64,000 bases of DNA, from positions 3,286,001-3,350,000 of the forward strand of contig NZ_JAANOU010000001.1 of NCBI RefSeq assembly GCF_011758765.1, in the 5' to 3' direction. The translations under genes and the position numbers were made by a program. Position 1 is the stretch's first letter. Every line of letters starts with the position of its first letter. This document shows positions 1 to 64,000 of the stretch, one piece after another. Origin of the DNA: Amycolatopsis viridis (lineage in GTDB: Bacteria > Actinomycetota > Actinomycetes > Mycobacteriales > Pseudonocardiaceae). The notes beneath the pieces were generated by a model. That model saw nothing but the letters and a program-made list of their open reading frames with translations. It made no database searches and had not been told where the DNA came from.

Positions 1-1872
1 GTCGGCATCGAGGTCGCCGAGGTAGCGCAGCACGGTCGTGCGGGCCGGCGCGAGCGGTTCGGCGTCGCGCCCGGGGATCTCCGGGTAGGTCACCTTCGGG
101 GTGTCCAGCACCGCCCGCACGCGGAAGGTCACTCCCTCGACCGGCAGCATCTCGAACCGGTTGCCCGACCGGGCCTCGTAGGTGTCGTGGAACGAGGAGA
201 TCATGGTGCCGATCGCGGCACCGTCGATGGTGCCCGCCGGCACCGGGACGAACGGCGTATCCCAGCTCTGGCCGACCAGGTGGGCGTCCATGCTGCGGTG
301 GAAGGTCACCCGGGTCCCGGGGTCGAGGCGTTCGGCCAGCTGCGCCTCCATCTCGGTGAAGAGGGCATCGATCCGCGGCGCCGCCTCCGGGGTCAGCACC
401 AGGTAGGCGCTCCGGTTGGCGGTGAAGACCTGGTCGGCGGAGAGCAGGCCGAGAGCCGAGAACAGGCCCGGGTTGGGCGGCACGATCACCTGCTTGCAAT
501 GCACCGTGTCGAGCACTGCGGGCAGCAGCATCGGGCCGGCCGCCCCGTAGGCGACGAGGCTGTAGTCGCGCGGGTCGACGCCGTTCTTGATGGCGATGTT
601 GAACACGCCTTCGGCCATGTTGTTCACGGCCATCTCATAGGCGTAGCGCACCCGCTGCGCGAGCGTGAACTCCGAGTCCAGCGCCTCGAACGCCTGCCGG
701 GACAGCGCGGGGTCCAGCGTCATCTCGCCGCCGGCGAACCCGTGCGGGTCGATGATGCCGATCATCAGGCAGGTGTCGGTGGTGGTCGGCAGGGTGCCGC
801 CGCGGCCGTAGCACGCCGGGCCGGGCGCGGCTCCCGCGCTGTCCGGGCCCACCCGGATCTCACCGGCCGGTCCGATCGCGACGATGCTGCCGCCGCCGGC
901 GCCGATGCTGGAGATGTCGTTGGCCAGCGCGTTGACGACGAGGTCGTGTTCGAGCTCGAAGGTGGTGTTGACGAACGGTTCCCCGCCCGTCACGACGCTG
1001 ATGTCGCAGGAGGTGCCGCCGACGTCCGCGCAGAGCAGGTCCTTCTCCCCGATCAGCTCGCCGAAGTGCGCACACGCGACGGTGCCCGCAGCCGGCCCGG
1101 AGAAGACGATGCGGAAGGGGTGCTCCATCGCCCGTCCGGAGGGGACGAGGGTGGCCGCGCAGTCGGCGAAGTTGAGCTGCCCGGTGAAGCCGAGCTCGGC
1201 GAGCCCCTTCTCCAGCCGGGCCGTGTAGTCCGAGTAGATGATCTTCATGAAGGTGTCGATCACCGTCGTGGACGCCCGCGCGTACTCCTTGGCCAGCGGG
1301 GAGACGTCACTGGAGATCGAGCACGGGACATCACCCAGGACCTCGCGCACGAGCTCGCGCAGGCGCACCTCGTGCGCCGGGTTGACGTAGGCGTTGATCA
1401 GGCAGATCGCCACGCCCGTGACGCCGCAGCGCCGCAGCACGTCCAGCTCGGCGCGCGCCTGGGCTTCGTCCAGTTCGAACAGCACGCCGCCGTCGGCGGT
1501 GATGCGCTCGCGGATGCCCCGGCGCAGGTACCGCTGGACCAGCGGGCGCGCGGCGTCGCCGAAGCTGCGGCGCCAGCGCGGGTCCAGGATGGCCGCCGCC
1601 GGGCGCCACACCCGTCCCATGTCGAGGATGTCCCGGTGCCCCTCGGTGGTGAGGAACCCGATCTTGGGCAGGCGCCGGGTGATCACGGCGTTCAAGCCGT
1701 GCGTGCTGGCGTGATTGAACACCGTGGCGCCCTCGACGCCGAGCGTTGCGGCGCCGGCCAGGACGGGACCGGAGACGTCGGTGTAGTCGGTGGACACCTT
1801 CGCGGTCCGGATCCGCCCGTCCTGCAGGGCTACCACGTCGGTGAACGTGCCGCCCACATCCACTGCGATCAT
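1..1872 (-). CDS. Hydantoinase A / acetophenone carboxylase-like ATPase subunit (partial, C-terminus outside window)
   Basis: Predicted ATP-dependent amidohydrolase or carboxylase subunit of the HyuA/oxoprolinase superfamily. About 624 residues are visible before the window edge; family members are usually near 690. The N-terminus has the ATP-binding signature DVGGTFTD (residues 5-12), and a second phosphate-binding motif, CADVGGTSCDIS, lies mid-protein in the hydantoinase A domain. The ATG at 1872 is preceded by GAAGGAG. The start lies 15 nt downstream of a small zinc-ribbon gene, so the two are co-transcribed. HyuA proteins normally work with a HyuB subunit, which would lie left of the window. 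Substrate cannot be read from sequence: hydantoins, 5-oxoproline or ketone carboxylation are all possible. Family call is firm, reaction is open. Confidence 0.88.
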   Translation of the reverse strand, partial: MIAVDVGGTFTDVVALQDGRIRTAKVSTDYTDVSGPVLAGAATLGVEGATVFNHASTHGLNAVITRRLPKIGFLTTEGHRDILDMGRVWRPAAAILDPRWRRSFGDAARPLVQRYLRRGIRERITADGGVLFELDEAQARAELDVLRRCGVTGVAICLINAYVNPAHEVRLRELVREVLGDVPCSISSDVSPLAKEYARASTTVIDTFMKIIYSDYTARLEKGLAELGFTGQLNFADCAATLVPSGRAMEHPFRIVFSGPAAGTVACAHFGELIGEKDLLCADVGGTSCDISVVTGGEPFVNTTFELEHDLVVNALANDISSIGAGGGSIVAIGPAGEIRVGPDSAGAAPGPACYGRGGTLPTTTDTCLMIGIIDPHGFAGGEMTLDPALSRQAFEALDSEFTLAQRVRYAYEMAVNNMAEGVFNIAIKNGVDPRDYSLVAYGAAGPMLLPAVLDTVHCKQVIVPPNPGLFSALGLLSADQVFTANRSAYLVLTPEAAPRIDALFTEMEAQLAERLDPGTRVTFHRSMDAHLVGQSWDTPFVPVPAGTIDGAAIGTMISSFHDTYEARSGNRFEMLPVEGVTFRVRAVLDTPKVTYPEIPGRDAEPLAPARTTVLRYLGDLDAD

Positions 1873-1887
1873 CGGTCGGCTCCTTCG

Positions 1888-2097
1888 TTACAGCGAATCG
1901 GACAGCAGCTGGATCGGGCCGAGGCGTGACCACGGCTCGCGTTCGACCGAATACAGACAGCTCTGGCACTTGACGACCTGGAACCAGCCGCCCTCGGACA
2001 CCACGGGGTAGCGCCGCAGCTCCTCGGCGCCGCACCGGGGACAGGGGCCGTCGACCGGGATCCGCTCGAGAACCGGGTTCTGTTGAATTTTGTTCAT
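1888..2097 (-). CDS. Small zinc-ribbon protein coupled to the HyuA-like gene
   Basis: A 69-residue protein with two CxxC pairs (Cys19/22 and Cys44/47) separated by about 21 residues, the layout of a rubredoxin-like zinc ribbon. The ATG at 2097 follows a GGAG about ten bases upstream, and the stop is 15 nt before the HyuA-like start. Small zinc-ribbon proteins accompany several hydantoinase/acetone-carboxylase-type enzymes and may be a structural subunit; that role is inference from the linkage. It is the first gene of this leftward unit, transcribed from the AT-rich gap it shares with the divergent AraC gene. A longer upstream reading is possible but has no ribosome site. Confidence 0.72.
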   Translation of the reverse strand: MNKIQQNPVLERIPVDGPCPRCGAEELRRYPVVSEGGWFQVVKCQSCLYSVEREPWSRLGPIQLLSDSL

Positions 2098-2235
2098 ATC
2101 CGCACAACTCCACTGGTGTGCTCGGTGGTGACCGCGCGTTCTCGCGCTCGTTGGAGAACGTAGGACCGGGGTGATGCGGACCACCATCCCCTGCGCGAAG
2201 GCGGGCATCCGCTTTCCGAAGGCGCCGACGGCTTC

Positions 2236-2255
2236 GAATAATATGATATATTTAA
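2236..2255. promoter_or_regulatory. AT-rich box between divergent HyuA operon and AraC gene
   Basis: A run of about 20 A/T-dominated bases (contains AATATGATATATT) in otherwise very GC-rich DNA, roughly midway between divergent starts at 2097 and 2287. It may be a -10 region plus operator for one or both units. Similar boxes precede most transcription units up to 15 kb. Confidence 0.5.
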
Positions 2256-2286
2256 GGCAGCACGACGGAGTGCGAGGAGGCAAACC

Positions 2287-3258
2287 ATGCCCGACAGCCA
2301 GGACGGCCAGGCTCCCCTCACCTTCCACACGGACGACCTCGACATCGCGCGCGAGCAGGTGAGCCGGACCTTCGCCAGTCACGACGTCCACGTGGCGAAC
2401 AGCCGGGACCTGAACTTCCGGCTCGAGCTCGCGCCGTCACCGCGCCTGACCATCGGGCGGATGTCCTACGGCGCCGACACCACGATCCTCGGGCCCCCGA
2501 TGCGGCTCTGCTACCACGTCAACCTACCGGTGACGGGCCGGAGCACGGTCGAGCAGAACGGTGTTCGCCGGAGCTTCGTCGCCGGCGAGGCCGGCGTGGC
2601 GTTCGTCCCGCAGGCGCCGGTGCTGGTGCAGTGGAGCGCCGATTCCTGGCAGTACCACGTCAAGCTGCCCAAGGACCTCCTGGAGGCGCACGCCGCCAAG
2701 CTCACCGGGCACACGGCGGGCGGCGAGATCCGCTTCGACCTCACCTTCGGGCTCGGTTCCGGTCCCGGCCAGGCCCTCGTCGCCACCGCGGGCTTCCTGT
2801 ACGCCGAACTCACCCGCCCGGGTGGGATCGGGACGATCCCGGCGGCGTGCCACGAGCTGGAGTCCGCCCTCATGACCCAGCTGCTGATGACGCTGCCCAG
2901 CCAGATCAGCCCGGCCCTGCACAGCAAGCCCGCGCACACCCGGCTGTCGAAGATCCGCGAGGTCGTGGACTACATCGACAACCATCCCGGGGACGAGATC
3001 ACCACGGCCGACCTCGCCGCGATGGCCGGGGTCAGCGCCCGCGCCCTGCAGGCCGGGTTCCAGGAGGTGGTCGGCATGTCGCCCACCGCGTATCTGCGCG
3101 GCGTCCGCCTGGACCGGGTGCACCTGGAGCTGCTCGGCGGCGCTCAAGGCACGGTCACCGAGATCGCGGCGCGGTGGGGCTTCTTCCACCCCGGCCGCTT
3201 CGCCCGCCAGTACCGGGAGCGCTTCGGGCAACTGCCCTCCGACACCGCCCGGCGATGA
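2287..3258 (+). CDS. AraC-family transcriptional regulator
   Basis: 323-residue regulator with an N-terminal AraC-binding-like domain (about residues 20-190, cupin-type, similar to the AraC_binding_2 group) and a C-terminal double helix-turn-helix (about 225-322; the second helix unit ends in RFARQYRERFGQLPS, typical of AraC proteins). ATG 2287 sits 7 bases after GGAGG. It is divergent from the zinc-ribbon/HyuA unit and converges, with only 7 nt between stops, on the racemase-like gene. Proteins of this subclass usually activate an adjacent catabolic operon in response to its substrate. The divergent HyuA unit is therefore the likely target, which is inference. Confidence 0.9.
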   Translation: MPDSQDGQAPLTFHTDDLDIAREQVSRTFASHDVHVANSRDLNFRLELAPSPRLTIGRMSYGADTTILGPPMRLCYHVNLPVTGRSTVEQNGVRRSFVAGEAGVAFVPQAPVLVQWSADSWQYHVKLPKDLLEAHAAKLTGHTAGGEIRFDLTFGLGSGPGQALVATAGFLYAELTRPGGIGTIPAACHELESALMTQLLMTLPSQISPALHSKPAHTRLSKIREVVDYIDNHPGDEITTADLAAMAGVSARALQAGFQEVVGMSPTAYLRGVRLDRVHLELLGGAQGTVTEIAARWGFFHPGRFARQYRERFGQLPSDTARR

Positions 3259-3265
3259 CCCGCGG

Positions 3266-4540
3266 TCAGGCCGAGCGGTCCCCCAGCCCGCGCGCCGCGG
3301 TCGACCACTCGTGGACCAGCTTGCGCAGGTCCAGCTCGTCCGCCGACGGCGCCTGGGGCTCGCGGGCCGGTGTCCGGCTGAACCGGGGCGCCGGGCGCGG
3401 GTGCAGCACGTCGCCGACCCGGGCGAACACCCCGCGCCCGGCGTTGTGCGGGTGGTCCGCCGCCTCGTCGAAGGTCAGCACCGGGGTCACGCACGCGTCG
3501 GTGCCCGCGTAGATCTCCGCCCATTCGTCGCGGGACTTCCGCGCCAGGGCGGCGGCGATCAGCTCCCGCAACCGGGGCCAGGCGTCCCGGTCGTCCTGGG
3601 CGGGCCAGTCCGCCGTGCCGACGCCGAGCCGGGCCACGAACTCCCGGTAGAAGTCGGGTTCGAGAGCTCCGACCGCCAGGTAGCGCCCGTCCGCGCACCG
3701 GTAGGTGTCGTAGAACGGCGCGCCCGAGTCCAGGTAGTTGGTGCCCGGGTCGTCGCTGTAGCGTCCGGCCGCCCGCAGACCCTGGATCTTCGCGGTCAGC
3801 AGCGCCACCCCGTCGACCATCGCGGCGTCGACCACCTGGCCACGCCCCGAGGACCGCGCCTCCAGCACCGCGCACACGATGCCGAACGCCGCGACCAGCG
3901 CCCCGCCCGCGTAGTCGCCGAGCAGGTTGATCGGCGGCCGCGGAGCCTCGCCGGCCCGCGCCATCGCGTACAGCGCACCGGTCTGCGCCACGTAGTTGAT
4001 GTCGTGACCCGCCTCGCGCGCGAGCGGTCCGGTCTGGCCGTAGCCGGTCAGACGCGCGTAGACGATCGCCGGATTGCGCCGCAGCAGCACCTCCGGTCCG
4101 AGCCCGAGGCGTTCGGCCACCCCGGGCCGGAAACCCTCGATGAACACGTCCGCGGCGCCGGCCAGGCGCAGCACGTCCTCGACACCCTCAGCACTCTTCA
4201 GATCCGCCGCGACCGCCCCGACACCCCGGTTGGCGAGGTCGTGCTCGGGGCGCAGCCCGTCGGTCTGGCCGAGGGCGCGGGCGCGCCGGTTCGGCGGACG
4301 CGTGACCCGCACGACCTCCGCGCCCATGTCCGCCAGGAGCATGCTCGCGAACGGCGTCGGCCCCATCCCGGCAAGCGCGACGACGCGCACCCCGGACAGG
4401 GGGCCGCCGACCGGGGCGTCCCCACCACCGGTGTGCAGCCCACCCACCAGGCTGCCCTCACCACCGGCGCGCGGCCCGCCCACCGGAGCGTCCTCACCAC
4501 CGGTGCCGTCCTCGCGACGGGTGTGCGGTTGGGGCGTCAT
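3266..4540 (-). CDS. Alpha-methylacyl-CoA racemase-like family III CoA-transferase
   Basis: 424 residues of the CaiB/BaiF superfamily. The three catalytic residues of M. tuberculosis MCR (His126, Asp156, Glu241) have counterparts at His179 (GHDINY), Asp209 (GDYAGG) and Glu294, with identical spacing. This favours 2-methylacyl-CoA epimerisation over CoA transfer. The core is shifted by about 53 residues because of an N-terminal extension (residues 10-50) built from imperfect Gly-Gly-rich repeats. ATG 4540 has GGGAG about 8 bases upstream; starting farther upstream would read through the promoter. A start inside the extension (near residue 45) cannot be excluded. The gene is divergent from the MHS transporter, which may import the acid whose CoA ester this enzyme handles. 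Confidence 0.85.
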   Translation of the reverse strand: MTPQPHTRREDGTGGEDAPVGGPRAGGEGSLVGGLHTGGGDAPVGGPLSGVRVVALAGMGPTPFASMLLADMGAEVVRVTRPPNRRARALGQTDGLRPEHDLANRGVGAVAADLKSAEGVEDVLRLAGAADVFIEGFRPGVAERLGLGPEVLLRRNPAIVYARLTGYGQTGPLAREAGHDINYVAQTGALYAMARAGEAPRPPINLLGDYAGGALVAAFGIVCAVLEARSSGRGQVVDAAMVDGVALLTAKIQGLRAAGRYSDDPGTNYLDSGAPFYDTYRCADGRYLAVGALEPDFYREFVARLGVGTADWPAQDDRDAWPRLRELIAAALARKSRDEWAEIYAGTDACVTPVLTFDEAADHPHNAGRGVFARVGDVLHPRPAPRFSRTPAREPQAPSADELDLRKLVHEWSTAARGLGDRSA

Positions 4541-4585
4541 CGTCTGCTCCCTCGCGGTGTCGTCCTGCGTCAAAGCGCCATGCTC

Positions 4586-4655
4586 GTGCATGAAATATAA
4601 TATTGTCAACCGCTTTACCAGGGCTTCCTGTCTTGACATATGAAATTTCATGCAC
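4586..4655. promoter_or_regulatory. Divergent promoter pair with repeated operator arms
   Basis: GTGCATGAAAT at 4586-4596 recurs as a perfect inverted copy at 4645-4655. Each arm lies just downstream of a TTGACA hexamer pointing away from the centre (TTGTCAA at 4603 on the minus side, TTGACA at 4633 on the plus side). The right arm forms the 12-bp palindrome ATGAAATTTCAT (4640-4651). This looks like two -35 elements whose spacers or -10 regions are covered by one regulator, co-controlling the racemase-like gene and the transporter. Confidence 0.65.
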
Positions 4656-4719
4656 GATCGTTCCTCCTGTCGGGCGGCTCCGCCCGCTCCCCCACCCCCA
4701 ACACCGTGAGAGGTGTCCA

Positions 4720-6036
4720 ATGACGGCCACCGAAGGTAGCGTGCCGGCCCGGACGATGCGGCGTATCGCGATCGCCAGCGGTACCGGCACGGTCATCGAG
4801 TACTACGACTTCTTCGTCTTCGCGACCGCGGCCGCCCTGGTCTTCCCCAAGGTGTTCTTCCCCGCCCTGGGCTCGGCGGCCGGCACCGTCGCCTCGTTCG
4901 CCACGCTCGGCGTCGCGTTCGTGGCCCGCCCGCTCGGGTCGATCCTCTTCGGACACTTCGGCGACCGGCTCGGCCGCAAGCGGACCCTGGTCACCACGTT
5001 GCTCATCATGGGAGTGGCGACCGCGCTGGTCGGGCTGATGCCGACCGCGAACCAGGTCGGGGTGGCGGCCCCGATCCTCGTCGTGGCGCTGCGGGTCCTG
5101 CAGGGACTCGCCCTCGGCGGCGAGTGGACGGGCGCGACGCTGATGGCGGCGGAGAGCGCTCCGCGGTCGCGGCGCGGCTTCTGGTCGATGTTCGGCTCAC
5201 TGGGCGGCTCGATCGGTTTCGTGCTGGCGAGCGCGACGTTCCTGGTGACCGGGGCGACCATGAGCGAGCACGCGTTCGCCAGTTACGGCTGGCGCATCCC
5301 GTTCCTGGCGAGTTTCATCCTGGTGGCGGTCGGGCTGTTCGTCCGGCTCGCGGTGGACGAGACGCCGGTGTTCAAGGGCGAGGTCGCGCGGGGCGGCACC
5401 TCCGGCGCCCCGTTCGTGGAGGCCCTCAAGAGCCAGCCCCGCGAGATCGTCTTCGCGTCGGGCGTCCTGGTGATGGTGTTCGCGTTCTACTACCTGGCCG
5501 TCGGGTACCTCATCAACTACGGCACCGCCGTGCTGAAGCTGAGCCGCCCCACGGTCCTGTCGATCGGCATCGTTTCCGGCGCGGTGTTCGGGATCGCGAT
5601 CGTGCTGGGCGCGGCGATCTCGGACCGGGTCGGCCGACGGCGCATCATCCTGGCCGGGAACGCCGTCGCGCTGGTGTGGGCCCTGGTGCTGTTCCCCATC
5701 CTGGACAACGCTTCGGCGGTCACGTTCGCCCTGGGTTCCTGCGTGACCACCTTCATCGCCGGGTTCGCCTACGGCCCGGTGGGCGCGTTCATGCCGGAGC
5801 TCTTCCGCACGCGGTACCGCTACAGCGCGACCGGCTTCACCTACAACGTGGCCGGCGTCCTCGGCGGCGCGGTGCCCCCGCTCGTCGCGGCCGCCATCAC
5901 GGCGTCCTTCGGGGGATGGGCATTCGGCCTGTTCCTCGCCGTGCTCTGCCTGATCAGCCTGGGATGCACCCTCGCCCTGCGCGAGACCCGGCACGCCGAG
6001 ATGGACCAGCCGGCCGAGAAGGTGGCCCTGAAGTAG
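4720..6036 (+). CDS. MHS-family metabolite:H+ symporter (MFS)
   Basis: 438-residue inner-membrane transporter with about 12 hydrophobic segments. The N-terminal EYYDFFVFATAAALVFPKVFFP segment and the cytoplasmic-loop motif GHFGDRLGRKRTL are hallmarks of the metabolite:H+ symporter branch (ShiA/ProP/KgtP relatives), which imports carboxylates, betaines or shikimate-like acids. ATG 4720 follows GAGAGG by about 6 bases and matches the usual MHS N-terminus; upstream in-frame codons lie in the promoter. It is divergent from the racemase-like gene with shared operator arms, so it plausibly imports the substrate of this catabolic island. A perfect 12-bp hairpin follows the stop. Confidence 0.9.
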   Translation: MTATEGSVPARTMRRIAIASGTGTVIEYYDFFVFATAAALVFPKVFFPALGSAAGTVASFATLGVAFVARPLGSILFGHFGDRLGRKRTLVTTLLIMGVATALVGLMPTANQVGVAAPILVVALRVLQGLALGGEWTGATLMAAESAPRSRRGFWSMFGSLGGSIGFVLASATFLVTGATMSEHAFASYGWRIPFLASFILVAVGLFVRLAVDETPVFKGEVARGGTSGAPFVEALKSQPREIVFASGVLVMVFAFYYLAVGYLINYGTAVLKLSRPTVLSIGIVSGAVFGIAIVLGAAISDRVGRRRIILAGNAVALVWALVLFPILDNASAVTFALGSCVTTFIAGFAYGPVGAFMPELFRTRYRYSATGFTYNVAGVLGGAVPPLVAAAITASFGGWAFGLFLAVLCLISLGCTLALRETRHAEMDQPAEKVALK

Positions 6037-6043
6037 TCCGGCG

Positions 6044-6079
6044 GCGGCACCCACCCGGCGACGGCCCGGTGGGTGCCGC
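6044..6079 (+). terminator. Hairpin after the MHS transporter
   Basis: GCGGCACCCACC (6044-6055) pairs perfectly with GGTGGGTGCCGC (6068-6079) over a 12-nt loop, 8 nt after the transporter stop. There is no T-run, as is common for actinobacterial terminators. Confidence 0.65.
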
Positions 6080-6263
6080 AGCACTCCCGCGACAGCCGCC
6101 CAGCTGATCAGCTCGGCTACAACGACACACTTTCCGGTCGGGGCACTGGCGGCACAGCTGGGTCTCGAGGAGCGACTCGGGTTCGCTCCTGCTCCACCGG
6201 ATGCTGACGGCGACGCTGCCTGATGAGGGTGCCGAACCGGTGCCCGACGATCGGAGACCGGCG

Positions 6264-6536
6264 TCAAGCGGCATCGCGCACGGACTCCAGCGCAGCGATG
6301 CCCGCCGAAGTCACGAGGGCGCGGACCCGCTGCCCGACACGTCCTGGGTGCGCCGGTGCCACCAGGCCGCGACGGGCCAGCAGGTGCGCGGTGTACTGAT
6401 CGCAGCACGGCAGCCCGTCGAAGAACATGTCGGGTTCACTGCTCAGGACCATCTCGGCCCGGCCGGTGGCGGCCGCTCGCAGCATGGCGAGCGCCCGGCG
6501 GCTCAGGGCCTCGTCCTGGCGTGTTCCCGGGCTCAT
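6264..6536 (-). CDS. Hypothetical small protein, possible winged-helix
   Basis: A 90-residue protein of unknown function. ATG 6536 is preceded by GGAGG six bases upstream, the best start; an in-frame ATG farther upstream would read through the TGTATA inverted repeat. The C-terminal half (HLLARRGLVAP followed by RALVTSAGIAALE) resembles the recognition helix and wing of small MarR/PadR-like winged helices, but no full domain is evident. It stands alone between the transporter terminator and the hydrolase, and has its own AT-rich operator immediately upstream, which would suit an autoregulated small regulator. That idea is inference. Confidence 0.55.
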   Translation of the reverse strand: MSPGTRQDEALSRRALAMLRAAATGRAEMVLSSEPDMFFDGLPCCDQYTAHLLARRGLVAPAHPGRVGQRVRALVTSAGIAALESVRDAA

Positions 6537-6572
6537 GCTCGCCTCCGCTTCGATCGCCGCACAGAAGCATTT

Positions 6573-6587
6573 TGTATATTTTATACA
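6573..6587. promoter_or_regulatory. TGTATA-N3-TATACA operator
   Basis: Perfect inverted repeat TGTATA (6573-6578) and TATACA (6582-6587) with a TTT spacer, 37 nt upstream of the start of the small protein at 6536. TGTATAC-type palindromes are typical operators of FCD-class GntR repressors, and such a gene lies about 1.3 kb away. Confidence 0.6.
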
Positions 6588-6744
6588 GATGACGATGGGG
6601 GTCAACCCTGGCCCGGCACCCGTGGCCGACATCGCACTGTCCCGGGGGCGCGGACGCTTGCCGGCCCGGCCCGGCGTGGTTCACGGCGACCGCGGCGCAG
6701 TCGCCCCGGTCGCCGTGATCACGGCAGCGGTTCGCGACCCGCGC

Positions 6745-7641
6745 TCAGCCCTTGCTCAAGTTCTTCGTGAAGAACTCGGCCAGCTTCTCGACGGCCTGGG
6801 TGACGTACGGTTCCTTGTCGTACAGATCGACGTGGCTGGCGCCCTCGATCTGGACGAGCTCCGCGTTGTCACCTGCCCGCGACACCGCGTCCTCACTGAC
6901 CGGCAACGTCATCGCCCTGGTGCCGGCGATCATCAGCAGCGGGCGCGGCGCGATCTTGTCCACATCGCGGTACGCCGTGAACTGCGCCAGCTTGTCGGCG
7001 CTGCGGACCGCGATCGTGTTCGTGGCCCGTGGGTGCTGGGCACGAGGGGTCTTGTAGTAGTCGACGAACTCGGCGATCGCCTCCGGCGTCGACTCATCGG
7101 CAGCCTCGGGCAGCAGCGAGATCGTCGGCGCCTCGCCACCGGCGGCCTCCACGTTCCGGGCCTCCGCGGCCGCGTCCAGCAGCTGGTCGAAGGCCTTGTC
7201 GTCCCCGCCCGTGAGCCAGGCCGGCACGTCGGCGGCGCTGACCGTGGCCACCGCCTTCATGCGGCGGTCGGTCTGGGCGCTGTACACCACGTAACCACCC
7301 GACCCGCAGATGCCCAGAATGCCGATCCGCGCCGGGTCGACGTCGTCCCGGGTGGTCAGGTACGACACCGCGTTGCGGAAGTCGTCCGCGCGCTGGATGG
7401 GGTCTTCCAGGCCATGCGGCTCCCCCTCGCTCTCCCCCTGGTAAGCCGCGTCGAACGCCAGGGTCACGAAGCCGTGCTCGGCCAGCCGGCGGGCGTAGAG
7501 CCCGGCGGCCTGTTCCTTGACCCCCGTGGTCGGGTGACCGACCACGACGGCCGGCCGCCGCTCCGGCGTCGCGGTGTCAGGCGTGTAGACGTGCCCGGCC
7601 ACCATCAGGCCGTTGCTGGGAAAACGCACATCGGTCTTCAT
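6745..7641 (-). CDS. Alpha/beta hydrolase (dienelactone-hydrolase / YcjY-like)
   Basis: 298-residue cytoplasmic hydrolase of the alpha/beta fold. The nucleophile elbow is in GILGICGSGGYVVYS, where either Cys or Ser of the GICGSGG segment may be the nucleophile, as in YcjY/dienelactone-hydrolase-like proteins. The oxyanion region is around VVVGHPTTGVKEQ and the general-base His is in GASHVDLY near the C-terminus. ATG 7641 follows GGAGGTGA. It is divergent from the GntR regulator with the AT-rich gap between them, so it is likely in that regulator's control. It could cleave an ester or lactone intermediate of the island's pathway; substrate unknown. Confidence 0.85.
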   Translation of the reverse strand: MKTDVRFPSNGLMVAGHVYTPDTATPERRPAVVVGHPTTGVKEQAAGLYARRLAEHGFVTLAFDAAYQGESEGEPHGLEDPIQRADDFRNAVSYLTTRDDVDPARIGILGICGSGGYVVYSAQTDRRMKAVATVSAADVPAWLTGGDDKAFDQLLDAAAEARNVEAAGGEAPTISLLPEAADESTPEAIAEFVDYYKTPRAQHPRATNTIAVRSADKLAQFTAYRDVDKIAPRPLLMIAGTRAMTLPVSEDAVSRAGDNAELVQIEGASHVDLYDKEPYVTQAVEKLAEFFTKNLSKG

Positions 7642-7805
7642 GGCTGAAGTCACCTCCGGGTGACGGGTCTGGGATCTCGTGCGGGTGCCGCTTCGCAGCA
7701 CCCGTGATTCCAACGGTCCCGGATCCGGCTGCACGGGAGAAGGACCAACGTCATCCCAGGAGAGAACCGTCCCCCCTCCACGGCAGGAGGCGCGGACAAC
7801 ATCGC

Positions 7806-7826
7806 GTATTGAGTATGATGTATTGC
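7806..7826. promoter_or_regulatory. AT-rich box upstream of the GntR gene
   Basis: A stretch with repeated GTATTG/GTATGATG/GTATTGC motifs ending about 54 nt before the GntR start at 7880 and lying between it and the divergent hydrolase. It is a likely autoregulatory operator or promoter core. Confidence 0.45.
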
Positions 7827-7879
7827 AGGTGCGTTACCATCGACGAGGTGCGGATGCCGGTCGCCGGACGGGAGTGACG

Positions 7880-8581
7880 ATGACGGAGAACGTGATGCCG
7901 ATGCGCGGACGAGGGGCGGCCAGGCAGCAACTGCCCGAGGAAGTGGCTTCGTACGTGCGGGAGCTGATCATCTCGGGCGAGGTGCGGCCGGGCGAGTTCC
8001 TCCGGCTCGAGCCCATCGCGGAAGCCGTCGGAGTGAGCAACACCCCGGTGCGGGAGGGTCTGCTGTCACTGCGCAGCGAGGGGTTCGTCGAACTGGTCCC
8101 GCGCCGCGGGTTCGTGGTCGCGCCGTTCAGCGAACAGGACGTGCGGGACCTGTTCTGGACGCAGGCGCAGCTCGCCGGCGAGCTGACCGCCCGCGCCGCT
8201 CGCACGATCACCGCGGACGGGCTGGCGCGTTTGGAGGCCAACGTCGACGAGTTCATGAAGGCGATCGCCGACGGACGCGAGGACCGGGTGGCCGAAATCG
8301 GTCACCAGTTCCACCGGGAGATCAACCTCGCGGCCGACTCGCACCGCCTGGCCAGGTTGCTGAACTCCGTGGTCAAGCACCTGCCGAACCGCTTCTACGC
8401 CGAGATCGAAGGCACCGTGACGGGTAGCCAGGAGGCCCATCCGCTCATCCTCGAGGCCATTCGCAAGCGCGCCGCGCGGAAAGCGCAGTCGCTGATGGCC
8501 GAGCACATCCTCGACAGCGGCGAACACCTGGTCGAGATGCTGCGCAAGCGCGGGGTGTGGGCCGAGACCTCCAGCGCCTGA
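7880..8581 (+). CDS. GntR-family regulator with FCD domain
   Basis: 233-residue transcriptional repressor. Residues about 20-85 form the GntR winged helix (VRPGEFLRLEPIAEAVGVSNTPVREGLLSLRSEGFVELVPRRGFVV). Residues about 90-225 are the all-helical FCD ligand domain, including the HQFHREI motif whose His residues usually bind a metal. ATG 7880 lies 4 bases after GGGAGTGA; longer readings have no ribosome site. FCD proteins sense small carboxylates or acyl-CoAs and bind short TNGTATACNA-like palindromes, so the AT-rich boxes in this region are good candidates for its regulon (inference). It is convergent with the MmyB-type regulator through a shared hairpin. Confidence 0.92.
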   Translation: MTENVMPMRGRGAARQQLPEEVASYVRELIISGEVRPGEFLRLEPIAEAVGVSNTPVREGLLSLRSEGFVELVPRRGFVVAPFSEQDVRDLFWTQAQLAGELTARAARTITADGLARLEANVDEFMKAIADGREDRVAEIGHQFHREINLAADSHRLARLLNSVVKHLPNRFYAEIEGTVTGSQEAHPLILEAIRKRAARKAQSLMAEHILDSGEHLVEMLRKRGVWAETSSA

Positions 8582-8602
8582 TCCGGCCACGGGTACAGCA
8601 CC

Positions 8603-8622
8603 CGGCCGGGCGCCCCCGGCCG
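8603..8622. terminator. Bidirectional hairpin between convergent regulators
   Basis: CGGCCGGG (8603-8610) and CCCGGCCG (8615-8622) form a perfect 8-bp stem with a CGCC loop between the stops of the GntR gene and the MmyB-type gene. Confidence 0.55.
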
Positions 8623-8632
8623 TGCCGATGGG

Positions 8633-9499
8633 TCACTCCGGCAGCCCGGCCGTGAGGTGCCGCGCGTCCGCGGCCCAGGACGCCAGGATCCGCAAGCCGT
8701 CGTGTGACGGGGTGCCGGGTTCGGCCGTCCAGACGACGAGTTGCTGGTCGGGGTCGGTCGTGCAGGTCAGCGTGTCCCAATCCAGGGTGAGTTCACCGGC
8801 CACCGGGTGCCGCATGAGCTTCGTGCCCACGGTCCGCGTGGCCACGTGGTGCCCGGCCCACCACCGGCGGAACTGTTCGTCCCGCACCGCGAGTTCACCG
8901 ACGAGCTCGGCGAGCTGCGGGTCGTTCGGATGCCGCGCGGCCTCCATCCGCACCTGCGCGACGCACATGGACGCGACGTCCTCCCACCGCGGGTACAGCG
9001 CGCGCAGGGACGGTTCGGTGAACACCAGACGCAGGTAGTTGCGCCGTTTCGCGGGGATGCTCGAGAAGTCCATGACCAGGGCGGCCGCCATCGGGTTCCA
9101 GGCCAGGATGTCCATGCGGCGCCCGAGGACCACCGCCGGCGTGGTGGGCAGGTCCTCGAGCAGGCGCCGCAGCTGGGGCTCCACCTTCTGCGCACTGCGG
9201 CGGCGCGGCCGGGCCGCATCCTTTCCCGCGAGTTCGAACATGTAGGCGCGCTCGTCGTCGCCCAGCTGCAGTACGCGCCCGAGGGCGTCCAGCACCGGCA
9301 CCGACGCCTGGATCCGGCCCTGCTCGAGCCGGCTGTAGTAGTCGACGCTGATCGACGCCAGGTGTGCAACCTCCTCACGGCGCAGTCCCCGCACCCGGCG
9401 GTTGCCGCCGGCGGGCAGCCCCACCGCCCGCGGCGTCAGGTCCGCACGGCGCGCTTTGAGGAACTCGCCCAGCTGGCTCGCCCGAGGATTCCGTGGCAT
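8633..9499 (-). CDS. Helix-turn-helix regulator with MmyB-like ligand domain
   Basis: 288-residue regulator. Residues about 8-80 are an XRE-type helix-turn-helix (RGLRREEVAHLASISVDYYSRLEQGR), and about 110-285 match the MmyB-like PAS-type domain common in actinobacteria (AWNPMAAALVMDF; RNYLRLVFTEPSLRALYPRWEDVA; DQQLVVWTAEPGTPSHDGLRIL). ATG 9499 starts at the conserved domain edge, although its ribosome site is weak; in-frame codons upstream lack one too. Members of this family often control adjacent short-chain dehydrogenases or hydrolases. Here it is divergent from the second alpha/beta hydrolase with an AT-rich box between them. Confidence 0.88.
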   Translation of the reverse strand: MPRNPRASQLGEFLKARRADLTPRAVGLPAGGNRRVRGLRREEVAHLASISVDYYSRLEQGRIQASVPVLDALGRVLQLGDDERAYMFELAGKDAARPRRRSAQKVEPQLRRLLEDLPTTPAVVLGRRMDILAWNPMAAALVMDFSSIPAKRRNYLRLVFTEPSLRALYPRWEDVASMCVAQVRMEAARHPNDPQLAELVGELAVRDEQFRRWWAGHHVATRTVGTKLMRHPVAGELTLDWDTLTCTTDPDQQLVVWTAEPGTPSHDGLRILASWAADARHLTAGLPE

Positions 9500-9582
9500 G
9501 TCGTCCAGTGTGGCGGATGCGAAGGCGCCACGGGAGGGAAGAACCTCTCCCCCGTTCGACTGTCCCACTCAACAGACCCGGG

Positions 9583-9606
9583 AATACTTAATATTTTTGG
9601 TATCAT
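9583..9606. promoter_or_regulatory. AT-rich box upstream of hydrolase at 9636
   Basis: An A/T-dominated stretch flanked by ATAC and GTAT half-sites (AATAC at 9583, GGTATC near 9600), 30 nt before the GTG start. It combines a likely -10 region with a possible operator of the same type as at 6573 and 10523. Confidence 0.45.
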
Positions 9607-9635
9607 CCGAGTGAAGTCGACAGCGGGAGGCAGCG

Positions 9636-10499
9636 GTGACACCAGGGGAAACCGTTCGACGCGAGCACGTGCGGTTCGCCGGGCACCAGGGCGTCACGCT
9701 GGCCGCCGATCGCTGGGCCCCGTCGGGAGCCGAGCGGCGGACGGTGCTCCTGCTGCCCGGCGGCGGACAGACCCGGCGGTCCTGGAGCCGGACGGCGGAG
9801 CGACTCGCCGCCGAGGGCTGGCCGGCCCTCGGCATGGACGCGCGCGGCCACGGCGACAGCGAATGGTCCCCCGCCGGCGCGTACCGGCTGGACGATTTCG
9901 TCGCCGATCTGCACGCCGTGGTGGACCAGCTGGGCGCGCCTCCGGTGGTCGTCGGCGCCTCGCTGGGCGGCCGGACCGCGCTGGCGGCCGAGGGCGAAAG
10001 CCCCGGGTTGCTCGCCGGCCTGGTGCTGGTGGACATCACCCACCGGGTCGACCGGACCGGCCAGGCACGAGTGCGCAGGTTCCTGGAGAGCGCGCCGAAC
10101 GGTTTCGGCTCGCTCGACGAGGCCGCGGCCGCGGTCGACGCGTACCGGCCGCGACCGGGCACCCGCCGCAATCTCGACGGCCTCCGGAAGAACCTCCGCC
10201 GGCGGGCGGACGGTCGCTGGTACTGGCACTGGGATCCCGGGTTCCTCGCCTTCGCCGCGGACGCCCGCAACTCCGACGAAACGCGCCTGACGCGGGCCGC
10301 CCGGCACGTCACCATCCCCACCCTCCTCGTCCGGGGCCGGCACTCGGACATGGTGCCCCGGGCCGCGGCGGCCGAACTGCTCGAGCTGATCCCCTCGGCC
10401 GAACTCGTCGAGGTCGCCGCGGGACACATGATCGCGGGCGACGACAACGACGTCTTCACCGAGCGCCTGTGCGAATTCCTCGCCGGGCGTGTGCCGTAG
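9636..10499 (+). CDS. Alpha/beta hydrolase
   Basis: 287-residue alpha/beta-fold hydrolase. Landmarks in order: oxyanion loop LLLPGGGQTRRSW, MDARGHGDSEW strand, nucleophile elbow GASLGG, acid in RGRHSDMVP, and catalytic His in AAGHMIAGDDN. GTG 9636 is six bases after CGGGAGG. It is upstream of, and in the same orientation as, the Mct-like gene, but a separate AT-rich promoter lies between them. It belongs to the peroxidase-like/epoxide-hydrolase-like branch by overall pattern, though halides or esters cannot be distinguished. Within the island it may be a CoA-thioesterase or ester hydrolase feeding the CoA-transferases; that is inference. Confidence 0.85.
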   Translation: MTPGETVRREHVRFAGHQGVTLAADRWAPSGAERRTVLLLPGGGQTRRSWSRTAERLAAEGWPALGMDARGHGDSEWSPAGAYRLDDFVADLHAVVDQLGAPPVVVGASLGGRTALAAEGESPGLLAGLVLVDITHRVDRTGQARVRRFLESAPNGFGSLDEAAAAVDAYRPRPGTRRNLDGLRKNLRRRADGRWYWHWDPGFLAFAADARNSDETRLTRAARHVTIPTLLVRGRHSDMVPRAAAAELLELIPSAELVEVAAGHMIAGDDNDVFTERLCEFLAGRVP

Positions 10500-10522
10500 A
10501 CCGCTCAGACTTTCCGCGTTTA

Positions 10523-10537
10523 GTATACATAATATAC
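10523..10537. promoter_or_regulatory. GTATA-N5-TATAC operator upstream of Mct-like gene
   Basis: Inverted repeat GTATA (10523-10527) and TATAC (10533-10537) about 50 nt before the GTG start at 10590. It is flanked by TTA and AAT, giving a GntR/FCD-like palindrome. Confidence 0.55.
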
Positions 10538-10589
10538 AATCTGACAGGACGGCATCATCAGTCCTGCACCCGAACACGAGGTCACCGCA

Positions 10590-11813
10590 GTGAGCGCAGC
10601 GAACCCGAGCAGCACCCCGAACCCCGCCCCGCTCGCCGGACTGCGGATAGTGGAACTGTCGAGCTACGTGGCGACGCCCCTGTGCGGAATGACGCTCGCC
10701 CAGCTGGGCGCCGACGTGATCCGGGTGGAGCCGCTCGGCGGCGCGGCCGACCGGACCCGGCTGCCGTTGGCGCCGACCGGCACGAGCCTCTACTGGACCG
10801 GCCTGAACAAGGGCAAGCGGGCGATCGCGGTGAACCTGTCCGCACCGGCCGGCAAGGATCTCGTCGCCCGCCTGGCGGCCGAACGCGGAATCGTGCTCAC
10901 GAACTCCGAACGGGTCGTGCCACCGGCGGACCTGCGCGCGCGACGTCCCGACCTCATCCACGTCCTGCTCACCGGACGCCAGGACGGTGGTCCGGCCGTC
11001 GACTACACCGTCAACGCCGAGTGCGGGTTCCCGCTGGCCACCGGCCCCGCGGGCGGCGACTCGCCGGTGAACCACCTGCTGCCCGCCTGGGACGTCGCGG
11101 CCGGGCTGTACCTGGCGGTCGGCCTGCTCAGCGCGGTCCGCGAACACGCGCGGACCGGCCGGCCGCAGAACGTGCGCGTCGCGCTGGAGGACGTGGCCCT
11201 CGGCGTCACGGGCAACCTGGGCTACCTCGCCCAGGCCCAGATCACCGGCGAAGCACGCGAGCCGGACGGCAACTTCGTGTACGGCACCTTCGGCAAGGAC
11301 TTCGTCACCGCGGACGGCATCCGGGTCATGGTCGTCGCGCTCACCCCACGGCACTGGCGCGACCTGGTCGCCATGACCGAATCGGCCGAGGTGATCAAGG
11401 CGATCGAGACCGCCCGGTCGGCCGATTTCGACGACGAGGGCGACCGGTACCGCCATCGGCACCTCCTGGCGGCGGTGCTGGGCGACTGGTTCGCGACGCG
11501 CCCCTACGCGGAGGTGGCAGCCGCCTTGAGCGAGACCCGCGTCGTGTGGTCGCGGTTCCGAAGGTTCACCGAACTCGCCGAGTCCGGCCTCCTGCGCGAC
11601 AACCCCCTGTTCAACGAGCTGGACCAGCCGGGCGTGGGGCGCCATCTCGCTCCGGGATCGCCGCTGGTCGTCGGGGGCGGCCGGGCGCCGGCGGTGCCCG
11701 CGCCCGCGGTCGGCGAGCACACCCACGAGCTGCTGCGCGAGGAGATCGGGCTGGGCGAGCGCGACCTCGACCGGCTCGTCCGCGAAGGCGTCATCGAACC
11801 GCGCGGCGCCTGA
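10590..11813 (+). CDS. mct: 2-methylfumaryl-CoA isomerase-like family III CoA-transferase
   Basis: 407 residues. The pattern matches the mesaconyl-CoA C1-C4 isomerase of Chloroflexus far more closely than generic CaiB proteins: SSYVATPLCGMTLAQLGADVIR, YWTGLNKGKR, LLTGRQDGG followed by VDYTVN, NHLLPAWDVAAG, and YGTFGKDF with VMVVALT. The catalytic Asp is Asp168 in PAWD. The predicted reaction is intramolecular transfer of CoA between the two carboxylates of 2-methylfumaryl(mesaconyl)-CoA. GTG 10590 is supported by GAGG about 9 bases upstream. It converges with two PrpD-family genes, and a MaoC-type hydratase remnant of the kind that would follow this step lies about 4.5 kb downstream. The comparison is from memory of the family, so a related unsaturated dicarboxyl-CoA is possible. 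Confidence 0.75.
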   Translation: MSAANPSSTPNPAPLAGLRIVELSSYVATPLCGMTLAQLGADVIRVEPLGGAADRTRLPLAPTGTSLYWTGLNKGKRAIAVNLSAPAGKDLVARLAAERGIVLTNSERVVPPADLRARRPDLIHVLLTGRQDGGPAVDYTVNAECGFPLATGPAGGDSPVNHLLPAWDVAAGLYLAVGLLSAVREHARTGRPQNVRVALEDVALGVTGNLGYLAQAQITGEAREPDGNFVYGTFGKDFVTADGIRVMVVALTPRHWRDLVAMTESAEVIKAIETARSADFDDEGDRYRHRHLLAAVLGDWFATRPYAEVAAALSETRVVWSRFRRFTELAESGLLRDNPLFNELDQPGVGRHLAPGSPLVVGGGRAPAVPAPAVGEHTHELLREEIGLGERDLDRLVREGVIEPRGA

Positions 11814-11814
11814 G

Positions 11815-11839
11815 CCGGCCCGGCGCGAGCACGGGCCGG
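11815..11839. terminator. Hairpin between convergent mct-like and PrpD genes
   Basis: CCGGCCCG (11815-11822) pairs with CGGGCCGG (11832-11839) in the 36-nt gap between converging stops; probably bidirectional. Confidence 0.5.
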
Positions 11840-11849
11840 GCCGGGCGGG

Positions 11850-13244
11850 TCAGGCGATCAACAGTGCGGCCAGCGTCGCCGCGGGCATCGCCGGATCGTC
11901 CTCGACGATGGCCCGCAGCAGCGCCTCGCTGCGCTCAGCGCCCAGGGCCGACAGCGTGAGATCCCGGAACTTGGCGTCGAGGTCGTGCTGCGACATCGGG
12001 TTCTCGGCCGTGCCGAGCGGGCTGTCGACGAACAGGTTCTCCCGGGTGCGGTCGGTGTAGGTGACGGTGATGTCGGCGACCCACTTACCGCGGTGGGCCG
12101 CATCGAGGTCCGGCCGCGGGGTGATGTGGACGCGCCGGGCGAGCTTGTCCACCTCGCTGCCGTCGGACAGGCCGAGCCGTCCCGCCAGGAAGTCGTGGTG
12201 GGTGGTGAAGCCGTTGCCCCGGCCGAGCACCGCGAGGGCGAACTGGAACGGCAGGCTGTACTGCAGGTTTTCGATGGTCTGCGGGGCGTACGCGTGCGCG
12301 TTCCGGTCGCCGACGATGATGTTCCCGCCGGTCTGGATCCCCAGTTCGACGGTGTCGATCTCCGCGGCGCGGTCCGCCAGCCGGCGCGCGCCGTCGATGT
12401 AGGCGTGGTTGATGCCGCAGCAGCAGTACGGCTTGATCCAGATGCGGGTGATCTCGAACGGCCGGTCCGGGGAAAACGCGGCGGCGGCATCCTCTCCCGC
12501 CGAACGCCCGGCAAAAGTGCGGTAGAAGCCCTTGCCACCGCTGAGGAACTCCGCGGGACCGGTGATGCCCGCCTCGGCCATCTCCGCCGAGCGGATGCCG
12601 TTGCGGGTACCGATGCCGGCGTGCACCCGCTTCACGGACCCCCCGGACGAGGTGTACTCGGTGGTTCCGGCGCAGTGGCTCATCGCGATCGACAACGCGT
12701 GGAGGATCCGATCGCGGTCGAAGCCGCGCATCTTCGCGACCACGGCGGCGGCACCGAACGCGGAGAGCACCGCGTGCGGGTGGAACCCGCGCTCCAGCAG
12801 GTCCGGCGCGGCGAGCACACCGAGCCGGGTGTAGACCTCGTACCCGGCGACGATGCCCAGCAGCACCTCGCGCATCGTCGCGCCGATCTCCTCCCCCACG
12901 GCCAGCGCGGTGGGCACCACGCAGCTGCCGGGGTGGCTCGAGCTCGCGCGGTGGGCGTCGTCGTACTCGAAGCCGTGACCGAACGAGGCGTTGACGAACG
13001 CCGCGTCGGCGGCGCTCATCCGGTCACCGGCGACGGTCACCCGGGCCGACCCGGGCGCGTGCGACGCACGCGTGAGCCGCAGGACCGTCTGGCTCCAGGG
13101 CAGCGCGGCGCAACCCACCTGAACGGCCAGCTGGTCCTGCAGGAGCCGCCGCGCGCCGCGGACCGCTTCGGCCGGGAGCGTTTCGTAGCGCAGCTCGTCG
13201 ACCAGGTGCACCACGGCTGCTTCGAGCGGCGGGGTTTCCGGCAT
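11850..13244 (-). CDS. MmgE/PrpD family protein (paralogue 1)
   Basis: 464 residues covering the full MmgE/PrpD fold: helical N-domain with NASFGHGFEYDDAH and SSSHPGSCVVPTALAVGEEIG, then a C-terminal lid domain with KPYCCCGINHAYIDG. The family includes 2-methylcitrate dehydratase, cis-aconitate decarboxylase and iminodisuccinate epimerase, all acting on branched tricarboxylates or dicarboxylates. ATG 13244 follows GGAAAG at a suitable distance. It lies 66 nt downstream of a second PrpD paralogue in the same direction, so the two are likely one operon. The unusual CCC in the substrate-loop segment replaces the more common CRxxH-type sequence seen in paralogue 2 (PYPHCRILHA). Divergent specificity is likely. 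Confidence 0.88.
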   Translation of the reverse strand: MPETPPLEAAVVHLVDELRYETLPAEAVRGARRLLQDQLAVQVGCAALPWSQTVLRLTRASHAPGSARVTVAGDRMSAADAAFVNASFGHGFEYDDAHRASSSHPGSCVVPTALAVGEEIGATMREVLLGIVAGYEVYTRLGVLAAPDLLERGFHPHAVLSAFGAAAVVAKMRGFDRDRILHALSIAMSHCAGTTEYTSSGGSVKRVHAGIGTRNGIRSAEMAEAGITGPAEFLSGGKGFYRTFAGRSAGEDAAAAFSPDRPFEITRIWIKPYCCCGINHAYIDGARRLADRAAEIDTVELGIQTGGNIIVGDRNAHAYAPQTIENLQYSLPFQFALAVLGRGNGFTTHHDFLAGRLGLSDGSEVDKLARRVHITPRPDLDAAHRGKWVADITVTYTDRTRENLFVDSPLGTAENPMSQHDLDAKFRDLTLSALGAERSEALLRAIVEDDPAMPAATLAALLIA

Positions 13245-13310
13245 GAGCTTCTCACTTTCCTTCGCAGCGCACCATGCGCTGGTGCCGTGACGTACCGATG
13301 TGTGAATGAG

Positions 13311-14735
13311 CTACCGGGGCGGGCGCACGCAGTCCATGAGCGTGCTGACGTCCGCCACCGCCTCCAGTCCGAGGACCGCGTCGACCACGGCCGCCACGTT
13401 CGATTCGGGCAGGACACCGCCGGCGTTGTGCCGGAACTTGGCGACCAGGTCCTCGGTCGTCATCCGCGTGGCGGGGTCGGGTGACGGCACGCCCTTGGGG
13501 TAGCTGCGCTCTCCGACGAACGTCTGCCCGCGCGCGGTGACCTCGACCCGGGACGGGCGCGCCGCGGGGTGGCCGCTGATCGCCGAGACGTAGTCCGCGT
13601 GCGGCTCGTAGGACACCTTCTCCATCAGTTCGAGGACCGACCGGCTGTGCACCAGTTCCGGGTCCAGCCAGTCCCTGCCCGGCGGTACCCGGTGCGCCCC
13701 CACCGCGAGCCCGTGCGCGATGCTGAACTCGGCGTCCCGGGGTTCGGCGATCGTGCGGTTGAGCCACACCGGCTGCTGCACGAACGGCTCCCCCCACGTC
13801 TTGATGGAGTCGATCTCCTCCGGCGCGAGGTCGTGGGTCTCGACGATCTCGCGCAGCGCGTCGAGCGGGGCGTGCAGGATCCGGCAGTGGGGGTACGGTT
13901 TGTAGGCCTGTTCGGTGACGAACTTCCAGTCGCTGCCCAGACCTGCCGTGATCCGCTCGGGTTCCCAGCGGGTGGTGCCGATGAAGCGCGGCCAGCCGAA
14001 CTCCGCGTCATCGAGGATCCGCAGGTCACCTCGGTGCCCGAACTCGGCCAGGTGCGCGGCGGTCAACGCCGTCTGCGGAAGGGTCCCCGCGAGCATGTAC
14101 TTGATCGTCGTGCTCGGCGTGTGCATCATCCACGCCCGCATGGCGTTGACCGGGGCGATACTGGCCGCGATGCCCAGTGCGTGCCCCAGCGTCTCCTCGG
14201 ACAGTCCCTGCACCATCGCGACCGCGGCGGTCGCGCCGAACACGGTGCTGCTGTACCCGTAGACCGGCGGGATCGTCACCTCGCCGTCCTTGATGTCGCG
14301 CAGGTAGTCGGTCGCCTTGCCAATCCGGTACGACATCTCGTGCGCCACGGCCAGTGCCGCGATCAGGTCCTTCCCCGGCTTGTGGCCCGCTTCGGCCACG
14401 GCCAGGGCACCGGGCACCACGTACGGGGTGACGTGGCCCGGCGGGACGACGGCGTCCATGTCGAGGGCGTTGACGAGGTCGGCGTTGGCGAACGCGGCAC
14501 CGAAGATCGAGACCTTGCCGGAGGCACCGATCAACGTTGCGTCGCCGCTCGCGCCGCCGAGCAGCGACGCGAACTCCACAGCCTTGCGCGCACCGGGTTC
14601 GGCCACCGCGGCCAGCGCGCATCCGAGCGAGTCCAGCAGGATCCGCTTGCACTCCTCGACCACGTCGTCCGGCAAGGCCGCGAACCCACTTCGGCTGCTG
14701 AACTCGGCCAGGCGCTCGACGAGGGACTGGGACAT
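13311..14735 (-). CDS. MmgE/PrpD family protein (paralogue 2)
   Basis: 474-residue MmgE/PrpD protein. Motifs: LLDSLGCALAA near the N-terminus, NALDMDAVVPPGHVTPYVVPGALAVAE, KYMLAGTLPQTALTAAHLAEFGHRG, and the lid signature KPYPHCRILHAPLDAL that is typical of 2-methylcitrate dehydratase-like enzymes. ATG 14735 follows GGAGA by six bases. It is the first gene of the two-gene leftward unit and is divergent from a family III CoA-transferase across a gap carrying two AT-rich boxes. Neither paralogue sits with citrate synthase or methylisocitrate lyase, so an ordinary methylcitrate cycle is unlikely. A dehydratase, isomerase or decarboxylase role on a C5-C6 acid fits better. Confidence 0.88.
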   Translation of the reverse strand: MSQSLVERLAEFSSRSGFAALPDDVVEECKRILLDSLGCALAAVAEPGARKAVEFASLLGGASGDATLIGASGKVSIFGAAFANADLVNALDMDAVVPPGHVTPYVVPGALAVAEAGHKPGKDLIAALAVAHEMSYRIGKATDYLRDIKDGEVTIPPVYGYSSTVFGATAAVAMVQGLSEETLGHALGIAASIAPVNAMRAWMMHTPSTTIKYMLAGTLPQTALTAAHLAEFGHRGDLRILDDAEFGWPRFIGTTRWEPERITAGLGSDWKFVTEQAYKPYPHCRILHAPLDALREIVETHDLAPEEIDSIKTWGEPFVQQPVWLNRTIAEPRDAEFSIAHGLAVGAHRVPPGRDWLDPELVHSRSVLELMEKVSYEPHADYVSAISGHPAARPSRVEVTARGQTFVGERSYPKGVPSPDPATRMTTEDLVAKFRHNAGGVLPESNVAAVVDAVLGLEAVADVSTLMDCVRPPR

Positions 14736-14750
14736 CGCTTCTCCGTTCTC

Positions 14751-14772
14751 ATATTAATATATTTTATGTAAA
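14751..14772. promoter_or_regulatory. AT-rich box upstream of PrpD operon
   Basis: Contains the perfect palindrome ATATTAATAT (14751-14760) followed by ATTTTATGTAAA, 16 nt upstream of the PrpD start; the position suits an operator over the start region or -10. Confidence 0.5.
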
Positions 14773-14927
14773 CCCAACCCGCGGTAACTGTCAAGGGATG
14801 GTGGCCGTCGGCGGATCCGCGAGCCGGAACCACTCCGCCACCGGTGACTCACGGCGACGACAACGCCCCCAGCGGGACTCGCCGGGGATCCGCGACGCAC
14901 ACCGTGGCGTCGGCCGCTCTTGTCGTT

Positions 14928-14950
14928 GAAATATATTTTACTTAGTATTG
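14928..14950. promoter_or_regulatory. AT-rich box upstream of CoA-transferase at 14990
   Basis: Contains AAATATATTTTAC followed by TTAGTATTG, about 40 nt before the ATG. The TTAGTAT element also occurs in the box before the mct-like gene (10520). Confidence 0.5.
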
Positions 14951-14989
14951 CTGATGAGCGTCGAACTTCTCAGCGGAGCGAGGTCCACC

Positions 14990-16162
14990 ATGCAGCACAA
15001 GCCGCTCACGGGCATCAGGATCCTGGAGATCGGCGGGTACATCTCCCTTCCCTACGGCACCTCACTCCTGTGCGCGCTCGGAGCCGAGGTCGTCAAGGTC
15101 GAGAAACCGGGAGACGGCGAGGACTTCCGGCGCCGGGACAACAACCGCAGCGTGTACTTCATCCAGGTGAACGCGGGCAAGCGCAGCCTGGCCGTCGACC
15201 TGAAGCGCCCAGAAGGTGTGGCGCTGGTGAAGAAGCTGATCCCGCGGTTCGACGTGGTCCTGGAAAACATGCGGCCCGGCAAGCTGGCCGCGCTCGGGCT
15301 CGGGCCGGATGACTGCCGTGCCCTGCGGCCGGACCTGGTCTACGGATCGGTGACCGGGTTCGGCAGCGGCGGGCCGCTCGCCTCGCGCCCGGCCTACGAC
15401 ACGATCGGCCACGCCTTCGGGGGCCTCTACTCCCTGTTCAGCGATGCCGGGAACTACCAGCTCGCGGGTGGGCTCTGCGCCGACCTCGTCACCGGTCTCG
15501 CCACCGCGACGGGCGTGCTCGCCGCCCTGGTCGGTCGCGCTTCGTCGGGCGCCGGACAACACGTCGAGACCTCGATCATGGAGGCGGTCAGCACGCTGAC
15601 CACCGACGCCATCACGCAGTACTTCGAGACCGGGACCGACCCGGACCGGCAGAGCAGGCATCCGCAGGCCCAGAACTTCTGCGTCCAGACCGCCTCGGGC
15701 GAGTTCCTCGCGCTCCACCTGTCGTCGTCGCAGAAGTTCTGGCGGTCGCTGTGCGCCGCGATGAGCCGGCCGGACCTCCCCGAGGACCCGCGGTTCGCCG
15801 AGTTCCGCCACCGCGAGCGGAACTACTTCGAGCTGGTGAAGATCGTGGAGGCCGAGTTCGCCACGAAACCGAAGGACGAGTGGGAGAAGCGGCTCGCCGA
15901 GTTCGACGTCCCGTTCGCGCCGGTGCTGACCATGTCCGGCTACATCGAGCACCCGCAGGTGAAATGGCTCGATCTGATCGAGCCGGAGCGGAACGGGGTA
16001 TCGCTGGTCCGGCCACCCTGGCGGTTCGAGGGGTCCCGCCCCGAGCGCGGTGGCGACGCCCCCCGCGTCGGGCAGCACAGCCGCGAGGTCGCGTCCGAGA
16101 TCTGTGACGACGCCGAGCTCGACGAGCTCGTCGCGGCCGGCGTGCTGTACGTGGAATCCTGA
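14990..16162 (+). CDS. Family III CoA-transferase (CaiB/BaiF)
   Basis: 390 residues with the usual interlaced-ring family pattern: TGIRILEIGGYISLPYGTSLL, GAEVVKVEKPGDGEDFR, NAGKRSLAVDLK, TGFGSGGPLASRPAYDTIGHA. The likely catalytic Asp is Asp165 (LCADLVTG). The position matching the racemase His is Tyr136 here, so this is a true CoA-transferase rather than an epimerase. ATG 14990 has GAGG upstream; a TTG 42 bases earlier is in frame but weaker. Paired with the mct-like enzyme, it could activate mesaconate, itaconate or a similar acid with succinyl-CoA; that is inference. Divergent from the PrpD pair. Confidence 0.85.
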   Translation: MQHKPLTGIRILEIGGYISLPYGTSLLCALGAEVVKVEKPGDGEDFRRRDNNRSVYFIQVNAGKRSLAVDLKRPEGVALVKKLIPRFDVVLENMRPGKLAALGLGPDDCRALRPDLVYGSVTGFGSGGPLASRPAYDTIGHAFGGLYSLFSDAGNYQLAGGLCADLVTGLATATGVLAALVGRASSGAGQHVETSIMEAVSTLTTDAITQYFETGTDPDRQSRHPQAQNFCVQTASGEFLALHLSSSQKFWRSLCAAMSRPDLPEDPRFAEFRHRERNYFELVKIVEAEFATKPKDEWEKRLAEFDVPFAPVLTMSGYIEHPQVKWLDLIEPERNGVSLVRPPWRFEGSRPERGGDAPRVGQHSREVASEICDDAELDELVAAGVLYVES

Positions 16163-16290
16163 GGCGGGGCGGAGAGCTTCCTCGATACTCGCCCGCCCTG
16201 CGCGGCACCCGCCTCCAGCTCGGGCCGCGGCTACGCCCGGGCCAGGATCGCCTGGGCGCGCAAGATCACCGGACGGTCCACCATCTGACA

Positions 16291-16400
16291 CATCCGGCGG
16301 CGACCCGGCCCGGGGGGGGTGCCGGGACGCAGTTGCGCGAGGGGTTGCCGCCGCTGTGGCACTGGCTGTACCTCCTGGATCGGCCTGCGCAGGCCGGGAA
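16291..16400 (+). pseudogene. Remnant of a FAS1/HTD2-type MaoC hydratase
   Basis: Translation of one frame gives REGLPPLWHWLYLLDRPAQA (from about 16336), the strongly conserved PPLWHWLYF segment of the FAS1-like N-domain in mesaconyl-C4-CoA and related acyl-CoA hydratases. Sequence before and after loses the family pattern, and no open frame of the expected length (about 280 residues) exists. The rest of the gap to about 16.6 kb shows no gene that can be supported. Placement beside a mct-like enzyme fits loss of a mesaconyl-C4-CoA hydratase, but the matched segment is short. Confidence 0.45.
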
Positions 16401-16606
16401 CGCAGCCCCACGGTTCGTGTTCACCGGAGCCAACGACGCCGCCGCCGGTCCAACTTCCACCGACGCGTCTGGTTACCCGCCCTGGCTGGCAACGAGAGCG
16501 CTGGCCGCGCTGCACCGACGCTGGGAGCAGCACGGAAGCTGGAGTTGGGACGAAACCCCAGGGCAGGAGGAGGATGCGGCGGACCTCTTCGGATTCGCGA
16601 AGGTGC

Positions 16607-17149
16607 TCAGGACGCCGTGCACTCCCATCTGCTCCTCGCAACTGCCGACGGCCCGCCGACGATGGTCGTCGACAGGCCGTCTGAACAGCTGAAATGGGCG
16701 GTGGGCAGCACTGGCATCGAACCAGTGACCTCACCAAGACCGGGTTCTTGGTCGAGAAGTCGTATGAGGAACAGGGCGTCGAACACGGGTTTGGTGATCA
16801 GGTGCTGGGCGAGCATGTCGATGGCGTCCGCTTTGCTGACGCCGGGGTTGATGTTGGGGCGCAACTCGTCGAGGAACTTCGCGAACGCTGCCCGCTTTCC
16901 CGAGGCCGGGTCGTCCACGAGCGCGGTGATGCGGGCGACGTGCCGCTCTGCGATGACCGCGACGTCCTTCGCCCAGTTCTCCCAGTAGGCGCGTTCACCG
17001 ACCTTGGTGACGATCTTGGCGTAGATCGCGTCGCGCCAGATCTCGACGGGGAGGTCCAGCGTGGCCTGAACACCAGCGGCGGCGCCGACGGCGTCGTTGG
17101 TTGAGCCGCCGTCGCCGTCGCCGTCAAAGCCGACCGTGCCGATCGCCAA
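16607..17149 (-). pseudogene. Fragment of a large helicase / type ISP-like restriction enzyme
   Basis: The open frame gives a 180-residue product. Residues about 31-127 (LPVEIWRDAIYAKIVTKVGE through LDELRPNINPGVSKADAI to AQHLITKPVFDALF) look like an internal part of very large plasmid/phage-type helicase-restriction proteins of the type ISP group, which exceed 1,400 residues. Homology stops abruptly at Phe127 (about 16769), and the frame then runs through a tRNA 3'-end-like sequence. Upstream of residue 30 the sequence is low-complexity Gly/Asp and no further domain is joined. It is therefore a truncated relic of a mobile element, not a functional enzyme. The family match is from memory and moderately sure. 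Confidence 0.5.
16701..16732 (-). other. tRNA 3'-end-like sequence (possible attachment-site scar)
   Basis: On the minus strand ACTGGTTCGATGCCAGT forms a perfect T-arm (5-bp stem, TTCGATG loop) preceded by GAGGTC and followed by GCTGCCCAC, like an acceptor 3' strand. Upstream sequence offers no D arm or proper anticodon loop (a CCAAGA/TCTTGG hairpin is present but the loop is wrong), so it is not a complete tRNA gene. tRNA 3' ends are common integrase attachment sites. Confidence 0.5.
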
Positions 17150-17304
17150 GCCGGCACGGTCACGGGTACGGCGCGATTCGCGATGGCGAGCACGCTGGTG
17201 AACAAGGCGCGACGCCGTTCGTCCAGCTCACGCTGCTCCCGCCGTTGTGCGCGGACAGCTCGCGGGTGAGCGGATAGTCGCCCGGAAGCCCCGGCCGGCA
17301 AGGG

Positions 17305-18897
17305 TCAGCGCGAGCGGCGGGAACCAGCGCGTACACCGGCCGAGAAGGCGGCGACACCGCCGGTTCGGGCAGGAGCGCCACCGGAGGAGTCGCGACCGGA
17401 TCCGGACGTGGCGCCCCCGGAACGGCGTCGATGGGACTCGGCGGCACCACGACGAGCCTGGCCGAACTTCCCGGCGCCCTCGCGAGGTCCGGCGGGGTCG
17501 GCCGAGCGGCGGCCCTGACCAGCGGACGGGCCACCATCGTGGTCTTCACCGGCCCGGGACCGCGCCGAGCGTCCGGCTGCGGCACCACGCCGCGCGTCAC
17601 GGGCACTCCCGGACCCGCCACGGCCCAGCCCGGACGAGCGGTCCCCGGCACCCGACCGCGCCGCGCCAATCTTCGCGGACACCTTCTTCGGCCGCGTGTC
17701 CGCGGCCGGCCGCGACGGCGGTGTGGTGAACGACCGCTCACCCGGCGCCAGCTCGGACAGCAGCGGATGGCCGGGACCAAGCCGCGTCGTGGTGGGCTTG
17801 ATCCCTGCCTTGCGGGTCAGGTCACGGACGTCGGCGACCTGCTCGTCGGTCATCAGCGTGACCACCGTGCCAGCCGCCCCGGCCCGCGCCGTGCGGCCGG
17901 ACCGGTGCAGGTACGCCTTGTGCTCGACCGGCGGATCCGCGTGGATGACCAGCGTGACGTCGTCGACGTGAATTCCGCGGGCCGCGATGTCGGTCGCCAC
18001 CAGCGTTCTCGCCGCTCCGGACGAGAAAGCCTCCAGATTGCGCGTCCGCGCCCCCTGCCCGAGGTTGCCGTGCAGTTCGACCGCCGGGACGCCGGAGGCG
18101 AGCAGTTTGCGCGTCAACTGCTTCGCACGGTGCTTCGTCCGGGTGAACACCAGCGTCCGGCCTGCCGCTGCAGTGAGATCGACCAGCACCGGCAGCCGGT
18201 GGCTCTCCTCCAGGTGCAGCACGTGGTGCGTCATGGTCGACACCGGCGACCGCGCCGAGTCCACGCTGTGCGTAACTGGATTGTTCATGAACCGCTTGAC
18301 CAGCACATCGACCCCAGTGTCGAGGGTCGCGGAGAACAGCAGCCGCTGCCCGCGCGCGGGAGTGGCCGCCATGATGCGACGGACTTCGGGCAGAAAACCG
18401 AGGTCAGCCATGTGGTCGGCCTCGTCGAGCACGGTGATCTCGACGGCGTCGAGCCCGATGGCGCCCGAACGCATGTGGTCGGCCAGCCGGCCCGGGCACG
18501 CGACGACGATGTCAACGCCCTCACGCAGGCGGGAGATCTGCGGGTTGGCGCTGACGCCGCCGAAGATCGTGGTGACCTTGAGGCCGAGCGGCCCGGCCAG
18601 CGGCAGGATCGAGCCTGCGATCTGGGTGGCCAGCTCGCGGGTCGGCGCGAGGATCAGGGCCCGCGGGCGGCCGGGTCGGCGCCGCACCGGGGCGGCGGCG
18701 AGCCGGGCCAGCACAGGCAGCACGAAACCGTAGGTCTTGCCGGAACCCGTGCGGCCGCGACCCAGGACGTCCCGGCCCGCGAGCGAATGCGGCAGGGTGG
18801 CGGCCTGAATGGGGAAGGGGCTGGTGACGCCTTGCCCGGCCAGCGCGTCGACGAGGGTCGTGGACAGACCGAGTTCGGTGAAGGTAGGTGTGCTCAT
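17305..18897 (-). CDS. DEAD-box RNA helicase
   Basis: 530-residue ATP-dependent RNA helicase. Motifs in order: Q motif (FTELG with PFPIQ, residues 6-31), Walker A GRTGSGKT (48-55), Ia PTRELA, II DEAD (158-161), III SAT (189-191), IV LVFTRTKHRA, V ATDIAARGIH, VI HRSGRTARAG. From about 400 on, a low-complexity Arg/Gly/Ser/Ala tail resembles RNA-binding tails of actinobacterial cold-shock or ribosome-assembly helicases. The ATG at 18897 overlaps the stop of a 12-codon leader (ATGA), supporting this start over longer readings. It is transcribed alone, with a 5' leader that contains a strong hairpin, so expression may be regulated at RNA level. Confidence 0.93.
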   Translation of the reverse strand: MSTPTFTELGLSTTLVDALAGQGVTSPFPIQAATLPHSLAGRDVLGRGRTGSGKTYGFVLPVLARLAAAPVRRRPGRPRALILAPTRELATQIAGSILPLAGPLGLKVTTIFGGVSANPQISRLREGVDIVVACPGRLADHMRSGAIGLDAVEITVLDEADHMADLGFLPEVRRIMAATPARGQRLLFSATLDTGVDVLVKRFMNNPVTHSVDSARSPVSTMTHHVLHLEESHRLPVLVDLTAAAGRTLVFTRTKHRAKQLTRKLLASGVPAVELHGNLGQGARTRNLEAFSSGAARTLVATDIAARGIHVDDVTLVIHADPPVEHKAYLHRSGRTARAGAAGTVVTLMTDEQVADVRDLTRKAGIKPTTTRLGPGHPLLSELAPGERSFTTPPSRPAADTRPKKVSAKIGAARSGAGDRSSGLGRGGSGSARDARRGAAAGRSARSRAGEDHDGGPSAGQGRRSADPAGPREGAGKFGQARRGAAESHRRRSGGATSGSGRDSSGGAPARTGGVAAFSAGVRAGSRRSR

Positions 18898-18932
18898 AAG
18901 CAGTTGTGGACGCGGGCGCCCTGGATCTCCAT
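18894..18932 (-). CDS. 12-residue leader peptide overlapping the helicase start
   Basis: The frame from ATG 18932 encodes MEIQGARVHNCL and ends at a TGA that shares bases with the helicase ATG (ATGA). Residues 2-10 resemble the start of UvrA-family excinucleases (I-x-G-A-R-x-H-N). It may be a vestige of a uvrA-like gene, a translational coupler, or both. No clear ribosome site was verified for it, so translation is unproven. Confidence 0.45.
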   Translation of the reverse strand: MEIQGARVHNCL

Positions 18933-18997
18933 CAGTAGCGGGTTGTCCTGCCCGGCGCGGACCTGGTGACCGCGGCGCGTGGGAGTCGACAACGGAA

Positions 18998-19028
18998 CGC
19001 GGCCCGAGGCAGAACTGAGCGGGCCGCG
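18998..19028 (-). promoter_or_regulatory. Hairpin in the helicase 5' leader
   Basis: CGCGGCCCG and CGGGCCGCG (18998-19006 and 19020-19028) form a perfect 9-bp stem with a 13-nt loop, about 65 nt upstream of the leader peptide on the helicase strand. It could be an attenuator or terminator, or a cold-labile leader structure. Confidence 0.45.
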
Positions 19029-19134
19029 TGATCAGTGTACCCGACGCACGCGCGGGTCCCGTGGCTTCCGGTCTGAGCGCGGTGGTAACGGGTACCGACC
19101 GGGGCGAGGCGAAGAACCGACGACAGGAGTTCCC

Positions 19135-19911
19135 GTGTCCCAGCCTCCGCAGCAGCATATCCCGCCAGGCACCACCGGCGACATGGATCCCGCGCCCGAC
19201 CACGGGGAGCACAGCTACCGCGGCTCCGGGCGGCTGGCGCGGAAAGCGGCCGTCATCACCGGGGCCGACAGCGGCATCGGCCGTGCCGTGGCGATCGCGT
19301 TCTCATCTCCTACTTCTACGAGCACGAGGACGCGCAGGAGACCCAGCGGTGGGTCGAGGAGGCCGGACGCAAGGTTGCGCTGCTGCCCGGCGACCTGGCC
19401 GGACCCGCGCACTGCCGGTCGGCGATCGCCACCGCGGTGGCCGAGTTCGGCCGTATCGACGTGCCGGTCAGCAACGCAGCGTTCCAGATGACCCACGAGT
19501 GGATCGAAGACATCCCCGGCGAGGAATGGGACCACACGCCGGCCATCGCTCCTCCATCATCGCCAGCAGCTCGGTCATCTCCGACAACCCGCCGCCCCAG
19601 CCGCGGCCCTGTGACGTGACCAAGGCGGGGATCGCCAACATGACCCCGGCGCTGGCCCAGATGCTCGGTCCGAAGGGAATCCGGGCGAACAGCGTGGCCC
19701 CGGGGCCGATCTGGACGCCGCTGATTCCCTCGACCATGCCCGAGGAACAGGTGAAGAGCTTCGGTGCCCAGGGGCCCTTGGGCCGCACCGGCCAGCTGGC
19801 CGAGCTCGCCCCGGTGTACGTGCTGCTCGCCTCGGACGCGGCCAGCTACGTTTCCGGGGCGCGAATCGCGGTCACCGGCGGCACGCCGGTCCTGTCACCC
19901 GCGGCCGCGGT
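19135..19911 (+). pseudogene. Broken short-chain dehydrogenase (YghA-like)
   Basis: Opens with a good GTG start (19135, AGGAG upstream) and encodes an SDR of the YghA-like type with the long Gln/Pro/His-rich N-terminus, then AAVITGADSGIGRAVAIAF. At about 19300 the residues expected before LISYFYEHEDAQ are missing and the frame shifts. At about 19545 the segment between EEWDHT and SSIIASSSV is gone with a second shift. The C-terminal part (AGIANMTPALAQMLGPKGIRANSVAPGPIWTPL...SYVSGARIAVTGG) continues in a third frame and runs past the normal end. The catalytic Tyr is also lost (PCDVTKAG where PYAVTKAG is expected). Two deletions make it non-functional. No gene is seen between its end and 20141. 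Confidence 0.85.
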
Positions 19912-20140
19912 CCGGTCCGGTGCGGTGGTGCCCGGCGGGGCGTGCCGCAGCACAACCAGGGCAGCTCGCTCCTCCCCCACCGCATGGGCCGGAAGAAAGC
20001 ATCTATGTGTCCACAGTGGACTGACAACCGAACCCGGCTCCGGTGCCCGCGCCGGTCAGGGCGTGTCCCTTGCGCTTCCTCCCGTGGCCGGAAGGCGAGC
20101 GCCACAGGGCGGGTCCCGGCCGTTCGGCCGCCGGAAGGGA

Positions 20141-20716
20141 TCACCGGCCCCCGCGCCGCAGCATCCTCCTGATGGCCGCGAAGACCAGCCCGCCCACCAG
20201 GACCCACGGCCCGGTGACGATGACCGGGTCCAGCATCTGGTGCTTGACGTCCGCGCGCTTCTTCCCGAACCGCGAGGACACGCCGTGCCGGGAGAACTCG
20301 CTGAGCACCCCGGTCTGCGTGATCGGGTTGTCGGGACGCAGAGTCAGCAGCGAACGGATGTGGCTCTCCCACGCGTCCACCCGGTCCGCGGCCAGCAGGA
20401 GCAGCCAGTGCGCCGCGCGGCCCTCGCTGTACTTCCGGTAGGACAGTTTCCGCAGCATCCCCGAAAAACCCGCCGGCGGGCACGAAGTGCCAAAGACCGG
20501 GGTTAGGAACTCATGCTCGATCGACCGTTCCCGGGGCCACTTCTCCGGCTGCCGCTCCGGGAACTCCCAGTGCGCGCCGGTGCGGTCCTCCTGCCACTGC
20601 AGCTTGGGCACCGACGGGCGGTCCTTCGGATCGAGGTCCGCGCCCCAGCCCGGAATCCGGGCGCGCAGCTGCTCACTCGTCTCGGGCAGCGGCGGTCGTT
20701 CCGAGGTGTAGGTCAT
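20141..20716 (-). CDS. Conserved hypothetical protein with C-terminal membrane segment
   Basis: 191 residues with no recognised catalytic domain. The body is hydrophilic and rich in Trp, Arg and Pro (PGWGADLDPKDRPSVPKLQW, HWEFPERQPEKWPRERSIEHEFLTPVFGTSCPP). A segment near the C-terminus (DPVIVTGPWVLVGGLVFAAIRRML) could anchor it in the membrane with a short basic tail. ATG 20716 is preceded by GGAAGG-type sequence. It follows the alcohol dehydrogenase start-to-end on the same strand with 16 nt between, so the two probably form an operon. I recognise the general type from actinobacterial stress loci, but function is unknown. Confidence 0.7.
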   Translation of the reverse strand: MTYTSERPPLPETSEQLRARIPGWGADLDPKDRPSVPKLQWQEDRTGAHWEFPERQPEKWPRERSIEHEFLTPVFGTSCPPAGFSGMLRKLSYRKYSEGRAAHWLLLLAADRVDAWESHIRSLLTLRPDNPITQTGVLSEFSRHGVSSRFGKKRADVKHQMLDPVIVTGPWVLVGGLVFAAIRRMLRRGGR

Positions 20717-20732
20717 GGCACCTTTCCTTCCT

Positions 20733-21878
20733 TCAGCTGCCCGCCACGATGAGGGGCTTGATGCAGCCGTCCAGCTTCGCCGAGAACATGTGGTAGCCCT
20801 CGGCGATGTGCTCGAGCGGGATGCGGTGGGTGACGATGTCGCTCGGTTTCAGGTAACCGTTGCGGATGTGCTCGAACAGCCGCGGCCATTGCCGCTTCAC
20901 GGGACACTGGTTCATCCGCAGCGTCAGGCCCTTGTTGAGGGCGTCCCCGAACTTCACGGCGCTGAACATCGGCCCGTAGGCGCCCATCACCGAGATGGTA
21001 CCGCCCTTGCGCACCGAGTCGATCGCCCAGTTGAGGGCCACCGGTGAACCGCCTTGGAGCTTCAGCTTCGCCGACGTCACGTGCTGCACGAAGTTGCCGT
21101 CGGCCTCGGCGCCCGCGGCGTCGATCGCGACATCGGCGCCGAGGTAGCCGGTGATCTTCTTCAGGTGCATGACGATGTCGTCGTACTCGCAGAAGTTGTA
21201 CGTCTCGGCGTGGGCGAACGTGCGGGCCTTCGCCAACCGGTACTCCAGGTGGTCGATGACGATCACCCGGCCCGCCCCCATCAACCAGGCGGACTTCGCG
21301 GCGTACAGGCCCACCGGCCCGGCCCCGAAGACCACCACCACGTCACCCTCCACGATGTCGCCGAGCTGCGCACCGAAGTACCCGGTCGCGAGCGCGTCGG
21401 TGAGCAGGACCGCGTCCTCGTCGTCCATCCAGCCGGGAATGACGGCGGGCCCCACGTCGGCGAACGGCACCCGCACGTACTCGGCCTGCCCCCCGTCGTA
21501 CCCGCCGCAGGTGTGCGAGTAGCCGTAGATGCCGCCGACAGCCGTGGCGTTGGGATTGACGTTGTGGCAGTTGGAATACAAACCTCGAGCGCAGTACCAG
21601 CACGTCCCGCAGAAGATGTTGAACGGCACCATCACGCGGTCCCCCCTTGCGAGATTCCGCACGCTGGAGCCCACCTCCTCCACCACGCCGACGAACTCGT
21701 GCCCGAACGTCATGCCGACCCGCGTGTCCGGCATCATCCCGTGGTACAGGTGCAGGTCGGAGCCGCAGATCGCGGCCCGGGTGACGCGGACGACGGCGTC
21801 GTTCGGGTGCTCGATGGCCGGAACGTCCTTCTCCTCGACACGGACCTTGTATGGCCCGCGATAGACCATCGCACGCAC
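20733..21878 (-). CDS. Zinc-dependent alcohol dehydrogenase
   Basis: 381-residue medium-chain dehydrogenase/reductase. Catalytic zinc ligands lie in AICGSD and GHE (FGHEFVGVVEEVG). The structural zinc site is the four-Cys lobe FCGTCWYCARGLYSNC. The NAD-binding Rossmann signature is VVVFGAGPVGLYAAKSA. The closest pattern is the glutathione-independent formaldehyde/threonine-dehydrogenase-like branch. I chose GTG 21878 because GGAGGAGA sits 3 bases upstream; the ATG nine bases downstream would be too far from it. It is probably co-transcribed with the hypothetical gene at 20141. A role in aldehyde or alcohol detoxification is inferred. Confidence 0.9.
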   Translation of the reverse strand: MRAMVYRGPYKVRVEEKDVPAIEHPNDAVVRVTRAAICGSDLHLYHGMMPDTRVGMTFGHEFVGVVEEVGSSVRNLARGDRVMVPFNIFCGTCWYCARGLYSNCHNVNPNATAVGGIYGYSHTCGGYDGGQAEYVRVPFADVGPAVIPGWMDDEDAVLLTDALATGYFGAQLGDIVEGDVVVVFGAGPVGLYAAKSAWLMGAGRVIVIDHLEYRLAKARTFAHAETYNFCEYDDIVMHLKKITGYLGADVAIDAAGAEADGNFVQHVTSAKLKLQGGSPVALNWAIDSVRKGGTISVMGAYGPMFSAVKFGDALNKGLTLRMNQCPVKRQWPRLFEHIRNGYLKPSDIVTHRIPLEHIAEGYHMFSAKLDGCIKPLIVAGS

Positions 21879-22000
21879 GGTTCTCCTCCGCCCTGTCGTC
21901 GAACGGCCTCTCGGGCCCCTCCCGGCACATACCCGTCCCGTGTCCGCGTAATCCTCCCGGGTGTTCCTCCGATGACGCTCGGCTGACCGGGCGGCCCGGG

Positions 22001-22855
22001 TCAGGTCGGTTGGCGGCCGGTTCCTCCACGGGACTCCTGCTGGGCCTCCTCGACGCGGTGGAACACCCGGAGCAGCCGGATCGAGGTGACCAGGCCGATG
22101 CCGCCGACTACGTTGCCCAGCGAGGACCAGGCCAGCGCGAGCGCCCAGTCGGCCCACGAGTAGTGCGCCATGCCTCCGAGCAGGCCGGCGAACATGAGGA
22201 TCGAGTCGAGTACCGAATGGAACAGCTGCCCCCCGACGAGCAGGAACGGCATCGCCACCGCCGCGACGACCTTGACTCCCATGTCGTTGGTCGCGTGCTG
22301 CATCCTGGTCATGAGAGTGATCACCGCGCCCGCGAGCACGGCCAGGAACAGCGAGGCCCAGGACACGCCCAGCGTCGCGTAGTGGTCGCCGGTCGTGGCG
22401 GCGGTGTCCCGAAGGCCGGGCAGCGCGACCACGATCATGCCGGCCATCACGAAACCCCCGGCGAGGTTCGCGGCGAGAGTGACCAGCCACAACCGGAGCA
22501 ACCGTGGCCAGGAACCACTTCCGGACGCCAAAGCGGTCACCGGCACCAGGAAGTTTTCGGTGAACAGCTCGCTGCGCGCGAGAAGCAGCGCGATGAACCC
22601 GATCGTGAACGCGGCGGCGGCCAGCCGCGGCTGGCCGGTCTCGTGCTTGACGACCAGGTAAGCCAGCACTCCCACGGCGACGTCGACACCGCCGAGCACG
22701 CCGGTGGCCACCAACGGCAGCAACGGACGTCCCAGCCGGTCCCGCCCTTCGGCGATGATCCGGTCAAACGCCTCCTCGAGTTCCGGCTCGTCCCGGCTGC
22801 CGGCCTGGGACCGCAGGGGCAGAGTTGCGTGTTCGTCGTTCGAATCGTCTGACAT
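22001..22855 (-). CDS. Formate/nitrite transporter (FNT) family channel
   Basis: 284-residue membrane protein with about six helices. FNT hallmarks are RSELFTENFLVPVTALASG in the second helix-loop region and NLAGGFVMAGMIVVAL in the third to fourth. A hydrophilic 45-residue N-terminus rich in Asp/Glu precedes the membrane core. ATG 22855 follows GGAGA. FNT channels move formate, nitrite or hydrosulfide. No linked formate dehydrogenase or nitrite reductase lies in the window, so the substrate is open. The 120-nt gap to the alcohol dehydrogenase holds no gene. Confidence 0.88.
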   Translation of the reverse strand: MSDDSNDEHATLPLRSQAGSRDEPELEEAFDRIIAEGRDRLGRPLLPLVATGVLGGVDVAVGVLAYLVVKHETGQPRLAAAAFTIGFIALLLARSELFTENFLVPVTALASGSGSWPRLLRLWLVTLAANLAGGFVMAGMIVVALPGLRDTAATTGDHYATLGVSWASLFLAVLAGAVITLMTRMQHATNDMGVKVVAAVAMPFLLVGGQLFHSVLDSILMFAGLLGGMAHYSWADWALALAWSSLGNVVGGIGLVTSIRLLRVFHRVEEAQQESRGGTGRQPT

Positions 22856-23078
22856 CGTGTCTCCAACCGTGGCGGAACCCGGCGACCGGCCGCATACCCG
22901 GACGGGAGCGGACCTATTCGCCGGCCAGGCGCCGCGGTGGGGGTGCCACCGCGCCACGGCTGATCAGCCCGTTGGGGGACAACAATTTCTTCAGTGGGAG
23001 GCGAAGCACGGGAGCTGTATTCGGAACGGGCGGAGGGGACAGTTCGGTCATTCCGTAGCTGTGTGCTGCTCCCCGCTC

Positions 23079-23312
23079 ATGCGCCAACCGCTGACCGAGG
23101 ACCACTCCGCCGAGCTGGCCAAGGCGTTCAAGGCGCTCGGAGACCCGGTGCGCCTGCGACTGCTGTCGCTGATCGCCTCCCACGCCGGCGGCGAGGCGTG
23201 CGTGTGCGACCTGACCGACGCCTTCGACCTGACCGGGCCGACCATCTCGCATCACCTCAAGGTGCTCCGGTGCTGCCGACGACGTTGCAGATGCTGTCGT
23301 CGGTATTGGTGA
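23079..23312 (+). pseudogene. Truncated arsenic-responsive ArsR regulator
   Basis: The first 64 residues are a normal ArsR repressor N-terminus: AKAFKALGDPVRLRLLSLI, then the arsenite-binding Cys41-Val-Cys43 pair (EACVCDL) and the recognition helix GPTISHHLKVLR. At about 23270 the homology ends and 13 Cys/Arg-rich residues precede the stop. The winged-hairpin and dimer helix are missing (full length about 115). It sits directly upstream of a broken ACR3 permease remnant, so this is the head of a lost ars operon. The gap before it (22856-23078) has no gene. Confidence 0.75.
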
Positions 23313-23340
23313 CCTCCGACGACGCCGCGTCGGTGACCGC

Positions 23341-23737
23341 GTGACCACGGTCGCCGACCGCGGCGCGGTCGCCGGTCTGTCCACAGTGGCCTGTCCCCGC
23401 CGGTGTGGACACCCTGCAGGTGGACGCGATCTCGCTGCCGATCGCGCTCGGTCTGCTGATCATGATGTATCCGGTGGTGGCCAAGGTTCGCTATGACCGG
23501 TTGGACACCGTCACCCGCGACCGCCGGTTCATGGTCGTCTCACTGCTGCATTGAATCATCGGCCGGCGCTGGTGTTCACGGTCGCGTGGCTGCTGCAGCA
23601 CGACCCGCCGGAGCATCGCACCGGGCTCGCCATCGCCGGGTCGGCCCGCTGCATCGCGGTGGTCATCATCTGGAACGGCCTCGCCGGCGGGAACCCGTCG
23701 CCCGCCGCGTCTTGGCGCCCTTCAACCCCTGACCACC
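23341..23737 (+). pseudogene. Degraded ACR3 arsenite efflux permease
   Basis: Pieces of an Acr3 permease survive in three frames. The start region VTTVADRGAVAGLST is followed by VDAISLPIALGLLIMMYPVVAKVRYDRL and TRDRRFMVVSLL (23415-23550), and then, after a shift, FTVAWLL with HRTGLAIAGSARCIAVVIIWNGLAGG (23575-23700). These correspond to the N-terminus and transmembrane segments 2-4 of Acr3. The region between the start and segment 2, and everything after segment 4, is gone. From 23740 to 23996 no gene can be supported. Confidence 0.75.
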
Positions 23738-23996
23738 CATCCCGGACGGAGCACCAACCTCCTGCTGCTCCGGTGCCCGCACATCCCGGCGCGGTCGGGC
23801 GAACGGCGGATCGCGGTGGTCGACGGGGCGGCTCGAGGACCGACCCGGTCGATCACGCCGCACCGTCGGCGGCCGGGATCACCCGCTCGTCGGCCATCAC
23901 CCCGTCACCGACGCCGCGGCGCTGGACGTCCCGCGGGCTGACCCCCGCCACCTCGATCCGGTTCCGGCCACTCCCCCACGACCAGCACGTCCCGCC

Positions 23997-24983
23997 TCAG
24001 TCTCCGACCTTCACCACGTACTTGCCGCGCCCGAGCCCCTCGGCGAGGAGGTCGTGAGTCGCCGCGACGTTGCCGAGTGACTCGACGACGGTGACGTCGG
24101 GGCGGACGCTGCCCTGGGCGATCAGTTCGAGCCCCTTGGTCAGCGCCTCGGCCGCCGCCCCGGGGTCGGTCGCGATGAGCTGGCTCATGCTGAACCCGAT
24201 GACCCCCGCGTTGCCCCCGATCAGGCGGCCGGCCGGTGGAAGCGGCGCCGGGGTGCCACCGCCGGCGTTGCCGAACAGGACGACACGTCCGCCGGGTGCG
24301 AGGAGGCTCAGGTCGAGCTCGAGCAGCGCGGTGCCAGTGGGATCGAGCACGACGTCGACACCGTCGGGGACGATCTTGGGGACGGCCTCCGCCAGGTCTT
24401 CGTCACGGGCGAACACGTCGTCCCAGCCCGCCGCCAGACCATCGGCGATCTTGTCCGGCCTGCCGACGGTACCGATCCGGCGGGCAGTGCCGAGAGCGGC
24501 CGCCACCTGGCTCACGACCGAGCCGAGCCCGCCGCTGGCGGAGTGCATGAGCACGGTCTCGCCGGGCCGGACGCGCGCCCGCTCGGTGAGCAGGAGCAGG
24601 GCGGTGGCCACCACGAGCGGGGCGGACGCCGCGGTCTCGAGCGGAACGCCGTCGGGCACCGGCGCGGTGACCTCCGCGCTGGCGAGGGCGACCTGTGCGA
24701 GGCCGCCGCCGGGGGTGAAGGCAGCCACCCGTTGCCCGATCTGCTTGCCGGTCACGCCGTCACCGACCGCGCGGATGGTCCCGGCGACCTCGAGCCCGGG
24801 GACGTACGGCCACGCCGACGCGTAGCCGGGATCCCCGCGACGGGCCATGACGTCGATGAAGTTGATCCCCGCGTAGGCGACGTCGATGGCAACCTGACCC
24901 GGGCCGGGCTCCGGTACGGCCACCTCCGCCACGTTCGTCGTACTGCCGTCCGCGGCCGGTCCGGACATGAGCAACGCCTTCAC
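23997..24983 (-). CDS. NADPH:quinone oxidoreductase-like zinc-independent MDR
   Basis: 328-residue medium-chain reductase lacking zinc ligands. It has the quinone-oxidoreductase pattern: GPGQVAIDVAYAGINFIDVMARRG, PYVPGLEVAGTIRAVGDGV, the nucleotide-binding LMHSASGGLGSVVSQVA, and FGNAGG near the end of the Rossmann fold. GTG 24983 follows GGGAG. It is divergent from a small ArsR-like repressor with a TTCGT/ACGAA palindrome between them, the classic layout for a stress-induced quinone reductase under its own repressor. The inducer is unknown; quinones or electrophiles are the likely signal. Confidence 0.9.
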   Translation of the reverse strand: MKALLMSGPAADGSTTNVAEVAVPEPGPGQVAIDVAYAGINFIDVMARRGDPGYASAWPYVPGLEVAGTIRAVGDGVTGKQIGQRVAAFTPGGGLAQVALASAEVTAPVPDGVPLETAASAPLVVATALLLLTERARVRPGETVLMHSASGGLGSVVSQVAAALGTARRIGTVGRPDKIADGLAAGWDDVFARDEDLAEAVPKIVPDGVDVVLDPTGTALLELDLSLLAPGGRVVLFGNAGGGTPAPLPPAGRLIGGNAGVIGFSMSQLIATDPGAAAEALTKGLELIAQGSVRPDVTVVESLGNVAATHDLLAEGLGRGKYVVKVGD

Positions 24984-25002
24984 TGCGGCTCCCTATTCGA
25001 TG

Positions 25003-25018
25003 TTCGTCGTACTACGAA
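25003..25018. promoter_or_regulatory. Operator between quinone reductase and ArsR-like gene
   Basis: Inverted repeat TTCGT (25003-25007) and ACGAA (25014-25018) with a GTAC core, followed by a TACACT -10-like hexamer (25026-25031) for the rightward gene. It is placed so that one repressor can block both promoters. Confidence 0.55.
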
Positions 25019-25057
25019 TTCAAGGTACACTGGATCACGGAGGAAGGAGACGGTGAC

Positions 25058-25402
25058 GTGGCACGCCCCAGCCGTACGAGAGGAGAGCTGCCGCATCCCG
25101 CGACGGCGCAGATCAATCTGTTCGAAGTCCTGCACGCACTCGCCGACCCCACGCGGATGACGATCGTGCGGACATTGCGGGACACGGCGGAACAGCGGTG
25201 CGGAACCTTCCCCGTCGACGTCGCGCCGTCGACGTTGACCCACCACTTCCGGGTGCTCCGCGAAGCCGGGGTGATCCGGCAACGCAACGACGGGAACCGC
25301 CGGTGGACATCCCTCCGTCATGAGGACCTCGACTCGCGGTTCCCGGGACTGTTGGACCACATCGTGGACAGCTACCTGGTCAGTCACGGCGCGGCCACCT
25401 GA
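25058..25402 (+). CDS. ArsR/SmtB-type winged-helix repressor
   Basis: 114 residues: a helix-turn-helix region LFEVLHALADPTRMTIVRTLRD, the recognition helix VAPSTLTHHFRVLREAGVI, and the wing RQRNDGNRRWTSLRHEDLDSRFPGLLDHI. There is no CxC metal motif, so a non-metal signal is likely. GTG 25058 has AGGAAGGAG upstream. It is divergent from the quinone reductase and probably represses it and itself. The intact gene contrasts with the truncated ArsR at 23079; the two are different subfamilies. Confidence 0.88.
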   Translation: MARPSRTRGELPHPATAQINLFEVLHALADPTRMTIVRTLRDTAEQRCGTFPVDVAPSTLTHHFRVLREAGVIRQRNDGNRRWTSLRHEDLDSRFPGLLDHIVDSYLVSHGAAT

Positions 25403-25485
25403 CGGAGTGGTCGCCGGCCCGCGGCCGCGAGGAGGTCGTGGCCACGCTGCCCAACTGGGCGCAGCCGCCGGTTCGGAGGCGCCGG

Positions 25486-25622
25486 TCGGGACCTCGAGTT
25501 GAGCGAGTTCGGCGCGGCGGGCGGCGACGGCGAACCCGGTGAGCAGCAGCGCCCGGGCTCGCTGGGCGAGCAGGCCGTCGCGGAACTCGTCGCACAGCGC
25601 CCGGATCTGCTAGATGGTGATC
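25486..25622 (-). mobile_element. Tyrosine-recombinase (integrase) fragment
   Basis: The minus strand reads QIRALCDEFRDGLLAQRARA followed by LLLTGFAVAARRAELAQLEV, the start of the catalytic domain of phage-type integrases (RDRALLLLGFAGALRRSELVAL pattern, including the first catalytic Arg). A stop codon precedes it and the remaining catalytic residues are absent. It is an element scar with no intact partner gene. Confidence 0.5.
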
Positions 25623-25644
25623 GCGGGGCCTACCCGCGGCGGCG

Positions 25645-25833
25645 GCACTCGTCGAGGCCGTCCGCACCCGCAACCCCTACGGCGAGCGAGTCCCCGACGA
25701 CTTGTACACGCAGGCATCCGCCCACTACGACGACGACACCAGCCATCCTCGCCGTGGCGATCGGCCAGGTCGGCTTCCTCATCTCCTCGCTCTCATCGGC
25801 AGGCGACTCCCCGGCGTGTCGCCCGCGGAGCAG
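25645..25833 (+). pseudogene. Carboxymuconolactone-decarboxylase-like remnant
   Basis: Two frames together give LVEAVRTRNPYGERVPDDLY with ASAHYDDD, then AILAVAIGQVGFLI and a shift into ALIGRRLPGVSPAEQ. That is the C-terminal half of an AhpD/CMD-like protein with at least two frameshifts. No catalytic CxxC-type segment remains. The rest of 25402-25985 holds only the integrase fragment. Confidence 0.35.
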
Positions 25834-25985
25834 AGGAGAGACCGACACCGGGCACGAGCAGCGGTCCCCGCACGAGCGGCCGGATGCTGGAGCGCCCGGG
25901 ACGGCTACGCGGGTTCCGCCGCACTGGTCACCACCGGGTGAGCGACGAGCGCGGGCCAGGATCCGTCCCGGCCCGCGCAGGTCGT

Positions 25986-27239
25986 TCACCAGTCGTGCAC
26001 GGTCCCGTCGCGCAGCCGGTTCGTGGGCAGGTACGCCGGCTCGTAGGGGTACTTCGCCGCCAGTTCCTCGTCGAAGTGGATGCCCAGCCCGGGTTCCTCA
26101 CCGGGCCGCAGCCCGCCGTCGGCGAAGGTGAACGTCGGCCCGAAGACCGCCGTCGTCTCCGCGCTGTGCACCATGTACTCCTGGATACCGAAGTTGTGCA
26201 CCGCGAGTCCGATGTGGACAGCGGCGGCGAGGCCGACCGGTGACACGTCCGTCGGGCCGTGCATGCCGGACTTCACCTGGTACATCGCGGCGTAGTCGAG
26301 GATACGGCGCACGCCGGTGATGCCGCCCGCGTGGGTGACCGGGGAACGGACGTAGTCGATGAGCTGCTCCCGGATCAGGGTCTGGTAGTCCCAGACCGTG
26401 TTGAACACCTCACCGATCGCCAACGGGGTCGTGGTGTGCTGGCGGACCAGGCGCAGGCTTTCCGGGTTCTCCGCCGGGGTCACGTCCTCCAGCCAGAACA
26501 GGTCGTAGGGTTCCAGCGACTTGCCGAGCCTGGCCGCCTGGATGGGCGTGAGGCGGTGGTGCGCGTCGTGCAGCAGGATCAGCTCGGGACCGAACTCGTG
26601 CCGGACGGCTTCGAACACCGAGGGCACGTGACGCAGGTACGCGCGCGTGTCCCAGGTCTCCTCCGCGGGCAGGGCGGCACGCCGGGCCGGTTCGTAGTCG
26701 TACCGGCCGGATCCGCCGACGGAGGCAGCCGAGCTGGTGGCCACGCCGTACACCGAGTCGAGCCCGGGCACGCCGGTCTGGACGCGAATCGCGCGGAACC
26801 CGAGGTCGAGGTGCTCGCGGATCGAGTCGGACAGTTCGGGGATCCCGCGCCCGCTGGCGTGTCCGTAGACCAGGCAGCGGTCGCGGCTCGCGCCACCGAG
26901 GAGCTGGTACAGGGGCAGCCCCGCGACCTTGGCCTTGATGTCCCACAGCGCCGTGTCGACGGCGGCGATCGCGGCCATCGTGACCGGGCCCCGCCGCCAG
27001 TAGCCGCCCCGGTAGAGGTACTGCCAGGTGTCCTCGATGCGGTGCGCGTCCCGCCCGATCAGCAGGGGGACGACGTGGTCGCGCAGGTAGCTGGCGACCG
27101 AGAGTTCCCGCCCGTTGAGGGTGGCGTCGCCGTAGCCGACCACCCCGTCCCCGGTCGTGATCTTGAGTGTGACGAAGTTCCGCCCCGGGCTGGTGACGAT
27201 GACGTCGGCACGATCGATCCGCACTGGTACTCCGTTCAT
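25986..27239 (-). CDS. manD: D-mannonate dehydratase (enolase superfamily)
   Basis: 417 residues of the ManD/RspA subgroup. It has the N-terminal capping domain ([25 protein letters not shown]), a barrel with metal ligands in [25 protein letters not shown] and AIGEVFNT, and the catalytic region [11 protein letters not shown]. It dehydrates D-mannonate to 2-keto-3-deoxygluconate. The function is supported by context: beta-glucuronidase, uronate isomerase and fructuronate reductase lie in the same locus, and no UxuA-type dehydratase is present. ATG 27239 overlaps the stop of the transporter gene (ATGA), so translation is coupled. It is the last gene of the leftward glucuronide operon. Confidence 0.9.
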
Positions 27240-28576
27240 GATTCGACCAACTGGTTCCGGTGGCGCGCGGCCTCGGCGGTGATCTCGCGGAGGCGCTTCT
27301 CCGTCAACGGGTACCTGATCATGATGGCGATCGCGATCACCGTGCAGACGGCGGGCACCACCCCGGCGGCCGCGCGGATGCCCCACAACGCCCCATCGCT
27401 TTGCACCTTGGCGCCGCCGACGTATCCGGCGAGGGCGATGGTGTACGCGGCCGCGGCGCCACCGAGCGCCTGACCGATCTTGCGGACGAAGGAGAACACC
27501 GCGTAGGTCGTGCCCTCGGTGCGGGCACCGGTCTTCCACTCGCCGTAGTCCACGGTGTCGGCCTCCAGCGACCACATGAGGGTGTTGACGATCCCGAGGC
27601 CGATGCCGATCAGCAGGAAGAACCCCAGCGACACGAACGGGACCGTGGCCGGCGCGAGCAGCACCCCGATCCCGCCGACCACCATCACCACCCCACCGGC
27701 GACGTAACTGGTGACCTTGCCGAAGCGGCGGGCGAGCTTCGGCACGAGCGGCGCGAGCACGAACATCAGGACCAGCTGCGGCGCGGAGATCGCGATGTAG
27801 AAACTCGGGTCGCCGAGCACGTTCCGGGCGTAGTACACGCCGACCGTCTGGATCGAGGCCATCGCGGTCAGGAAGAACAGGGAGCTGACGGACAGCATCA
27901 CCAGTGGCTTGTTCTGCCGCAGCGTCCGCAGGCTGTCCTTGAGGCCGACCTTCGCCACGGCGCGCGGCACGGTCTCCCTGGCCGTGGCGAACGTGAACAG
28001 GTACAGGGCGGCACCCACGACCACGAAGGCCAGTGTGGTGAGCAGCAGGGATCGCTGCAGATTGTCGGAGTTCTTGATCTGCGGGGACACCACGAAGATC
28101 AGCATCAGCATCGTCGCCGACGCTCCCATGGAGCGTGCGCCGGCCAGCTTGGTGCGTTCGACGGGATCCTGCGTCATCGCCGCGGCGAGCGAACCGTAGG
28201 GGATGTTGACGAGGCTGTAGGCCGTGCCCATCGCCGCGTAGGTCAGGTAGGCGTAGGCGATCTTGGCCGGCATCGGCCAGTCCGGCACGGCGAAGGCGGC
28301 CACGCTCAGCAGGAGCAGTGGGATGGCGGCGTACAGCAACCAGGGGCGGAACTTGCCGAACCGCGAGCTGGTCTTGTCCACGAGCCGGCCGGCGGCCAGA
28401 TCGGCAAAGCCGTCCCAGATCCGCACGACGAGGAAGATCGTGCCGGCCGCGGCGGCCGGGATTCCGGCCACGTCGGTGTAGTACACCAGCAGGAACATCG
28501 ACGACATCGAGAAGGCCAGGTTGTTGGCCGCGTCCCCGGCCGCGTAGCCGAAGAGCTGTCTCATGCGCAGTTTCAC
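27236..28576 (-). CDS. GPH-family glycoside/glucuronide:cation symporter
   Basis: 446-residue membrane protein with about 12 helices of the MelB/UidB/XylP group. Signatures: [30 protein letters not shown] at the N-terminus, the loop [29 protein letters not shown], and the mid-loop [13 protein letters not shown]. It is likely the importer of beta-glucuronides. I chose GTG 28576, which overlaps the beta-glucuronidase stop (GTGA) and has GGAG about 6 bases upstream; the ATG four codons later is an alternative. It is translationally coupled to its neighbours on both sides. Confidence 0.9.
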
Positions 28577-30354
28577 GGCCGGCTCCAGCGACGTCGCAGG
28601 ATGAACGCGCCCGCCTTGGGTTTGCGGTCGCGGGTGAACACGCCCTTCTTGTTGCCCTCCACCCGGAAGACACCGGCCGAGGTGGCGAAGTCGGCGAAGT
28701 TCCACACGTGTTCGCCCACCACGGCGTCGACGCGGTCGAAGACCCGGTGGTACATCTCCAGGAACTCCGCCTGGTACTCCTCGGTCCACGGCTGCGGAAC
28801 GACCGAGTGCAGGCCCGCCATGGTGTCGGCGCCGTACTCGGTGACGATGATCGGTTTGCGGTGCCGGCGCGCCCACGCCGTCAGGTCGGCTTCCAGTTCG
28901 CGCTCGGCCGCGGTCAGGTCGCCGGTCTGGGTGTACCAGCCGAAGTACCGGTTGATCATCACGACATCGGCCAGGTCGGTCACCAGGCACTCGTCCGCCG
29001 GCGACAACATCACGTTCACGAAGCCGACCGGGCGGGTGGGATCGAGCCGCCGCGTCTCGGTGAACAGCGGTTCGAAGTACTTCTTGGACTCCTCGGTGTG
29101 CGACTCGGGTTCGTTGGCGATGCTCCACAGCACGACACTGGGGTGGTTCTTGTCCCGGGCGACCAGCTCCCGGATCGCCTGCAGGTGCGTGCGCTGGGTG
29201 GCGTCGGAGACCGTCTCCGCGGAGAAGGTCGGCCGCTTCGCGCCGTGCAGGATGCCGCCGCCGAGCCCGAGGTTGAGCCCCACCGCGGCGGTCTCGTCGA
29301 TGACGACGATGCCCTTGCGATCGGCGTAGTCGAGGATCTCCTCCGCGTACGGGTAGTGCGAAGTGCGGAACGAGTTGGCGCCGATCCAGTCCAGCAGCGC
29401 GAAATCGTGGACCATCGACACATCGTCATGGCCCTTGCCGCGGACGGCGTGGTCCTCGTGCATGCCGAAACCGGTGAAGTAGAACGGTTCTCCGTTGATC
29501 AGGAACCGGGTGCCGTCGACGGCGACCGTCCGGATGCCGACGTTCAGCGAGTAACGGTCGGCGGGTGATCCGCCGTCCCACAGCTCGACGTCCAGTGTGT
29601 ACAGATAGCCCTCGCCGGGACGCCAGGGGTGCGCGTCCTCGACGGTGAGCGTGCCGGACGTACCGGCGGCGCGCGCGACCTCGGTGCCCGACGCGTCGCG
29701 CAGAACGACGTGCGTCTCCACGTCCGCATCGCCGCCGGTGATCGCCACGTCGTAGTCCACCGTGCCCGTCGTGCCGGCCAGCCCGGTCCGGACGGTCACG
29801 TCGCTGACGTGCGTGACCGGTGTGGTGTACAGCCACACCGGCCGGTGCAGGCCGGCGTAGTTGAAGAAGTCGTGGTGGTACCGCTGCCGCGGCCCCTCCG
29901 GGGTCTGCTCGACGTATCCGGGCGGGATCGAGTCCCAGCCGAGGCGGTTGTCGACGACCACCGTGACCCGGCTGGTCCGCCCCGGCTGCACGGCACCGGT
30001 CACGTCCGCTTCGAACGGTGTGTACCCGCCTTCGTGCACGGCGACCTGTTCATCGTCCACCCACACGACCGCGCGGTGGGTCGCGGCGTCGAACCGCAGG
30101 ACGATGCGCTCCCCCGCCCAGCTCGCGGGCACCACCACGTCGGTCTGGTACCAGACGTCGCCCACGTGCTCGCGGATCGCGGGGTCCGGGATGACGTCGT
30201 TGTAGCTGGCCGGCACCGGCATCTCGACGCGGCCGGGAAGCGGCGCCTGCCACCACTTCTGGTCCCGGCCCGCTCCGCCGGAATCGGTGGCGAAGCGCCA
30301 GAGCCCGTTGAGGGTGCGGCGATCTCGCCAGGTGTTGAGAATCGGTCGAAGCAT
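28573..30354 (-). CDS. uidA: Beta-glucuronidase (GH2)
   Basis: 593-residue glycoside hydrolase family 2 enzyme: sugar-binding domain (about 1-180), immunoglobulin-like domain (180-280) and TIM barrel (280-593). The acid/base is Glu415 in SIANEPESH and the nucleophile is Glu506 in TEYGADT, two positions from E. coli GUS Glu413 and Glu504. The C-terminal GNKKGVF contains the N-x-K motif that binds the glucuronate carboxylate, separating it from beta-galactosidases. There is no signal peptide, so it acts in the cytoplasm on imported glucuronides. ATG 30354 follows GAAGGGAAG. It is first in the leftward operon, divergent from lacI-type regulation. Confidence 0.94.
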
Positions 30355-30414
30355 CGTTGCTTCCCTTCTGGGCAACAAGAGGTACCGCCCGAAAGTATGA
30401 GGCCGCCAGTAGCA

Positions 30415-30440
30415 TGACAATCTGTTGCCAGCTGTTGCCA
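30415..30440. promoter_or_regulatory. LacI-type operator half-sites in the divergent gap
   Basis: TGACAATCTGTTGCCA (30415-30430) matches 12 of 16 positions of the perfect palindrome at 31458, and a second TGTTGCCA follows ten bases later (30433-30440). They lie just before the regulator gene and downstream of the divergent beta-glucuronidase promoter region. Confidence 0.6.
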
Positions 30441-30459
30441 CGAGGACCGGAGGCGGGGC

Positions 30460-31467
30460 GTGGGCCAGGGACGGGTCACCATCTACGACGTGGCGCGGCA
30501 CTGCGGGGTGGCCGCGTCCACCGTCTCGCGGACGTTCAGCGACCCGGCGCGGGTCAACGCAGCCACCCGCGAGCGGGTGCGGGCCGCCGCGCGCGAGGTC
30601 GGGTACGAGCCGAGGCCGCTGGCCAGGGTCGAGTCGCCCGGCCGCAGCCGCACGCTGATGCTGGTGGTCACCGACATCGCCAACCCCTACTACGCGCCGC
30701 TGATCAAGGCGGCCCAGGCACGGGCCATCGAACGGAACTTCACCCTGGCGCTGACCGACAGCGACGAATCGCCCGAGGTCGAGGCGCGGAACCTGCGGCA
30801 GCTGCTCGCCGCCACCAGCGGCGGGATCCTGGCGACCTCGCGGCTGTCCGACGAGGTGGTGCGCCAGCTCGCCCAGCACCGGGCGCTGGTCATGGTCAAC
30901 CGGGACATCGACGGCCTGCCGAGCCTGTTCGTGGACACCGCGGCCGGCATGCGCAAGGCGGTGCGCCACCTCGCCGCACTCGGCCACCGCCGCATCGCCT
31001 ACCTGTCCGGGCCGCGCAGCTCCTGGGTCAACAGCCAACGCTGGCGCGCCGCCCAGGAGGAAGCGGGCTCGCTCGGCATCCGGGCCGCCTTCCTCGGTCC
31101 GTTCGCCCCCAACCAGCAGGGCGGCCACGAGGCGGCCGACGCCCTGATCCTCGACGGCGCGACCGCGGCGATCGCCTACAACGACCTGATCGCGCTCGGC
31201 ACACTCCACCGCCTGCACGCGGCCGGGGTCCGGCTGCCGGACGACATCAGCCTCATCGGCTGCGACGACATCTTCGGAGCGGACCTGACGGTACCCGCGC
31301 TGACCACGATCGCGGGCCCCACCGCCAAGCTGGGCAGATGCGCGGTGGACGCGTTGTGCGCGGAGCTCTCCGGGCGCGGCGGGCAGCAGGCGGCGCAGAG
31401 CTTCGACGCCCACCTGGTCGTCCGCGGCTCGACCGGTCCCGCCCCCGCGGCAACTGGTGGCAACTAG
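30460..31467 (+). CDS. LacI-family regulator of glucuronide use
   Basis: 335 residues: the N-terminal LacI headpiece (TIYDVARHCGVAASTVSRTFSDPARVNAATRERV, residues 7-40) with hinge helix PRPLARVESPG, then a periplasmic-binding-like ligand domain (65-325; VVTDIANPYYAPLIKAAQ, AIAYNDLIALGTLHRL, DDISLIGCDDI). GTG 30460 follows GGAGG. It sits between the leftward uidA operon and the rightward uxaC-uxuB genes, so it most likely represses both in the absence of a glucuronide or uronate. Its own stop codon lies inside a perfect operator palindrome. Confidence 0.92.
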   Translation: MGQGRVTIYDVARHCGVAASTVSRTFSDPARVNAATRERVRAAAREVGYEPRPLARVESPGRSRTLMLVVTDIANPYYAPLIKAAQARAIERNFTLALTDSDESPEVEARNLRQLLAATSGGILATSRLSDEVVRQLAQHRALVMVNRDIDGLPSLFVDTAAGMRKAVRHLAALGHRRIAYLSGPRSSWVNSQRWRAAQEEAGSLGIRAAFLGPFAPNQQGGHEAADALILDGATAAIAYNDLIALGTLHRLHAAGVRLPDDISLIGCDDIFGADLTVPALTTIAGPTAKLGRCAVDALCAELSGRGGQQAAQSFDAHLVVRGSTGPAPAATGGN

Positions 31468-31473
31468 TTGCCA
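31458..31473. promoter_or_regulatory. Perfect LacI-type operator TGGCAACTAGTTGCCA
   Basis: A 16-bp perfect palindrome with the even-symmetry centre of LacI/GalR operators. It includes the regulator's TAG stop (31465-31467) and precedes uxaC by 30 nt. Confidence 0.8.
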
Positions 31474-31503
31474 CGGCGCCGGTCCCGGCGGGAGCCTGCG
31501 AGA

Positions 31504-32931
31504 ATGCACCGTGGCTCGACAGGGATCGCCCTCGAACCCCATCCGGACCGGCTCCTGCCCAGCGACCCCACCGAGCGGTCGATCGCCCGCAGGTTGTACG
31601 AGAGCGTGCGCGACCTGCCGTTGATCAGCCCGCACGGGCACGTCGACCCCGCGCTGCTGGCCCGGGACACGCCGTTCGGCGACCCCGCCGAACTCCTGGT
31701 CACTCCCGACCACTACGTGACCAGGCTGCTGCACGCACACGGCGTCCCGCTGCGCGACCTGGGCCTGCGCGACGAGGATGGGCACACCGCCGCGCCTCGC
31801 GAGGTGTGGCGCGCCTTCTGCTCGCATTGGCGGTTCTTCCTCGGCACGGCGTCGCGCCAGTGGCTGGAGGCGGAACTGCACGACGTCCTCGGCGTGACGG
31901 TCCACCCCTCCGCGGCGACCGCCGACGCGTTGTTCGACGAGATCAGCGAGCGGCTCGCCAAACCCGGTTTCCGGCCCCGCGAGCTGTACGAGTCGTTCAA
32001 CATCGCCGTGCTCGCCACCACCGACGACCCCGCCGACGACCTGCGGCACCACCGGGCGCTGGCCGACGATCCGTCCTGGCGGGGCCGGGTGGTGCCGACC
32101 TTCCGGCCCGACCGTTACCTCGACGCCACGAACCCGGGCTGGCCCGCCGCGCTGGAGCGCCTCGCCGAGGCGAGCGGCATCGACACCGGCAGCTACCGCG
32201 GCACGATCGCCGCGCTGGAACAGCGCCGGGAGTTCTTCCGCCGGCACGGCGCCACCACCACCGACCACAGTGCCCCGGACGCCCGCATGGAGTTCCTGCC
32301 GGAGGCGCAGGCATCGCGGTTGTTCGACGCGGTCCGCGCCGGAAACGCCGCACCCGGCGAGGCGCGGCTCCTGTCCCGGCACCTGCTCGGCGAAATGGCC
32401 CGCATGTCCAGCGAGGACGGCATGGTGCTCGCCCTGCACACCGGCGTCGAACGCAACCACCACGAACCGACCTTCGCCCGGTACGGGGCCGACACCGGCC
32501 ACGACATCCCGTTGCACGCCGAGTTCACGCAGGCGCTCAAGCCCATGCTGCGACGGTTCGGGACGCATCCGGCGTTCCAGACCGTGCTGTTCACGCTCGA
32601 CGAGACGGTGTTCTCACGCGAGCTCGCGCCGCTCGCCGGCTTCTACCCCACCGTGTACCTCGGTGCCCCGTGGTGGTTCCTCGACGCCCCCCGGGCCATG
32701 CGCCGCTTCCGGGACGCCGTCACCGAAACAGCCGGATTCCACCGCACCGCCGGGTTCATCGACGACACCCGCAGCTTCTGCTCGATCCCGGCGCGCCACG
32801 ACACGGCCCGCAGGGTCGACGCCGCGCACCTCGCGAGCCTGGTTGCCGAGCACGTCCTCAGCGAGGACGACGCGCACGAGGTGCTCCACGACCTCAACGA
32901 CCGCCAGCCGCGGAAGGCGTTCCGGCTGTGA
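31504..32931 (+). CDS. uxaC: Uronate (glucuronate) isomerase
   Basis: 475-residue UxaC of the amidohydrolase superfamily, converting D-glucuronate to D-fructuronate. The metal-binding HxH is in LISPHGHVDP near residue 40. Other family landmarks are EVWRAFCSHWRFFLGT, GEMARMSSEDGMVLALHTGVERNHH, and the C-terminal YLGAPWWFLDAP with FIDDTRSFCSIPARHD. I chose ATG 31504, nine bases after GGGAG; an upstream in-frame TTG would start inside the operator. Stop overlaps the next start (GTGA), so uxaC and uxuB are coupled. Confidence 0.93.
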   Translation: MHRGSTGIALEPHPDRLLPSDPTERSIARRLYESVRDLPLISPHGHVDPALLARDTPFGDPAELLVTPDHYVTRLLHAHGVPLRDLGLRDEDGHTAAPREVWRAFCSHWRFFLGTASRQWLEAELHDVLGVTVHPSAATADALFDEISERLAKPGFRPRELYESFNIAVLATTDDPADDLRHHRALADDPSWRGRVVPTFRPDRYLDATNPGWPAALERLAEASGIDTGSYRGTIAALEQRREFFRRHGATTTDHSAPDARMEFLPEAQASRLFDAVRAGNAAPGEARLLSRHLLGEMARMSSEDGMVLALHTGVERNHHEPTFARYGADTGHDIPLHAEFTQALKPMLRRFGTHPAFQTVLFTLDETVFSRELAPLAGFYPTVYLGAPWWFLDAPRAMRRFRDAVTETAGFHRTAGFIDDTRSFCSIPARHDTARRVDAAHLASLVAEHVLSEDDAHEVLHDLNDRQPRKAFRL

Positions 32932-34190
32932 CCCCGCGACTCACCCGCGACGGCGCACCACCGCCCGTTCGCGCTGTCCACTTGGGACTCGGCGCGTTCC
33001 ACCGCGCCCACCAGGCCTGGTACACCGCGGCCGACCCCGCCTGGGGCATCGCCGCCTACACCTTCCGCAACACCGAACTGCCGCAGCTGCTCACCCGGCA
33101 AGGTGGGCTGTTCTCCCTGCTCGTCCGTGACGAAACGGGTGACCGGGTGGAAACAGTCGGCTCGATCGCGCGTGCACACCCCGGCGCGGACACCCGGCAG
33201 TGGCTGGCGGACGTGGCCTCTCCCGAGGTCGCGCTGATCACCCTCACGGTCACCGAGGCCGGGTACACCGTCCCCGAGCCGGGCGCCGACTCGGCGGTGT
33301 CCCGGCTGGTGGCCGGGTTGCTCGAACGCTTCCACGCCAACGCAGCTCCGATCACGCTCGTGCCGTGTGACAACCTCGCCGACAACGGGGAAGTCCTGCG
33401 CGCGGTCCTGCGCAAGGTGTGCCAGCAGCCCGCGTTCGCCGAGTGGGTGGAACACGAGGTCGCGATCGCCGGCACCGTGGTCGACCGGATCACCCCGGCC
33501 ACCACCGAACGCGACGTGCGGACCGTTCAGGACCTCACCGGGCGGTGGGATCTGACGACGGTGGTCACCGAACCGTTCACCGAGTGGCAGATCGCCGGCA
33601 CCTTCCCCCGCGGCCGCCCCGAGTGGGAGCGGGCAGGCGCGCAGGTCGTCGAGGACATCGGGACCTACCAGCAGCGCAAACTGTGGATCCTCAACGCCGC
33701 GCACTCACTGCTCGCCTACACCGGACTCGCCCGCGGGCACACCACCGTCGCCGAGGCCGCCGACGATCCGGTGCTCGGCGAGCTGACCGAGTCCTGGTGG
33801 GACACCGCCGCGGCGTACCTGCCCGTCTCCCCCGCCGAGATCACCGACTACCGGCGACGACTGCGGGACCGGTTCGCCGCACCCGGCATCCGGCACCTGC
33901 TGAGCCAGATCGCCGCGGACGGCTCGCACAAGATCCCCGTGCGGATCCTCCCCGTGCTGCACCGCGAACGGGCCCGGGGCCGGCTGCCGCACAGCGCGGT
34001 CGCCGGCCTGGCCGCCTGGCTGGCCTACCTGCGCGGGAGCGAGGTGCGGGACACGCGCGCCGCCGAGCTGACCCCCTTGGCGCACACCGCGAACCCCGCA
34101 CAACGCGTGCTCGCCACGATCGACCCCGCGCTGGGCGACGACCGGGAACTCCTCACCGCGATCGACGCCGAGCTGCGCGTTCTGACGTGA
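32928..34190 (+). CDS. uxuB: Fructuronate reductase / mannitol dehydrogenase family
   Basis: 420-residue long-chain polyol dehydrogenase. The NAD-binding N-domain begins VRAVHLGLGAFHRAHQAWYT. The catalytic signature KLWILNAAHSLLAY carries the Lys-x4-Asn-x2-His triad. The domain boundary TEPFTEWQIAGTF is typical of UxuB/mannitol dehydrogenases. The predicted role is reduction of D-fructuronate to D-mannonate, the substrate of ManD encoded on the opposite strand. GTG 32928 overlaps the uxaC stop. After it, 34191-34677 shows no gene I can support. Confidence 0.9.
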   Translation: MTPRLTRDGAPPPVRAVHLGLGAFHRAHQAWYTAADPAWGIAAYTFRNTELPQLLTRQGGLFSLLVRDETGDRVETVGSIARAHPGADTRQWLADVASPEVALITLTVTEAGYTVPEPGADSAVSRLVAGLLERFHANAAPITLVPCDNLADNGEVLRAVLRKVCQQPAFAEWVEHEVAIAGTVVDRITPATTERDVRTVQDLTGRWDLTTVVTEPFTEWQIAGTFPRGRPEWERAGAQVVEDIGTYQQRKLWILNAAHSLLAYTGLARGHTTVAEAADDPVLGELTESWWDTAAAYLPVSPAEITDYRRRLRDRFAAPGIRHLLSQIAADGSHKIPVRILPVLHRERARGRLPHSAVAGLAAWLAYLRGSEVRDTRAAELTPLAHTANPAQRVLATIDPALGDDRELLTAIDAELRVLT

Positions 34191-34677
34191 GCATCGCGCT
34201 GACCGGAGCCGGTCGCGCTACCCGCGGGCACCGCGCCCATCACTGTTCGGCGGCGCCGGCCTCCGATGGGCCACCGGACTCTCGTGATCGGCGCGGCTGG
34301 ACGAGCCTCCCGGCCGGCACGCGCCTGGCCCGGCAACCGCACGCGGGTCACCCCATCCAGCGGCGGGTGCGGTTCGGGGAGCGGATCAGGCAGCACCAGC
34401 TCGCCAGCGAGCGGCGTGGATCCGTGCAGCGGCAAGATCCGCGCACGTCGACACGCCGGCCAGGAAGCGACCCCGAACGACGCGGACAGAGGAACCGTGC
34501 AGAGGAAAGACGACCACGAACCTCGAGCCGTCGTTGCCACGCAGAACAGCTCTAGCCCGCAGGTTGCTCAGGAGGTGGCACGCTCGCGAAAGAAACCAAG
34601 GAACCGGGCACCCACTCCGGATGTCACGTACTCACCACGTCCTTGTCATCACCCTTGCGCGAACCACCTGAGTTCAG

Positions 34678-35079
34678 TCAGCACTCAGACGCGGGTACCG
34701 GATGAGCTCTCAATTCTGTCGCGTACAGCTCCACACAAAGAGCCGTAGTTTCGAACGAAAAACCCTCTCGACCATTCTCCACATTGCGCCAGCAAGCAAT
34801 ACCCATCAAATGGGCGAAGCCATAGACCGGGTCGATTCCACCGGGCAGATATGCTTCAATCTTCAGCACCTCGGCATCTACGAACTCGAATGAGACACCT
34901 CGGTCCGGATCCGCATCGAGACGCAAATCGATAAACACGGACATACTCGATTTGTTCGGCACGAATCGTACAGCCGACACGTGAGCCTGATTTCTCAGGT
35001 CGACATCGCCGAGGTCGTCGACGTCGAAGTCAATCAATGATGGCCCGCGCTCAAACTCCGTGAGCCCGGTGAACTTCAC
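34678..35079 (-). CDS. Hypothetical protein in a lower-G+C pair (second gene)
   Basis: 133 residues, not recognised. It is acidic with many Val, Asp and Phe (SLIDFDVDDLGDVDLRNQAHVSAVRFVPNKSSMSVFIDLRLD) and an alternating pattern suggesting a beta-rich fold. It then has EVLKIEAYLPGGIDPVYGFAHLMGIACWRNVENG. No signal peptide or membrane helix. I chose GTG 35079 because GAGAGGAG lies nine bases upstream; a TTG three codons earlier overlaps that site. Codon use is visibly less GC-biased than neighbours. It follows the gene at 35129 by 49 nt and is probably in one unit with it. The size and acidic character resemble immunity proteins, but no toxin gene adjoins. Confidence 0.6.
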   Translation of the reverse strand: MKFTGLTEFERGPSLIDFDVDDLGDVDLRNQAHVSAVRFVPNKSSMSVFIDLRLDADPDRGVSFEFVDAEVLKIEAYLPGGIDPVYGFAHLMGIACWRNVENGREGFSFETTALCVELYATELRAHPVPASEC

Positions 35080-35128
35080 CAGCCACAACTCCTCTCGTCG
35101 CCGAGTGTTTCGACACCGGCCGAGGCAA

Positions 35129-35596
35129 CTAAATCAATTCGACGGACCAATCGAGCACGAACCCGATTTCCTGGATGGCGGGCTGAACGTGGAGGGCGAG
35201 CACGTCCCGCGAAGCGGCGATGTGCAGGAAAGCGCCGTCGCTCCCAGGCATCCAGACCATCGTCAGATGGTCCGGTGAATAACACAGCAAGACGATCTCC
35301 CCCAGCCACCAACAAAGCCCATCGACTGCTCCAAGAAAACCGGCTGAGCCTTCGCTGACCACGGCTTGTCCTCGCTTGCCCGCCATCAGTGTTCGATGGC
35401 GGCAATCCCGCGCTGCCGTCGTCATGATGAACTGCATCACCCGCCGCTTCTCGTCCGGATGCGCAGTCTTCGGCCACTGCACGGTGATGGAATCGAACCC
35501 GGATCCGCGGAGAGCTTCCTCCGCAAAAGTCGGCACCAGCCCGGCGAACTCGCCAGGATCGTCGTGGAAAACAATCAGTGGCATCTCGTCGCGCAT
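35129..35596 (-). CDS. Hypothetical protein in a lower-G+C pair (first gene)
   Basis: 155 residues, not recognised. Begins MRDEMPLIVFHDDPGEFAGLVP and includes TVQWPKTAHPDEKRRVMQFI, a Gly-rich middle (GSAGFLGAVDGLCWWLGEIVLLCY) and a C-terminal MVWMPGSDGAFLHIAASRDVL. It is predicted cytoplasmic with mixed alpha/beta. ATG 35596 has GGGAGAAG five bases upstream. Lower G+C and more A/T-ending codons than neighbours suggest recent acquisition together with the downstream gene. Role unknown; a two-gene immunity-like or orphan accessory module is the best guess from size and composition only. Confidence 0.6.
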   Translation of the reverse strand: MRDEMPLIVFHDDPGEFAGLVPTFAEEALRGSGFDSITVQWPKTAHPDEKRRVMQFIMTTAARDCRHRTLMAGKRGQAVVSEGSAGFLGAVDGLCWWLGEIVLLCYSPDHLTMVWMPGSDGAFLHIAASRDVLALHVQPAIQEIGFVLDWSVELI

Positions 35597-35712
35597 ATCT
35601 TCTCCCGACCGCAAGACGTTCCTGGGTATTCCGCTGGACCCGGCGTGAATATCCTACCGGCTGCCCATAACGCCCGGTCTCACCCTCTGGGGGCTGCCTG
35701 TTGTCGGTCGCT

Positions 35713-35880
35713 TCAGCACTCATCCGGACGCCGGATCGCCACGAACCCGAACCCCCGGCCCGCCGGCACCAGCAGGAAGAACACCGTCTCCGCCGGCAGG
35801 GATCGTGCGGCGGAGACGAGGTCGCGAGAGCCCGGCGCGGCGACGCCGCGGACTCGCGGACCGCCGTGGTGATGCCTCAC
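35713..35880 (-). CDS. Doubtful small ORF
   Basis: A frame of about 55 codons with a GTG start near 35880 whose C-terminal half (RDLVSAARSLPAETVFFLLVPAGRGFGFVAI) looks protein-like. There is no convincing ribosome site and no family match. The rest of 35597-36311 shows nothing I can support. Confidence 0.2.
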   Translation of the reverse strand: MRHHHGGPRVRGVAAPGSRDLVSAARSLPAETVFFLLVPAGRGFGFVAIRRPDEC

Positions 35881-36311
35881 CGCGCCCTGATCCTGCCCCA
35901 CCGGGTGTTCCCCGGGCCGCGGATCGCAGGACCACGCGGTGCGATCGGAACGCACCCGGCCGGACCACAGGGCGGTGGGGAGCGCCCGAACAACCGTGCT
36001 CGAGCCGGCACTTGCCATGCTGTCGATGTCAGCCCCACCTGGACCGGGACGTTCACCGGGGTTGACGGTTCAGGCTCCCGGTCGAGGCGGCGGCGTTCCG
36101 GCGACCTCGGCCGGGAGCCCCACCGGGCCCGCACGTGCCCGCGCGGTGCTGCGCCTTGCCGTCCGCCCCCGGGTCCGGCCGTCTCAGTGCGCGGGTGCGC
36201 CGGACCGCCGTCGCCGGGTTGCGGATCAGCCGAGCCGGTACAGCGGAGACCGTCGAGGCGGAAATGCGGAGGTAGGACGGCCCGCAGTGGGACAACGGTG
36301 GGAACCGGACA

Positions 36312-37748
36312 CTAGTGGACATCGTCCGCGTCGCGGGGCGACGTGGTTGCGGGGCGCATCCGGAACGCGACAATCACCGCGAGGACGACGACCACGGCCA
36401 TGACCAGGAAGGCGTCGGAGTAGGCCGCGCCGTCCGGACCGGAGTGCAGGGGGTTGATGGCGCCGCTGCCGCTGTGCTGCCGTGCGGTGATCAGCACGCC
36501 GAACAGGGCCGGGCCGGTGCCCGCGCCGAGGAACTGGGCCCCCTGGAGGATGCCGAGGCCGACGCCGACCTGGTCGGCCGGTAGCGCGCTCGCCGCCGCG
36601 CTGATGATGGGGGTGATGACGATGATGAAGCCGACGCTGAGCCCGAGGATCCCGATGCCTGCGGGGATCACCGAGGCGCCGGCCGCGAAGGTCGAGAGGA
36701 ACAGGGCGAACAGTGTCATCGCCACGAGGCCCGTCAGTACCAGGGGCCGGGTGCCGATGCGGTCGGCGAGGCGACCGATCACCGGCGAAAGGAGGGCGAC
36801 GGCGGCCCCGGCGGGGATCATGACCAAGGCGCCGGCCCCGGGGGTGAGACCGTTGACGTCCACGACCAGCTGCGGAACGAACACCAGGCCGCCGAGATTG
36901 ACGAGCATGGCCAGGAACAGAGCGACGACCGCGGCCCGGTAGACGCGGTTGGTGAACAGCGCAGGCGGGACGAACGGCTGCGCAGCGCGGACGGTGCGCC
37001 ACCCGAAGAGCGCGAGCGCCACGACCGCGACGACGAGGGTGGCCCAGGACGAGACTGCGGTGAAGCCAGCGACCTGCGCCTGGGTCATGCCGAACAGAAC
37101 CAGCCCGGCGCCGAGGCCCAGGAAGATGCCGCCGGGAAGGTCGAACCGAGCCACGCCCGCCGGGGACTCGCCCGGGAGCACGCGCAACGCCGCGGGAAGC
37201 AGGACCAGCGCGACCACGAACATGAACCAGAACAGCGCGGGCCAGCCGAGGAACTGACCGATCCCACCGCCGAGCGCCGGCCCGGCGGCAGTGCCGATAC
37301 CCGCGGCCGAGGAGACGACACCGATCCCCATCCCCCGCTTGTCCGCAGGCATCAACCTGGTGACCGCGATGATCGAGAGCACCGGTAGCCCGGCCGCGCC
37401 CATCCCCATCACGACCCGCCCGAGCACGAGCACGAGCAGCTCCGGGGCAAGAGCGCAGATCACGCTCCCGATGGCGTAGGTCAGCAGGGCGAAGCCGAAC
37501 AGCCGCCGCAGGCTCACCCGGTCCGAGATGCGGCCGTAGACGGGGATTCCGACGGAGAACATCAGCAGGAAACCGGTGACGACCCAGGCGAGCTCGGCCG
37601 CGGAAGCCCCGAACTGCTCCCCGATCGACGGGAGCATGAGGTTGACCATGTCGCTCGCGATGACCGTGACGAGCACCGCCGGCAGGAGCACGGCCAACAG
37701 GGCCGGTGTCGAGCCGGTTCGTTCGGTTGTGGCCGGCGTGCGTGTCAT
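36312..37748 (-). CDS. MFS drug/metabolite exporter (DHA2-like)
   Basis: 478-residue membrane protein with about 14 hydrophobic segments. It carries the motif A-like loop GRISDRVSLRRLFGFALL after helix 2, the helix 5 antiporter motif region GVVSSAAGIGTAAGPALGGGIGQFLGWPALFW (motif C), and a second-half GRLADRIGTRPLVLTG. These mark a proton-driven exporter of the DHA2 type. ATG 37748 matches the usual N-terminus although the ribosome site is weak. It is preceded by an operator shared with the adjacent Rrf2 regulator gene, so it is probably induced by the compound that regulator senses. Confidence 0.88.
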   Translation of the reverse strand: MTRTPATTERTGSTPALLAVLLPAVLVTVIASDMVNLMLPSIGEQFGASAAELAWVVTGFLLMFSVGIPVYGRISDRVSLRRLFGFALLTYAIGSVICALAPELLVLVLGRVVMGMGAAGLPVLSIIAVTRLMPADKRGMGIGVVSSAAGIGTAAGPALGGGIGQFLGWPALFWFMFVVALVLLPAALRVLPGESPAGVARFDLPGGIFLGLGAGLVLFGMTQAQVAGFTAVSSWATLVVAVVALALFGWRTVRAAQPFVPPALFTNRVYRAAVVALFLAMLVNLGGLVFVPQLVVDVNGLTPGAGALVMIPAGAAVALLSPVIGRLADRIGTRPLVLTGLVAMTLFALFLSTFAAGASVIPAGIGILGLSVGFIIVITPIISAAASALPADQVGVGLGILQGAQFLGAGTGPALFGVLITARQHSGSGAINPLHSGPDGAAYSDAFLVMAVVVVLAVIVAFRMRPATTSPRDADDVH

Positions 37749-37774
37749 GTCGGGGCATCCCTTCGCGGCATAAA

Positions 37775-37795
37775 CTGCCACTATCATGGTTACAG
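37775..37795. promoter_or_regulatory. Rrf2-type operator upstream of the exporter
   Basis: CTGCCAC-N7-GTTACAG, a 21-bp imperfect inverted repeat (right arm rc CTGTAAC). The same arms and spacer occur at 38325-38345 before the Rrf2 gene. Confidence 0.6.
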
Positions 37796-37841
37796 TCAGG
37801 GTGGGAAAAATGGCGGAGGACCGGCCTCCGCCATGACTGGG

Positions 37842-38288
37842 TCAGCGATTCGCTGACGCGAGTTCGTGCTCGATGGCCAGCATCCGCCGCAGCAGGTCGG
37901 CGATCGTGGTGCGGCCGAGCCGTTCTTCCATGGCCCGTTCCGCGTCCCGGAACTCCACCTCGAGCACAGCGCTGATGTTGCGCCCGACCTCGCACGCGTC
38001 GCTCGGCGGATGGGCGTGCCGTGACAGGATCCGGCCCTCCTCGACAGCGGCGTACGCGTCGTGGAGCGTGATCTCCCGTGGGGTACGGGCCAGGGACCAG
38101 CCACCGCCGCGACCTTCGGTGGACCACACCAGGCCGGCGTTGCGCAGGCTGCCGAGAATGCGCCGCACGAGAACCGGGTTGCTCGCCAGGCTGTCCGCGA
38201 TCTCCGCGGACGTCAGCGAGCGGTCGTTCCAGCGCGCCAACATGGTGAGCGCGTGAATCGCGACCGCACTCCTGCTGCTGACAGCCAC
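37842..38288 (-). CDS. Rrf2-family transcriptional regulator
   Basis: 148 residues: N-terminal winged helix (SRSAVAIHALTMLARWNDRSLTSAEIADSLASNPVLVRRILGSLRNAGLVWSTEGRGGGWSLAR) with a single Cys (CEVG) in the sensor loop and a C-terminal dimerisation helix. One Cys rather than three argues against an Fe-S cluster of the IscR/NsrR kind and for a thiol-based or ligand-sensing YwnA-like protein. I chose GTG 38288 because GGAGA lies about 5 bases upstream; the ATG at 38291 would be too close to it. It lies upstream of and parallel to the exporter, with matching operators before both genes. Confidence 0.88.
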   Translation of the reverse strand: MAVSSRSAVAIHALTMLARWNDRSLTSAEIADSLASNPVLVRRILGSLRNAGLVWSTEGRGGGWSLARTPREITLHDAYAAVEEGRILSRHAHPPSDACEVGRNISAVLEVEFRDAERAMEERLGRTTIADLLRRMLAIEHELASANR

Positions 38289-38324
38289 CATTCTCCTTTC
38301 GCGGCCCGGCCGGCGCCGATCCAG

Positions 38325-38345
38325 CTGCAACGAACGTAGTTACAG
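38325..38345. promoter_or_regulatory. Rrf2-type operator upstream of the regulator gene
   Basis: CTGCAAC-N7-GTTACAG: arms are inverted repeats with one mismatch, and the spacer is the same as in the exporter operator at 37775. Suggests autoregulation. Confidence 0.65.
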
Positions 38346-38450
38346 TTAGATCGGCTGTCAACCGGCACTGGTGGGCTGACTGTCTCCGCGATCAGCCTGA
38401 CCTGGGTAAACACCGGTCGGCGCGGTTCGTTCGGACCAACGGGGCGAAGG

Positions 38451-38465
38451 TGTCATATTCTGACA
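38451..38465. promoter_or_regulatory. TGTCA-N5-TGACA operator upstream of TetR gene
   Basis: Perfect inverted repeat TGTCA-TATTC-TGACA, 113 nt before the TetR start. The same arms and spacing recur before the IclR gene at 49794, across the whole ring A/B cluster. Confidence 0.6.
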
Positions 38466-38577
38466 GGTGTGGTGGCCGGGCCAGTGCCGCGACCGAGGGT
38501 CCGGACAGTGGTCAGTGGGCAGCACCCACGCACCTGTCCCGGCTACCTTGATCGAACGACTGCAGGACGGAGCCCTG

Positions 38578-39198
38578 GTGACGAACTCGAAGCGGCCCAC
38601 CCTCACCGAGCGCCGGGCCGAGGAGCTGCGGATGAGCATCGCACTCACCGCACGAGATCTGTTCGTCGCGGAAGGCGACACCTCGGCGACGGTGGAACGG
38701 ATCTGCGAGATCGTCGGAATCGCACCACGGACCTTCCACCGCCACTTCCCGGTCAAGGAAGACGTCCTGATGCCGCTCCTGCGCCGCAGCGAACGGGTCA
38801 TCGTGCAGGCGCTCGACGAAGCGCCGGACGACGCGGACCCGGCGGAGGTGCTCGCCTCGGCGCTCACCACAGAGCTCGCCCGCAGGCAGGTGCCCGAGTA
38901 CGACCACCAGATCATGACGCTGATCATCACCACCCCGCAGTACCGCCTCCGCTTCGTGGAGTGGTGCGAGTCGCTCAGCGAGCCGATCACCCGGTTCCTG
39001 GCGCGCTACTACGAACTCGATGCGGACCCGTTCCTCCGAGAGCTCCCCGCGCGGCTGGTCATCCAGACCCTGAGGCAGGCGCTGATCCACTGGGTCGAGA
39101 GCGGCCGTTCCGGGGACTTCGACGAGCTCGCCACCTGGGAGTCGCGCGGTCTGCGCCTGGCGCTGAGCGGATTGACCCCGCGGACGGCGAGCGAGTGA
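38578..39198 (+). CDS. TetR-family regulator at the edge of the steroid cluster
   Basis: 206 residues. The N-terminal TetR helix-turn-helix is in LTARDLFVAEGDTSATVERICEIVGIAPRTFHRHFPVKEDVL (about 18-62), followed by an all-helical ligand domain with no close resemblance to KstR or KstR2. GTG 38578 has GGAG six bases upstream. It converges on kstD, separated by a very strong hairpin terminator. Its promoter carries the TGTCA/TGACA repeat that also precedes the IclR gene, so it may regulate itself and the steroid genes. The ligand, probably a steroid intermediate, is inferred from location. Confidence 0.88.
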   Translation: MTNSKRPTLTERRAEELRMSIALTARDLFVAEGDTSATVERICEIVGIAPRTFHRHFPVKEDVLMPLLRRSERVIVQALDEAPDDADPAEVLASALTTELARRQVPEYDHQIMTLIITTPQYRLRFVEWCESLSEPITRFLARYYELDADPFLRELPARLVIQTLRQALIHWVESGRSGDFDELATWESRGLRLALSGLTPRTASE

Positions 39199-39210
39199 CG
39201 TGGCGCCACG

Positions 39211-39243
39211 GCGGGGGGCCCGGCCGGCGGCCGGGCCCCCCGC
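39211..39243. terminator. Bidirectional terminator between TetR and kstD
   Basis: GCGGGGGGCCCGGCC (39211-39225) and its exact complement (39229-39243) form a perfect 15-bp stem with a 3-nt loop between converging stops. Confidence 0.85.
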
Positions 39244-39256
39244 GAGTGGCACCGGA

Positions 39257-40945
39257 CTAGGAAGCGGCCGCGTGGCAGGCCGCGATGTAGCCGTACACGA
39301 TGCCCTGGCCGATCGTCGCCCCCGCGCCGGGATAGGACGTGCCGAAGGCGTTGGCCGCCGTGTTCCCGATCGCGTAGAGACCCTCGATGACCGTCCCGTC
39401 CTCGCGCCGGACACGGGCGTGCTCGTCGGCAACCACCCCGCCACACGTGCCGAGGTCGCTCAGAACCATCTTCACCGCGTAGTACGGGGCCTTCCGCAGC
39501 GGCGCGAGGTTGGGGTTCGGCGCAACCGTCGGATCGCCGTAGTAGCGGTCGTAGGCGCTGTCACCGCGGCGGAAGTCCGGATCGTGTCCCGACCCGGCGT
39601 GGGCGTTGAAGCGCTCGAAGGTGTCGCGGAAGGCCGCGGCCGGCACGCCCATCGCCCGAGCGAGCACGTCCAGGTCGTCCGACCGGTGCGCGACACCCGC
39701 CCGGTACCACGCTTCGGGAATCGGCTGCCGCGGGAACACCCCGCCCGCCAGGATGTAGTTGTTCCGGTAGCGCTGGTCGAAGACCATCCACATCTGCTCC
39801 ACCGGCGTGCCGGCGCGTTCCCGCGCGAGCACGGCCTGCCCGAACGACATGTAGTCGATGGACTCGTTGATGAACCGTTTCCCGGTCTGGTCCACGATGA
39901 ACGAGCCGGGCAGCGACCGCTCGGCGAGCATGATCGCCGGTGCCGAGCCCGGCAGTGGGGCGAACGCCGGGAACCACCACGCCTGGTCCATCAACGCGAG
40001 GCCGGCGCCGACCTCCTGCGCGGCACGGATGCCGTCGCCGGTGTTCCCGTCCGCGCCCAGGCTGGCGTGCTCGCCCAGGCGCGGCGACTGGAGCTCGTGC
40101 CGGGCCGCCATGTCGTGGTCGAACCCGCCCGCCGCGAGGACGACACCGCGGCGCGCGGTCACGGTGACCTCCGTGCCCGCCTGGCGGAGCACGGCACCGG
40201 ACACCCGGCCACCGCTGCCGGTCAGGCGGACGAGGCTCGTCTCCGTCCACACCGGAATGCCCGCGCGCAGCACACCCGCGTACAGGCCCGCGGCGAGCGC
40301 CTGCCCGCCGGCCACGTAGTCGCGGCCGATCAGTTTACCGCCGACACCGAGGACGAGTCGCTGGATGATCCGTGGAATCGCCTTGCCCGGTTTGCGGGCC
40401 ACCAGGTTCATCCACTTGTAGTCCGCACCGGTCACCGGCATCGGCACCGGTGCCGCCATCACGCCCGGGCGGAGCCTCGGGCGCTCGTCACGCAGGACGG
40501 CGGCGTCGAACGGGCGGCATTCGCAGGTCCGTCCCGCCGGACGGCCCCCCGGTTGCTCCGGATGGTAATCGGAGTAGCCCTCGGCCCAGAAGAACCGCAT
40601 CGGCGTGGTCCGCGCGAGCATGTCGACGGCGGCCGCACCGTGCTCGAGGTACGCCCGGCTGCGCTCCGCGGGCGCCGACTCACCGACGACCGCCTGCAGG
40701 TACTTCCCGGCGTCCGGAACGGCCTGCGAACCCTTCTCGGGCAGGAGGGAGTTGCCCGGGATCCAGAACGCGCCACCGGAGCGCGCGGTCGATCCGCCGA
40801 CGTAGGCCGTCTTCTCGACGACCAGAGTGGACAGTCCGAGCTCGTGTGCGGCCAGTGCCGCGGCCAGCCCGGTTCCCGATCCGATCACGAGCAGGTCGAC
40901 GGTCGTGTCGCGGGCAGGCACGAGCGGAGGCAGCTTCTTCGTCAT
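39257..40945 (-). CDS. kstD: 3-ketosteroid delta1-dehydrogenase family flavoprotein
   Basis: 562-residue FAD enzyme. The FAD-binding GSGTGLAAALAAHELGLSTLVVEK is near the N-terminus, and GAFWIPGN matches the KstD substrate region. The C-terminal SYPGAGATIGQGIVYGYIA carries the Tyr...Gly pair (Tyr-x3-Gly) equivalent to Tyr487/Gly491 of Rhodococcus KstD1. It introduces the 1,2 double bond in ring A, which together with 9-alpha-hydroxylation opens ring B. ATG 40945 follows GGAGA. It is the last gene of the leftward kshB-hsaA-hsaC-(FAD)-hsaB-hsaD-kstD run. A delta4-(5alpha) variant cannot be fully excluded. Confidence 0.88.
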   Translation of the reverse strand: MTKKLPPLVPARDTTVDLLVIGSGTGLAAALAAHELGLSTLVVEKTAYVGGSTARSGGAFWIPGNSLLPEKGSQAVPDAGKYLQAVVGESAPAERSRAYLEHGAAAVDMLARTTPMRFFWAEGYSDYHPEQPGGRPAGRTCECRPFDAAVLRDERPRLRPGVMAAPVPMPVTGADYKWMNLVARKPGKAIPRIIQRLVLGVGGKLIGRDYVAGGQALAAGLYAGVLRAGIPVWTETSLVRLTGSGGRVSGAVLRQAGTEVTVTARRGVVLAAGGFDHDMAARHELQSPRLGEHASLGADGNTGDGIRAAQEVGAGLALMDQAWWFPAFAPLPGSAPAIMLAERSLPGSFIVDQTGKRFINESIDYMSFGQAVLARERAGTPVEQMWMVFDQRYRNNYILAGGVFPRQPIPEAWYRAGVAHRSDDLDVLARAMGVPAAAFRDTFERFNAHAGSGHDPDFRRGDSAYDRYYGDPTVAPNPNLAPLRKAPYYAVKMVLSDLGTCGGVVADEHARVRREDGTVIEGLYAIGNTAANAFGTSYPGAGATIGQGIVYGYIAACHAAAS

Positions 40946-41023
40946 GGGTCTCCAGCTCCACTTCGTTCTCGCAGTAACAGTTCGGCTCACGGTTCGTCCC
41001 CCGGCATGCCCGCGAGGTGGTCG

Positions 41024-41890
41024 TCAGCGCCGCAGGAACGCCAGCACCACGGCTTCCCACGCGTCCTTCTGCTCGATCATGACCCAGTGCCCGCAGTCCG
41101 GGAAGATGTGCACCTCGCCGCGCGGCAGGACGCGCATCGGCAGCAAGGCCATGTCCACCGGGCTGACGCGGTCGTCCCGGCCCCACGTGACGAGCGTCGG
41201 GACGTCCAGCCGTCCCAGGGCGGCCCAGCTCGGCGTGACGGTGGCGTCGCGAGCTGCTTCGGCCATGCGCGCCAGCGCCGCCGCGCTGTACATGCGGCGC
41301 GAGTTCTCCAGCGTCGCGGGATCGGTGGCCTGGCGCCAGCGGTCCTCGATCAGTTCCTCCGTGACCAGCTTCTGGTCGAACACCATCGACCGCAACCAGG
41401 CGATCAGGGCAGCACGCGTCGGGTTCTCGACGAACTCGCTGAGCCGGACGATGCCCTCCCCCGGCTGCGTGCTGAACAACGGGGTGCCGATGCCGCCGAC
41501 GGTCACCAGGCGCGAGACCCGCTCCGGGGCGGCGAGTGCGAACTCCGTCGCGACGAAGCCACCCATGGAGTTCCCCACCAGACGCACCCGCCCGAGCCCG
41601 AGACCGTCGAGCAGCGCACGCACCGCGGTCACGGCGGACTGCATGGGGTGGACGGCGCCGAAATCGTCGCTGACCCCGAAACCGGGGAACTCCAGGACGA
41701 TCGTCCGGTAGTCACCGGCGAACGCCGGCACGTTGGCACCGAAGTTGCGCCATCCGGTCACCCCCGGTCCGGACCCGTGCAGCATCACCAGTGGCGGACC
41801 GTCCCCGCTCTCCCGGTAACGGAGCACACCGTGCTCTGTGGACAGCTCGCGAAGTTCGGGTACGGCACGGGAACCGGTGGAAGCGCTCAT
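41024..41890 (-). CDS. hsaD: Meta-cleavage product hydrolase HsaD
   Basis: 288-residue C-C bond hydrolase of the alpha/beta fold. Oxyanion segment MLHGSGPGVTGWRNF, nucleophile Ser108 in GNSMGG, acid Asp240 in WGRDDRVSP, base His268 in PDCGHWVMIEQ. It hydrolyses DSHA (the ring-cleavage product from HsaC) to a hexadienoate and the C/D-ring propanoate HIP. The GSGPGxxGW segment is specific to meta-cleavage hydrolases. It lies between hsaB and kstD on the same strand. Downstream hsaEFG for the hexadienoate branch are not in the window. Confidence 0.93.
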   Translation of the reverse strand: MSASTGSRAVPELRELSTEHGVLRYRESGDGPPLVMLHGSGPGVTGWRNFGANVPAFAGDYRTIVLEFPGFGVSDDFGAVHPMQSAVTAVRALLDGLGLGRVRLVGNSMGGFVATEFALAAPERVSRLVTVGGIGTPLFSTQPGEGIVRLSEFVENPTRAALIAWLRSMVFDQKLVTEELIEDRWRQATDPATLENSRRMYSAAALARMAEAARDATVTPSWAALGRLDVPTLVTWGRDDRVSPVDMALLPMRVLPRGEVHIFPDCGHWVMIEQKDAWEAVVLAFLRR

Positions 41891-41963
41891 GAGCCCGACC
41901 CTGCCACCGGCGGGGCGCCGTCGCCGTGCGGGCTCCCGGTGAGCGGACACCTGGACCGGCCGG

Positions 41964-42503
41964 TCACAACGCCACGCTGAGACGGCTGTAACGGCCCCGG
42001 AAGAACACCAGCGGCGCCAGGTCCGAGGACGACAGGTGGCGCACCCGCGACACCACGATGGTGTGGTCACCGGCGAGGTGCTCGGCCTGGGGCTCGGCCT
42101 CGATCCACGCCAGGCACCCGGTGACCACCGGCGCCCCGGACGGGGACGGCGTCCACTCGATCCCGTCGAACTTGTCCGCACCGGGCCGCGCCAGCTGACG
42201 GGACACCGCCTCCTGCGCATCGGAGAGGATGCTGACCGCGTAGCGGCCCGCCGACCGGACCCGCGGCCACGACGTGCTGGCCGCACCCACGCAGAACGCG
42301 ACCAGCGGCGGGTCCAGCGACACCGAGGTGAAGGAATTGGCGGCCAGCCCGACCGGCTTGCCGGTCCCGGGGTCGATCGCCGTGATGGCCACGACGCCGG
42401 TGGCGAAGTGCCCCAGCACGGTGCGCATCCGGACCGGGTCCAGCTCCGCAGAGCTCCGGACAGCCGGTTCGCCCACCGGGACATCGGAACCGTCGGGTGT
42501 CAT
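41964..42503 (-). CDS. hsaB: Flavin reductase component HsaB
   Basis: 179-residue flavin reductase-like protein (FMN-binding split barrel): MRTVLGHFATGVVAITA, VGLAANSFTSVSLDPPLVAFCVG, WPRVRSAGRYAVSILS, and GDHTIVVSRVRHL. It supplies reduced flavin to the HsaA oxygenase. ATG 42503 has GAGAGGAG eight bases upstream. It lies between hsaD and the FAD oxidoreductase in the steroid operon. General flavin reductases look similar, but linkage to hsaA/C/D makes this assignment strong. Confidence 0.88.
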   Translation of the reverse strand: MTPDGSDVPVGEPAVRSSAELDPVRMRTVLGHFATGVVAITAIDPGTGKPVGLAANSFTSVSLDPPLVAFCVGAASTSWPRVRSAGRYAVSILSDAQEAVSRQLARPGADKFDGIEWTPSPSGAPVVTGCLAWIEAEPQAEHLAGDHTIVVSRVRHLSSSDLAPLVFFRGRYSRLSVAL

Positions 42504-42519
42504 CGCGTGCTCCTCTCGC

Positions 42520-43992
42520 TCAGTTCTCCGCCGCGGCCCGGCCGGCCCGGCGGCCGTAGAAGCTGCCGTCGCCCAGGGACGCGCCACTGACGTAGCCGCC
42601 GGTGCAGATGCCCGCCGTGCAGCGGCCGGCCGCGAACAGACCCGGGATCGCCGTTCCGGAAACGTGCAGCACCCGGCCGTCGAGATCGGTGCGCAGGCCA
42701 CCCAGCGGAAAGCCGGCCGTCCGGTGGCGGAGGTCGAACCCGGCGACCGGACCGGTGATCGGGCGCAACCACCGGGGTTGCTTGCCCCACAGCGGGTCGC
42801 GGTGCTGCGCGGCGTAGTCGTTGTAGATCCGCACCGTGGACTGGAGTGTCCACTCGGGAAGTCCCATGTCGGCCTCCAGCTCGGCCACGGTCTCCGCCGC
42901 CCACGTCGGTGGAGTCCGCAGGGCGGGCGTGGCGGTCTCGGTGCCGAGGGCCTCCTCGTACGCCTGTTCGTCCATGACCAGGAACGCCTGGTCCTGCTGG
43001 TGGAACAGGGTCATCTGGCCGATCCGGCCCGGGTAGGTGTCCTCGGGGACGTAACGCTGCCCCTGGGCGTTGACCAGGATGCCGCGCGCCATCAGCTGCG
43101 GGTCGCAGAAGAAGGCGACCTCGGTCGCGTCCATGTGCGCGGTCGCCGCCCCGAGTGCCGTGGCCACCAGGATGCCGGTGCCGTCGTGCTCCTCGATCGC
43201 GGCACCGGGACGGCCGATCAGCTGCGGCGCGTGGTCGGCGACCATGCGCTCGGCGTAGGCGAAGCCGCCGGTTGCCAGCACGACCCCGCGGTCGGCCCGG
43301 ATCGCGACGCGCTCGCCGTAATGCTGCGCCAGCACCCCGGCCACCCGGTCACCGTCCACGACGAGCCCCGTCAGCCGGACGTCGTACCGGACCCGCACGC
43401 CGAGGGCCTCGGCGGTCTCGGCCAGCGGCTTCATCAGCATGTAGCCGCCGCCGCGTTCCCCGGTGCGCTTGTTCTGCATCCGCGGCACGTGGCCCCGTGG
43501 TGCGGGCGTGGCGATGGCGTGGAACGGTGCTGCGTTCTCCCCGCCGGAGTAGGCGAGACCTTCGTCGTGCGGTGGTTCCCAGCCTGGTTCGTCCCACAGC
43601 GCCTCGCGGAACGGCACACCGTTGGCGACCAGCCAGTCGTAGTGCTCGGGGCTGCCCGCGCAGTAGTCGGTGATCTTCGCTTCGTCGGCGCCCGGGCCGA
43701 CCGCGGCGAGCAGGAACTCCCTCATGTTCTCCGGCGTGTCCGCGAACCCGAGGGCGCGTTGCAGCGGGGTACCACCACCGAGGTACACGAAACCGCCCGC
43801 CAGGGCCGCCGCACCACCCCAGCCGCTCGTGCGCTCCAGGATCAGCACGTTCGCGCCGGCCCGCGCGGCCTCGATGGCGGCGCACACGCCGGCGATGCCG
43901 TACCCGGCTATGACCACATCGGCCGACTCGGTCCAGTCGCCGATCGACGCCGCCGAAACCGGGCTGATCCCGTTCTCCGGATCGGTTCGCAT
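42520..43992 (-). CDS. FAD-dependent oxidoreductase (fumarate-reductase/KstD-like)
   Basis: 490 residues of the FAD_binding_2 group. The N-terminal dinucleotide motif DVVIAGYGIAGVCAAIEAARAGANVLILER is followed by a covering domain, RGVVLATGGFAYAERM, and the C-terminal GLFAAGRCTAGICTGGYVSGASLGDGSFYGRRAG. It lacks the SYPGxG Tyr motif of kstD, so it is probably a different steroid or enoate dehydrogenase, for example acting on another ring double bond. It sits between hsaB and hsaC and is separated from hsaC by a 17-bp hairpin. ATG 43992 has AGGA at a long spacing. Exact substrate unknown. Confidence 0.8.
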   Translation of the reverse strand: MRTDPENGISPVSAASIGDWTESADVVIAGYGIAGVCAAIEAARAGANVLILERTSGWGGAAALAGGFVYLGGGTPLQRALGFADTPENMREFLLAAVGPGADEAKITDYCAGSPEHYDWLVANGVPFREALWDEPGWEPPHDEGLAYSGGENAAPFHAIATPAPRGHVPRMQNKRTGERGGGYMLMKPLAETAEALGVRVRYDVRLTGLVVDGDRVAGVLAQHYGERVAIRADRGVVLATGGFAYAERMVADHAPQLIGRPGAAIEEHDGTGILVATALGAATAHMDATEVAFFCDPQLMARGILVNAQGQRYVPEDTYPGRIGQMTLFHQQDQAFLVMDEQAYEEALGTETATPALRTPPTWAAETVAELEADMGLPEWTLQSTVRIYNDYAAQHRDPLWGKQPRWLRPITGPVAGFDLRHRTAGFPLGGLRTDLDGRVLHVSGTAIPGLFAAGRCTAGICTGGYVSGASLGDGSFYGRRAGRAAAEN

Positions 43993-44050
43993 GGTGGGTC
44001 TGTGTCCTTCCTGCCGGATGTCGCGGAACTGGATGTCGCGGAATGGGGAC

Positions 44051-44089
44051 CCGGTGCACCGCGTGAGCCGGACTCACGCGGTGCACCGG
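44051..44089 (-). terminator. Very strong intra-operon hairpin
   Basis: CCGGTGCACCGCGTGAG (44051-44067) and its exact complement (44073-44089) form a perfect 17-bp stem with a CCGGA loop between hsaC and the FAD oxidoreductase. It may partly terminate or process the operon mRNA. A short direct repeat (GGATGTCGCGGAA, twice) follows toward 44018. Confidence 0.6.
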
Positions 44090-44125
44090 ATGAAAGGTGG
44101 CGATGTTCGCGCAGCCCCCGGGGCT

Positions 44126-45079
44126 TCAGGAACCGGCCGGTGCCGCCGGAGCGGCTTCCCGCTCCGCTGCTTCCCGCGCTTCCTTCATCTCACGCATCCA
44201 CAACCATTCGTGACCCCAGTAGCTGTCCGCCGTGATCTCCTCGGCCGTGTAGTAGCTTTCGTCGACGAGCTGGCCACCCGTGCCGTACTCGATGTCCCAG
44301 CCACCCGGCACCCGCACGTAGAAGGAAATCATCTTGTCGTTGGTGTGCCGCCCCAGCGTCGAGGAGACCGGGAAGTCCCGCGCCATCACCTCGTCGTAGG
44401 CCCGCCCGACGGCGTCCAGGGAGTCCACCTCGACCATCACGTGGATCAGCCCGGGGTCGCGGCCCTCCAGGCTGGGCATGATCGCCAGGCTGTGGTGCCG
44501 CTGGTTGACGCCCAGGAACCGGATGCGCAGCGGACCGGCCTCCGGCGGCCCCGGCATCCGGAACGCGCCACGGGACAGGAAGCCGAGGGTCTCGGTGTAG
44601 AAGGCGAAGGACTCGTCGAAGCTGGTGGTCGGCATGACCACGTGCCCGAGCCCCTGCCCTCCGGTGACGAACTTCTGCGCGTACTTGGTCAGCACCGGGC
44701 TGTGCTCGAGCACCGGGCCGTGGAAGAACTCGAGCGGGGTGCCGCCCGGATCCTTGAGGCAGATGCCGGCTTCCACCTTCCGCCGGTCCGCGAGCTCCTG
44801 CGTCATGGGGGTGTAGGCCACGCCCGCCGCGTCGAGGGTCGCGGCGAGCCGGCGCAGCGCCGGCGCGTCCCTGACCTCCCAGCCGACGGCCGTCACCCGG
44901 TCGGCGTCGCCGCGCTCGACGGTGATGCGGGACGGGCGCTCGTCCATGCGGAAGTGCAGCGCGTCGTCCTCGTCCCCGAAGCCGGGTGCGAACCCCAGCA
45001 CGTCGAAGCCGAGTTCCCGCCAGCGCTCCAGGTCGGTGGCGATGACACGGACGTATCCCAGTCCCTTGATCTCGGTCAT
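44126..45079 (-). CDS. hsaC: Extradiol dioxygenase HsaC
   Basis: 317-residue type I extradiol dioxygenase made of two vicinal-oxygen-chelate domains. Fe(II) ligands are His146 (GLGHVVM), His213 (LIHVMVEVD) and Glu264 (WDIEYGTGG), close to His145/His215/Glu266 in M. tuberculosis HsaC. It cleaves the catecholic ring A of 3,4-DHSA. An alanine/glutamate-rich C-terminal tail (about 295-317) extends beyond the fold. It is preceded by hsaA at 26 nt spacing, and RBS AAGGAAA precedes ATG 45079. Confidence 0.95.
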   Translation of the reverse strand: MTEIKGLGYVRVIATDLERWRELGFDVLGFAPGFGDEDDALHFRMDERPSRITVERGDADRVTAVGWEVRDAPALRRLAATLDAAGVAYTPMTQELADRRKVEAGICLKDPGGTPLEFFHGPVLEHSPVLTKYAQKFVTGGQGLGHVVMPTTSFDESFAFYTETLGFLSRGAFRMPGPPEAGPLRIRFLGVNQRHHSLAIMPSLEGRDPGLIHVMVEVDSLDAVGRAYDEVMARDFPVSSTLGRHTNDKMISFYVRVPGGWDIEYGTGGQLVDESYYTAEEITADSYWGHEWLWMREMKEAREAAEREAAPAAPAGS

Positions 45080-45104
45080 GGTTGTTTCCTTTCCGGACGG
45101 ACGA

Positions 45105-46289
45105 TCAGATCATCACGCGCAGGGGGCCCTGCGGTACCTCGACATCCAGCGAGGCCATGGCCGAGGCGTGGTAGGTGGTGCTCGAGACGTGAATCGCGTG
45201 GTGCAGGCCGGCGTGTGCGTCGCGCCAGAAGCGCTGCAGCGGGTTGTCCATGCGCAGTGCATTACCCCCGGCGCGGTCGAAGATCTCGTCCGCCGCGCGC
45301 ACGGCACGCCACGCCGCGCGAACCTGGTCGCGGCGGACGCGGGCACGCGTGGCGAAGTCGATGTCCCGTCCACTGTCGACCAGGTCCCACACGCGGTCCA
45401 CATTGGCCAGCAGATGCTGGCGGGCGGCGTCGATCTCCGACGCCGATTCACCGAGCGCGTGCAGCACGTAGGGGTCGTCCTTGATGACGTTGCCGCTGGC
45501 GCCGACCCGGTTGCGCTGGTAGTCGATACCCGCGGCGAGGACACCCTCGCAGATGCCGATCGTGGCCGCCGTGATCCCCAGGGGGAAGATGGTGGACCAC
45601 GGCATCTTGTAGAGCGTCTCGGTGACCCCGTACTCCTTCGCCGCGGTTCCGTCGATGACCTTGTCCGCCTCCATCACGCGGTAATCCGGGACGAAGGCGT
45701 TCTGCACCACGATGTCCTTGCTCCCGGTACCACGGAGACCCACGACGTTCCACGAGCCGTCGATGATCTGGTAGTCCGACCGGGGCAGGATCACGTGCAG
45801 GCTCCGCGGCGGCATCAGCGGTTTCCCGTCGGCACCACCGACCATCGCGCCGAGGAAGATCCAGTCACAGTGGTCGGTTCCGGAGGAGAACTGCCAGCGG
45901 CCGTTCAGCACGTAGCCGCCGTCGCCCGGCACGGCGATGCCCGCCGGCATGTAGGGCGAGGCCTGCCAGGTGTCGCTGTCCGCCGCGAGGATCTCGTCCT
46001 GCACCTTGGGATCGGCGAACGCCAGTTGCCAGGGGTGCACCCCGACGATGCCGCCCACCCAGCCCGCCGACCCGTAGATGCTCGCGGTCTTCATCACCGC
46101 TTCGGCGAACTCCCGCGGGTGGGCCTCGTAGCCGTGGTACTTCGTGCGCTGCAACAGGCGGATGAGGCCCGCCTGGCGGAGGCGTTTGGCCATGTCGTCG
46201 GGCAGACGGCCCAACGTCTCGCCGTCGTCCGCGCCCGCGCGGAGCTCGTCGGCCATCGCCACGATGTTGTCGAGTACTGGATTGGACAT
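45105..46289 (-). CDS. hsaA: Flavin-dependent monooxygenase HsaA
   Basis: 394-residue oxygenase with an acyl-CoA-dehydrogenase-like fold (class D flavin monooxygenase). Characteristic segments: LRQAGLIRLLQRTKYHGYEAHPREFAEAV, NGRWQFSSGTDHCDWIFLGAMV, GLRGTGSKDIVVQNAFVPDYRV, and DNPLQRFWRDAHAGLHHAIH. It hydroxylates 3-HSA to the catechol 3,4-DHSA using reduced flavin from HsaB. ATG 46289 follows CCAGGAG. It lies directly upstream of hsaC and downstream of kshB. Confidence 0.94.
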   Translation of the reverse strand: MSNPVLDNIVAMADELRAGADDGETLGRLPDDMAKRLRQAGLIRLLQRTKYHGYEAHPREFAEAVMKTASIYGSAGWVGGIVGVHPWQLAFADPKVQDEILAADSDTWQASPYMPAGIAVPGDGGYVLNGRWQFSSGTDHCDWIFLGAMVGGADGKPLMPPRSLHVILPRSDYQIIDGSWNVVGLRGTGSKDIVVQNAFVPDYRVMEADKVIDGTAAKEYGVTETLYKMPWSTIFPLGITAATIGICEGVLAAGIDYQRNRVGASGNVIKDDPYVLHALGESASEIDAARQHLLANVDRVWDLVDSGRDIDFATRARVRRDQVRAAWRAVRAADEIFDRAGGNALRMDNPLQRFWRDAHAGLHHAIHVSSTTYHASAMASLDVEVPQGPLRVMI

Positions 46290-46378
46290 GGATAGCTCCT
46301 GGTCGGTGTCACTGGACGGTGTCACTGGGTGTGGGATCAGCCGGCGCGCGCGGCGCCGGCGGGAGCGGGTGGCACGGA

Positions 46379-47470
46379 TCAGTACGCGATCGACACCTCG
46401 TCGCTGACCGGTTCGGCCTGGCAGGCGAGGATGTATCCCTCGGCGAGGTCGGCCTCGGCGAGGATCGCGTTGCGCGCCAGGTTCACCTTCCCCGAGGTCA
46501 GTGAGCAGACGCAGGCGCTGCACGCGCCTTCCCGGCACGAGTACGGTGCGTCGATGCCGGCCGCCAGCAGGGCGTCGAGGAGTTTCCGCCCCGCCGTCCA
46601 CGGCACGACGTGGTCGGCTCCGTCGATCGACACCCGCACGGTGCAGGCAACCTCCGCGGTGCCGGGTTCCGTTGCGTCGAGGGCAGCTCCGGTGGTGAAC
46701 GGATCCTGCTGGAGCGACCGGAAGCGTTCCGCGTGCACGCGGCCGCCGGGAATCCCGGCGTCGCTGCACGCGGCGCCGGCGAGGTCCATCAGGGGGGCCG
46801 GCCCGCAGAGGTAGACCTCCCGGTCGGCGAGCGGGCGCAACAGCAGAGCCAGCGTGCGGCGCGTGGGATGGCCCTGCAGCGACTCGAGGTGGTGGATCAC
46901 GGTGAAGCGCTCGGGGAAGCGGTGTTCGAGCGCCCGGAGCTCACCGGCGAAGATCACCGACGCCTCGTCCCGGTTGGCGTAGACCAGCACGACGTCCCCG
47001 GTGCCGCCGAACAGGATCGACTTCGCGATCGCGATCACCGGTGTGATCCCGCTGCCGCCCGCGATCAGCACGACCGGGCGGTCGAGCGCCGCCGGGGTGA
47101 ACGTCCCGGCGGGCGGCAGCACCTCGATCTCGTCACCGGCCTCGACGGTGTCACACAACCAGTTCGAGCCGTGCCCGCCGGAAACGCGCTTCACGGTGAA
47201 CTTCAGGGCCGGGTCGCAGTGCGGGGAGCTGGACAGGGAATAGCAACGCGCGGATCCGGACCCCGCATCCGGGACCCGGACGGTCAGGAACTGCCCCGGC
47301 CGGTAGTCGAAGAGGTGCGCGGCCTCCGCCGCGGGCTCCACGACGAACGAACGTGCGTCGGCGGTCTCGTCGATCACGGCCCGCACCCGGACGATCGTCC
47401 CGCGCGAGGCCGGCGCCGTGGCGCCGGCGTCGCCGCGTAGCTCGTGGCCGGCACTCGCCTCGGTGAACAT
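46379..47470 (-). CDS. kshB: 3-ketosteroid 9-alpha-hydroxylase reductase KshB
   Basis: 363 residues with three modules: FAD domain (about 25-125; RCYSLSSSP), NAD domain (130-260; LIAGGSGITPVIAI, YLCGPAPLMD) and a C-terminal plant-type [2Fe-2S] ferredoxin with Cys312, Cys317, Cys320 and Cys350 (CREGACSACVC). It passes electrons from NADH to KshA. ATG 47470 is preceded by AGGAGGG. It heads the leftward operon, divergent from ksi and kshA, so both subunits of the hydroxylase flank one 260-nt control region. Confidence 0.93.
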   Translation of the reverse strand: MFTEASAGHELRGDAGATAPASRGTIVRVRAVIDETADARSFVVEPAAEAAHLFDYRPGQFLTVRVPDAGSGSARCYSLSSSPHCDPALKFTVKRVSGGHGSNWLCDTVEAGDEIEVLPPAGTFTPAALDRPVVLIAGGSGITPVIAIAKSILFGGTGDVVLVYANRDEASVIFAGELRALEHRFPERFTVIHHLESLQGHPTRRTLALLLRPLADREVYLCGPAPLMDLAGAACSDAGIPGGRVHAERFRSLQQDPFTTGAALDATEPGTAEVACTVRVSIDGADHVVPWTAGRKLLDALLAAGIDAPYSCREGACSACVCSLTSGKVNLARNAILAEADLAEGYILACQAEPVSDEVSIAY

Positions 47471-47730
47471 CCACCCTCCTGGTTGCTCGTCGCCGCCCGC
47501 GTTTCCCGGTGCGGTGTCGGGACTCGGGGAACCGTAGAGCCGCGGCCGGCGGCGCGGTCCGGATCGTCTCGCTGACTGGGAGACCGATCGCGGGCCGCCC
47601 GGCGCGGCGGAGTAACCGGACCTGGCTTCCCACTGGGCGGGTCACCGGCCGGTCGCCGGCGCTCTGCTGTGCTGGCATCGACCCCGACCCGGCGCGGACC
47701 CGCGCCACCATCGCCGTGAAAGGAAGACCG

Positions 47731-48117
47731 ATGCTGACCGTGGACCAGCTCACCGACGCCGTGGCGGAGTACGTTCGCCGACTGGAAGCCGGCACGGCGT
47801 CCGACATCGCAGCGCTCTACGCCGACAACGCCACACTGGAGGACCCGGCCGGCAGCGAGGTGCGAACGGGACGAGCGGCCATCACGGCGTTCTACCGCGA
47901 ACTCGACGGTCTCGACGTCACCGCCGAGCTGCTCACCGTCCGGGCGTCCGGGGACACCGCGGCGTTCCACATGCGAGTCGTCACCACCGCAGGCGGGTTC
48001 ATCACGTCGATCGAACCGATCGACGTGATGACGTTCGGCGCGGACGGCCTGATCACCAGCATGCGGGCCATCTGGAGCCCGGGCGACATCGTCCACCGCC
48101 GGAGCACCCCGGCCTGA
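47731..48117 (+). CDS. ksi: Ketosteroid delta5-isomerase (SnoaL-like fold)
   Basis: 128-residue protein matching steroid delta-isomerase. The three catalytic residues of the Comamonas enzyme (Tyr14, Asp38, Asp99) appear at Tyr14, Asp38 and Asp98. It would move the 5,6 double bond of 5-en-3-ketosteroids to the conjugated 4-en-3-one, the substrate of KstD and KshA. ATG 47731 follows AAAGGAAG. It is the first gene of the rightward unit ksi-kshA-small protein. SnoaL-like folds are common, but the catalytic match plus location makes isomerase function likely. Confidence 0.88.
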   Translation: MLTVDQLTDAVAEYVRRLEAGTASDIAALYADNATLEDPAGSEVRTGRAAITAFYRELDGLDVTAELLTVRASGDTAAFHMRVVTTAGGFITSIEPIDVMTFGADGLITSMRAIWSPGDIVHRRSTPA

Positions 48118-48277
48118 TGGGCGGTCCCGGCCCGGGCCGCGCGACGTTCCCGCTCAGTGAGCGGTCCGCGGCCGCACCGCGCCGGGCCTTGTTAGAACCG
48201 GTGGGTCGCCTTCGCGACGCAGCGGCGGCCCACCGGCCCGGCGCCGCCCCCCGGCACCACTTTCCAGGAGAGTGCAC

Positions 48278-49426
48278 ATGACCTCACCGCAGCAGGACCA
48301 GGAAATCCGCCGGATCGAGGCGGACGCGGCACCGGCCCGCTTCGCCCGCGGCTGGCACTGCCTCGGCTTGATCCGCGATTTCGCGGACGGCAAACCACAC
48401 ACCGTCCACGCCTTCGGCACCAAGCTCGTCGTGTTCCGCGGCGCCGGCGGCTCGATCAACATCCTCGATTCCTACTGCCGTCACCTCGGCGGCGACCTCT
48501 CCCAGGGTCAGGTCAAGGGCGACGAGATCGCCTGCCCGTTCCACGACTGGCGGTGGGGCGGCGACGGCCGGTGCAAGCAGATCCCGTACAGCCGCCGTGT
48601 CCCGCGGCTCGCCCGCACCCGGGCGTGGACCACGCTGGAACAGGACGGGATGCTGTTCGTCTGGCACGACCCGGAGGGCAATGGTCCCACCGACGAGGTC
48701 GCCATCCCCCGCATCGAGGGCGCGGGGAGCGACGAGTGGACGGACTGGCACTGGTACACGACGGTCGTGAACACCAACTGCCGGGAGATCATCGACAACG
48801 TCGTCGACATGGCGCACTTCTTCTACGTGCACGGGTCGTTGCCGACCTACTTCAAGAACGTCTTCGAAGGCCACGTCGCCACCCAGTACATGAACGGGGA
48901 GGCCCGCGACGACTACCCGGCGCCCGAAGGGCAGCCGAAGATGCTCGGGACCACGTCGGTCGCCTCCTACTACGGCCCGTCCTTCATGATCGACGACCTG
49001 ACCTACCACTACGAGCACGGTGACCACCACACGGTCCTGCTCAACTGCCACTACCCGGTCACGGCCGACTCCTTCGTCCTCCAGTACGGCATCATCGTGA
49101 AGAAGTCGGCCACGCTCGGCGAAGAGGCGGCGATGCAGTCGGCCATCGCGCTCGGCGACCACATCAAGCTCGGCTTCGAGCAGGACGTGGAGATCTGGAA
49201 GAACAAGGCCCGCATCGACAATCCGCTGCTGTGCGAGGAAGACGGCCCGGTGTACCAGCTGCGCCGCTGGTACGAGCAGTTCTACGTCGACGTCGCCGAC
49301 ATCCGTCCGGAGATGGTGGACCGGTTCGAGTACGAGCTGGACACCACCCGGCCGCAGCAGGCCTGGCACGCGGAGGTCGCCGCCAACATCGCGCGCCGGG
49401 CCGAGGCGACGGGAACCCCGGCGTGA
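48278..49426 (+). CDS. kshA: 3-ketosteroid 9-alpha-hydroxylase oxygenase KshA
   Basis: 382-residue Rieske oxygenase. The [2Fe-2S] ligands are Cys67, His69 (YCRHLGG), Cys86 and His89 (CPFHDW), the same numbers as in M. tuberculosis KshA. The mononuclear iron site is in NVVDMAHFFYVHG (His180, His185), with the acidic ligand expected in the EQDVEIW region. It hydroxylates C9 and so triggers ring B opening. ATG 48278 has AGGAG eight bases upstream, better than the GTG two codons earlier. Its stop overlaps the next gene (GTGA). Confidence 0.95.
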   Translation: MTSPQQDQEIRRIEADAAPARFARGWHCLGLIRDFADGKPHTVHAFGTKLVVFRGAGGSINILDSYCRHLGGDLSQGQVKGDEIACPFHDWRWGGDGRCKQIPYSRRVPRLARTRAWTTLEQDGMLFVWHDPEGNGPTDEVAIPRIEGAGSDEWTDWHWYTTVVNTNCREIIDNVVDMAHFFYVHGSLPTYFKNVFEGHVATQYMNGEARDDYPAPEGQPKMLGTTSVASYYGPSFMIDDLTYHYEHGDHHTVLLNCHYPVTADSFVLQYGIIVKKSATLGEEAAMQSAIALGDHIKLGFEQDVEIWKNKARIDNPLLCEEDGPVYQLRRWYEQFYVDVADIRPEMVDRFEYELDTTRPQQAWHAEVAANIARRAEATGTPA

Positions 49427-49692
49427 GCGAACCCAGGACCGACGCCCGGCTCGACGAGGTACCCATGCAGCCGCTGCGGTGCCACCACTGCGCGGCCCGG
49501 CTGATGGTGCGCAAGAGCAGCGTCGAGCAAACCAGTCTCCAGTGGAACGCCGAAGCCCGCGCGGCCTGTCCGGAACTCCGGTCCGCACCGGCTGCCGGGC
49601 CGGCGATCGCAGGCTGCTCGCGGCTCAGGGCCTCCGTCGAGGCGGAAGTAGCCGCCGGACGACTGCGGATCGTCGGGGCACCGGCGGTGTGA
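49423..49692 (+). CDS. Cysteine-containing small protein coupled to kshA
   Basis: 89 residues starting at a GTG that overlaps the kshA stop, so translation is coupled. The N-terminal half contains CHHC (about 20-23) and then VEQTSLQWN with a further Cys (ARAACPEL); a fourth Cys lies in IAGCSRL. It could bind zinc or an Fe-S cluster, but it is not a plant-type or 3Fe-4S ferredoxin. I do not recognise a characterised family. Coupling to a Rieske oxygenase suggests a chaperone, accessory electron carrier or stability factor for KshA, which is inference. Confidence 0.65.
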   Translation: MSEPRTDARLDEVPMQPLRCHHCAARLMVRKSSVEQTSLQWNAEARAACPELRSAPAAGPAIAGCSRLRASVEAEVAAGRLRIVGAPAV

Positions 49693-49793
49693 TCGCGGGC
49701 TCGTCCGCCGGGCGAGCCCGCACTGCAGTGCGTTCCGCCGAAAGGCCCGGCACGTGGTTTACAACGCCGCGGGGATGTGCCTACACTCACTCC

Positions 49794-49826
49794 TGTCAGT
49801 TTCTGACATCTAGTCAGAGTATGACA
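49794..49826. promoter_or_regulatory. Tandem TGTCA/TGACA operators upstream of the IclR gene
   Basis: TGTCA-GTTTC-TGACA (49794-49808) is a perfect inverted repeat identical in arms and spacing to the one at 38451. A second, AGTCA-GAGTA-TGACA (49812-49826), has one mismatch. They end about 30 nt before the start. Confidence 0.65.
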
Positions 49827-49857
49827 CTCTGACGGTGTTCTCGGAGGTGGTGTGGCA

Positions 49858-50712
49858 ATGGCGCACATCCAGGAAGCCCCGGCCGCGATGATCGACCGCG
49901 TCGCTTCGCTGCTGGAGTCCTTCGCGGGCGAGCGGCCACTGACCCTGGCCGAACTCGCGCGCCGCTCACACGTCCCGCGGTCCTCGGCCCATCGCATCCT
50001 GCAGCGCCTGGTCGAGCTGGGCTGGGTGGAACGCAAGGAGTTCCGGTACGCGCTGGGTGTGCGCATGTTCGAACTCGGCGCCCAGTTCACCCGGCGGCAT
50101 ACCGTCCCCCGGACCGCCGTGCCCGTGATGGCCGAGCTTCACCGGCGCAGCGGCCTGACCGTGCATCTGAGCATGCTGGCCGGCGCCGACATCGTGCACC
50201 TCGAGCGGGTCGGGTCGTGGCCGTACACCACCGGGCCGTGGAGCGTGGGCGCCCGGCAGCCGGTGACGATCAGCGCCGCCGGCCGGGCGTTGCTCGCCGC
50301 CCTGTCCCCCGGACACTGGCCCGAGTTGCGGTTCGAGAAGGCCCCGACCCGGTATTCCATCCAGTCGCGCACGCAACTCCTGCGCGACCTCGACCGCATC
50401 CGCGACCGGGGCGGCGTCGCGGTGGACACCCAGGGGGCGCACTGGGGTGTGACGGCCGTGGCCGCCCCGATCACGACCGGCGACGACGAAGCGCAGTTCG
50501 CGCTGTCGATCTGCGGCCCGAGCCGGACACTGGATCTCGGGTCGGCGATCACCGAGGTGCGCCACGCCGCCGGAACCGTCTGGCGCGCCGCCAGCGGGCT
50601 GCCCCCGCTGCGGTCCCGCCCGGACCCGGCCCGCCACGCCACCCGGGCACGGGCCCAGGTGCCGCCGTCCTCCGGCGCCCCGCTCCAGCTGGTCGACATC
50701 GAGCCCGCCTGA
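49858..50712 (+). CDS. IclR-family transcriptional regulator
   Basis: 284 residues: N-terminal IclR winged helix (MIDRVASLLESFAGERPLTLAELARRSHVPRSSAHRILQRLVELGWVERKEFRYALG) and a C-terminal effector-binding GAF-like domain (about 85-255; HLSMLAGADIVHLERVGSW, TISAAGRALLAAL, GVAVDTQGAHWGVTAVAAPI). ATG 49858 is ten bases after GGAGG; the in-frame GTG at 49852 is a close alternative. It sits between the ring A/B and ring C/D clusters. Two inverted repeats in its promoter match one before the TetR gene. It likely senses a steroid degradation intermediate. Confidence 0.9.
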   Translation: MAHIQEAPAAMIDRVASLLESFAGERPLTLAELARRSHVPRSSAHRILQRLVELGWVERKEFRYALGVRMFELGAQFTRRHTVPRTAVPVMAELHRRSGLTVHLSMLAGADIVHLERVGSWPYTTGPWSVGARQPVTISAAGRALLAALSPGHWPELRFEKAPTRYSIQSRTQLLRDLDRIRDRGGVAVDTQGAHWGVTAVAAPITTGDDEAQFALSICGPSRTLDLGSAITEVRHAAGTVWRAASGLPPLRSRPDPARHATRARAQVPPSSGAPLQLVDIEPA

Positions 50713-50737
50713 CCCGGGCCGGTGAGCCCGGTCGGGG

Positions 50738-51814
50738 TCAGAGCTTCGCCGCGAACGTTGCCCGCAGCTGCGCATTCCGCCCCGCCAGCACCTGGTTGGC
50801 CTTGCCGCGTTTCAAGTACAGGTGCAGATCGTGCTCGAAGGTGAACCCGACACCGCCGTGCAGCTGGAGGCAATCGGCTGCGACGCTCATCAGGGTGTCC
50901 GTGCACACCGTCTTCGCGACGGCCGCCACCGTCGCCACGTCGTCACCCGAACTGTCGGTCGCCGCACCGCTCGCCGCGCAGCGCACCGCGTACCGCGCCG
51001 TCGCCAGCGCACCGTGCACCGCCACCGCCATGTCCGCGCACCGGTGCTTCAGCGCCTGGAACGAACCGATCGGCCGGCCGAACTGCTCACGCACCTTCAG
51101 GTACGCGACCGTCTGTTCGAGACAGGCACTCGCCGCCGCCGCCGATTCCACCGCGATCGCGATCCGCACCAGATCCACCAGCCGGCGCGCGAGGTCGCCG
51201 CCCCGCGCCAGCCGCTGCGCCGGCACGTGCGAAAACTCCACGTCCGCCAGACGCCGCGTGTGGTCCAGGGCCCAGCGGGCGGTCCGGGTCACCCCCGGAT
51301 CCGCCGGCGAGACCAGGTACACCCCGCCGTCCGCGCCCAGCACCAGCACCAGGTCCGCACGTGCGCCGTGGGGCACCGCCCGCGCCGTGCCGTGCAACCG
51401 GCCGCCGTCCACACCCACCGGACCCGCGACACCCGCCACCGCGATCGCCACCGGATCGGTCGCCAGCCGGTGCAGCACTTCCTGCGCCGGCTCGCCCGCC
51501 TCCGCGAGCACCGTCGCGGCGACCAGCGTGTCCGGCACCGGCGAGGGCACCACGGCGCGGCCGAACTCCTCGATCACGACGGCCGCCTCCGCGAACCCCA
51601 GCCCGAGGCCGCCGCAGGCTTCCGGCACGGTCAGCCCACCCAGCCCCAGCTCCGTCACACCGCGCTCGAACAGGGACCGGTCGTAGCCGTCGTCGCTGTC
51701 CATCGCCGTCCGCCGGCGCGCCGGATCCGCCTCCGCGCGCAGGAAGTCCGCGACCGCCTTGCGCATCTCCTCGAGCAGGCCTTCGTCCTCGTTCACCCGG
51801 GTACTCCGTTTCAT
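50738..51814 (-). CDS. Acyl-CoA dehydrogenase, short subunit of a heteromeric pair
   Basis: 358 residues of the acyl-CoA dehydrogenase family with the reduced N-terminal and middle domains seen in steroid-type alpha2beta2 enzymes (FadE27/FadE28/IpdE2 type). C-terminal helices include YLKVREQFGRPIGSFQALKHRCADM and LQLHGGVGFTFEHDLHLYLKR. Its ATG overlaps the stop of the 385-residue partner (ATGA), consistent with a 1:1 complex. The pair follows an SDR gene in a leftward operon under a KstR2-like site, so a role in HIP ring or side-chain beta-oxidation is likely. The exact step cannot be read. Confidence 0.87.
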   Translation of the reverse strand: MKRSTRVNEDEGLLEEMRKAVADFLRAEADPARRRTAMDSDDGYDRSLFERGVTELGLGGLTVPEACGGLGLGFAEAAVVIEEFGRAVVPSPVPDTLVAATVLAEAGEPAQEVLHRLATDPVAIAVAGVAGPVGVDGGRLHGTARAVPHGARADLVLVLGADGGVYLVSPADPGVTRTARWALDHTRRLADVEFSHVPAQRLARGGDLARRLVDLVRIAIAVESAAAASACLEQTVAYLKVREQFGRPIGSFQALKHRCADMAVAVHGALATARYAVRCAASGAATDSSGDDVATVAAVAKTVCTDTLMSVAADCLQLHGGVGFTFEHDLHLYLKRGKANQVLAGRNAQLRATFAAKL

Positions 51815-52968
51815 CCCCGCGGAAGCCCGAGCAAGCGCTCGGCCACGATGTTGCGCTGCACCTCGTTCGACCCGCCGTAGATCGTGTCCGCCCGGCTGAA
51901 CAGGAACAACGTCTGCTCCGGTGACAAGCCGTAGGATTCGCCGACGGTCAGCGCGTCCTCCCCCAGCACGTCCACGGCCAGCTCACCCAGGTCCCGGCGC
52001 CAGGTCGACCATTGCAGCTTCGACAGCGACGCCTCCAGGCCCGACACCGAACTGCCGGCCGAGCGCAGCGTCGACACCGCCGTGTACCGCAGGACGCGCA
52101 GGCCGACCCACGCGCGCACGAGCCGGTCACGCAGCTCGGGCTCGTCGAACGCGCCGTTGCGCCGCGCCAGCGCGACGACGTGGTCGAGCTCGCGGCGGAA
52201 CCCGATCTGCTGCCCCAGTGTCGCGACCCCGCGCTCGAAGCCGAGCGTCCCCATCGCGACCCGCCAGCCGTCGCCCTCGTCGCCCACGCGATTGGCGACC
52301 GGGGTGCGGGCGCCGTCGAAGAACACCTCGTTGAACTCGCTGGTGCCGGTGATCTGCCTGATCGGCCGCACCTCGACCCCCGGCTGGTCCAGTGGCACGA
52401 GCAGGTACGACAGCCCGGCGTGCCGGGCCGACGCCGGATCCGTGCGCGCCAGCACGAAACACCAGTCGGCGACGTGCGCCAGCGAGGTCCACACCTTCTG
52501 GCCCGTCAGGACGTACTCGTCGCCCTCCCGCACGGCGCGCGTGCGCACCCCGGCGAGGTCCGAGCCCGCCCCGGGCTCCGAATACCCCTGGCACCACAAC
52601 GTCTCCCCCGCGGTGATGCCGGGCAGGAAGCGCCGTTTCTGTTCCGCGGACCCGAATGCCAGGATCGTCGGGCCGACCAGCTGCTCGCTCATGTGCAGCA
52701 GCCGTCCCGGCCCGTTCGCGCGGGCGTACTCCTCGTGGAAGATCACCTGCTGCGCCAGCGACGCGCCGCGGCCACCGTGCTCGACCGGCCAGCCGAGGCC
52801 GATCCAGCCGCCGGCACCGAGCCGCCGTTCCCACTCGCGCCTGCGGTCGAGCGCCTCGTCCTCGCGGCCTTCGCCGCCGAGCCCGGCCACGTCGGCGAAC
52901 TCCCCGGTGAGCTGTTCGGTGAGCCACGCCCGGACTTCGGCCCGGAATTCCTCGTCATCGGCCGTCAT
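51811..52968 (-). CDS. Acyl-CoA dehydrogenase, long subunit of a heteromeric pair
   Basis: 385 residues: ACAD N-domain with IGLGWPVEHGGRGASLAQQVIFHEEYARA, middle domain with WCQGYSEPGAGSDLAGVRTRA and LTGQKVWTSLAHVADWCF (flavin contacts), C-domain ending YGGSNEVQRNIVAERLLGLPRG. This is the FadE26/FadE29/IpdE1-like subunit that carries the active site in alpha2beta2 steroid dehydrogenases. It starts 2 nt after the SDR stop and overlaps the short subunit at its own stop. Function in ring C/D degradation is inferred from the operon and KstR2-like control. Confidence 0.87.
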   Translation of the reverse strand: MTADDEEFRAEVRAWLTEQLTGEFADVAGLGGEGREDEALDRRREWERRLGAGGWIGLGWPVEHGGRGASLAQQVIFHEEYARANGPGRLLHMSEQLVGPTILAFGSAEQKRRFLPGITAGETLWCQGYSEPGAGSDLAGVRTRAVREGDEYVLTGQKVWTSLAHVADWCFVLARTDPASARHAGLSYLLVPLDQPGVEVRPIRQITGTSEFNEVFFDGARTPVANRVGDEGDGWRVAMGTLGFERGVATLGQQIGFRRELDHVVALARRNGAFDEPELRDRLVRAWVGLRVLRYTAVSTLRSAGSSVSGLEASLSKLQWSTWRRDLGELAVDVLGEDALTVGESYGLSPEQTLFLFSRADTIYGGSNEVQRNIVAERLLGLPRG

Positions 52969-52970
52969 CG

Positions 52971-53861
52971 TCAGGCCCCGTACACCGGTGCGGGCGGCTC
53001 GGCCTTCGCGACCAGGTCCGCGACGACGGCGCCGAGCTGCTCCGGTTCCCACCGGCGGTCCTGGACCGCCGGTGGTCCGTGCCGCCAGCCGTCGGCGAGG
53101 GACACCTCCCCGCCGGCGATCTCGAACACCCGCCCGGTCACGTTCGCGGCGTCGCTGCCGAGCCACGCGACCAGGCCGGACACGTTGGCCGGGTCCATCG
53201 CGTCGAACCCCGTGGCGGGTTTGGTCATCTTTTCCGCGAAGACCGCCTCCGTCATCGGTGTGCGGGCCGAGGGGGCGATCGCGTTCACGAGCACGCCGTA
53301 GCGGGCGAACTCCACGGCCGCGACCTGGGTCAGCGCGGCGATCCCGGCCTTGCTCGCCGCGTAGTTGCCCTGCCCGACGCTGCCCAGGAGCCCGGCGCCG
53401 GACGAGGTGTTGACGATCCGTGCGGCCACCGGTTCGCCGGCCTTGGCCCGGTCGCGCCACCACGCCGCGGCGTGCCGCAGGGGGACGAAGTGGCCCTTGA
53501 GGTTGACGGCCATCACCAGGTCCCACTCGGCCTCGCTCATGTTGACGAGCATCCGGTCCCGGTTGACCCCGGCGTTGTTCACAAGCGTGTCGAGCCGCCC
53601 GAAGGTGTGCACGGCGAGTTCGACGACGTGCCGTCCCGCCTCCCAGTCGGCGATGTCGGCCACCACCGCGACCGCCTCGCCGCCCGCGGCACGCACCTCG
53701 GCGGCGACCGCCTCGACGGAGGCGGACATGTCGTTGAGGACAACCTTGGCGCCCTGGCGCGCGAACTCCAGGGCGTGCGCGCGGCCGAGACCCTGGCCCG
53801 CGCCCGTGATGATGGCGACCCGCCCCGCACAGAAGCCGGCCGTCCGCGTGTGCTCCGTCAT
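52971..53861 (-). CDS. Short-chain dehydrogenase of the steroid C/D-ring operon
   Basis: 296-residue SDR. NAD(P) motif GRVAIITGAGQGLGRAHALEFARQGAKVVLND, LVNNAG, catalytic Ser in NTSSGAGLLGSVGQGN followed by the YAASKAG Tyr/Lys pair, and a C-terminal extension of about 40 residues. The pattern resembles the SDRs adjacent to ipdAB in mycobacteria that act on hydroxyacyl-CoA or hydroxysteroid intermediates. ATG 53861 starts the leftward unit SDR-FadE-FadE, which is divergent from echA20 with a KstR2 operator in the gap. Substrate not determined. Confidence 0.87.
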   Translation of the reverse strand: MTEHTRTAGFCAGRVAIITGAGQGLGRAHALEFARQGAKVVLNDMSASVEAVAAEVRAAGGEAVAVVADIADWEAGRHVVELAVHTFGRLDTLVNNAGVNRDRMLVNMSEAEWDLVMAVNLKGHFVPLRHAAAWWRDRAKAGEPVAARIVNTSSGAGLLGSVGQGNYAASKAGIAALTQVAAVEFARYGVLVNAIAPSARTPMTEAVFAEKMTKPATGFDAMDPANVSGLVAWLGSDAANVTGRVFEIAGGEVSLADGWRHGPPAVQDRRWEPEQLGAVVADLVAKAEPPAPVYGA

Positions 53862-53891
53862 GCGCCCAGGAAACCACAGCTCGCCTGCACG

Positions 53892-53905
53892 AGCAAGCGC
53901 TTGGT
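53892..53905. promoter_or_regulatory. KstR2 operator (exact consensus)
   Basis: AGCAAGCGCTTGGT fits the KstR2 consensus AnCAAGnnCTTGnT at every fixed position. It lies 31 nt upstream of the SDR start (53861), on the leftward side of the divergent gap. Confidence 0.85.
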
Positions 53906-53925
53906 AGAAACAGCACCCGGAACCA

Positions 53926-53939
53926 ACCAAGCAAATGCT
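53926..53939. promoter_or_regulatory. Second KstR2-like operator near echA20
   Basis: ACCAAGCAAATGCT keeps one perfect CAAG arm and differs at two positions of the other. It lies 40 nt before echA20, so each divergent promoter has its own site. Confidence 0.65.
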
Positions 53940-53978
53940 AGGCTGGCTGCCAACCGTCACCCCCAGCGAAGGAGCCCC

Positions 53979-54725
53979 ATGCCCATCATCCCGGCGACCC
54001 GGGACGACGGCATCCACGTCGTCACCGTGGACTACCCGCCCGTCAACGCACTGCCCGTGGCCGCGTGGCACGACCTCGCCGAGGCGATCACCGAGGCCGG
54101 CCGCGACGAGCGCACCCACGTCGTCGTGCTGCGCGCCGAAGGACGCGGTTTCAACGCCGGCGTGGACATCAAGGAAATGCAGCACACCTCCGGGTTCCAC
54201 GCGCTGCTCGGCGCCAACCGCGGCTGCTACCAGGCCTTCAAGGCGGTCTACGAGTGCCCGGTCCCGGTCGTCGCCGCCGTACAGGGGTTCTGCCTCGGCG
54301 GCGGGGTCGGGCTGGTCGGCAACGCGGACACGATCATCGCCAGTGACGACGCCTACTTCGGGGTGCCCGAGGTCGACCGCGGCGCGCTCGGTGCGGCCAC
54401 CCACCTCGCGCGCCTCGTGCCGCCGCACCTCATGCGCACGCTCTACTACACGAGCCGCACGATCACGGCCGAGCAGCTGCTCACGCACGGTTCGGTGCTC
54501 GAGGTCGTGCCGCGAGCGGATCTGGACGAGGCCGCGCTGCGCGTCGCCGCGGAGATCGCGGCGAAGGACCCCCGCGTGATCCGCGCGGCGAAGGAGGCGC
54601 TGAACGGCATCGACCCGGTCGACGTCAACCACAGCTACCGCTTCGAGCAGGGCTTCACCTTCGAGCTGAACCTCGCCGGCGTGGCCGACGAGCACCGCGA
54701 CCGGTTCGTGGAGCAGGGTCGGTGA
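53979..54725 (+). CDS. echA20: EchA20-like crotonase (steroid ring D hydrolase)
   Basis: 248-residue enoyl-CoA hydratase/isomerase fold. Oxyanion-hole segments are RGFNAGVDIKEM and VQGFCLGGGVGLVGNADTIIAS, and AYFGVPEVDRGALGAATHLARLVP is characteristic of EchA20. In mycobacteria EchA20 hydrolyses ring D of the HIEC-CoA intermediate, giving COCHEA-CoA, the substrate of IpdAB. ATG 53979 follows GAAGGAG. It is divergent from the SDR-FadE operon and converges on the thiolase through a hairpin. Confidence 0.85.
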   Translation: MPIIPATRDDGIHVVTVDYPPVNALPVAAWHDLAEAITEAGRDERTHVVVLRAEGRGFNAGVDIKEMQHTSGFHALLGANRGCYQAFKAVYECPVPVVAAVQGFCLGGGVGLVGNADTIIASDDAYFGVPEVDRGALGAATHLARLVPPHLMRTLYYTSRTITAEQLLTHGSVLEVVPRADLDEAALRVAAEIAAKDPRVIRAAKEALNGIDPVDVNHSYRFEQGFTFELNLAGVADEHRDRFVEQGR

Positions 54726-54732
54726 CCCCGGC

Positions 54733-54764
54733 GGTGCCGGGCCAGCCGCGAGCGGCCCGGCACC
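54733..54764. terminator. Bidirectional terminator between echA20 and thiolase
   Basis: GGTGCCGGGCC (54733-54743) and GGCCCGGCACC (54754-54764) make a perfect 11-bp stem with a 10-nt loop between converging genes. Confidence 0.75.
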
Positions 54765-54771
54765 AGGGTGG

Positions 54772-55923
54772 TCAGAGGCGTTCGACGATGGTGACGTTGG
54801 CCTGACCGCCGCCCTCACACATCACCTGCAGGCCATAACGGCCACCACGGCGTTCCAGTTCGGCGATCATCGTGGTCATCAGCCGCGCGCCGGTGGCGCC
54901 GATCGGGTGGCCGAGCGCGATCCCGCCGCCGTTGACGTTGGTCCGCTCCAGGTCGGCACCGGTCTCCTTGGCCCACGCCAGCACGACCGACGCGAACGCC
55001 TCGTTGACCTCGAACAGGTCGATGTCGTCGACCGTCAGGCCGGTGCGCGCCAGCGCGTGCCGGGTCGCCGGGATGGGGCCGGTCAGCATCCACACCGGGT
55101 CCGCGCCCCGCACCGAGAGATGGTGGATGCGGGCGCGCGGCGTGAGACCGTGCTGCTCGACCGCCCGCGGCGACGCGATGAGCAGGGCGGCGGCCGCGTC
55201 GCTGATCTGCGAGGCCACCGCCGCGGTGATGCGCTTGCCGCCGGCGACCGGCGGCAGCGCGGCCATCTTCGCCAGGCTGGTGTCGCGCCGTGGCCCCTCG
55301 TCGGTACCGAACCCGTCGACCGGCGCGATCTCGCCGGTGAACCGGCCGGCGTCGATCGCCGCGATCGCCCGCCGGTGGCTCTCCAGCGCGTAGACCTCCA
55401 TGTCCTCCCGGGAGATGTCCCAGTGCTCGGCGATCATCTCGGCGGCGCGGAACTGGGAGACCTCCTGATCGCCGTAGCGCTTCAGCCAGCCCGGCGATTC
55501 GGCGAACGGCGTGCTGAACCCGTACTGCTGCCCGACGAGCATCGCCGCCGAGATGGGGATCGCGGACATGTTCTGCACACCGCCCGCCACGATCAGGTCG
55601 GCGGTGCCGGAGAGCACCCCCTGCGCGGCGAAGTGCACCGCCTGCTGGCCCGACCCGCACTGCCGGTCGACGGTCACACCCGGCACGTGGTCGGGCAGCC
55701 CGGCCACCAGCCACGCTGTCCGCGCCACGTCCCCGGCCTGCGAGCCGATCGTGTCGCAGCAGCCGAAGATGACGTCGTCGACCGCTGCCGGGTCGATCCC
55801 GGTGCGGTCGACGAGCGCGCGGATCGCGTGCCCGCCCAGGTCGGCGGAGTGCTTCCCGGCCAGCGCGCCACCGCGCCGCCCGACGGGCGTGCGGACGGCG
55901 TCGACGATGTAGGCCTCGGACAC
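54772..55923 (-). CDS. fadA6: Thiolase (FadA6-like)
   Basis: 383-residue degradative thiolase. Nucleophilic Cys89 in VDRQCGSGQQA, His in VNEAF segment and GHPIGATGAR, and acid/base Cys in MCEGGGQANV. It would release acetyl- or propionyl-CoA from beta-keto intermediates of HIP degradation; FadA6 is the thiolase of the mycobacterial KstR2 regulon. GTG 55923 is preceded by GAGGAGA. It follows ipdF in a leftward unit with a 27-nt gap. The specific symbol rests on context. Confidence 0.85.
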   Translation of the reverse strand: MSEAYIVDAVRTPVGRRGGALAGKHSADLGGHAIRALVDRTGIDPAAVDDVIFGCCDTIGSQAGDVARTAWLVAGLPDHVPGVTVDRQCGSGQQAVHFAAQGVLSGTADLIVAGGVQNMSAIPISAAMLVGQQYGFSTPFAESPGWLKRYGDQEVSQFRAAEMIAEHWDISREDMEVYALESHRRAIAAIDAGRFTGEIAPVDGFGTDEGPRRDTSLAKMAALPPVAGGKRITAAVASQISDAAAALLIASPRAVEQHGLTPRARIHHLSVRGADPVWMLTGPIPATRHALARTGLTVDDIDLFEVNEAFASVVLAWAKETGADLERTNVNGGGIALGHPIGATGARLMTTMIAELERRGGRYGLQVMCEGGGQANVTIVERL

Positions 55924-55950
55924 GGTGTTCTCCTCAGGGGGACGATGGGA

Positions 55951-56754
55951 TCACGGGTGCTGACTGCTGGCGGAGAGGACCTCGCCGGTCAGGTAGGAGG
56001 CGTAGTCGCTCGCGAGGAAGACCATCAGGTTCGCGATCTCCCACGGTTCGGCCGCGCGGCCGAACGCCTCACGGCTCTTGAGCTCGGCGAGCAGTTCCTC
56101 GCTGGTGACCTTGGCGAGGAACGGATGCATCGCGAGGCTGGGTGAGACCGCGTTGACGCGGACGCCGTGCGGCGCCAGGTCCATCGCGGCGCAGCGGGTC
56201 AGCGCCATCACACCGGCCTTGGCCGCGGCGTAGTGCGCCTGCCCCTCCTGTGCGCGCCAGCCCGCGATGGAAGCGTTGTTGACGATGACGCCCCCGCGGC
56301 CCGCGGCCACCATGCGCCGGCCCGCGGCCCGCACGCAGCGGAACGTGCCGGTGAGGGTCACGTCGAGGACCTGGTGCCACTGCTGGTCGGTCATCTCCAG
56401 GACCGAGGCGGTGCCGCCGAGACCGGCGTTGTTGATGACGACGTCCGCGCCGCCGAACCGCTCCGCCACGTCGAAGAGCGCCTCGACCTGCGCCTCGTCG
56501 GTCACGTCACACCGGATCGAGGCCACCCGGTCACCGCCGAACTCCCCGGCCAGCGCCTTTTCCGCCTCGGCGAGGCGGCGTTCGTGCGTGTCACTGACGA
56601 CCACGGCCGCCGCCCCCTCCTCCAGGCAGCGGCGGGCGGCGGCCGCGCCGATGCCCGCGCCCGCGGCCGCGGTGATCACGACCGTGCGGCCGTCGAGCAG
56701 TCGGTGCGCGGGCGGGTAGTCCGGCGCGCGCTGTTCCTTCTTCGGTGTCGTCAC
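55951..56754 (-). CDS. ipdF: IpdF-like short-chain dehydrogenase
   Basis: 267-residue SDR: RTVVITAAAGAGIGAAAARRCLEEGAAAVVVSD at the N-terminus, VINNAGLGG, catalytic VIVNNASIAGWRAQEGQAH followed by the YAAAKAG Tyr/Lys, and a C-terminal SREAFGRAAEPWEIANLMVFLASDYASYLTGEVLSAS. The TAAAGAGIG variant of the nucleotide motif and the long N-terminal lead (about 20 residues) match IpdF, which oxidises a hydroxylated HIC-CoA intermediate. GTG 56754 has GAGGGAG six bases upstream. It is divergent from a crotonase gene with a KstR2 site in between. Confidence 0.82.
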   Translation of the reverse strand: MTTPKKEQRAPDYPPAHRLLDGRTVVITAAAGAGIGAAAARRCLEEGAAAVVVSDTHERRLAEAEKALAGEFGGDRVASIRCDVTDEAQVEALFDVAERFGGADVVINNAGLGGTASVLEMTDQQWHQVLDVTLTGTFRCVRAAGRRMVAAGRGGVIVNNASIAGWRAQEGQAHYAAAKAGVMALTRCAAMDLAPHGVRVNAVSPSLAMHPFLAKVTSEELLAELKSREAFGRAAEPWEIANLMVFLASDYASYLTGEVLSASSQHP

Positions 56755-56834
56755 GACAACTCCCTCGGGCTCCTCGGCGGGCCGGCTGGCCGCGGGTCCT
56801 GGCCAAGCATCGGCGGGCTCCCGTACAGTACCAA

Positions 56835-56848
56835 ACCAAGCATTTGTT
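56835..56848. promoter_or_regulatory. KstR2-like operator between ipdF and crotonase
   Basis: ACCAAGCATTTGTT differs at one fixed position from AnCAAGnnCTTGnT. It is centred in the divergent gap and ends about 20 nt before the crotonase start. Confidence 0.75.
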
Positions 56849-56869
56849 AGGGAGAGGATGTGGAGAGGC

Positions 56870-57739
56870 ATGCCGAGCACACCGGATGAGCCGGTGGTCA
56901 CCTACGAGCGCCGGGATGCGGTCGCCCTCGTGACCCTCAACCGCCCGGAGTACCGCAACGCGCAGAACTCGAAGATGACCTACGCCCTCGACGCGGCGTT
57001 CACGCGAGCGGTCGACGACGACGAGGTCAAGGTGATCGTGCTGGCCGGCAGCGGACGGCACTTCTGCGCCGGGCACGACATCGGTACCCCGGACCGGGAC
57101 GCCGACGAGAGCTTCGAGCGCAAGGCCGTGATCTGGTGGGACCACACCGGCCGGGCGGGCGTGGACCGGCGGTTCGCCCGCGAGTCCGAGGTCTACCTGG
57201 GCATGTGCCGGCGGTGGCGGGAGATCCCGAAGCCGATGATCGCGATGGTGCAGGGCGCGTGCATCGCGGGCGGGCTCATGCTCGCGTGGTCGTGCGACTT
57301 CATCGTGGCCTCCGACGACGCGTTCTTCGCCGACCCCGTCGTGAAGATGGGCATCCCGGGCGTGGAGTTCTTCGCGCACCCGTGGGCGCTCAACCCCCGC
57401 GCGGCCAAGGAATTCCTCTACACCGGCGACCGGATGCCCGCCCGCCGCGCGTACGAGCTGGGCATGGTCAACCACGTCGTGGAGCGCGCCGAGCTGGAAC
57501 CGCACACCCTGGCCCTGGCGGCGCGCATCAGCGCGATGCCCGCCTTCGGGCTCGCGCTGACCAAGCGAGCGGTCAACCAGGCCGAGGACCTGCAGGGCAT
57601 GCGCGCCGGCATGGACTCCGTGTTCGGGTTGCACCACGCCGCCCACGCGCACAACGCGGAGGTCGGCGGCGACTCGCTGGCCGGCATGGACGCCCGCGCG
57701 ATGCGGTCGGGCACGCGGCCCGGAGGCGGGTCGGCGTGA
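56870..57739 (+). CDS. Enoyl-CoA hydratase/isomerase (crotonase)
   Basis: 289 residues. Crotonase core with oxyanion segments GRHFCAGHDIGTP and VQGACIAGGLMLAWSCDFIVASDDAFFADPVVKMG. A longer insert (DADESFERKAVIWWDHTGRAGVDRRFARESEVY) lies between them, seen in a steroid- and terpenoid-linked subgroup. The usual glutamates are not clearly placed, so hydratase versus isomerase is uncertain. I chose ATG 56870 after GGAGAGG; the ATG at 56858 abuts its ribosome site. Its stop overlaps the next dehydrogenase gene (GTGA). Confidence 0.85.
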   Translation: MPSTPDEPVVTYERRDAVALVTLNRPEYRNAQNSKMTYALDAAFTRAVDDDEVKVIVLAGSGRHFCAGHDIGTPDRDADESFERKAVIWWDHTGRAGVDRRFARESEVYLGMCRRWREIPKPMIAMVQGACIAGGLMLAWSCDFIVASDDAFFADPVVKMGIPGVEFFAHPWALNPRAAKEFLYTGDRMPARRAYELGMVNHVVERAELEPHTLALAARISAMPAFGLALTKRAVNQAEDLQGMRAGMDSVFGLHHAAHAHNAEVGGDSLAGMDARAMRSGTRPGGGSA

Positions 57740-58887
57740 ACCTCGACTTCACCGAACGCGAACTGGCGTTTCGCGACGAGGCACGGGACTGGCTCCGCGA
57801 GCACGTCCCGGCCGGGCCGATGCCACCGCTCGACACCGCCGAGGGGTTCGCCGCCCGCCGCGAGTGGGAGGCCACGCTCGCCGCGGCACGCTGGTCGGTC
57901 GTGGCCTGGCCGGAGAAGTACCACGGCCGGGACGCCTCGATGGTCGAGTGGGTGCTGTTCGAGGAGGAGTACTACCGCAGTGGCGCGCCCGTGCGGGCCG
58001 CCCAGAACGGCATCTCGCTGCTCGCGCCCATCATCTTCGAACACGGCACACCCGAGCAGCAGGACCGGTACCTGCCCGCGATGGCGGACGGCACCGAGAT
58101 CTGGGCGCAGGCGTGGTCGGAGCCGGAGGCGGGCAGCGACCTCGCGTCGATCCGCAGCACCGCCACCCGGGACGAGGCCCGCGGCGGCTGGCTGCTCAAC
58201 GGGCAGAAGACGTGGAGCTCGCGCGCCGCGTTCGCCGACCGGGCGTTCGGGCTGTTCCGGTCCGATCCCACGGCCGAACGGCACCGCGGGCTGACGTACT
58301 TCCTGTTCCCGCTCGACGCCGAGGGCCTGAGCATCCGGCCCATCCCCCAGCTCGACGGGCACCCCGGGTTCGCGGAGCTGTTCTTCGACGACGTGTTCGT
58401 GCCCGACGCGGACGTGCTCGGCGCGCCCGGAGACGGCTGGCGGGTCGCGATGAGCACCGCGGGCAACGAACGCGGGCTGTCGCTGCGCTCGCCCGGCCGG
58501 TTCTGCGCCGCCGCCGACCGGCTGCTGGCGCTGTGGCGCGAGCGCGGTGCCGAGCACCCGCACCTGCGCGACCGCGTGGTCGATGCCTGGCTCGCGGCGC
58601 AGGCCTACCGGCTGTACACGTGGGGCACCGTGACCCGGCTGACGGCCGGTGGCGACGTCGGCGCGCACGGCAGCGTCAACAAGCTGTTCTGGTCGCAGCT
58701 CGACGTGGGGTTGCACGAGGTGGCGCTCGACCTGCTCGGCCCCGAGTCGGAGTTGCGGGACGAGCCGTGGCTGGACGGGTACCTGTTCTCGCTGTCCGGC
58801 CCGATCTACGCGGGCACCAACGAGATCCAGCGCAACATCGTGGCCGAGCGCCTGCTCGGCCTGCCGAAGGGAGGCCGGGGCCGGTGA
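57736..58887 (+). CDS. Acyl-CoA dehydrogenase, long subunit (second pair)
   Basis: 383 residues: WSVVAWPEKYHGRDASMVEWVLFEEEYYR, middle domain AQAWSEPEAGSDLASIRSTA and NGQKTWSSRAAFADRAFG, C-domain ending IYAGTNEIQRNIVAERLLGLPKG. This is a long-subunit type of the steroid alpha2beta2 family, distinct from the protein at 51811. GTG start overlaps the crotonase stop and its stop overlaps the short subunit (GTGA at both ends), so the three are tightly coupled under a KstR2-like operator. The expected role is an acyl-CoA dehydrogenation after ring C or D opening. Confidence 0.87.
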   Translation: MNLDFTERELAFRDEARDWLREHVPAGPMPPLDTAEGFAARREWEATLAAARWSVVAWPEKYHGRDASMVEWVLFEEEYYRSGAPVRAAQNGISLLAPIIFEHGTPEQQDRYLPAMADGTEIWAQAWSEPEAGSDLASIRSTATRDEARGGWLLNGQKTWSSRAAFADRAFGLFRSDPTAERHRGLTYFLFPLDAEGLSIRPIPQLDGHPGFAELFFDDVFVPDADVLGAPGDGWRVAMSTAGNERGLSLRSPGRFCAAADRLLALWRERGAEHPHLRDRVVDAWLAAQAYRLYTWGTVTRLTAGGDVGAHGSVNKLFWSQLDVGLHEVALDLLGPESELRDEPWLDGYLFSLSGPIYAGTNEIQRNIVAERLLGLPKGGRGR

Positions 58888-59855
58888 AGTTCGCCCTGAA
58901 CGACGAGCAGCGCGACTTCGCGAAGTCGCTGGACGACCTCCTCGGCGCGGCCGACGTGCCCGCGGCGGCCCGCGCGTGGGGCGAGGGCGACCACGCGGCC
59001 GGCCGGAAGCTGTGGACGCGGCTGGCGGACCTGGGGGTGCACGGGCTGTGCGTGCCGGAGGACGCGGGCGGGCTCGGCGCGACCCCGGCGGACGTGGTGG
59101 TGGCGTTCGAGCAGCTGGGCCGCCACCTCGTGCCCGGCCCGCACGTCGAGTCGATCGTCGTGGCCCCCGTGGTGCTGGCCGCGGCCGACCCGGGCGCGCT
59201 CGAGCGGCTGGCTTCCGGCGAGCTGGTCGTGACGCTCGCCGCGCCGCCGCACACGCCCTACGCCCTGGACGCCGACATCGCCGATCTCGTGTTCCTCCTC
59301 GACGGGAGCACGCTGTGCACCGGGACCGCCGGGGCACTGCGCCGCTCGGTCGACACGGCACGCCGCCTGTTCCCGGTCAGCGCCGGCGAGCGCCTGGCCG
59401 CCCTGCCGGCGGACACCGTCGCTGCCGCGTTCGACGCGGCGGCGCTCGCGTGCTCCGCGCAGCTGCTGGGCGCGGGGGAACGCCTGCTGGCCGAGGCGGT
59501 GGAGTACGCGAAGGCGCGCCGGCAGTTCGGCCGGGCGATCGGCGAGTTCCAGGCGCTCAAGCACGCACTGGCCGACGTCCGCGTGGGCCTCGACTTCGCG
59601 CGGCCGCTGCTGTACGGCGCCGCGCTGTCGCTGGGCTCGGCCGATTCCGCGCGGGACACCTCGGCGGCGAAGGTCGCCGCGGCGGATGCCGCCTACCGAG
59701 CGGCGCGCACCGCCCTCCAGGTCCACGGCGCGATCGGCTACACGCTCGAACACGACCTCGGCCTGTGGATCACGAAGGTGCGCGCGCTCGTCTCCGCGTG
59801 GGGTACGACGTCCGTGCACCGCAAGCGGGTGCTGGCGGCGCTGAGCACGGCCTGA
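58884..59855 (+). CDS. Acyl-CoA dehydrogenase, short subunit (second pair)
   Basis: 323 residues with a shortened ACAD fold: LWTRLADLGVHGLCVPEDAGGLGATPADVVVAFEQLGRHLVPGP, then a divergent middle domain and the C-terminal ALQVHGAIGYTLEHDLGLWITKVRALVSAWG. The helix EYAKARRQFGRAIGEFQALKHALAD is conserved. Companion of the long subunit immediately upstream through a GTGA overlap. The operon ends at a perfect 10-bp hairpin shared with the convergent kstR2 gene. Confidence 0.86.
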   Translation: MKFALNDEQRDFAKSLDDLLGAADVPAAARAWGEGDHAAGRKLWTRLADLGVHGLCVPEDAGGLGATPADVVVAFEQLGRHLVPGPHVESIVVAPVVLAAADPGALERLASGELVVTLAAPPHTPYALDADIADLVFLLDGSTLCTGTAGALRRSVDTARRLFPVSAGERLAALPADTVAAAFDAAALACSAQLLGAGERLLAEAVEYAKARRQFGRAIGEFQALKHALADVRVGLDFARPLLYGAALSLGSADSARDTSAAKVAAADAAYRAARTALQVHGAIGYTLEHDLGLWITKVRALVSAWGTTSVHRKRVLAALSTA

Positions 59856-59864
59856 CACCGGCGG

Positions 59865-59895
59865 ACCGGCGCCCGCCTGCGCGGTGGGCGCCGGT
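59865..59895. terminator. Bidirectional terminator between FadE pair and kstR2
   Basis: ACCGGCGCCC (59865-59874) and GGGCGCCGGT (59886-59895) form a perfect 10-bp stem with an 11-nt loop. Confidence 0.7.
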
Positions 59896-59908
59896 CACCG
59901 GCCGGGCA

Positions 59909-60505
59909 TCAGGGCGCGGTGAACCCGTCCAGGAACACGCGCGCGGTGTCGGCGGCGAGCTGCTCGATCCCGTACGCCTCGGACGGGTGGAACCAGCGGG
60001 GCGAGAGGAACACCGCGTCGCGGAGGAACCGGTGGAAGACGCGCGGGTTCACGTCCCGCCGGAACGCGCCCTCCTCGACGCCGAGCGTGATGGCCTCCTG
60101 CCACGTCTCGAAGATCCGCGTCGCGAGTTCCCGGGTCGGTGAGCACTGCTCGTGCGCGGCGAAATAGCCGCGGTTGCCCTGGTAGATCTCGCTCGCGTGG
60201 GGATGGTCCCGCGACGCCTCGAGCGAGTCCAGGATCAGCGCGTGCAACCGCGCCCGGCCGTCCACGGCGGAAGCCATCGTGATCTCGTACCGCTCGACGA
60301 GCGAGCGCAGGTACGCGGACACGATCTCGGACACCATGGTGTCCTTGGAGTCGAAGTAGTGGTACAGGCTCCCGGACAGGATCCCGGCGACCTCCGCGAT
60401 GTCGCGCACGGTGCAGCCGCTGATCCCCTTCTGCGCGAACAGCGGCGCCGCCCGCCGGAGGATCTCGGTCCGGCGCTCCTGCCCGGCCACGGTCGGGCCC
60501 CTCAC
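59909..60505 (-). CDS. kstR2: TetR repressor KstR2
   Basis: 198 residues, nearly the length of M. tuberculosis KstR2 (200). The N-terminal region VAGQERRTEILRRAAPLFAQKG with TVRDIAEVAGILSGSLYHYFDSKDTMV matches the KstR2 DNA-binding domain, including the rare ILSGSLYHxF stretch. HIP-CoA is the ligand of known KstR2. I chose GTG 60505, which overlaps the upstream stop (GTGA); a GTG five codons later with GAGGGG upstream is possible. It is the distal gene of the ipdA-ipdB-ipdC-MaoC operon, and operators matching its consensus lie at 53892, 53926 and 56835. Confidence 0.9.
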   Translation of the reverse strand: MRGPTVAGQERRTEILRRAAPLFAQKGISGCTVRDIAEVAGILSGSLYHYFDSKDTMVSEIVSAYLRSLVERYEITMASAVDGRARLHALILDSLEASRDHPHASEIYQGNRGYFAAHEQCSPTRELATRIFETWQEAITLGVEEGAFRRDVNPRVFHRFLRDAVFLSPRWFHPSEAYGIEQLAADTARVFLDGFTAP

Positions 60506-60906
60506 CGCGGCAGGACGAACGTCGCCCACGCCTGGACCGCGACGCCACCGGTCTGCCGGGTGCACACCAGGTCCAGGTCGACGTGCCACACGCCGTCCAC
60601 CTCGTAGGTGCGGGCCACGCTGCCCGAGCAGGTGAGCGTGTCCCCGGCCCACACCTGTTCCCGGAAGCGGACACGGTAGCGGCGCACGTTCTCCGCGCCG
60701 AGCCAGTCGGTCGCCCAGGTGGCGAGCAGCCCGGCCTGGAACATGCCGACCGCGAACGGCTCGGTGAACCCGGCCGCGCGGGCGAAGCCCTCGTCGTGGT
60801 GGATCGGGTTCATGTCCCCGGAAGCGCCCTGGTAACGCACGAAGTCGGTGCGGGTCAGCGGTCCGTGGACCAGCGGTTCCGGCACCGTGAGGACGGGCTG
60901 GGTCAC
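60502..60906 (-). CDS. MaoC-like hydratase, C-domain subunit
   Basis: 134 residues of a single hot-dog fold with the hydratase-2 signature YQGASGDMNPIHHDEGFARAAGF (catalytic Asp and His). This is the catalytic half of a two-gene (R)-specific enoyl-CoA hydratase, like HadB or ChsH2-type proteins. GTG 60906 overlaps the stop of the N-domain subunit and its own stop overlaps kstR2. Location in the ipd operon suggests hydration of an unsaturated HIP-derived acyl-CoA, an inference. Confidence 0.85.
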   Translation of the reverse strand: MTQPVLTVPEPLVHGPLTRTDFVRYQGASGDMNPIHHDEGFARAAGFTEPFAVGMFQAGLLATWATDWLGAENVRRYRVRFREQVWAGDTLTCSGSVARTYEVDGVWHVDLDLVCTRQTGGVAVQAWATFVLPR

Positions 60907-61352
60907 GACGTCTCCCCCGGGGTGCGGCCGGTCTCGACGCCGGTCATCTTCGCCTCCGCGACGAGCCGCCCGGTCTCGTCGCGGAACTCGGTGACCATGA
61001 CGACGAACGTCATCACGCCGCCGCGCCTGCCCCGCTTCTCGTACATTTCGGTGATCTTCGACCGGCACCGCAACGACGTGCCGGCCACGGGCGGCTGCCC
61101 GTGGAACACGTACTCCTGCTCGGCGTGCATGCCGCGCTGCTGGTTGAGCTCGACCCGCTGCCACGCGTCGGCTCCGCCGTCCTGCCAGAAGAACTGGGTG
61201 GTGAGGAACGTCGGCGGGACCGGTGGCCGCTCGGCGTCGAGGTAGGCCGGGTTCGAGCTCCCGGTGGCGCGAGCGAACTCGCGGATCTTGCCGCGTTCGA
61301 CGTCGAGCCGGAACGGCTCGCCCTCGTGTCCCACGGCTGCTGGATTGGCCAT
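60903..61352 (-). CDS. MaoC-like hydratase, FAS1-like N-domain subunit
   Basis: 149 residues of the MaoC_dehydrat_N (FAS1-like) group: FRLDVERGKIREFARATGSSNPAYLD, VPPTFLTTQFFWQDGG, FHGQPPVAGTSLRCRSKITEMYEKRGRRGGVMTFVV. It lacks the catalytic hydratase motif, which its partner supplies; HadA-HadB proteins work as such heterodimers. ATG 61352 is preceded by GAGGAGA, 8 nt after the ipdC stop. The pair is coupled by GTGA. Confidence 0.85.
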   Translation of the reverse strand: MANPAAVGHEGEPFRLDVERGKIREFARATGSSNPAYLDAERPPVPPTFLTTQFFWQDGGADAWQRVELNQQRGMHAEQEYVFHGQPPVAGTSLRCRSKITEMYEKRGRRGGVMTFVVMVTEFRDETGRLVAEAKMTGVETGRTPGETS

Positions 61353-61360
61353 GTGTCTCC

Positions 61361-62434
61361 TCACGCCTCGCCGGTGTGCGTGTCCGGCAGGTTCCGCAGC
61401 ACCTCGGTGGCCTGCGTCATGATCCGGTCGATCAGCTCGGCGCTGGAGGGCAGATCGTCGATCAGGCCGACGACCTGGCCGGTGGCCATCACACCGACGT
61501 CGTGCCTGCCCTCCAGCAGCGCGGTCCGGTAGAGCATCGGCGCGTTGGCCGCCATCACCACCTGGCTCCAGGACAGTCCGTGCGCCTTCCGCATCGCCAG
61601 GCCCTCGCGGACCATGTCGAGGTAGGGCGTGCCGGACATCTTCCGGAACGCGACGGCGTTGCGGGCCGCGCGCAGCAGGCGGCCGGGCCCGCTGGTGCGT
61701 TCGAGCGCCTCGATGGTCCGGCCGCGCAGAACCCGTTGCGGCACACCGTCGATCTGGGTGGTGAGCACCGTGTCGTCGACGGTCTTGCCGAGGTAGACCT
61801 CCTTGACCGCCTGCGCGACCGGCGAGTCCTTCGTCAGCAGGAAGCGCGTGCCCATGGCGATGCCGTCCGCGCCGTAGGCCAGCGCCGAGACCAGCCCGCG
61901 GCCGTCGAAGAAGCCGCCCGCGCCGATCACCACGATGTCCACCGCGTCGCACACCTGCGGCAGCAGCAGGCTCGTCGGTACCCCGCCGGTGTGCCCGCCG
62001 CCCTCGCCGCCCTGCACGATCACCGCGTCGGCGCCCCACGCGGCGACCTTTTCGGCGTGCCGCCGCGCCCCGATCGACGGGACCACGACCAGCCCGGCGT
62101 CCTTGCACCGGGCGATCAGCTCCGGTTTGGGCGCGAGTGCGAACGAGGCGACCTTGACGCCCTTGCGTGCCATCAAGTCGATGCGCTGCACGACGTCCGG
62201 CTGGTCGGCCCGGACGTTGACGCCGAAGGGCCGGTCGGTGCGTTCCCGCACGGCGTCGATCGCGGCGGACAGCTCCGCGTAGGACAGCAGCCCGGCCGAG
62301 AGGATGCCGAGCCCGCCCGCGGCGGCGGTGGCGGCCGTCAGGCGCGCGTCGGAGACGTACCCCATGCCGGTCTGCACGATCGGGTGCTCGACGCCGAACA
62401 GCTCCGTCGCGCGGGTGCGCAGCTTCGGGGTCAC
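61361..62434 (-). CDS. ipdC: IpdC-like FMN-dependent oxidoreductase
   Basis: 357 residues of the nitronate-monooxygenase/2-enoyl-reductase TIM-barrel family: VEHPIVQTGMGYVSDARLTAATAAAGGLGILSAG, VKVASFALAPKPELI, VQGGEGGGHTGGVPTSLLLPQV, VVIGAGGFFDGRGLVSALAYGADGIAMGTRFLL. Between ipdB and a MaoC pair it matches IpdC, needed to form the HIEC-CoA intermediate that EchA20 hydrolyses. GTG 62434 overlaps the ipdB stop. Confidence 0.88.
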   Translation of the reverse strand: MTPKLRTRATELFGVEHPIVQTGMGYVSDARLTAATAAAGGLGILSAGLLSYAELSAAIDAVRERTDRPFGVNVRADQPDVVQRIDLMARKGVKVASFALAPKPELIARCKDAGLVVVPSIGARRHAEKVAAWGADAVIVQGGEGGGHTGGVPTSLLLPQVCDAVDIVVIGAGGFFDGRGLVSALAYGADGIAMGTRFLLTKDSPVAQAVKEVYLGKTVDDTVLTTQIDGVPQRVLRGRTIEALERTSGPGRLLRAARNAVAFRKMSGTPYLDMVREGLAMRKAHGLSWSQVVMAANAPMLYRTALLEGRHDVGVMATGQVVGLIDDLPSSAELIDRIMTQATEVLRNLPDTHTGEA

Positions 62435-63189
62435 GCCGGCACCTCCTCGTCGCGCAGGCCGCGGGGGTCGAGCACGTCACGGATCAGCCGCAGTTCCTCC
62501 TCGGTGGGCAACCGCGTCTCGGGCACCTCGCCCTCGATCACGAGCGGGAACCCGGTCGCCGCGCACACCTCGTCCACCGTGACGCCGGGGTGGACCGACC
62601 GCAGCCGCATCGCCCCGCCCTCCGGCGCGAAATCGAACACGGCGAGGTTCGTCACCACCCGCCGCAGGTCGTGGTACCGGCGCGCGCCGGTCCCGGCGGC
62701 CGCGGCCGAGTCGTGCCCGACGCCCGACACGAGGTCGACCCGGGGCACGAACGCGCGCGGCGCGTGCTTGGGAACCCAGTAGCTCACCGGGTGCGTGACG
62801 GTGTTGCCCGGAGCGCCGCGCACCCCGATGAGCTGCACCTTCGGCCGCGCGTGGTCGCCGAGGGCGGAGATGTTCGTGTTGCCGTACCGGTCGATCTGGA
62901 CGGGGATCATCATCGCGTGCCGCTTCCCGTGCCACACCAGGTCGAAGATCCGCCGGAACGGCGACCAGCCCTCGACGACACCGTCGGCCGGGGCGCCGAC
63001 CGCCCACGTGCCGCGCACGAGCTGCGCCTCGCCGTCGGTGAGCAGCAGGTCCGGCGCGAAGGTGGCGCGCGCGAGCCGCACCCCGATCGCCGGGATCGTG
63101 CCGAAGGCGCTCGCCAGGATCTCCCCGTCGCCCCGGAACGCCTCCGCGCACGCGATGACGCACACCTCCGCTCTCGTCGCGTCCGTCAT
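62431..63189 (-). CDS. ipdB: IpdB, CoA-transferase-like ring C hydrolase subunit
   Basis: 252 residues of the family I CoA-transferase beta-type fold: CVIACAEAFRGDGEILASAFGTIPAIGVRLARATFAPDLLLTDGEAQLV, MIPVQIDRYGNTNISALGDHARPKVQLIGVRGAPGN, and a C-terminal VHPGVTVDEVCAATGFPLVIEGEVPETRLPT. With IpdA it opens ring C of COCHEA-CoA by a retro-Claisen-like hydrolysis rather than CoA transfer. ATG 63189 overlaps the ipdA stop (ATGA) and has GAGGACGG upstream. Confidence 0.92.
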   Translation of the reverse strand: MTDATRAEVCVIACAEAFRGDGEILASAFGTIPAIGVRLARATFAPDLLLTDGEAQLVRGTWAVGAPADGVVEGWSPFRRIFDLVWHGKRHAMMIPVQIDRYGNTNISALGDHARPKVQLIGVRGAPGNTVTHPVSYWVPKHAPRAFVPRVDLVSGVGHDSAAAAGTGARRYHDLRRVVTNLAVFDFAPEGGAMRLRSVHPGVTVDEVCAATGFPLVIEGEVPETRLPTEEELRLIRDVLDPRGLRDEEVPA

Positions 63190-64000
63190 GCCGTCCTCGC
63201 TTCCGCGTCGCGGGCGTGCTCTGCGCCGCCCGAGAGGTACTCCCGCCGGAACTCCGCCCAGGCCTCGGGTGAGGCGGCGGAGGCGGCGTAGTCGTGCAGC
63301 GCCTGCGTGTCCACGTCGTAGTCGGGGACGCACGAGGTGAAGTGCGCGCCGCCCGGCGCCTCGACCACGCCGTCCACCACCAGCCGCTTGAGCACGAGCG
63401 TCGCCGGGTGGGCCTGCGCGGTCAGCTCCGCGGTGGGCACGATCCGCTCGCAGGAGACGAACGCCTGCTCGGCGGCGAGGCAGAACAGGTCGTCGAAGTA
63501 CGGGTCGGGACCGAGGAACTGCGCGTTGCCGTGGACGTCGGCGCGGTTCATGTGGACGAGCGCGGCGTCGAGCGGGATCGCCGGCATCGCGATCAGCTCG
63601 TCCCCGCTGCCGTAGGGGTCGGCGACCGTGCGCAGGCCGGGGTTGCCCGACCACACCGACGACCCGAGGCCCGCCCGGGTGGGCAGGAAGGGCAGCCGGA
63701 GGCCGGCGGCGTAGAGGCCCCACTGGAGCATGCCCTCGTCGTACTCGGCGACCTCGATCTCGCCACGCTGCCGCGCGGCGCGGAAATGCGGGTCGAGCGG
63801 GACCGAGTCCAGCGTCACGAACCCGAAGACCAGCTTGCGGACCTTGCCCGCGGCACACAGCAACCCCACGTCGGGCCCGCCGTAGGACACGATCGTGAGA
63901 TCGGTGAGGTCGGACCGGAGGATCTCCCGCACCAGTGCCATCGGCTTGCGCCGGGCGGCCCAGCCGCCGATTCCGATGGTCATGCCGGACCGAAGCCGGC
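63186..64000 (-). CDS. ipdA: IpdA, CoA-transferase-like ring C hydrolase subunit (partial N-terminus)
   Basis: At least 271 residues are visible. The frame stays open to the window edge, and RLRSGMTIGIGGWAARRKPMAL shows that the Met at 63983 is internal: known IpdA proteins have about 15-18 residues before SGMTIGIGGW. Other segments: LTIVSYGGPDVGLLCAAGKV, MPAIPLDAALVHMNRADVHGNAQFLGPDPYFDDLF, and APGGAHFTSCVPDYD. Together with IpdB it hydrolyses ring C of COCHEA-CoA. It is the first visible gene of the leftward operon; its promoter and start lie to the right of the window. Confidence 0.92.
   Translation of the reverse strand, partial: RLRSGMTIGIGGWAARRKPMALVREILRSDLTDLTIVSYGGPDVGLLCAAGKVRKLVFGFVTLDSVPLDPHFRAARQRGEIEVAEYDEGMLQWGLYAAGLRLPFLPTRAGLGSSVWSGNPGLRTVADPYGSGDELIAMPAIPLDAALVHMNRADVHGNAQFLGPDPYFDDLFCLAAEQAFVSCERIVPTAELTAQAHPATLVLKRLVVDGVVEAPGGAHFTSCVPDYDVDTQALHDYAASAASPEAWAEFRREYLSGGAEHARDAEARTA

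Follow-up and report, generated by a model that had tools for sequence, protein, structure and literature searches.

Which compound would be degraded with a mesaconyl-CoA-isomerase-like enzyme, two further CaiB-type proteins and two MmgE/PrpD paralogues, and why does the lyase of such a route appear to be missing? The question is raised by the first 16 kb (positions 1-16162) of a 64,000-nucleotide stretch of Amycolatopsis viridis DNA, the whole of which we call the window. Our best reading is that these genes belong to an island encoding a variant of the itaconate/methylsuccinate-type pathway with an intramolecular CoA shift.

Extent, gene content and conservation of the island

What these 16 kb show is just the right-hand end of a larger catabolic island, which covers at least positions 3252900-3302165 of the genome (5.68 Mb; completeness 95.4%). 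An earlier note on this DNA had stated that no standard partner enzymes are present and that, with its lyase missing, the locus does not fit an itaconate-type route. The first statement is true for positions 1-16162 only and the second is wrong, because the window edge cuts the island: an HpcH/HpaI lyase lies about 19 kb to the left of that edge, on the same side as a MaoC hydratase (one of two MaoC proteins), an acyl-CoA synthetase (ACS), three acyl-CoA dehydrogenases (ACADs), a thiolase and HyuB, whose gene is the next after that of HyuA. The island also encodes an FMO-like monooxygenase, SDRs, a SnoaL protein, four AMP-ligase-like proteins and HyuAB, and beyond its left lie an ABC-permease/strictosidine-synthase-like ORF, a hydrolase and an ADH. 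Its right end is a real edge, where near-continuous colinearity with two relatives (93-98% DNA identity) stops. The gene families assigned to the 16-kb stretch were all confirmed (Table 1), except that the zinc ribbon ascribed to HyuA is not there, the full 679-aa protein having no CxxC.

Table 1. Features at the right end of the island, in window coordinates
Feature	Position	Strand	Basis or remark
HyuA-type hydantoinase/oxoprolinase subunit (C-terminus left of window)	1..1872	-	PF01968 228 bits, PF05378
AT-rich site between hyuA and araC	2241..2252		2 mismatches to AATATATTTTAY
AraC-family regulator	2287..3258	+	PF14525, PF12833
CaiB1, alpha-methylacyl-CoA racemase-like	3266..4540	-	AMACR 8rmw match; start ATG inferred from translation
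AT-rich site upstream of CaiB1 and MHS	4590..4601		2 mismatches
MHS-type metabolite/H+ symporter	4720..6036	+	TIGR00883 393 bits, cut-off 443
AT-rich site, close to no start considered	6573..6584	+	2 mismatches
Dienelactone-hydrolase-like protein	6745..7641	-	PF01738; start inferred
GntR/FCD regulator, candidate binder of AT-rich site	7880..8581	+	PF00392, PF07729; start inferred
XRE/MmyB-type regulator	8633..9499	-	PF17765 207 bits; start inferred
Alpha/beta hydrolase (PcaD-like)	9636..10499	+	PF00561; TIGR02427 80.5 bits, under cut-off 256
AT-rich patch upstream of MctL	10517..10547		AT-rich
MctL, family III CoA-transferase, 2-methylfumaryl-CoA isomerase clade, candidate intramolecular CoA transferase	10590..11813	+	TIGR04253, clade, residues
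PrpD1, MmgE/PrpD family	11850..13244	-	H85 E88 H99 L145 H150 K198 K266 (IDS epimerase numbering)
PrpD2, MmgE/PrpD family, divergent pocket as aligned	13311..14735	-	N85 D88 H99 D145 non-His150 K198 K266
AT-rich site ATATATTTTA, 5' end of prpD2	14757..14766	+	one of 5 in genome
AT-rich site ATATATTTTA, 5' end of caiB3	14931..14940	+	one of 5 in genome
CaiB3, FRC/SUGCT-like family III CoA-transferase, divergent neighbour of prpD2	14954..16162 (start may be 14990)	+	PF02515 315 bits
Right edge of colinearity	16165 (vs G113), 16289 (vs A. deserti/G175)

The gene set is kept in other genera. Another genus of the Pseudonocardiaceae has counterparts of 28 of the 34 island proteins, 51-92% identical, and 5-10 recur on plasmids of Burkholderia, Paracoccus and Cupriavidus. 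At an identity of at least 45%, 28/34 are found in genome G015, 22/34 in G054, 20/34 in A. acididurans (ADU) and 17/34 in A. acidicola (ACI); individual orthologues reach 89% for HyuA in G015 and G054 (78% on a B. arboris plasmid), 83% for the MHS symporter in G015, 74-79% for CaiB1 in all four genomes and 73-74% for the GntR/FCD regulator in ACI and ADU. CaiB3 is present in 5 of 19 genus genomes and PrpD2 in exactly those five, all of which have a Mct-like gene at least 63% identical to MctL in that locus. The 63% line was chosen after the list had been seen (the next genus match, at 61%, is without PrpD2). The association is thus conserved within Pseudonocardiaceae, which, with the island-specific AT-rich site described below, supports the proposal that these genes form a catabolic island and share a pathway. 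The description of this island as built on three CaiB and two PrpD proteins names genuine genes and is too narrow in scope: among the 13 stretches compared (our own island and 12 others), a set of ACAD_A, MaoC, lyase and AMACR stays together in 11 (the exceptions being G241 and R. koreensis) and PrpD1 is found in only 6, being absent from those of ACI, ADU, G054 and G241. At no place in the Burkholderia, Paracoccus, Cupriavidus and Rhodococcus plasmid stretches is MctL the best-matching protein, and genome G241 has no Mct-like gene. Mct-like genes lying elsewhere show no linkage to PrpD, which accompanies 3 of 62 full-flank loci, all in Amycolatopsis; an HpcH lyase accompanies 9 of 62.

A possible route and its substrate

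We propose, tentatively, that the island degrades a methyl-branched or alpha-substituted 1,4-dicarboxylate via CoA esters, in the itaconate/methylsuccinate manner, with co-regulated genes of which the window holds the right end. A C5 substrate specifically (methylsuccinate or mesaconate) seems unlikely. The reactions and their order are predicted from gene content and family membership. The acid would be taken up by the MHS symporter or an ABC transporter, or else would arise from a larger precursor through the action of the monooxygenase, hydrolases, dehydrogenases and HyuAB. The free acid could then be rearranged by PrpD1 and PrpD2 through alpha-proton chemistry, converted to its CoA ester by CaiB3, the neighbour of PrpD2, or by the ACS-like enzyme, epimerised at the alpha-methyl centre by the AMACR-like CaiB1, and oxidised to the enoyl-CoA by an ACAD. 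MctL would shift CoA between the carboxyls within the molecule, MaoC would hydrate the product, and the CitE/malyl-CoA-lyase-like enzyme would cleave the hydroxyacyl-CoA, releasing pyruvate or glyoxylate as the 2-oxo acid together with acetyl- or propionyl-CoA.

The closest known arrangement is the itaconate/methylsuccinate cluster of Pseudomonas and Cupriavidus, ich-mcd-mmgE-ict-ccl (PMC12290011). All five of its families (MaoC hydratase, ACAD, MmgE/PrpD, CaiB CoA-transferase and HpcH/HpaI lyase) are in the island, which adds the Mct-like protein, AMACR, ACS, HyuAB, the thiolase and a second PrpD; it also differs in that its MaoC and lyase are under the equivalog cut-offs and its PrpDs, as aligned, are without the catalytic Tyr. 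Of the methylsuccinate isomerases, 96.2% have been assigned to Pseudomonadota (PMC12290011).

With its FMO-like monooxygenase, HyuAB and four AMP-ligase-like proteins, the island seems suited to a larger starting compound. It is possible, although we think it doubtful, that the compound degraded is indeed larger, of an alicyclic, terpenoid or lactam/imide type, and that MctL, both PrpDs and the lyase come in late, on ring-derived substituted succinates and not on C5 acids. The SDRs, the SnoaL protein, the several ligases and the genes to the left of the island would agree with this, as would the carboxylate-binding residues that PrpD2 has lost as aligned and the frequent presence of an ACAD (42/62) or a thiolase (38/62) near Mct-like genes elsewhere, frequencies for which the chance rate is without a control. 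There is also a precedent in anaerobic naphthalene degradation, where a ring-derived dicarboxyl-CoA can enter beta-oxidation only once the intramolecular CoA transferase ThnP has acted (PMC11659651), a role that MctL might share; however, ThnP belongs to family I (Cat1) and not to family III. The FMO-like protein, moreover, is the best-matching protein at no place in the G015, G054, ACI and ADU stretches (R. koreensis has one, at 49%), and for this reason may be accessory to the island.

CoA-transferases, PrpD proteins and their partners

In the variant of the itaconate/methylsuccinate-type pathway that we prefer, the intramolecular shift would depend on MctL. Phylogeny places it, as the earlier note's reading requires, inside the MCT clade and apart from other family III enzymes: the 112-leaf clade that it shares with characterised MCTs (support 0.838) contains none of the five outgroup sequences. 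MctL is 45% identical to crystallised mesaconyl-CoA C1-C4 transferases and keeps Arg47, Asp165 and Arg314 in the alignment. The intramolecular family III enzymes named in PMC11659651 are Mct, from phototrophs that fix CO2 through the 3-hydroxypropionate route, and IaaL, which performs both kinds of transfer. MctL differs from the crystallised enzymes in that it falls outside the 9-leaf subclade formed by the characterised MCTs, and scores 370 bits against TIGR04253 (equivalog, 2-methylfumaryl-CoA isomerase), under the cut-off of 725. Both differences would fit a family III CoA-transferase of the ordinary, intermolecular kind with no more than a resemblance to the isomerase, as would the presence of Asp165 in all five outgroup sequences and of Arg at the Arg47 column in CaiB1 and CaiB3. 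The missing GGGG loop proves nothing, since CaiB3 is also without it, as are other intermolecular family III enzymes (PMC11659651). We nevertheless consider such an enzyme quite improbable: MctL scores 347.5 bits against crystal MCT 8apq and 89.5 against the best other family, and it retains Arg314, a residue in contact with the product in the MCT crystal (PMC9196870) that is present in 26 and absent from 83 of 109 other related loci.

CaiB1 has AMACR 8rmw as its best match (391.8 bits), and the MCR catalytic residues His126, Asn152, Asp156 and Glu241 align identically with that chain, bearing out the proposal of a complete epimerase active site. CaiB3 scores 186 bits against YfdE 4hl6 and 183 against SUGCT 9br7.

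The two PrpD proteins, members of a mostly uncharacterised family (PMC12290011), had been credited with different lid motifs, and they do differ at active-site columns. The catalytic Tyr of (S)-(R)-methylsuccinate isomerase (Msi Tyr148, corresponding to Tyr145 of IDS epimerase) is absent from both as aligned: its column holds Leu in 6/6 PrpD1 rows, and Asp in 13/14 and Thr in 1/14 PrpD2 rows, the PrpD2 alignment around 145-150 being uncertain. Of the residues that bind carboxylate (H85, D/E88, H99, H150, K198 and K266 in IDS epimerase numbering), PrpD1 keeps all six, with Glu88 like Glu91 of Msi. PrpD2, as aligned, has Asn85 and no His150, a loss of two conserved members of this set.

Among the partners, the MaoC, only 163 aa long, corresponds to one half of 350-aa dehydratases, with 4e3e and beta-methylmalyl-CoA dehydratase 8hgn as best PDB matches and RipB/Ich as the best NCBIfam match (131 bits, cut-off 340). 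The lyase is closest to malyl/beta-methylmalyl-CoA lyase 5ugr and the mitochondrial citrate-lyase-beta-like 5vxc, and is under the NCBIfam equivalog cut-offs of RipC (Ccl; 113/375 bits) and citE (168/443). ACAD_A is not specifically methylsuccinyl-CoA dehydrogenase-like: with a best match of 237.4 bits, it gives 166.5 bits with that enzyme (6es9), in 13th place, and 104.4 with 8ciw.

A textbook route, either the methylcitrate cycle or the canonical itaconate cluster, shares families with the island and is very improbable. The genome has no PF03972 matches besides PrpD1 and PrpD2. These two reach 35.9 and 28.7 bits with NF042438 (PrpD equivalog), whose cut-off of 950 is exceeded by no match in the whole genome at its 95.4% completeness, and the MaoC and lyase are far under the RipB and RipC cut-offs.

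Several observations count against our main reading: MctL, MaoC and lyase are all under NCBIfam equivalog cut-offs, the PrpDs lack the Tyr as aligned, Mct-like genes are missing from the plasmid stretches and G241, PrpD1 is patchy, and ACAD_A does not specifically resemble methylsuccinyl-CoA dehydrogenases. The scarcity of PrpD near Mct-like genes elsewhere, the signs of a larger starting compound, and the failure of the AT-rich site to match before MctL and in the B. arboris stretch also weigh on that side.

An island-specific site and what the island may mean

The sequence ATATATTTTA has 5 copies in the genome, 5/5 of them inside the island (control 0), at the starts of MaoC, a PF01144 gene, GntR2/ACAD_B, PrpD2 and CaiB3. 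When up to 2 mismatches were allowed, 12 of 15 merged genome sites fell in the island; the patch before MctL is not among these matches, and the B. arboris stretch did not show the pattern. The island is apparently one regulon, for which this site is the strongest new indication, and the GntR/FCD regulators probably act at AATATATTTTAY sites. A chance neighbourhood of unrelated genes, to which the use of both strands and the several regulators in the window might point, is hardly credible and is refuted for most genes by the site and by the sets conserved in other genera and on plasmids.

Mcl, Mch, Mct and Meh make up the second half of the 3-hydroxypropionate bicycle. The island resembles this half in its Mct-like, beta-methylmalyl-CoA-dehydratase-like MaoC and malyl-CoA-lyase-like genes, and differs in the length of its MaoC and in its host, a heterotrophic soil actinobacterium, in which the catabolic direction is expected. 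The enzyme families are already known, and the new element would be their combination. One could speculate, with some doubt, that this is an undescribed aerobic, island-borne pathway with its own regulatory site, in which heterotrophs use a mesaconyl-CoA-type intramolecular transferase and then a citramalyl/malyl-CoA-type lyase to cleave substituted succinates, and in which the two PrpDs catalyse reactions new to their family. If true, the second half of the 3-hydroxypropionate bicycle would be run here as catabolism. The island places a close Mct relative in a heterotrophic, testable context beside two divergent PrpDs, and its specific site opens the regulon, and hence the inducing substrate, to direct experiment.

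Extent and gene content of the catabolic island

The genome of A. viridis, a single contig of 5.68 Mb (95.4% complete), carries a catabolic island of which the first 16 kb of the window are only the right end. Scans with Pfam and NCBIfam confirmed the genes listed by the earlier note in window 1-16162, and the island proposed there stands as to its existence; its extent and its supposedly missing partners do not. The lyase and other partners reported as absent are encoded left of the window (the lyase by about 19 kb), and their absence was therefore an effect of the window edge. In CaiB1, the AMACR-like protein, the MCR catalytic residues, at what we take to be the residue numbers of that set, are indeed identical in an alignment with chain 8rmw (391.8 bits), and the zinc ribbon ascribed to HyuA is absent: the complete 679-aa protein is without any CxxC. 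A search with PF03328 gave seven HpcH/HpaI matches in the genome, and a second such lyase, directly beside another CaiB gene, makes a possible second dicarboxylate locus (L134).

Coordinates and strands of the island and of neighbouring features (ALDH and ADH are named from similarity to annotated neighbours)
Feature	Position	Strand
Island, at least; left bound set at the leftmost regulatory-type site close to it	genome 3252900-3302165	
ACAD_A (acyl-CoA dehydrogenase), ACS-like ligase, MaoC	left of window	-
AMP ligase, FMO-like monooxygenase, SDR, SnoaL protein	left of window	+
ALDH, lyase, PF01144 protein, second GntR	left of window	-
HpcH/HpaI lyase	genome 3266190-3266864 (the lyase of the row above)	
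ACAD_B, ACAD_C (acyl-CoA dehydrogenases), SDR, second MaoC	left of window	+
ADH, thiolase, PaaK-like protein, cupin, AMP ligase, ALDH, HyuB, HyuA	next group rightward	-
Restriction-modification fragment	window 16607-17149	-
763-aa frame	genome 3248523-3250814 (L118:2523-4814)	-
Second lyase with CaiB gene	genome 3910257-3912058	

The right end proposed for the stretch proved to be a real edge. From the left edge of the compared DNA, the island is near-continuously colinear, in pieces of 93-98% DNA identity, with Amycolatopsis deserti (G175), the closest named relative among the loci found (Mct-like protein 97% identical), and with a further genome (G113), and this colinearity stops at window 16289 and 16165, respectively. 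Just past this point, a fragment carrying the coupler domain of type ISP restriction-modification systems (PF22240) may be the scar of an insertion or deletion. Farther left, ABC-transporter genes, a hydrolase and an ADH are also colinear with the relatives within the DNA compared; a single frame on that side joins an ABC permease (PF02653) to a strictosidine-synthase/SGL-like domain (PF03088, PF08450).

A shared AT-rich site

The starts of prpD2 and of its divergent neighbour caiB3 (an FRC/SUGCT-like CoA-transferase) carry an identical ATATATTTTA, which with its one-mismatch forms occurs five times in the window, as against 0.02 expected from shuffles. A genome-wide search (GC content about 71% in the parts read) found five copies of this 10-mer and no copy of its reversed control. 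None of the five lies outside the island; they were found where maoC, the PF01144 gene, gntR2/acad_B, prpD2 and caiB3 start. With up to two mismatches, AATATATTTTAY gave 22 matches in the whole genome versus 3 for the control. Merging the strands by hand left 15 sites. The island, which at 49 kb makes up 0.87% of the genome, holds 12 of these sites and all nine matches with at most one mismatch. For 11 of the 12 island sites a start lies no more than 100 bp away; the exception is the one at window 6573. Since the motif was derived from two of the same sites, the binomial figure for this clustering (8e-23) serves as an indication only; the fair test is provided by the three further exact copies, all outside the window and at partner genes. 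The 124 kb examined have 15 AT-rich patches, of which the island holds 14 and the 47 kb to its right none. Inspection by eye showed TAATATATTA-like palindromes ahead of genes of the island in G241 and in A. acidicola and A. acididurans; they were less distinct in G015, which belongs to another Pseudonocardiaceae genus, and in G054, and were not seen in B. arboris. The island is apparently co-regulated, and its GntR/FCD proteins are candidate binders of the site.

Conservation and co-occurrence of the island genes

Using 34 island proteins as queries, a 45% identity line and the best label per place, we found the island to be genuine and conserved. ACAD_A, MaoC, the lyase and the AMACR-like protein are jointly present in 11 of 13 stretches (A. 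viridis counted), and in C. pinatubonensis the annotation places two CaiB, ACAD, MaoC and CoA ester lyase genes next to one another. In this comparison MctL, the Mct-like family III CoA-transferase, was the best label at no place on the plasmid stretches, and G241, which has PrpD2, gave no Mct-like gene genome-wide at E up to 1e-40. In another locus (L136:39119-40324), an OXA beta-lactamase label predicted by PLSDB coincides exactly with an open frame of 401 residues that encodes a thiolase 69% identical to that of the island; the label seems to be mistaken.

Island proteins recurring in other genomes and plasmids
Genome or plasmid	Proteins (of 34)	Identities
G015	28 (51-92%)	PrpD1 71%, CaiB3 72%
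G054	22 (53-92%)	
G015 and G054		HyuB 91-92%, HyuA 89%, ACAD_C 92%, ACAD_B 88%, MaoC 84-85%, lyase 79%, AMACR 79%, PrpD2 60%, MctL 56-57%
A. acididurans	20	
A. acidicola	17	
G241	11	
B. arboris plasmid	10	HyuA 78%, HyuB 76%, MaoC 70%, thiolase 69%, PrpD1 56%, PrpD2 56%, AMACR 55%, lyase 44%
P. versutus plasmid	7	thiolase 71%, PrpD1 70%, MaoC 59%, PrpD2 53%
R. opacus plasmid	6	lyase, MaoC, ACS, ACAD_A, AMACR, all 61-78%
C. pinatubonensis plasmid	5	MaoC 71%, PrpD2 53%, AMACR 50%, lyase 45%
R. koreensis plasmid	4	

The same five of 19 genus genomes carry CaiB3 and PrpD2 (both at E up to 1e-100), and all five have in the same locus an Mct-like gene of at least 63% identity, a line drawn after the list was known; some Mct-like gene is present in 13 of the 19, the next-best identity being 61%. 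In the order, PrpD2 was found in 6 of 397 genomes, and in five of these an Mct-like gene lies no more than about 50 kb away on that contig. These co-occurrence counts are not independent because the genomes are related. Among 62 Mct-like loci with full flanks (80 fetched), a PrpD is nearby in three, all Amycolatopsis (genus labels were assigned by hand, with Mycobacterium as default), which speaks against a general Mct-PrpD link; HpcH lyase (9), MaoC (21), thiolase (38) and ACAD (42) are also neighbours, all these counts being without background control. A CaiB3 orthologue adjoins PrpD2 in 8 of the 11 actinobacterial PrpD2 copies compared (A. viridis itself, G175, G113, two each in A. acidicola and A. 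acididurans, G241; not G015, G054 or R. koreensis). In A. acidicola and A. acididurans, the pair exists in two copies each, 23-25 kb apart (L033, L034, L121-L126).

MctL, the PrpD proteins and the class of pathway

MctL is 45% identical to each of two crystallised mesaconyl-CoA C1-C4 transferases (MCTs), with 347.5 bits against 8apq versus 89.5 bits for the best other family, and scores 370 bits with the NCBIfam model TIGR04253, under its cut-off of 725. A FastTree phylogeny was built from 109 related loci (a few genes entered twice, from two collections) together with MctL, the pair of MCTs and five additional family III sequences. One clade holds all Mct-like sequences (support 0.838), and MctL is outside the nine-leaf subclade of the characterised MCTs. 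All 109 related loci keep Arg47 and Asp165; Arg314 is kept in MctL and 26 of the 109, and according to PMC9196870 it moves onto the product in the Roseiflexus MCT structure. Judged by sequence, MctL is thus a member of the MCT clade and a candidate for the same reaction. Seven Mct-like proteins of the characterised subclade (L021, L024-L027, L029, L030) have Asp in place of Arg314, which may indicate another substrate.

The genome has no PF03972 matches other than PrpD1 and PrpD2. As both are far below the methylcitrate dehydratase cut-offs, we rejected a methylcitrate cycle; the best PDB sequence match of each is IDS epimerase. By similarity to island proteins, the neighbourhood of a C. necator plasmid PrpD revealed no itaconate cluster; our comparison therefore contains no true methylsuccinate isomerase and uses the residues named in PMC12290011. 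The PrpD1 group keeps H85, E88, H99, H150, K198 and K266, with Leu at the epimerase tyrosine position (6/6 rows). The PrpD2 group has Asn85, Asp88, His99, K198 and K266 and, as aligned, neither His150 nor the tyrosine (14/14 rows), the 145-150 stretch being poorly aligned. Three rows per group are near-identical, matches under 350 residues were removed, and a B. arboris PrpD (29%), of neither group, was left out.

PMC12290011 shows joint degradation of methylsuccinate by MaoC, ACAD, an isomerase of the PrpD family, a transferase of the CaiB type and an HpcH/HpaI lyase, with the isomerase working on the free acid, ahead of activation. All five families are present in the island, and its additions include the AMACR-like protein, which would epimerise the alpha carbon, and MctL, which would shift CoA to the opposite carboxyl; we infer each of the individual reactions in the island. 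ACAD_A as a specific methylsuccinyl-CoA dehydrogenase was rejected. Among the papers listed by searches of an open-access collection, nothing on this gene combination was seen, and the neighbourhoods of the Rhodococcus HyuAB loci and the Sphingobium PrpD locus indicated no substrate. MctL, MaoC and the lyase all score below their equivalog cut-offs, which points to a substrate that is related but not the same. The presence of an FMO-like monooxygenase and of HyuAB speaks for a larger precursor. We therefore give the mechanism at class level only. C5 acids specifically are an unlikely substrate. Compounds of the indoleacetate or 4-methyl-3-oxoadipate type are conceivable substrates. Our tentative reading, for which the chances are somewhat short of even, is that the island would encode an itaconate/methylsuccinate-type route acting on a branched 1,4-dicarboxylate.
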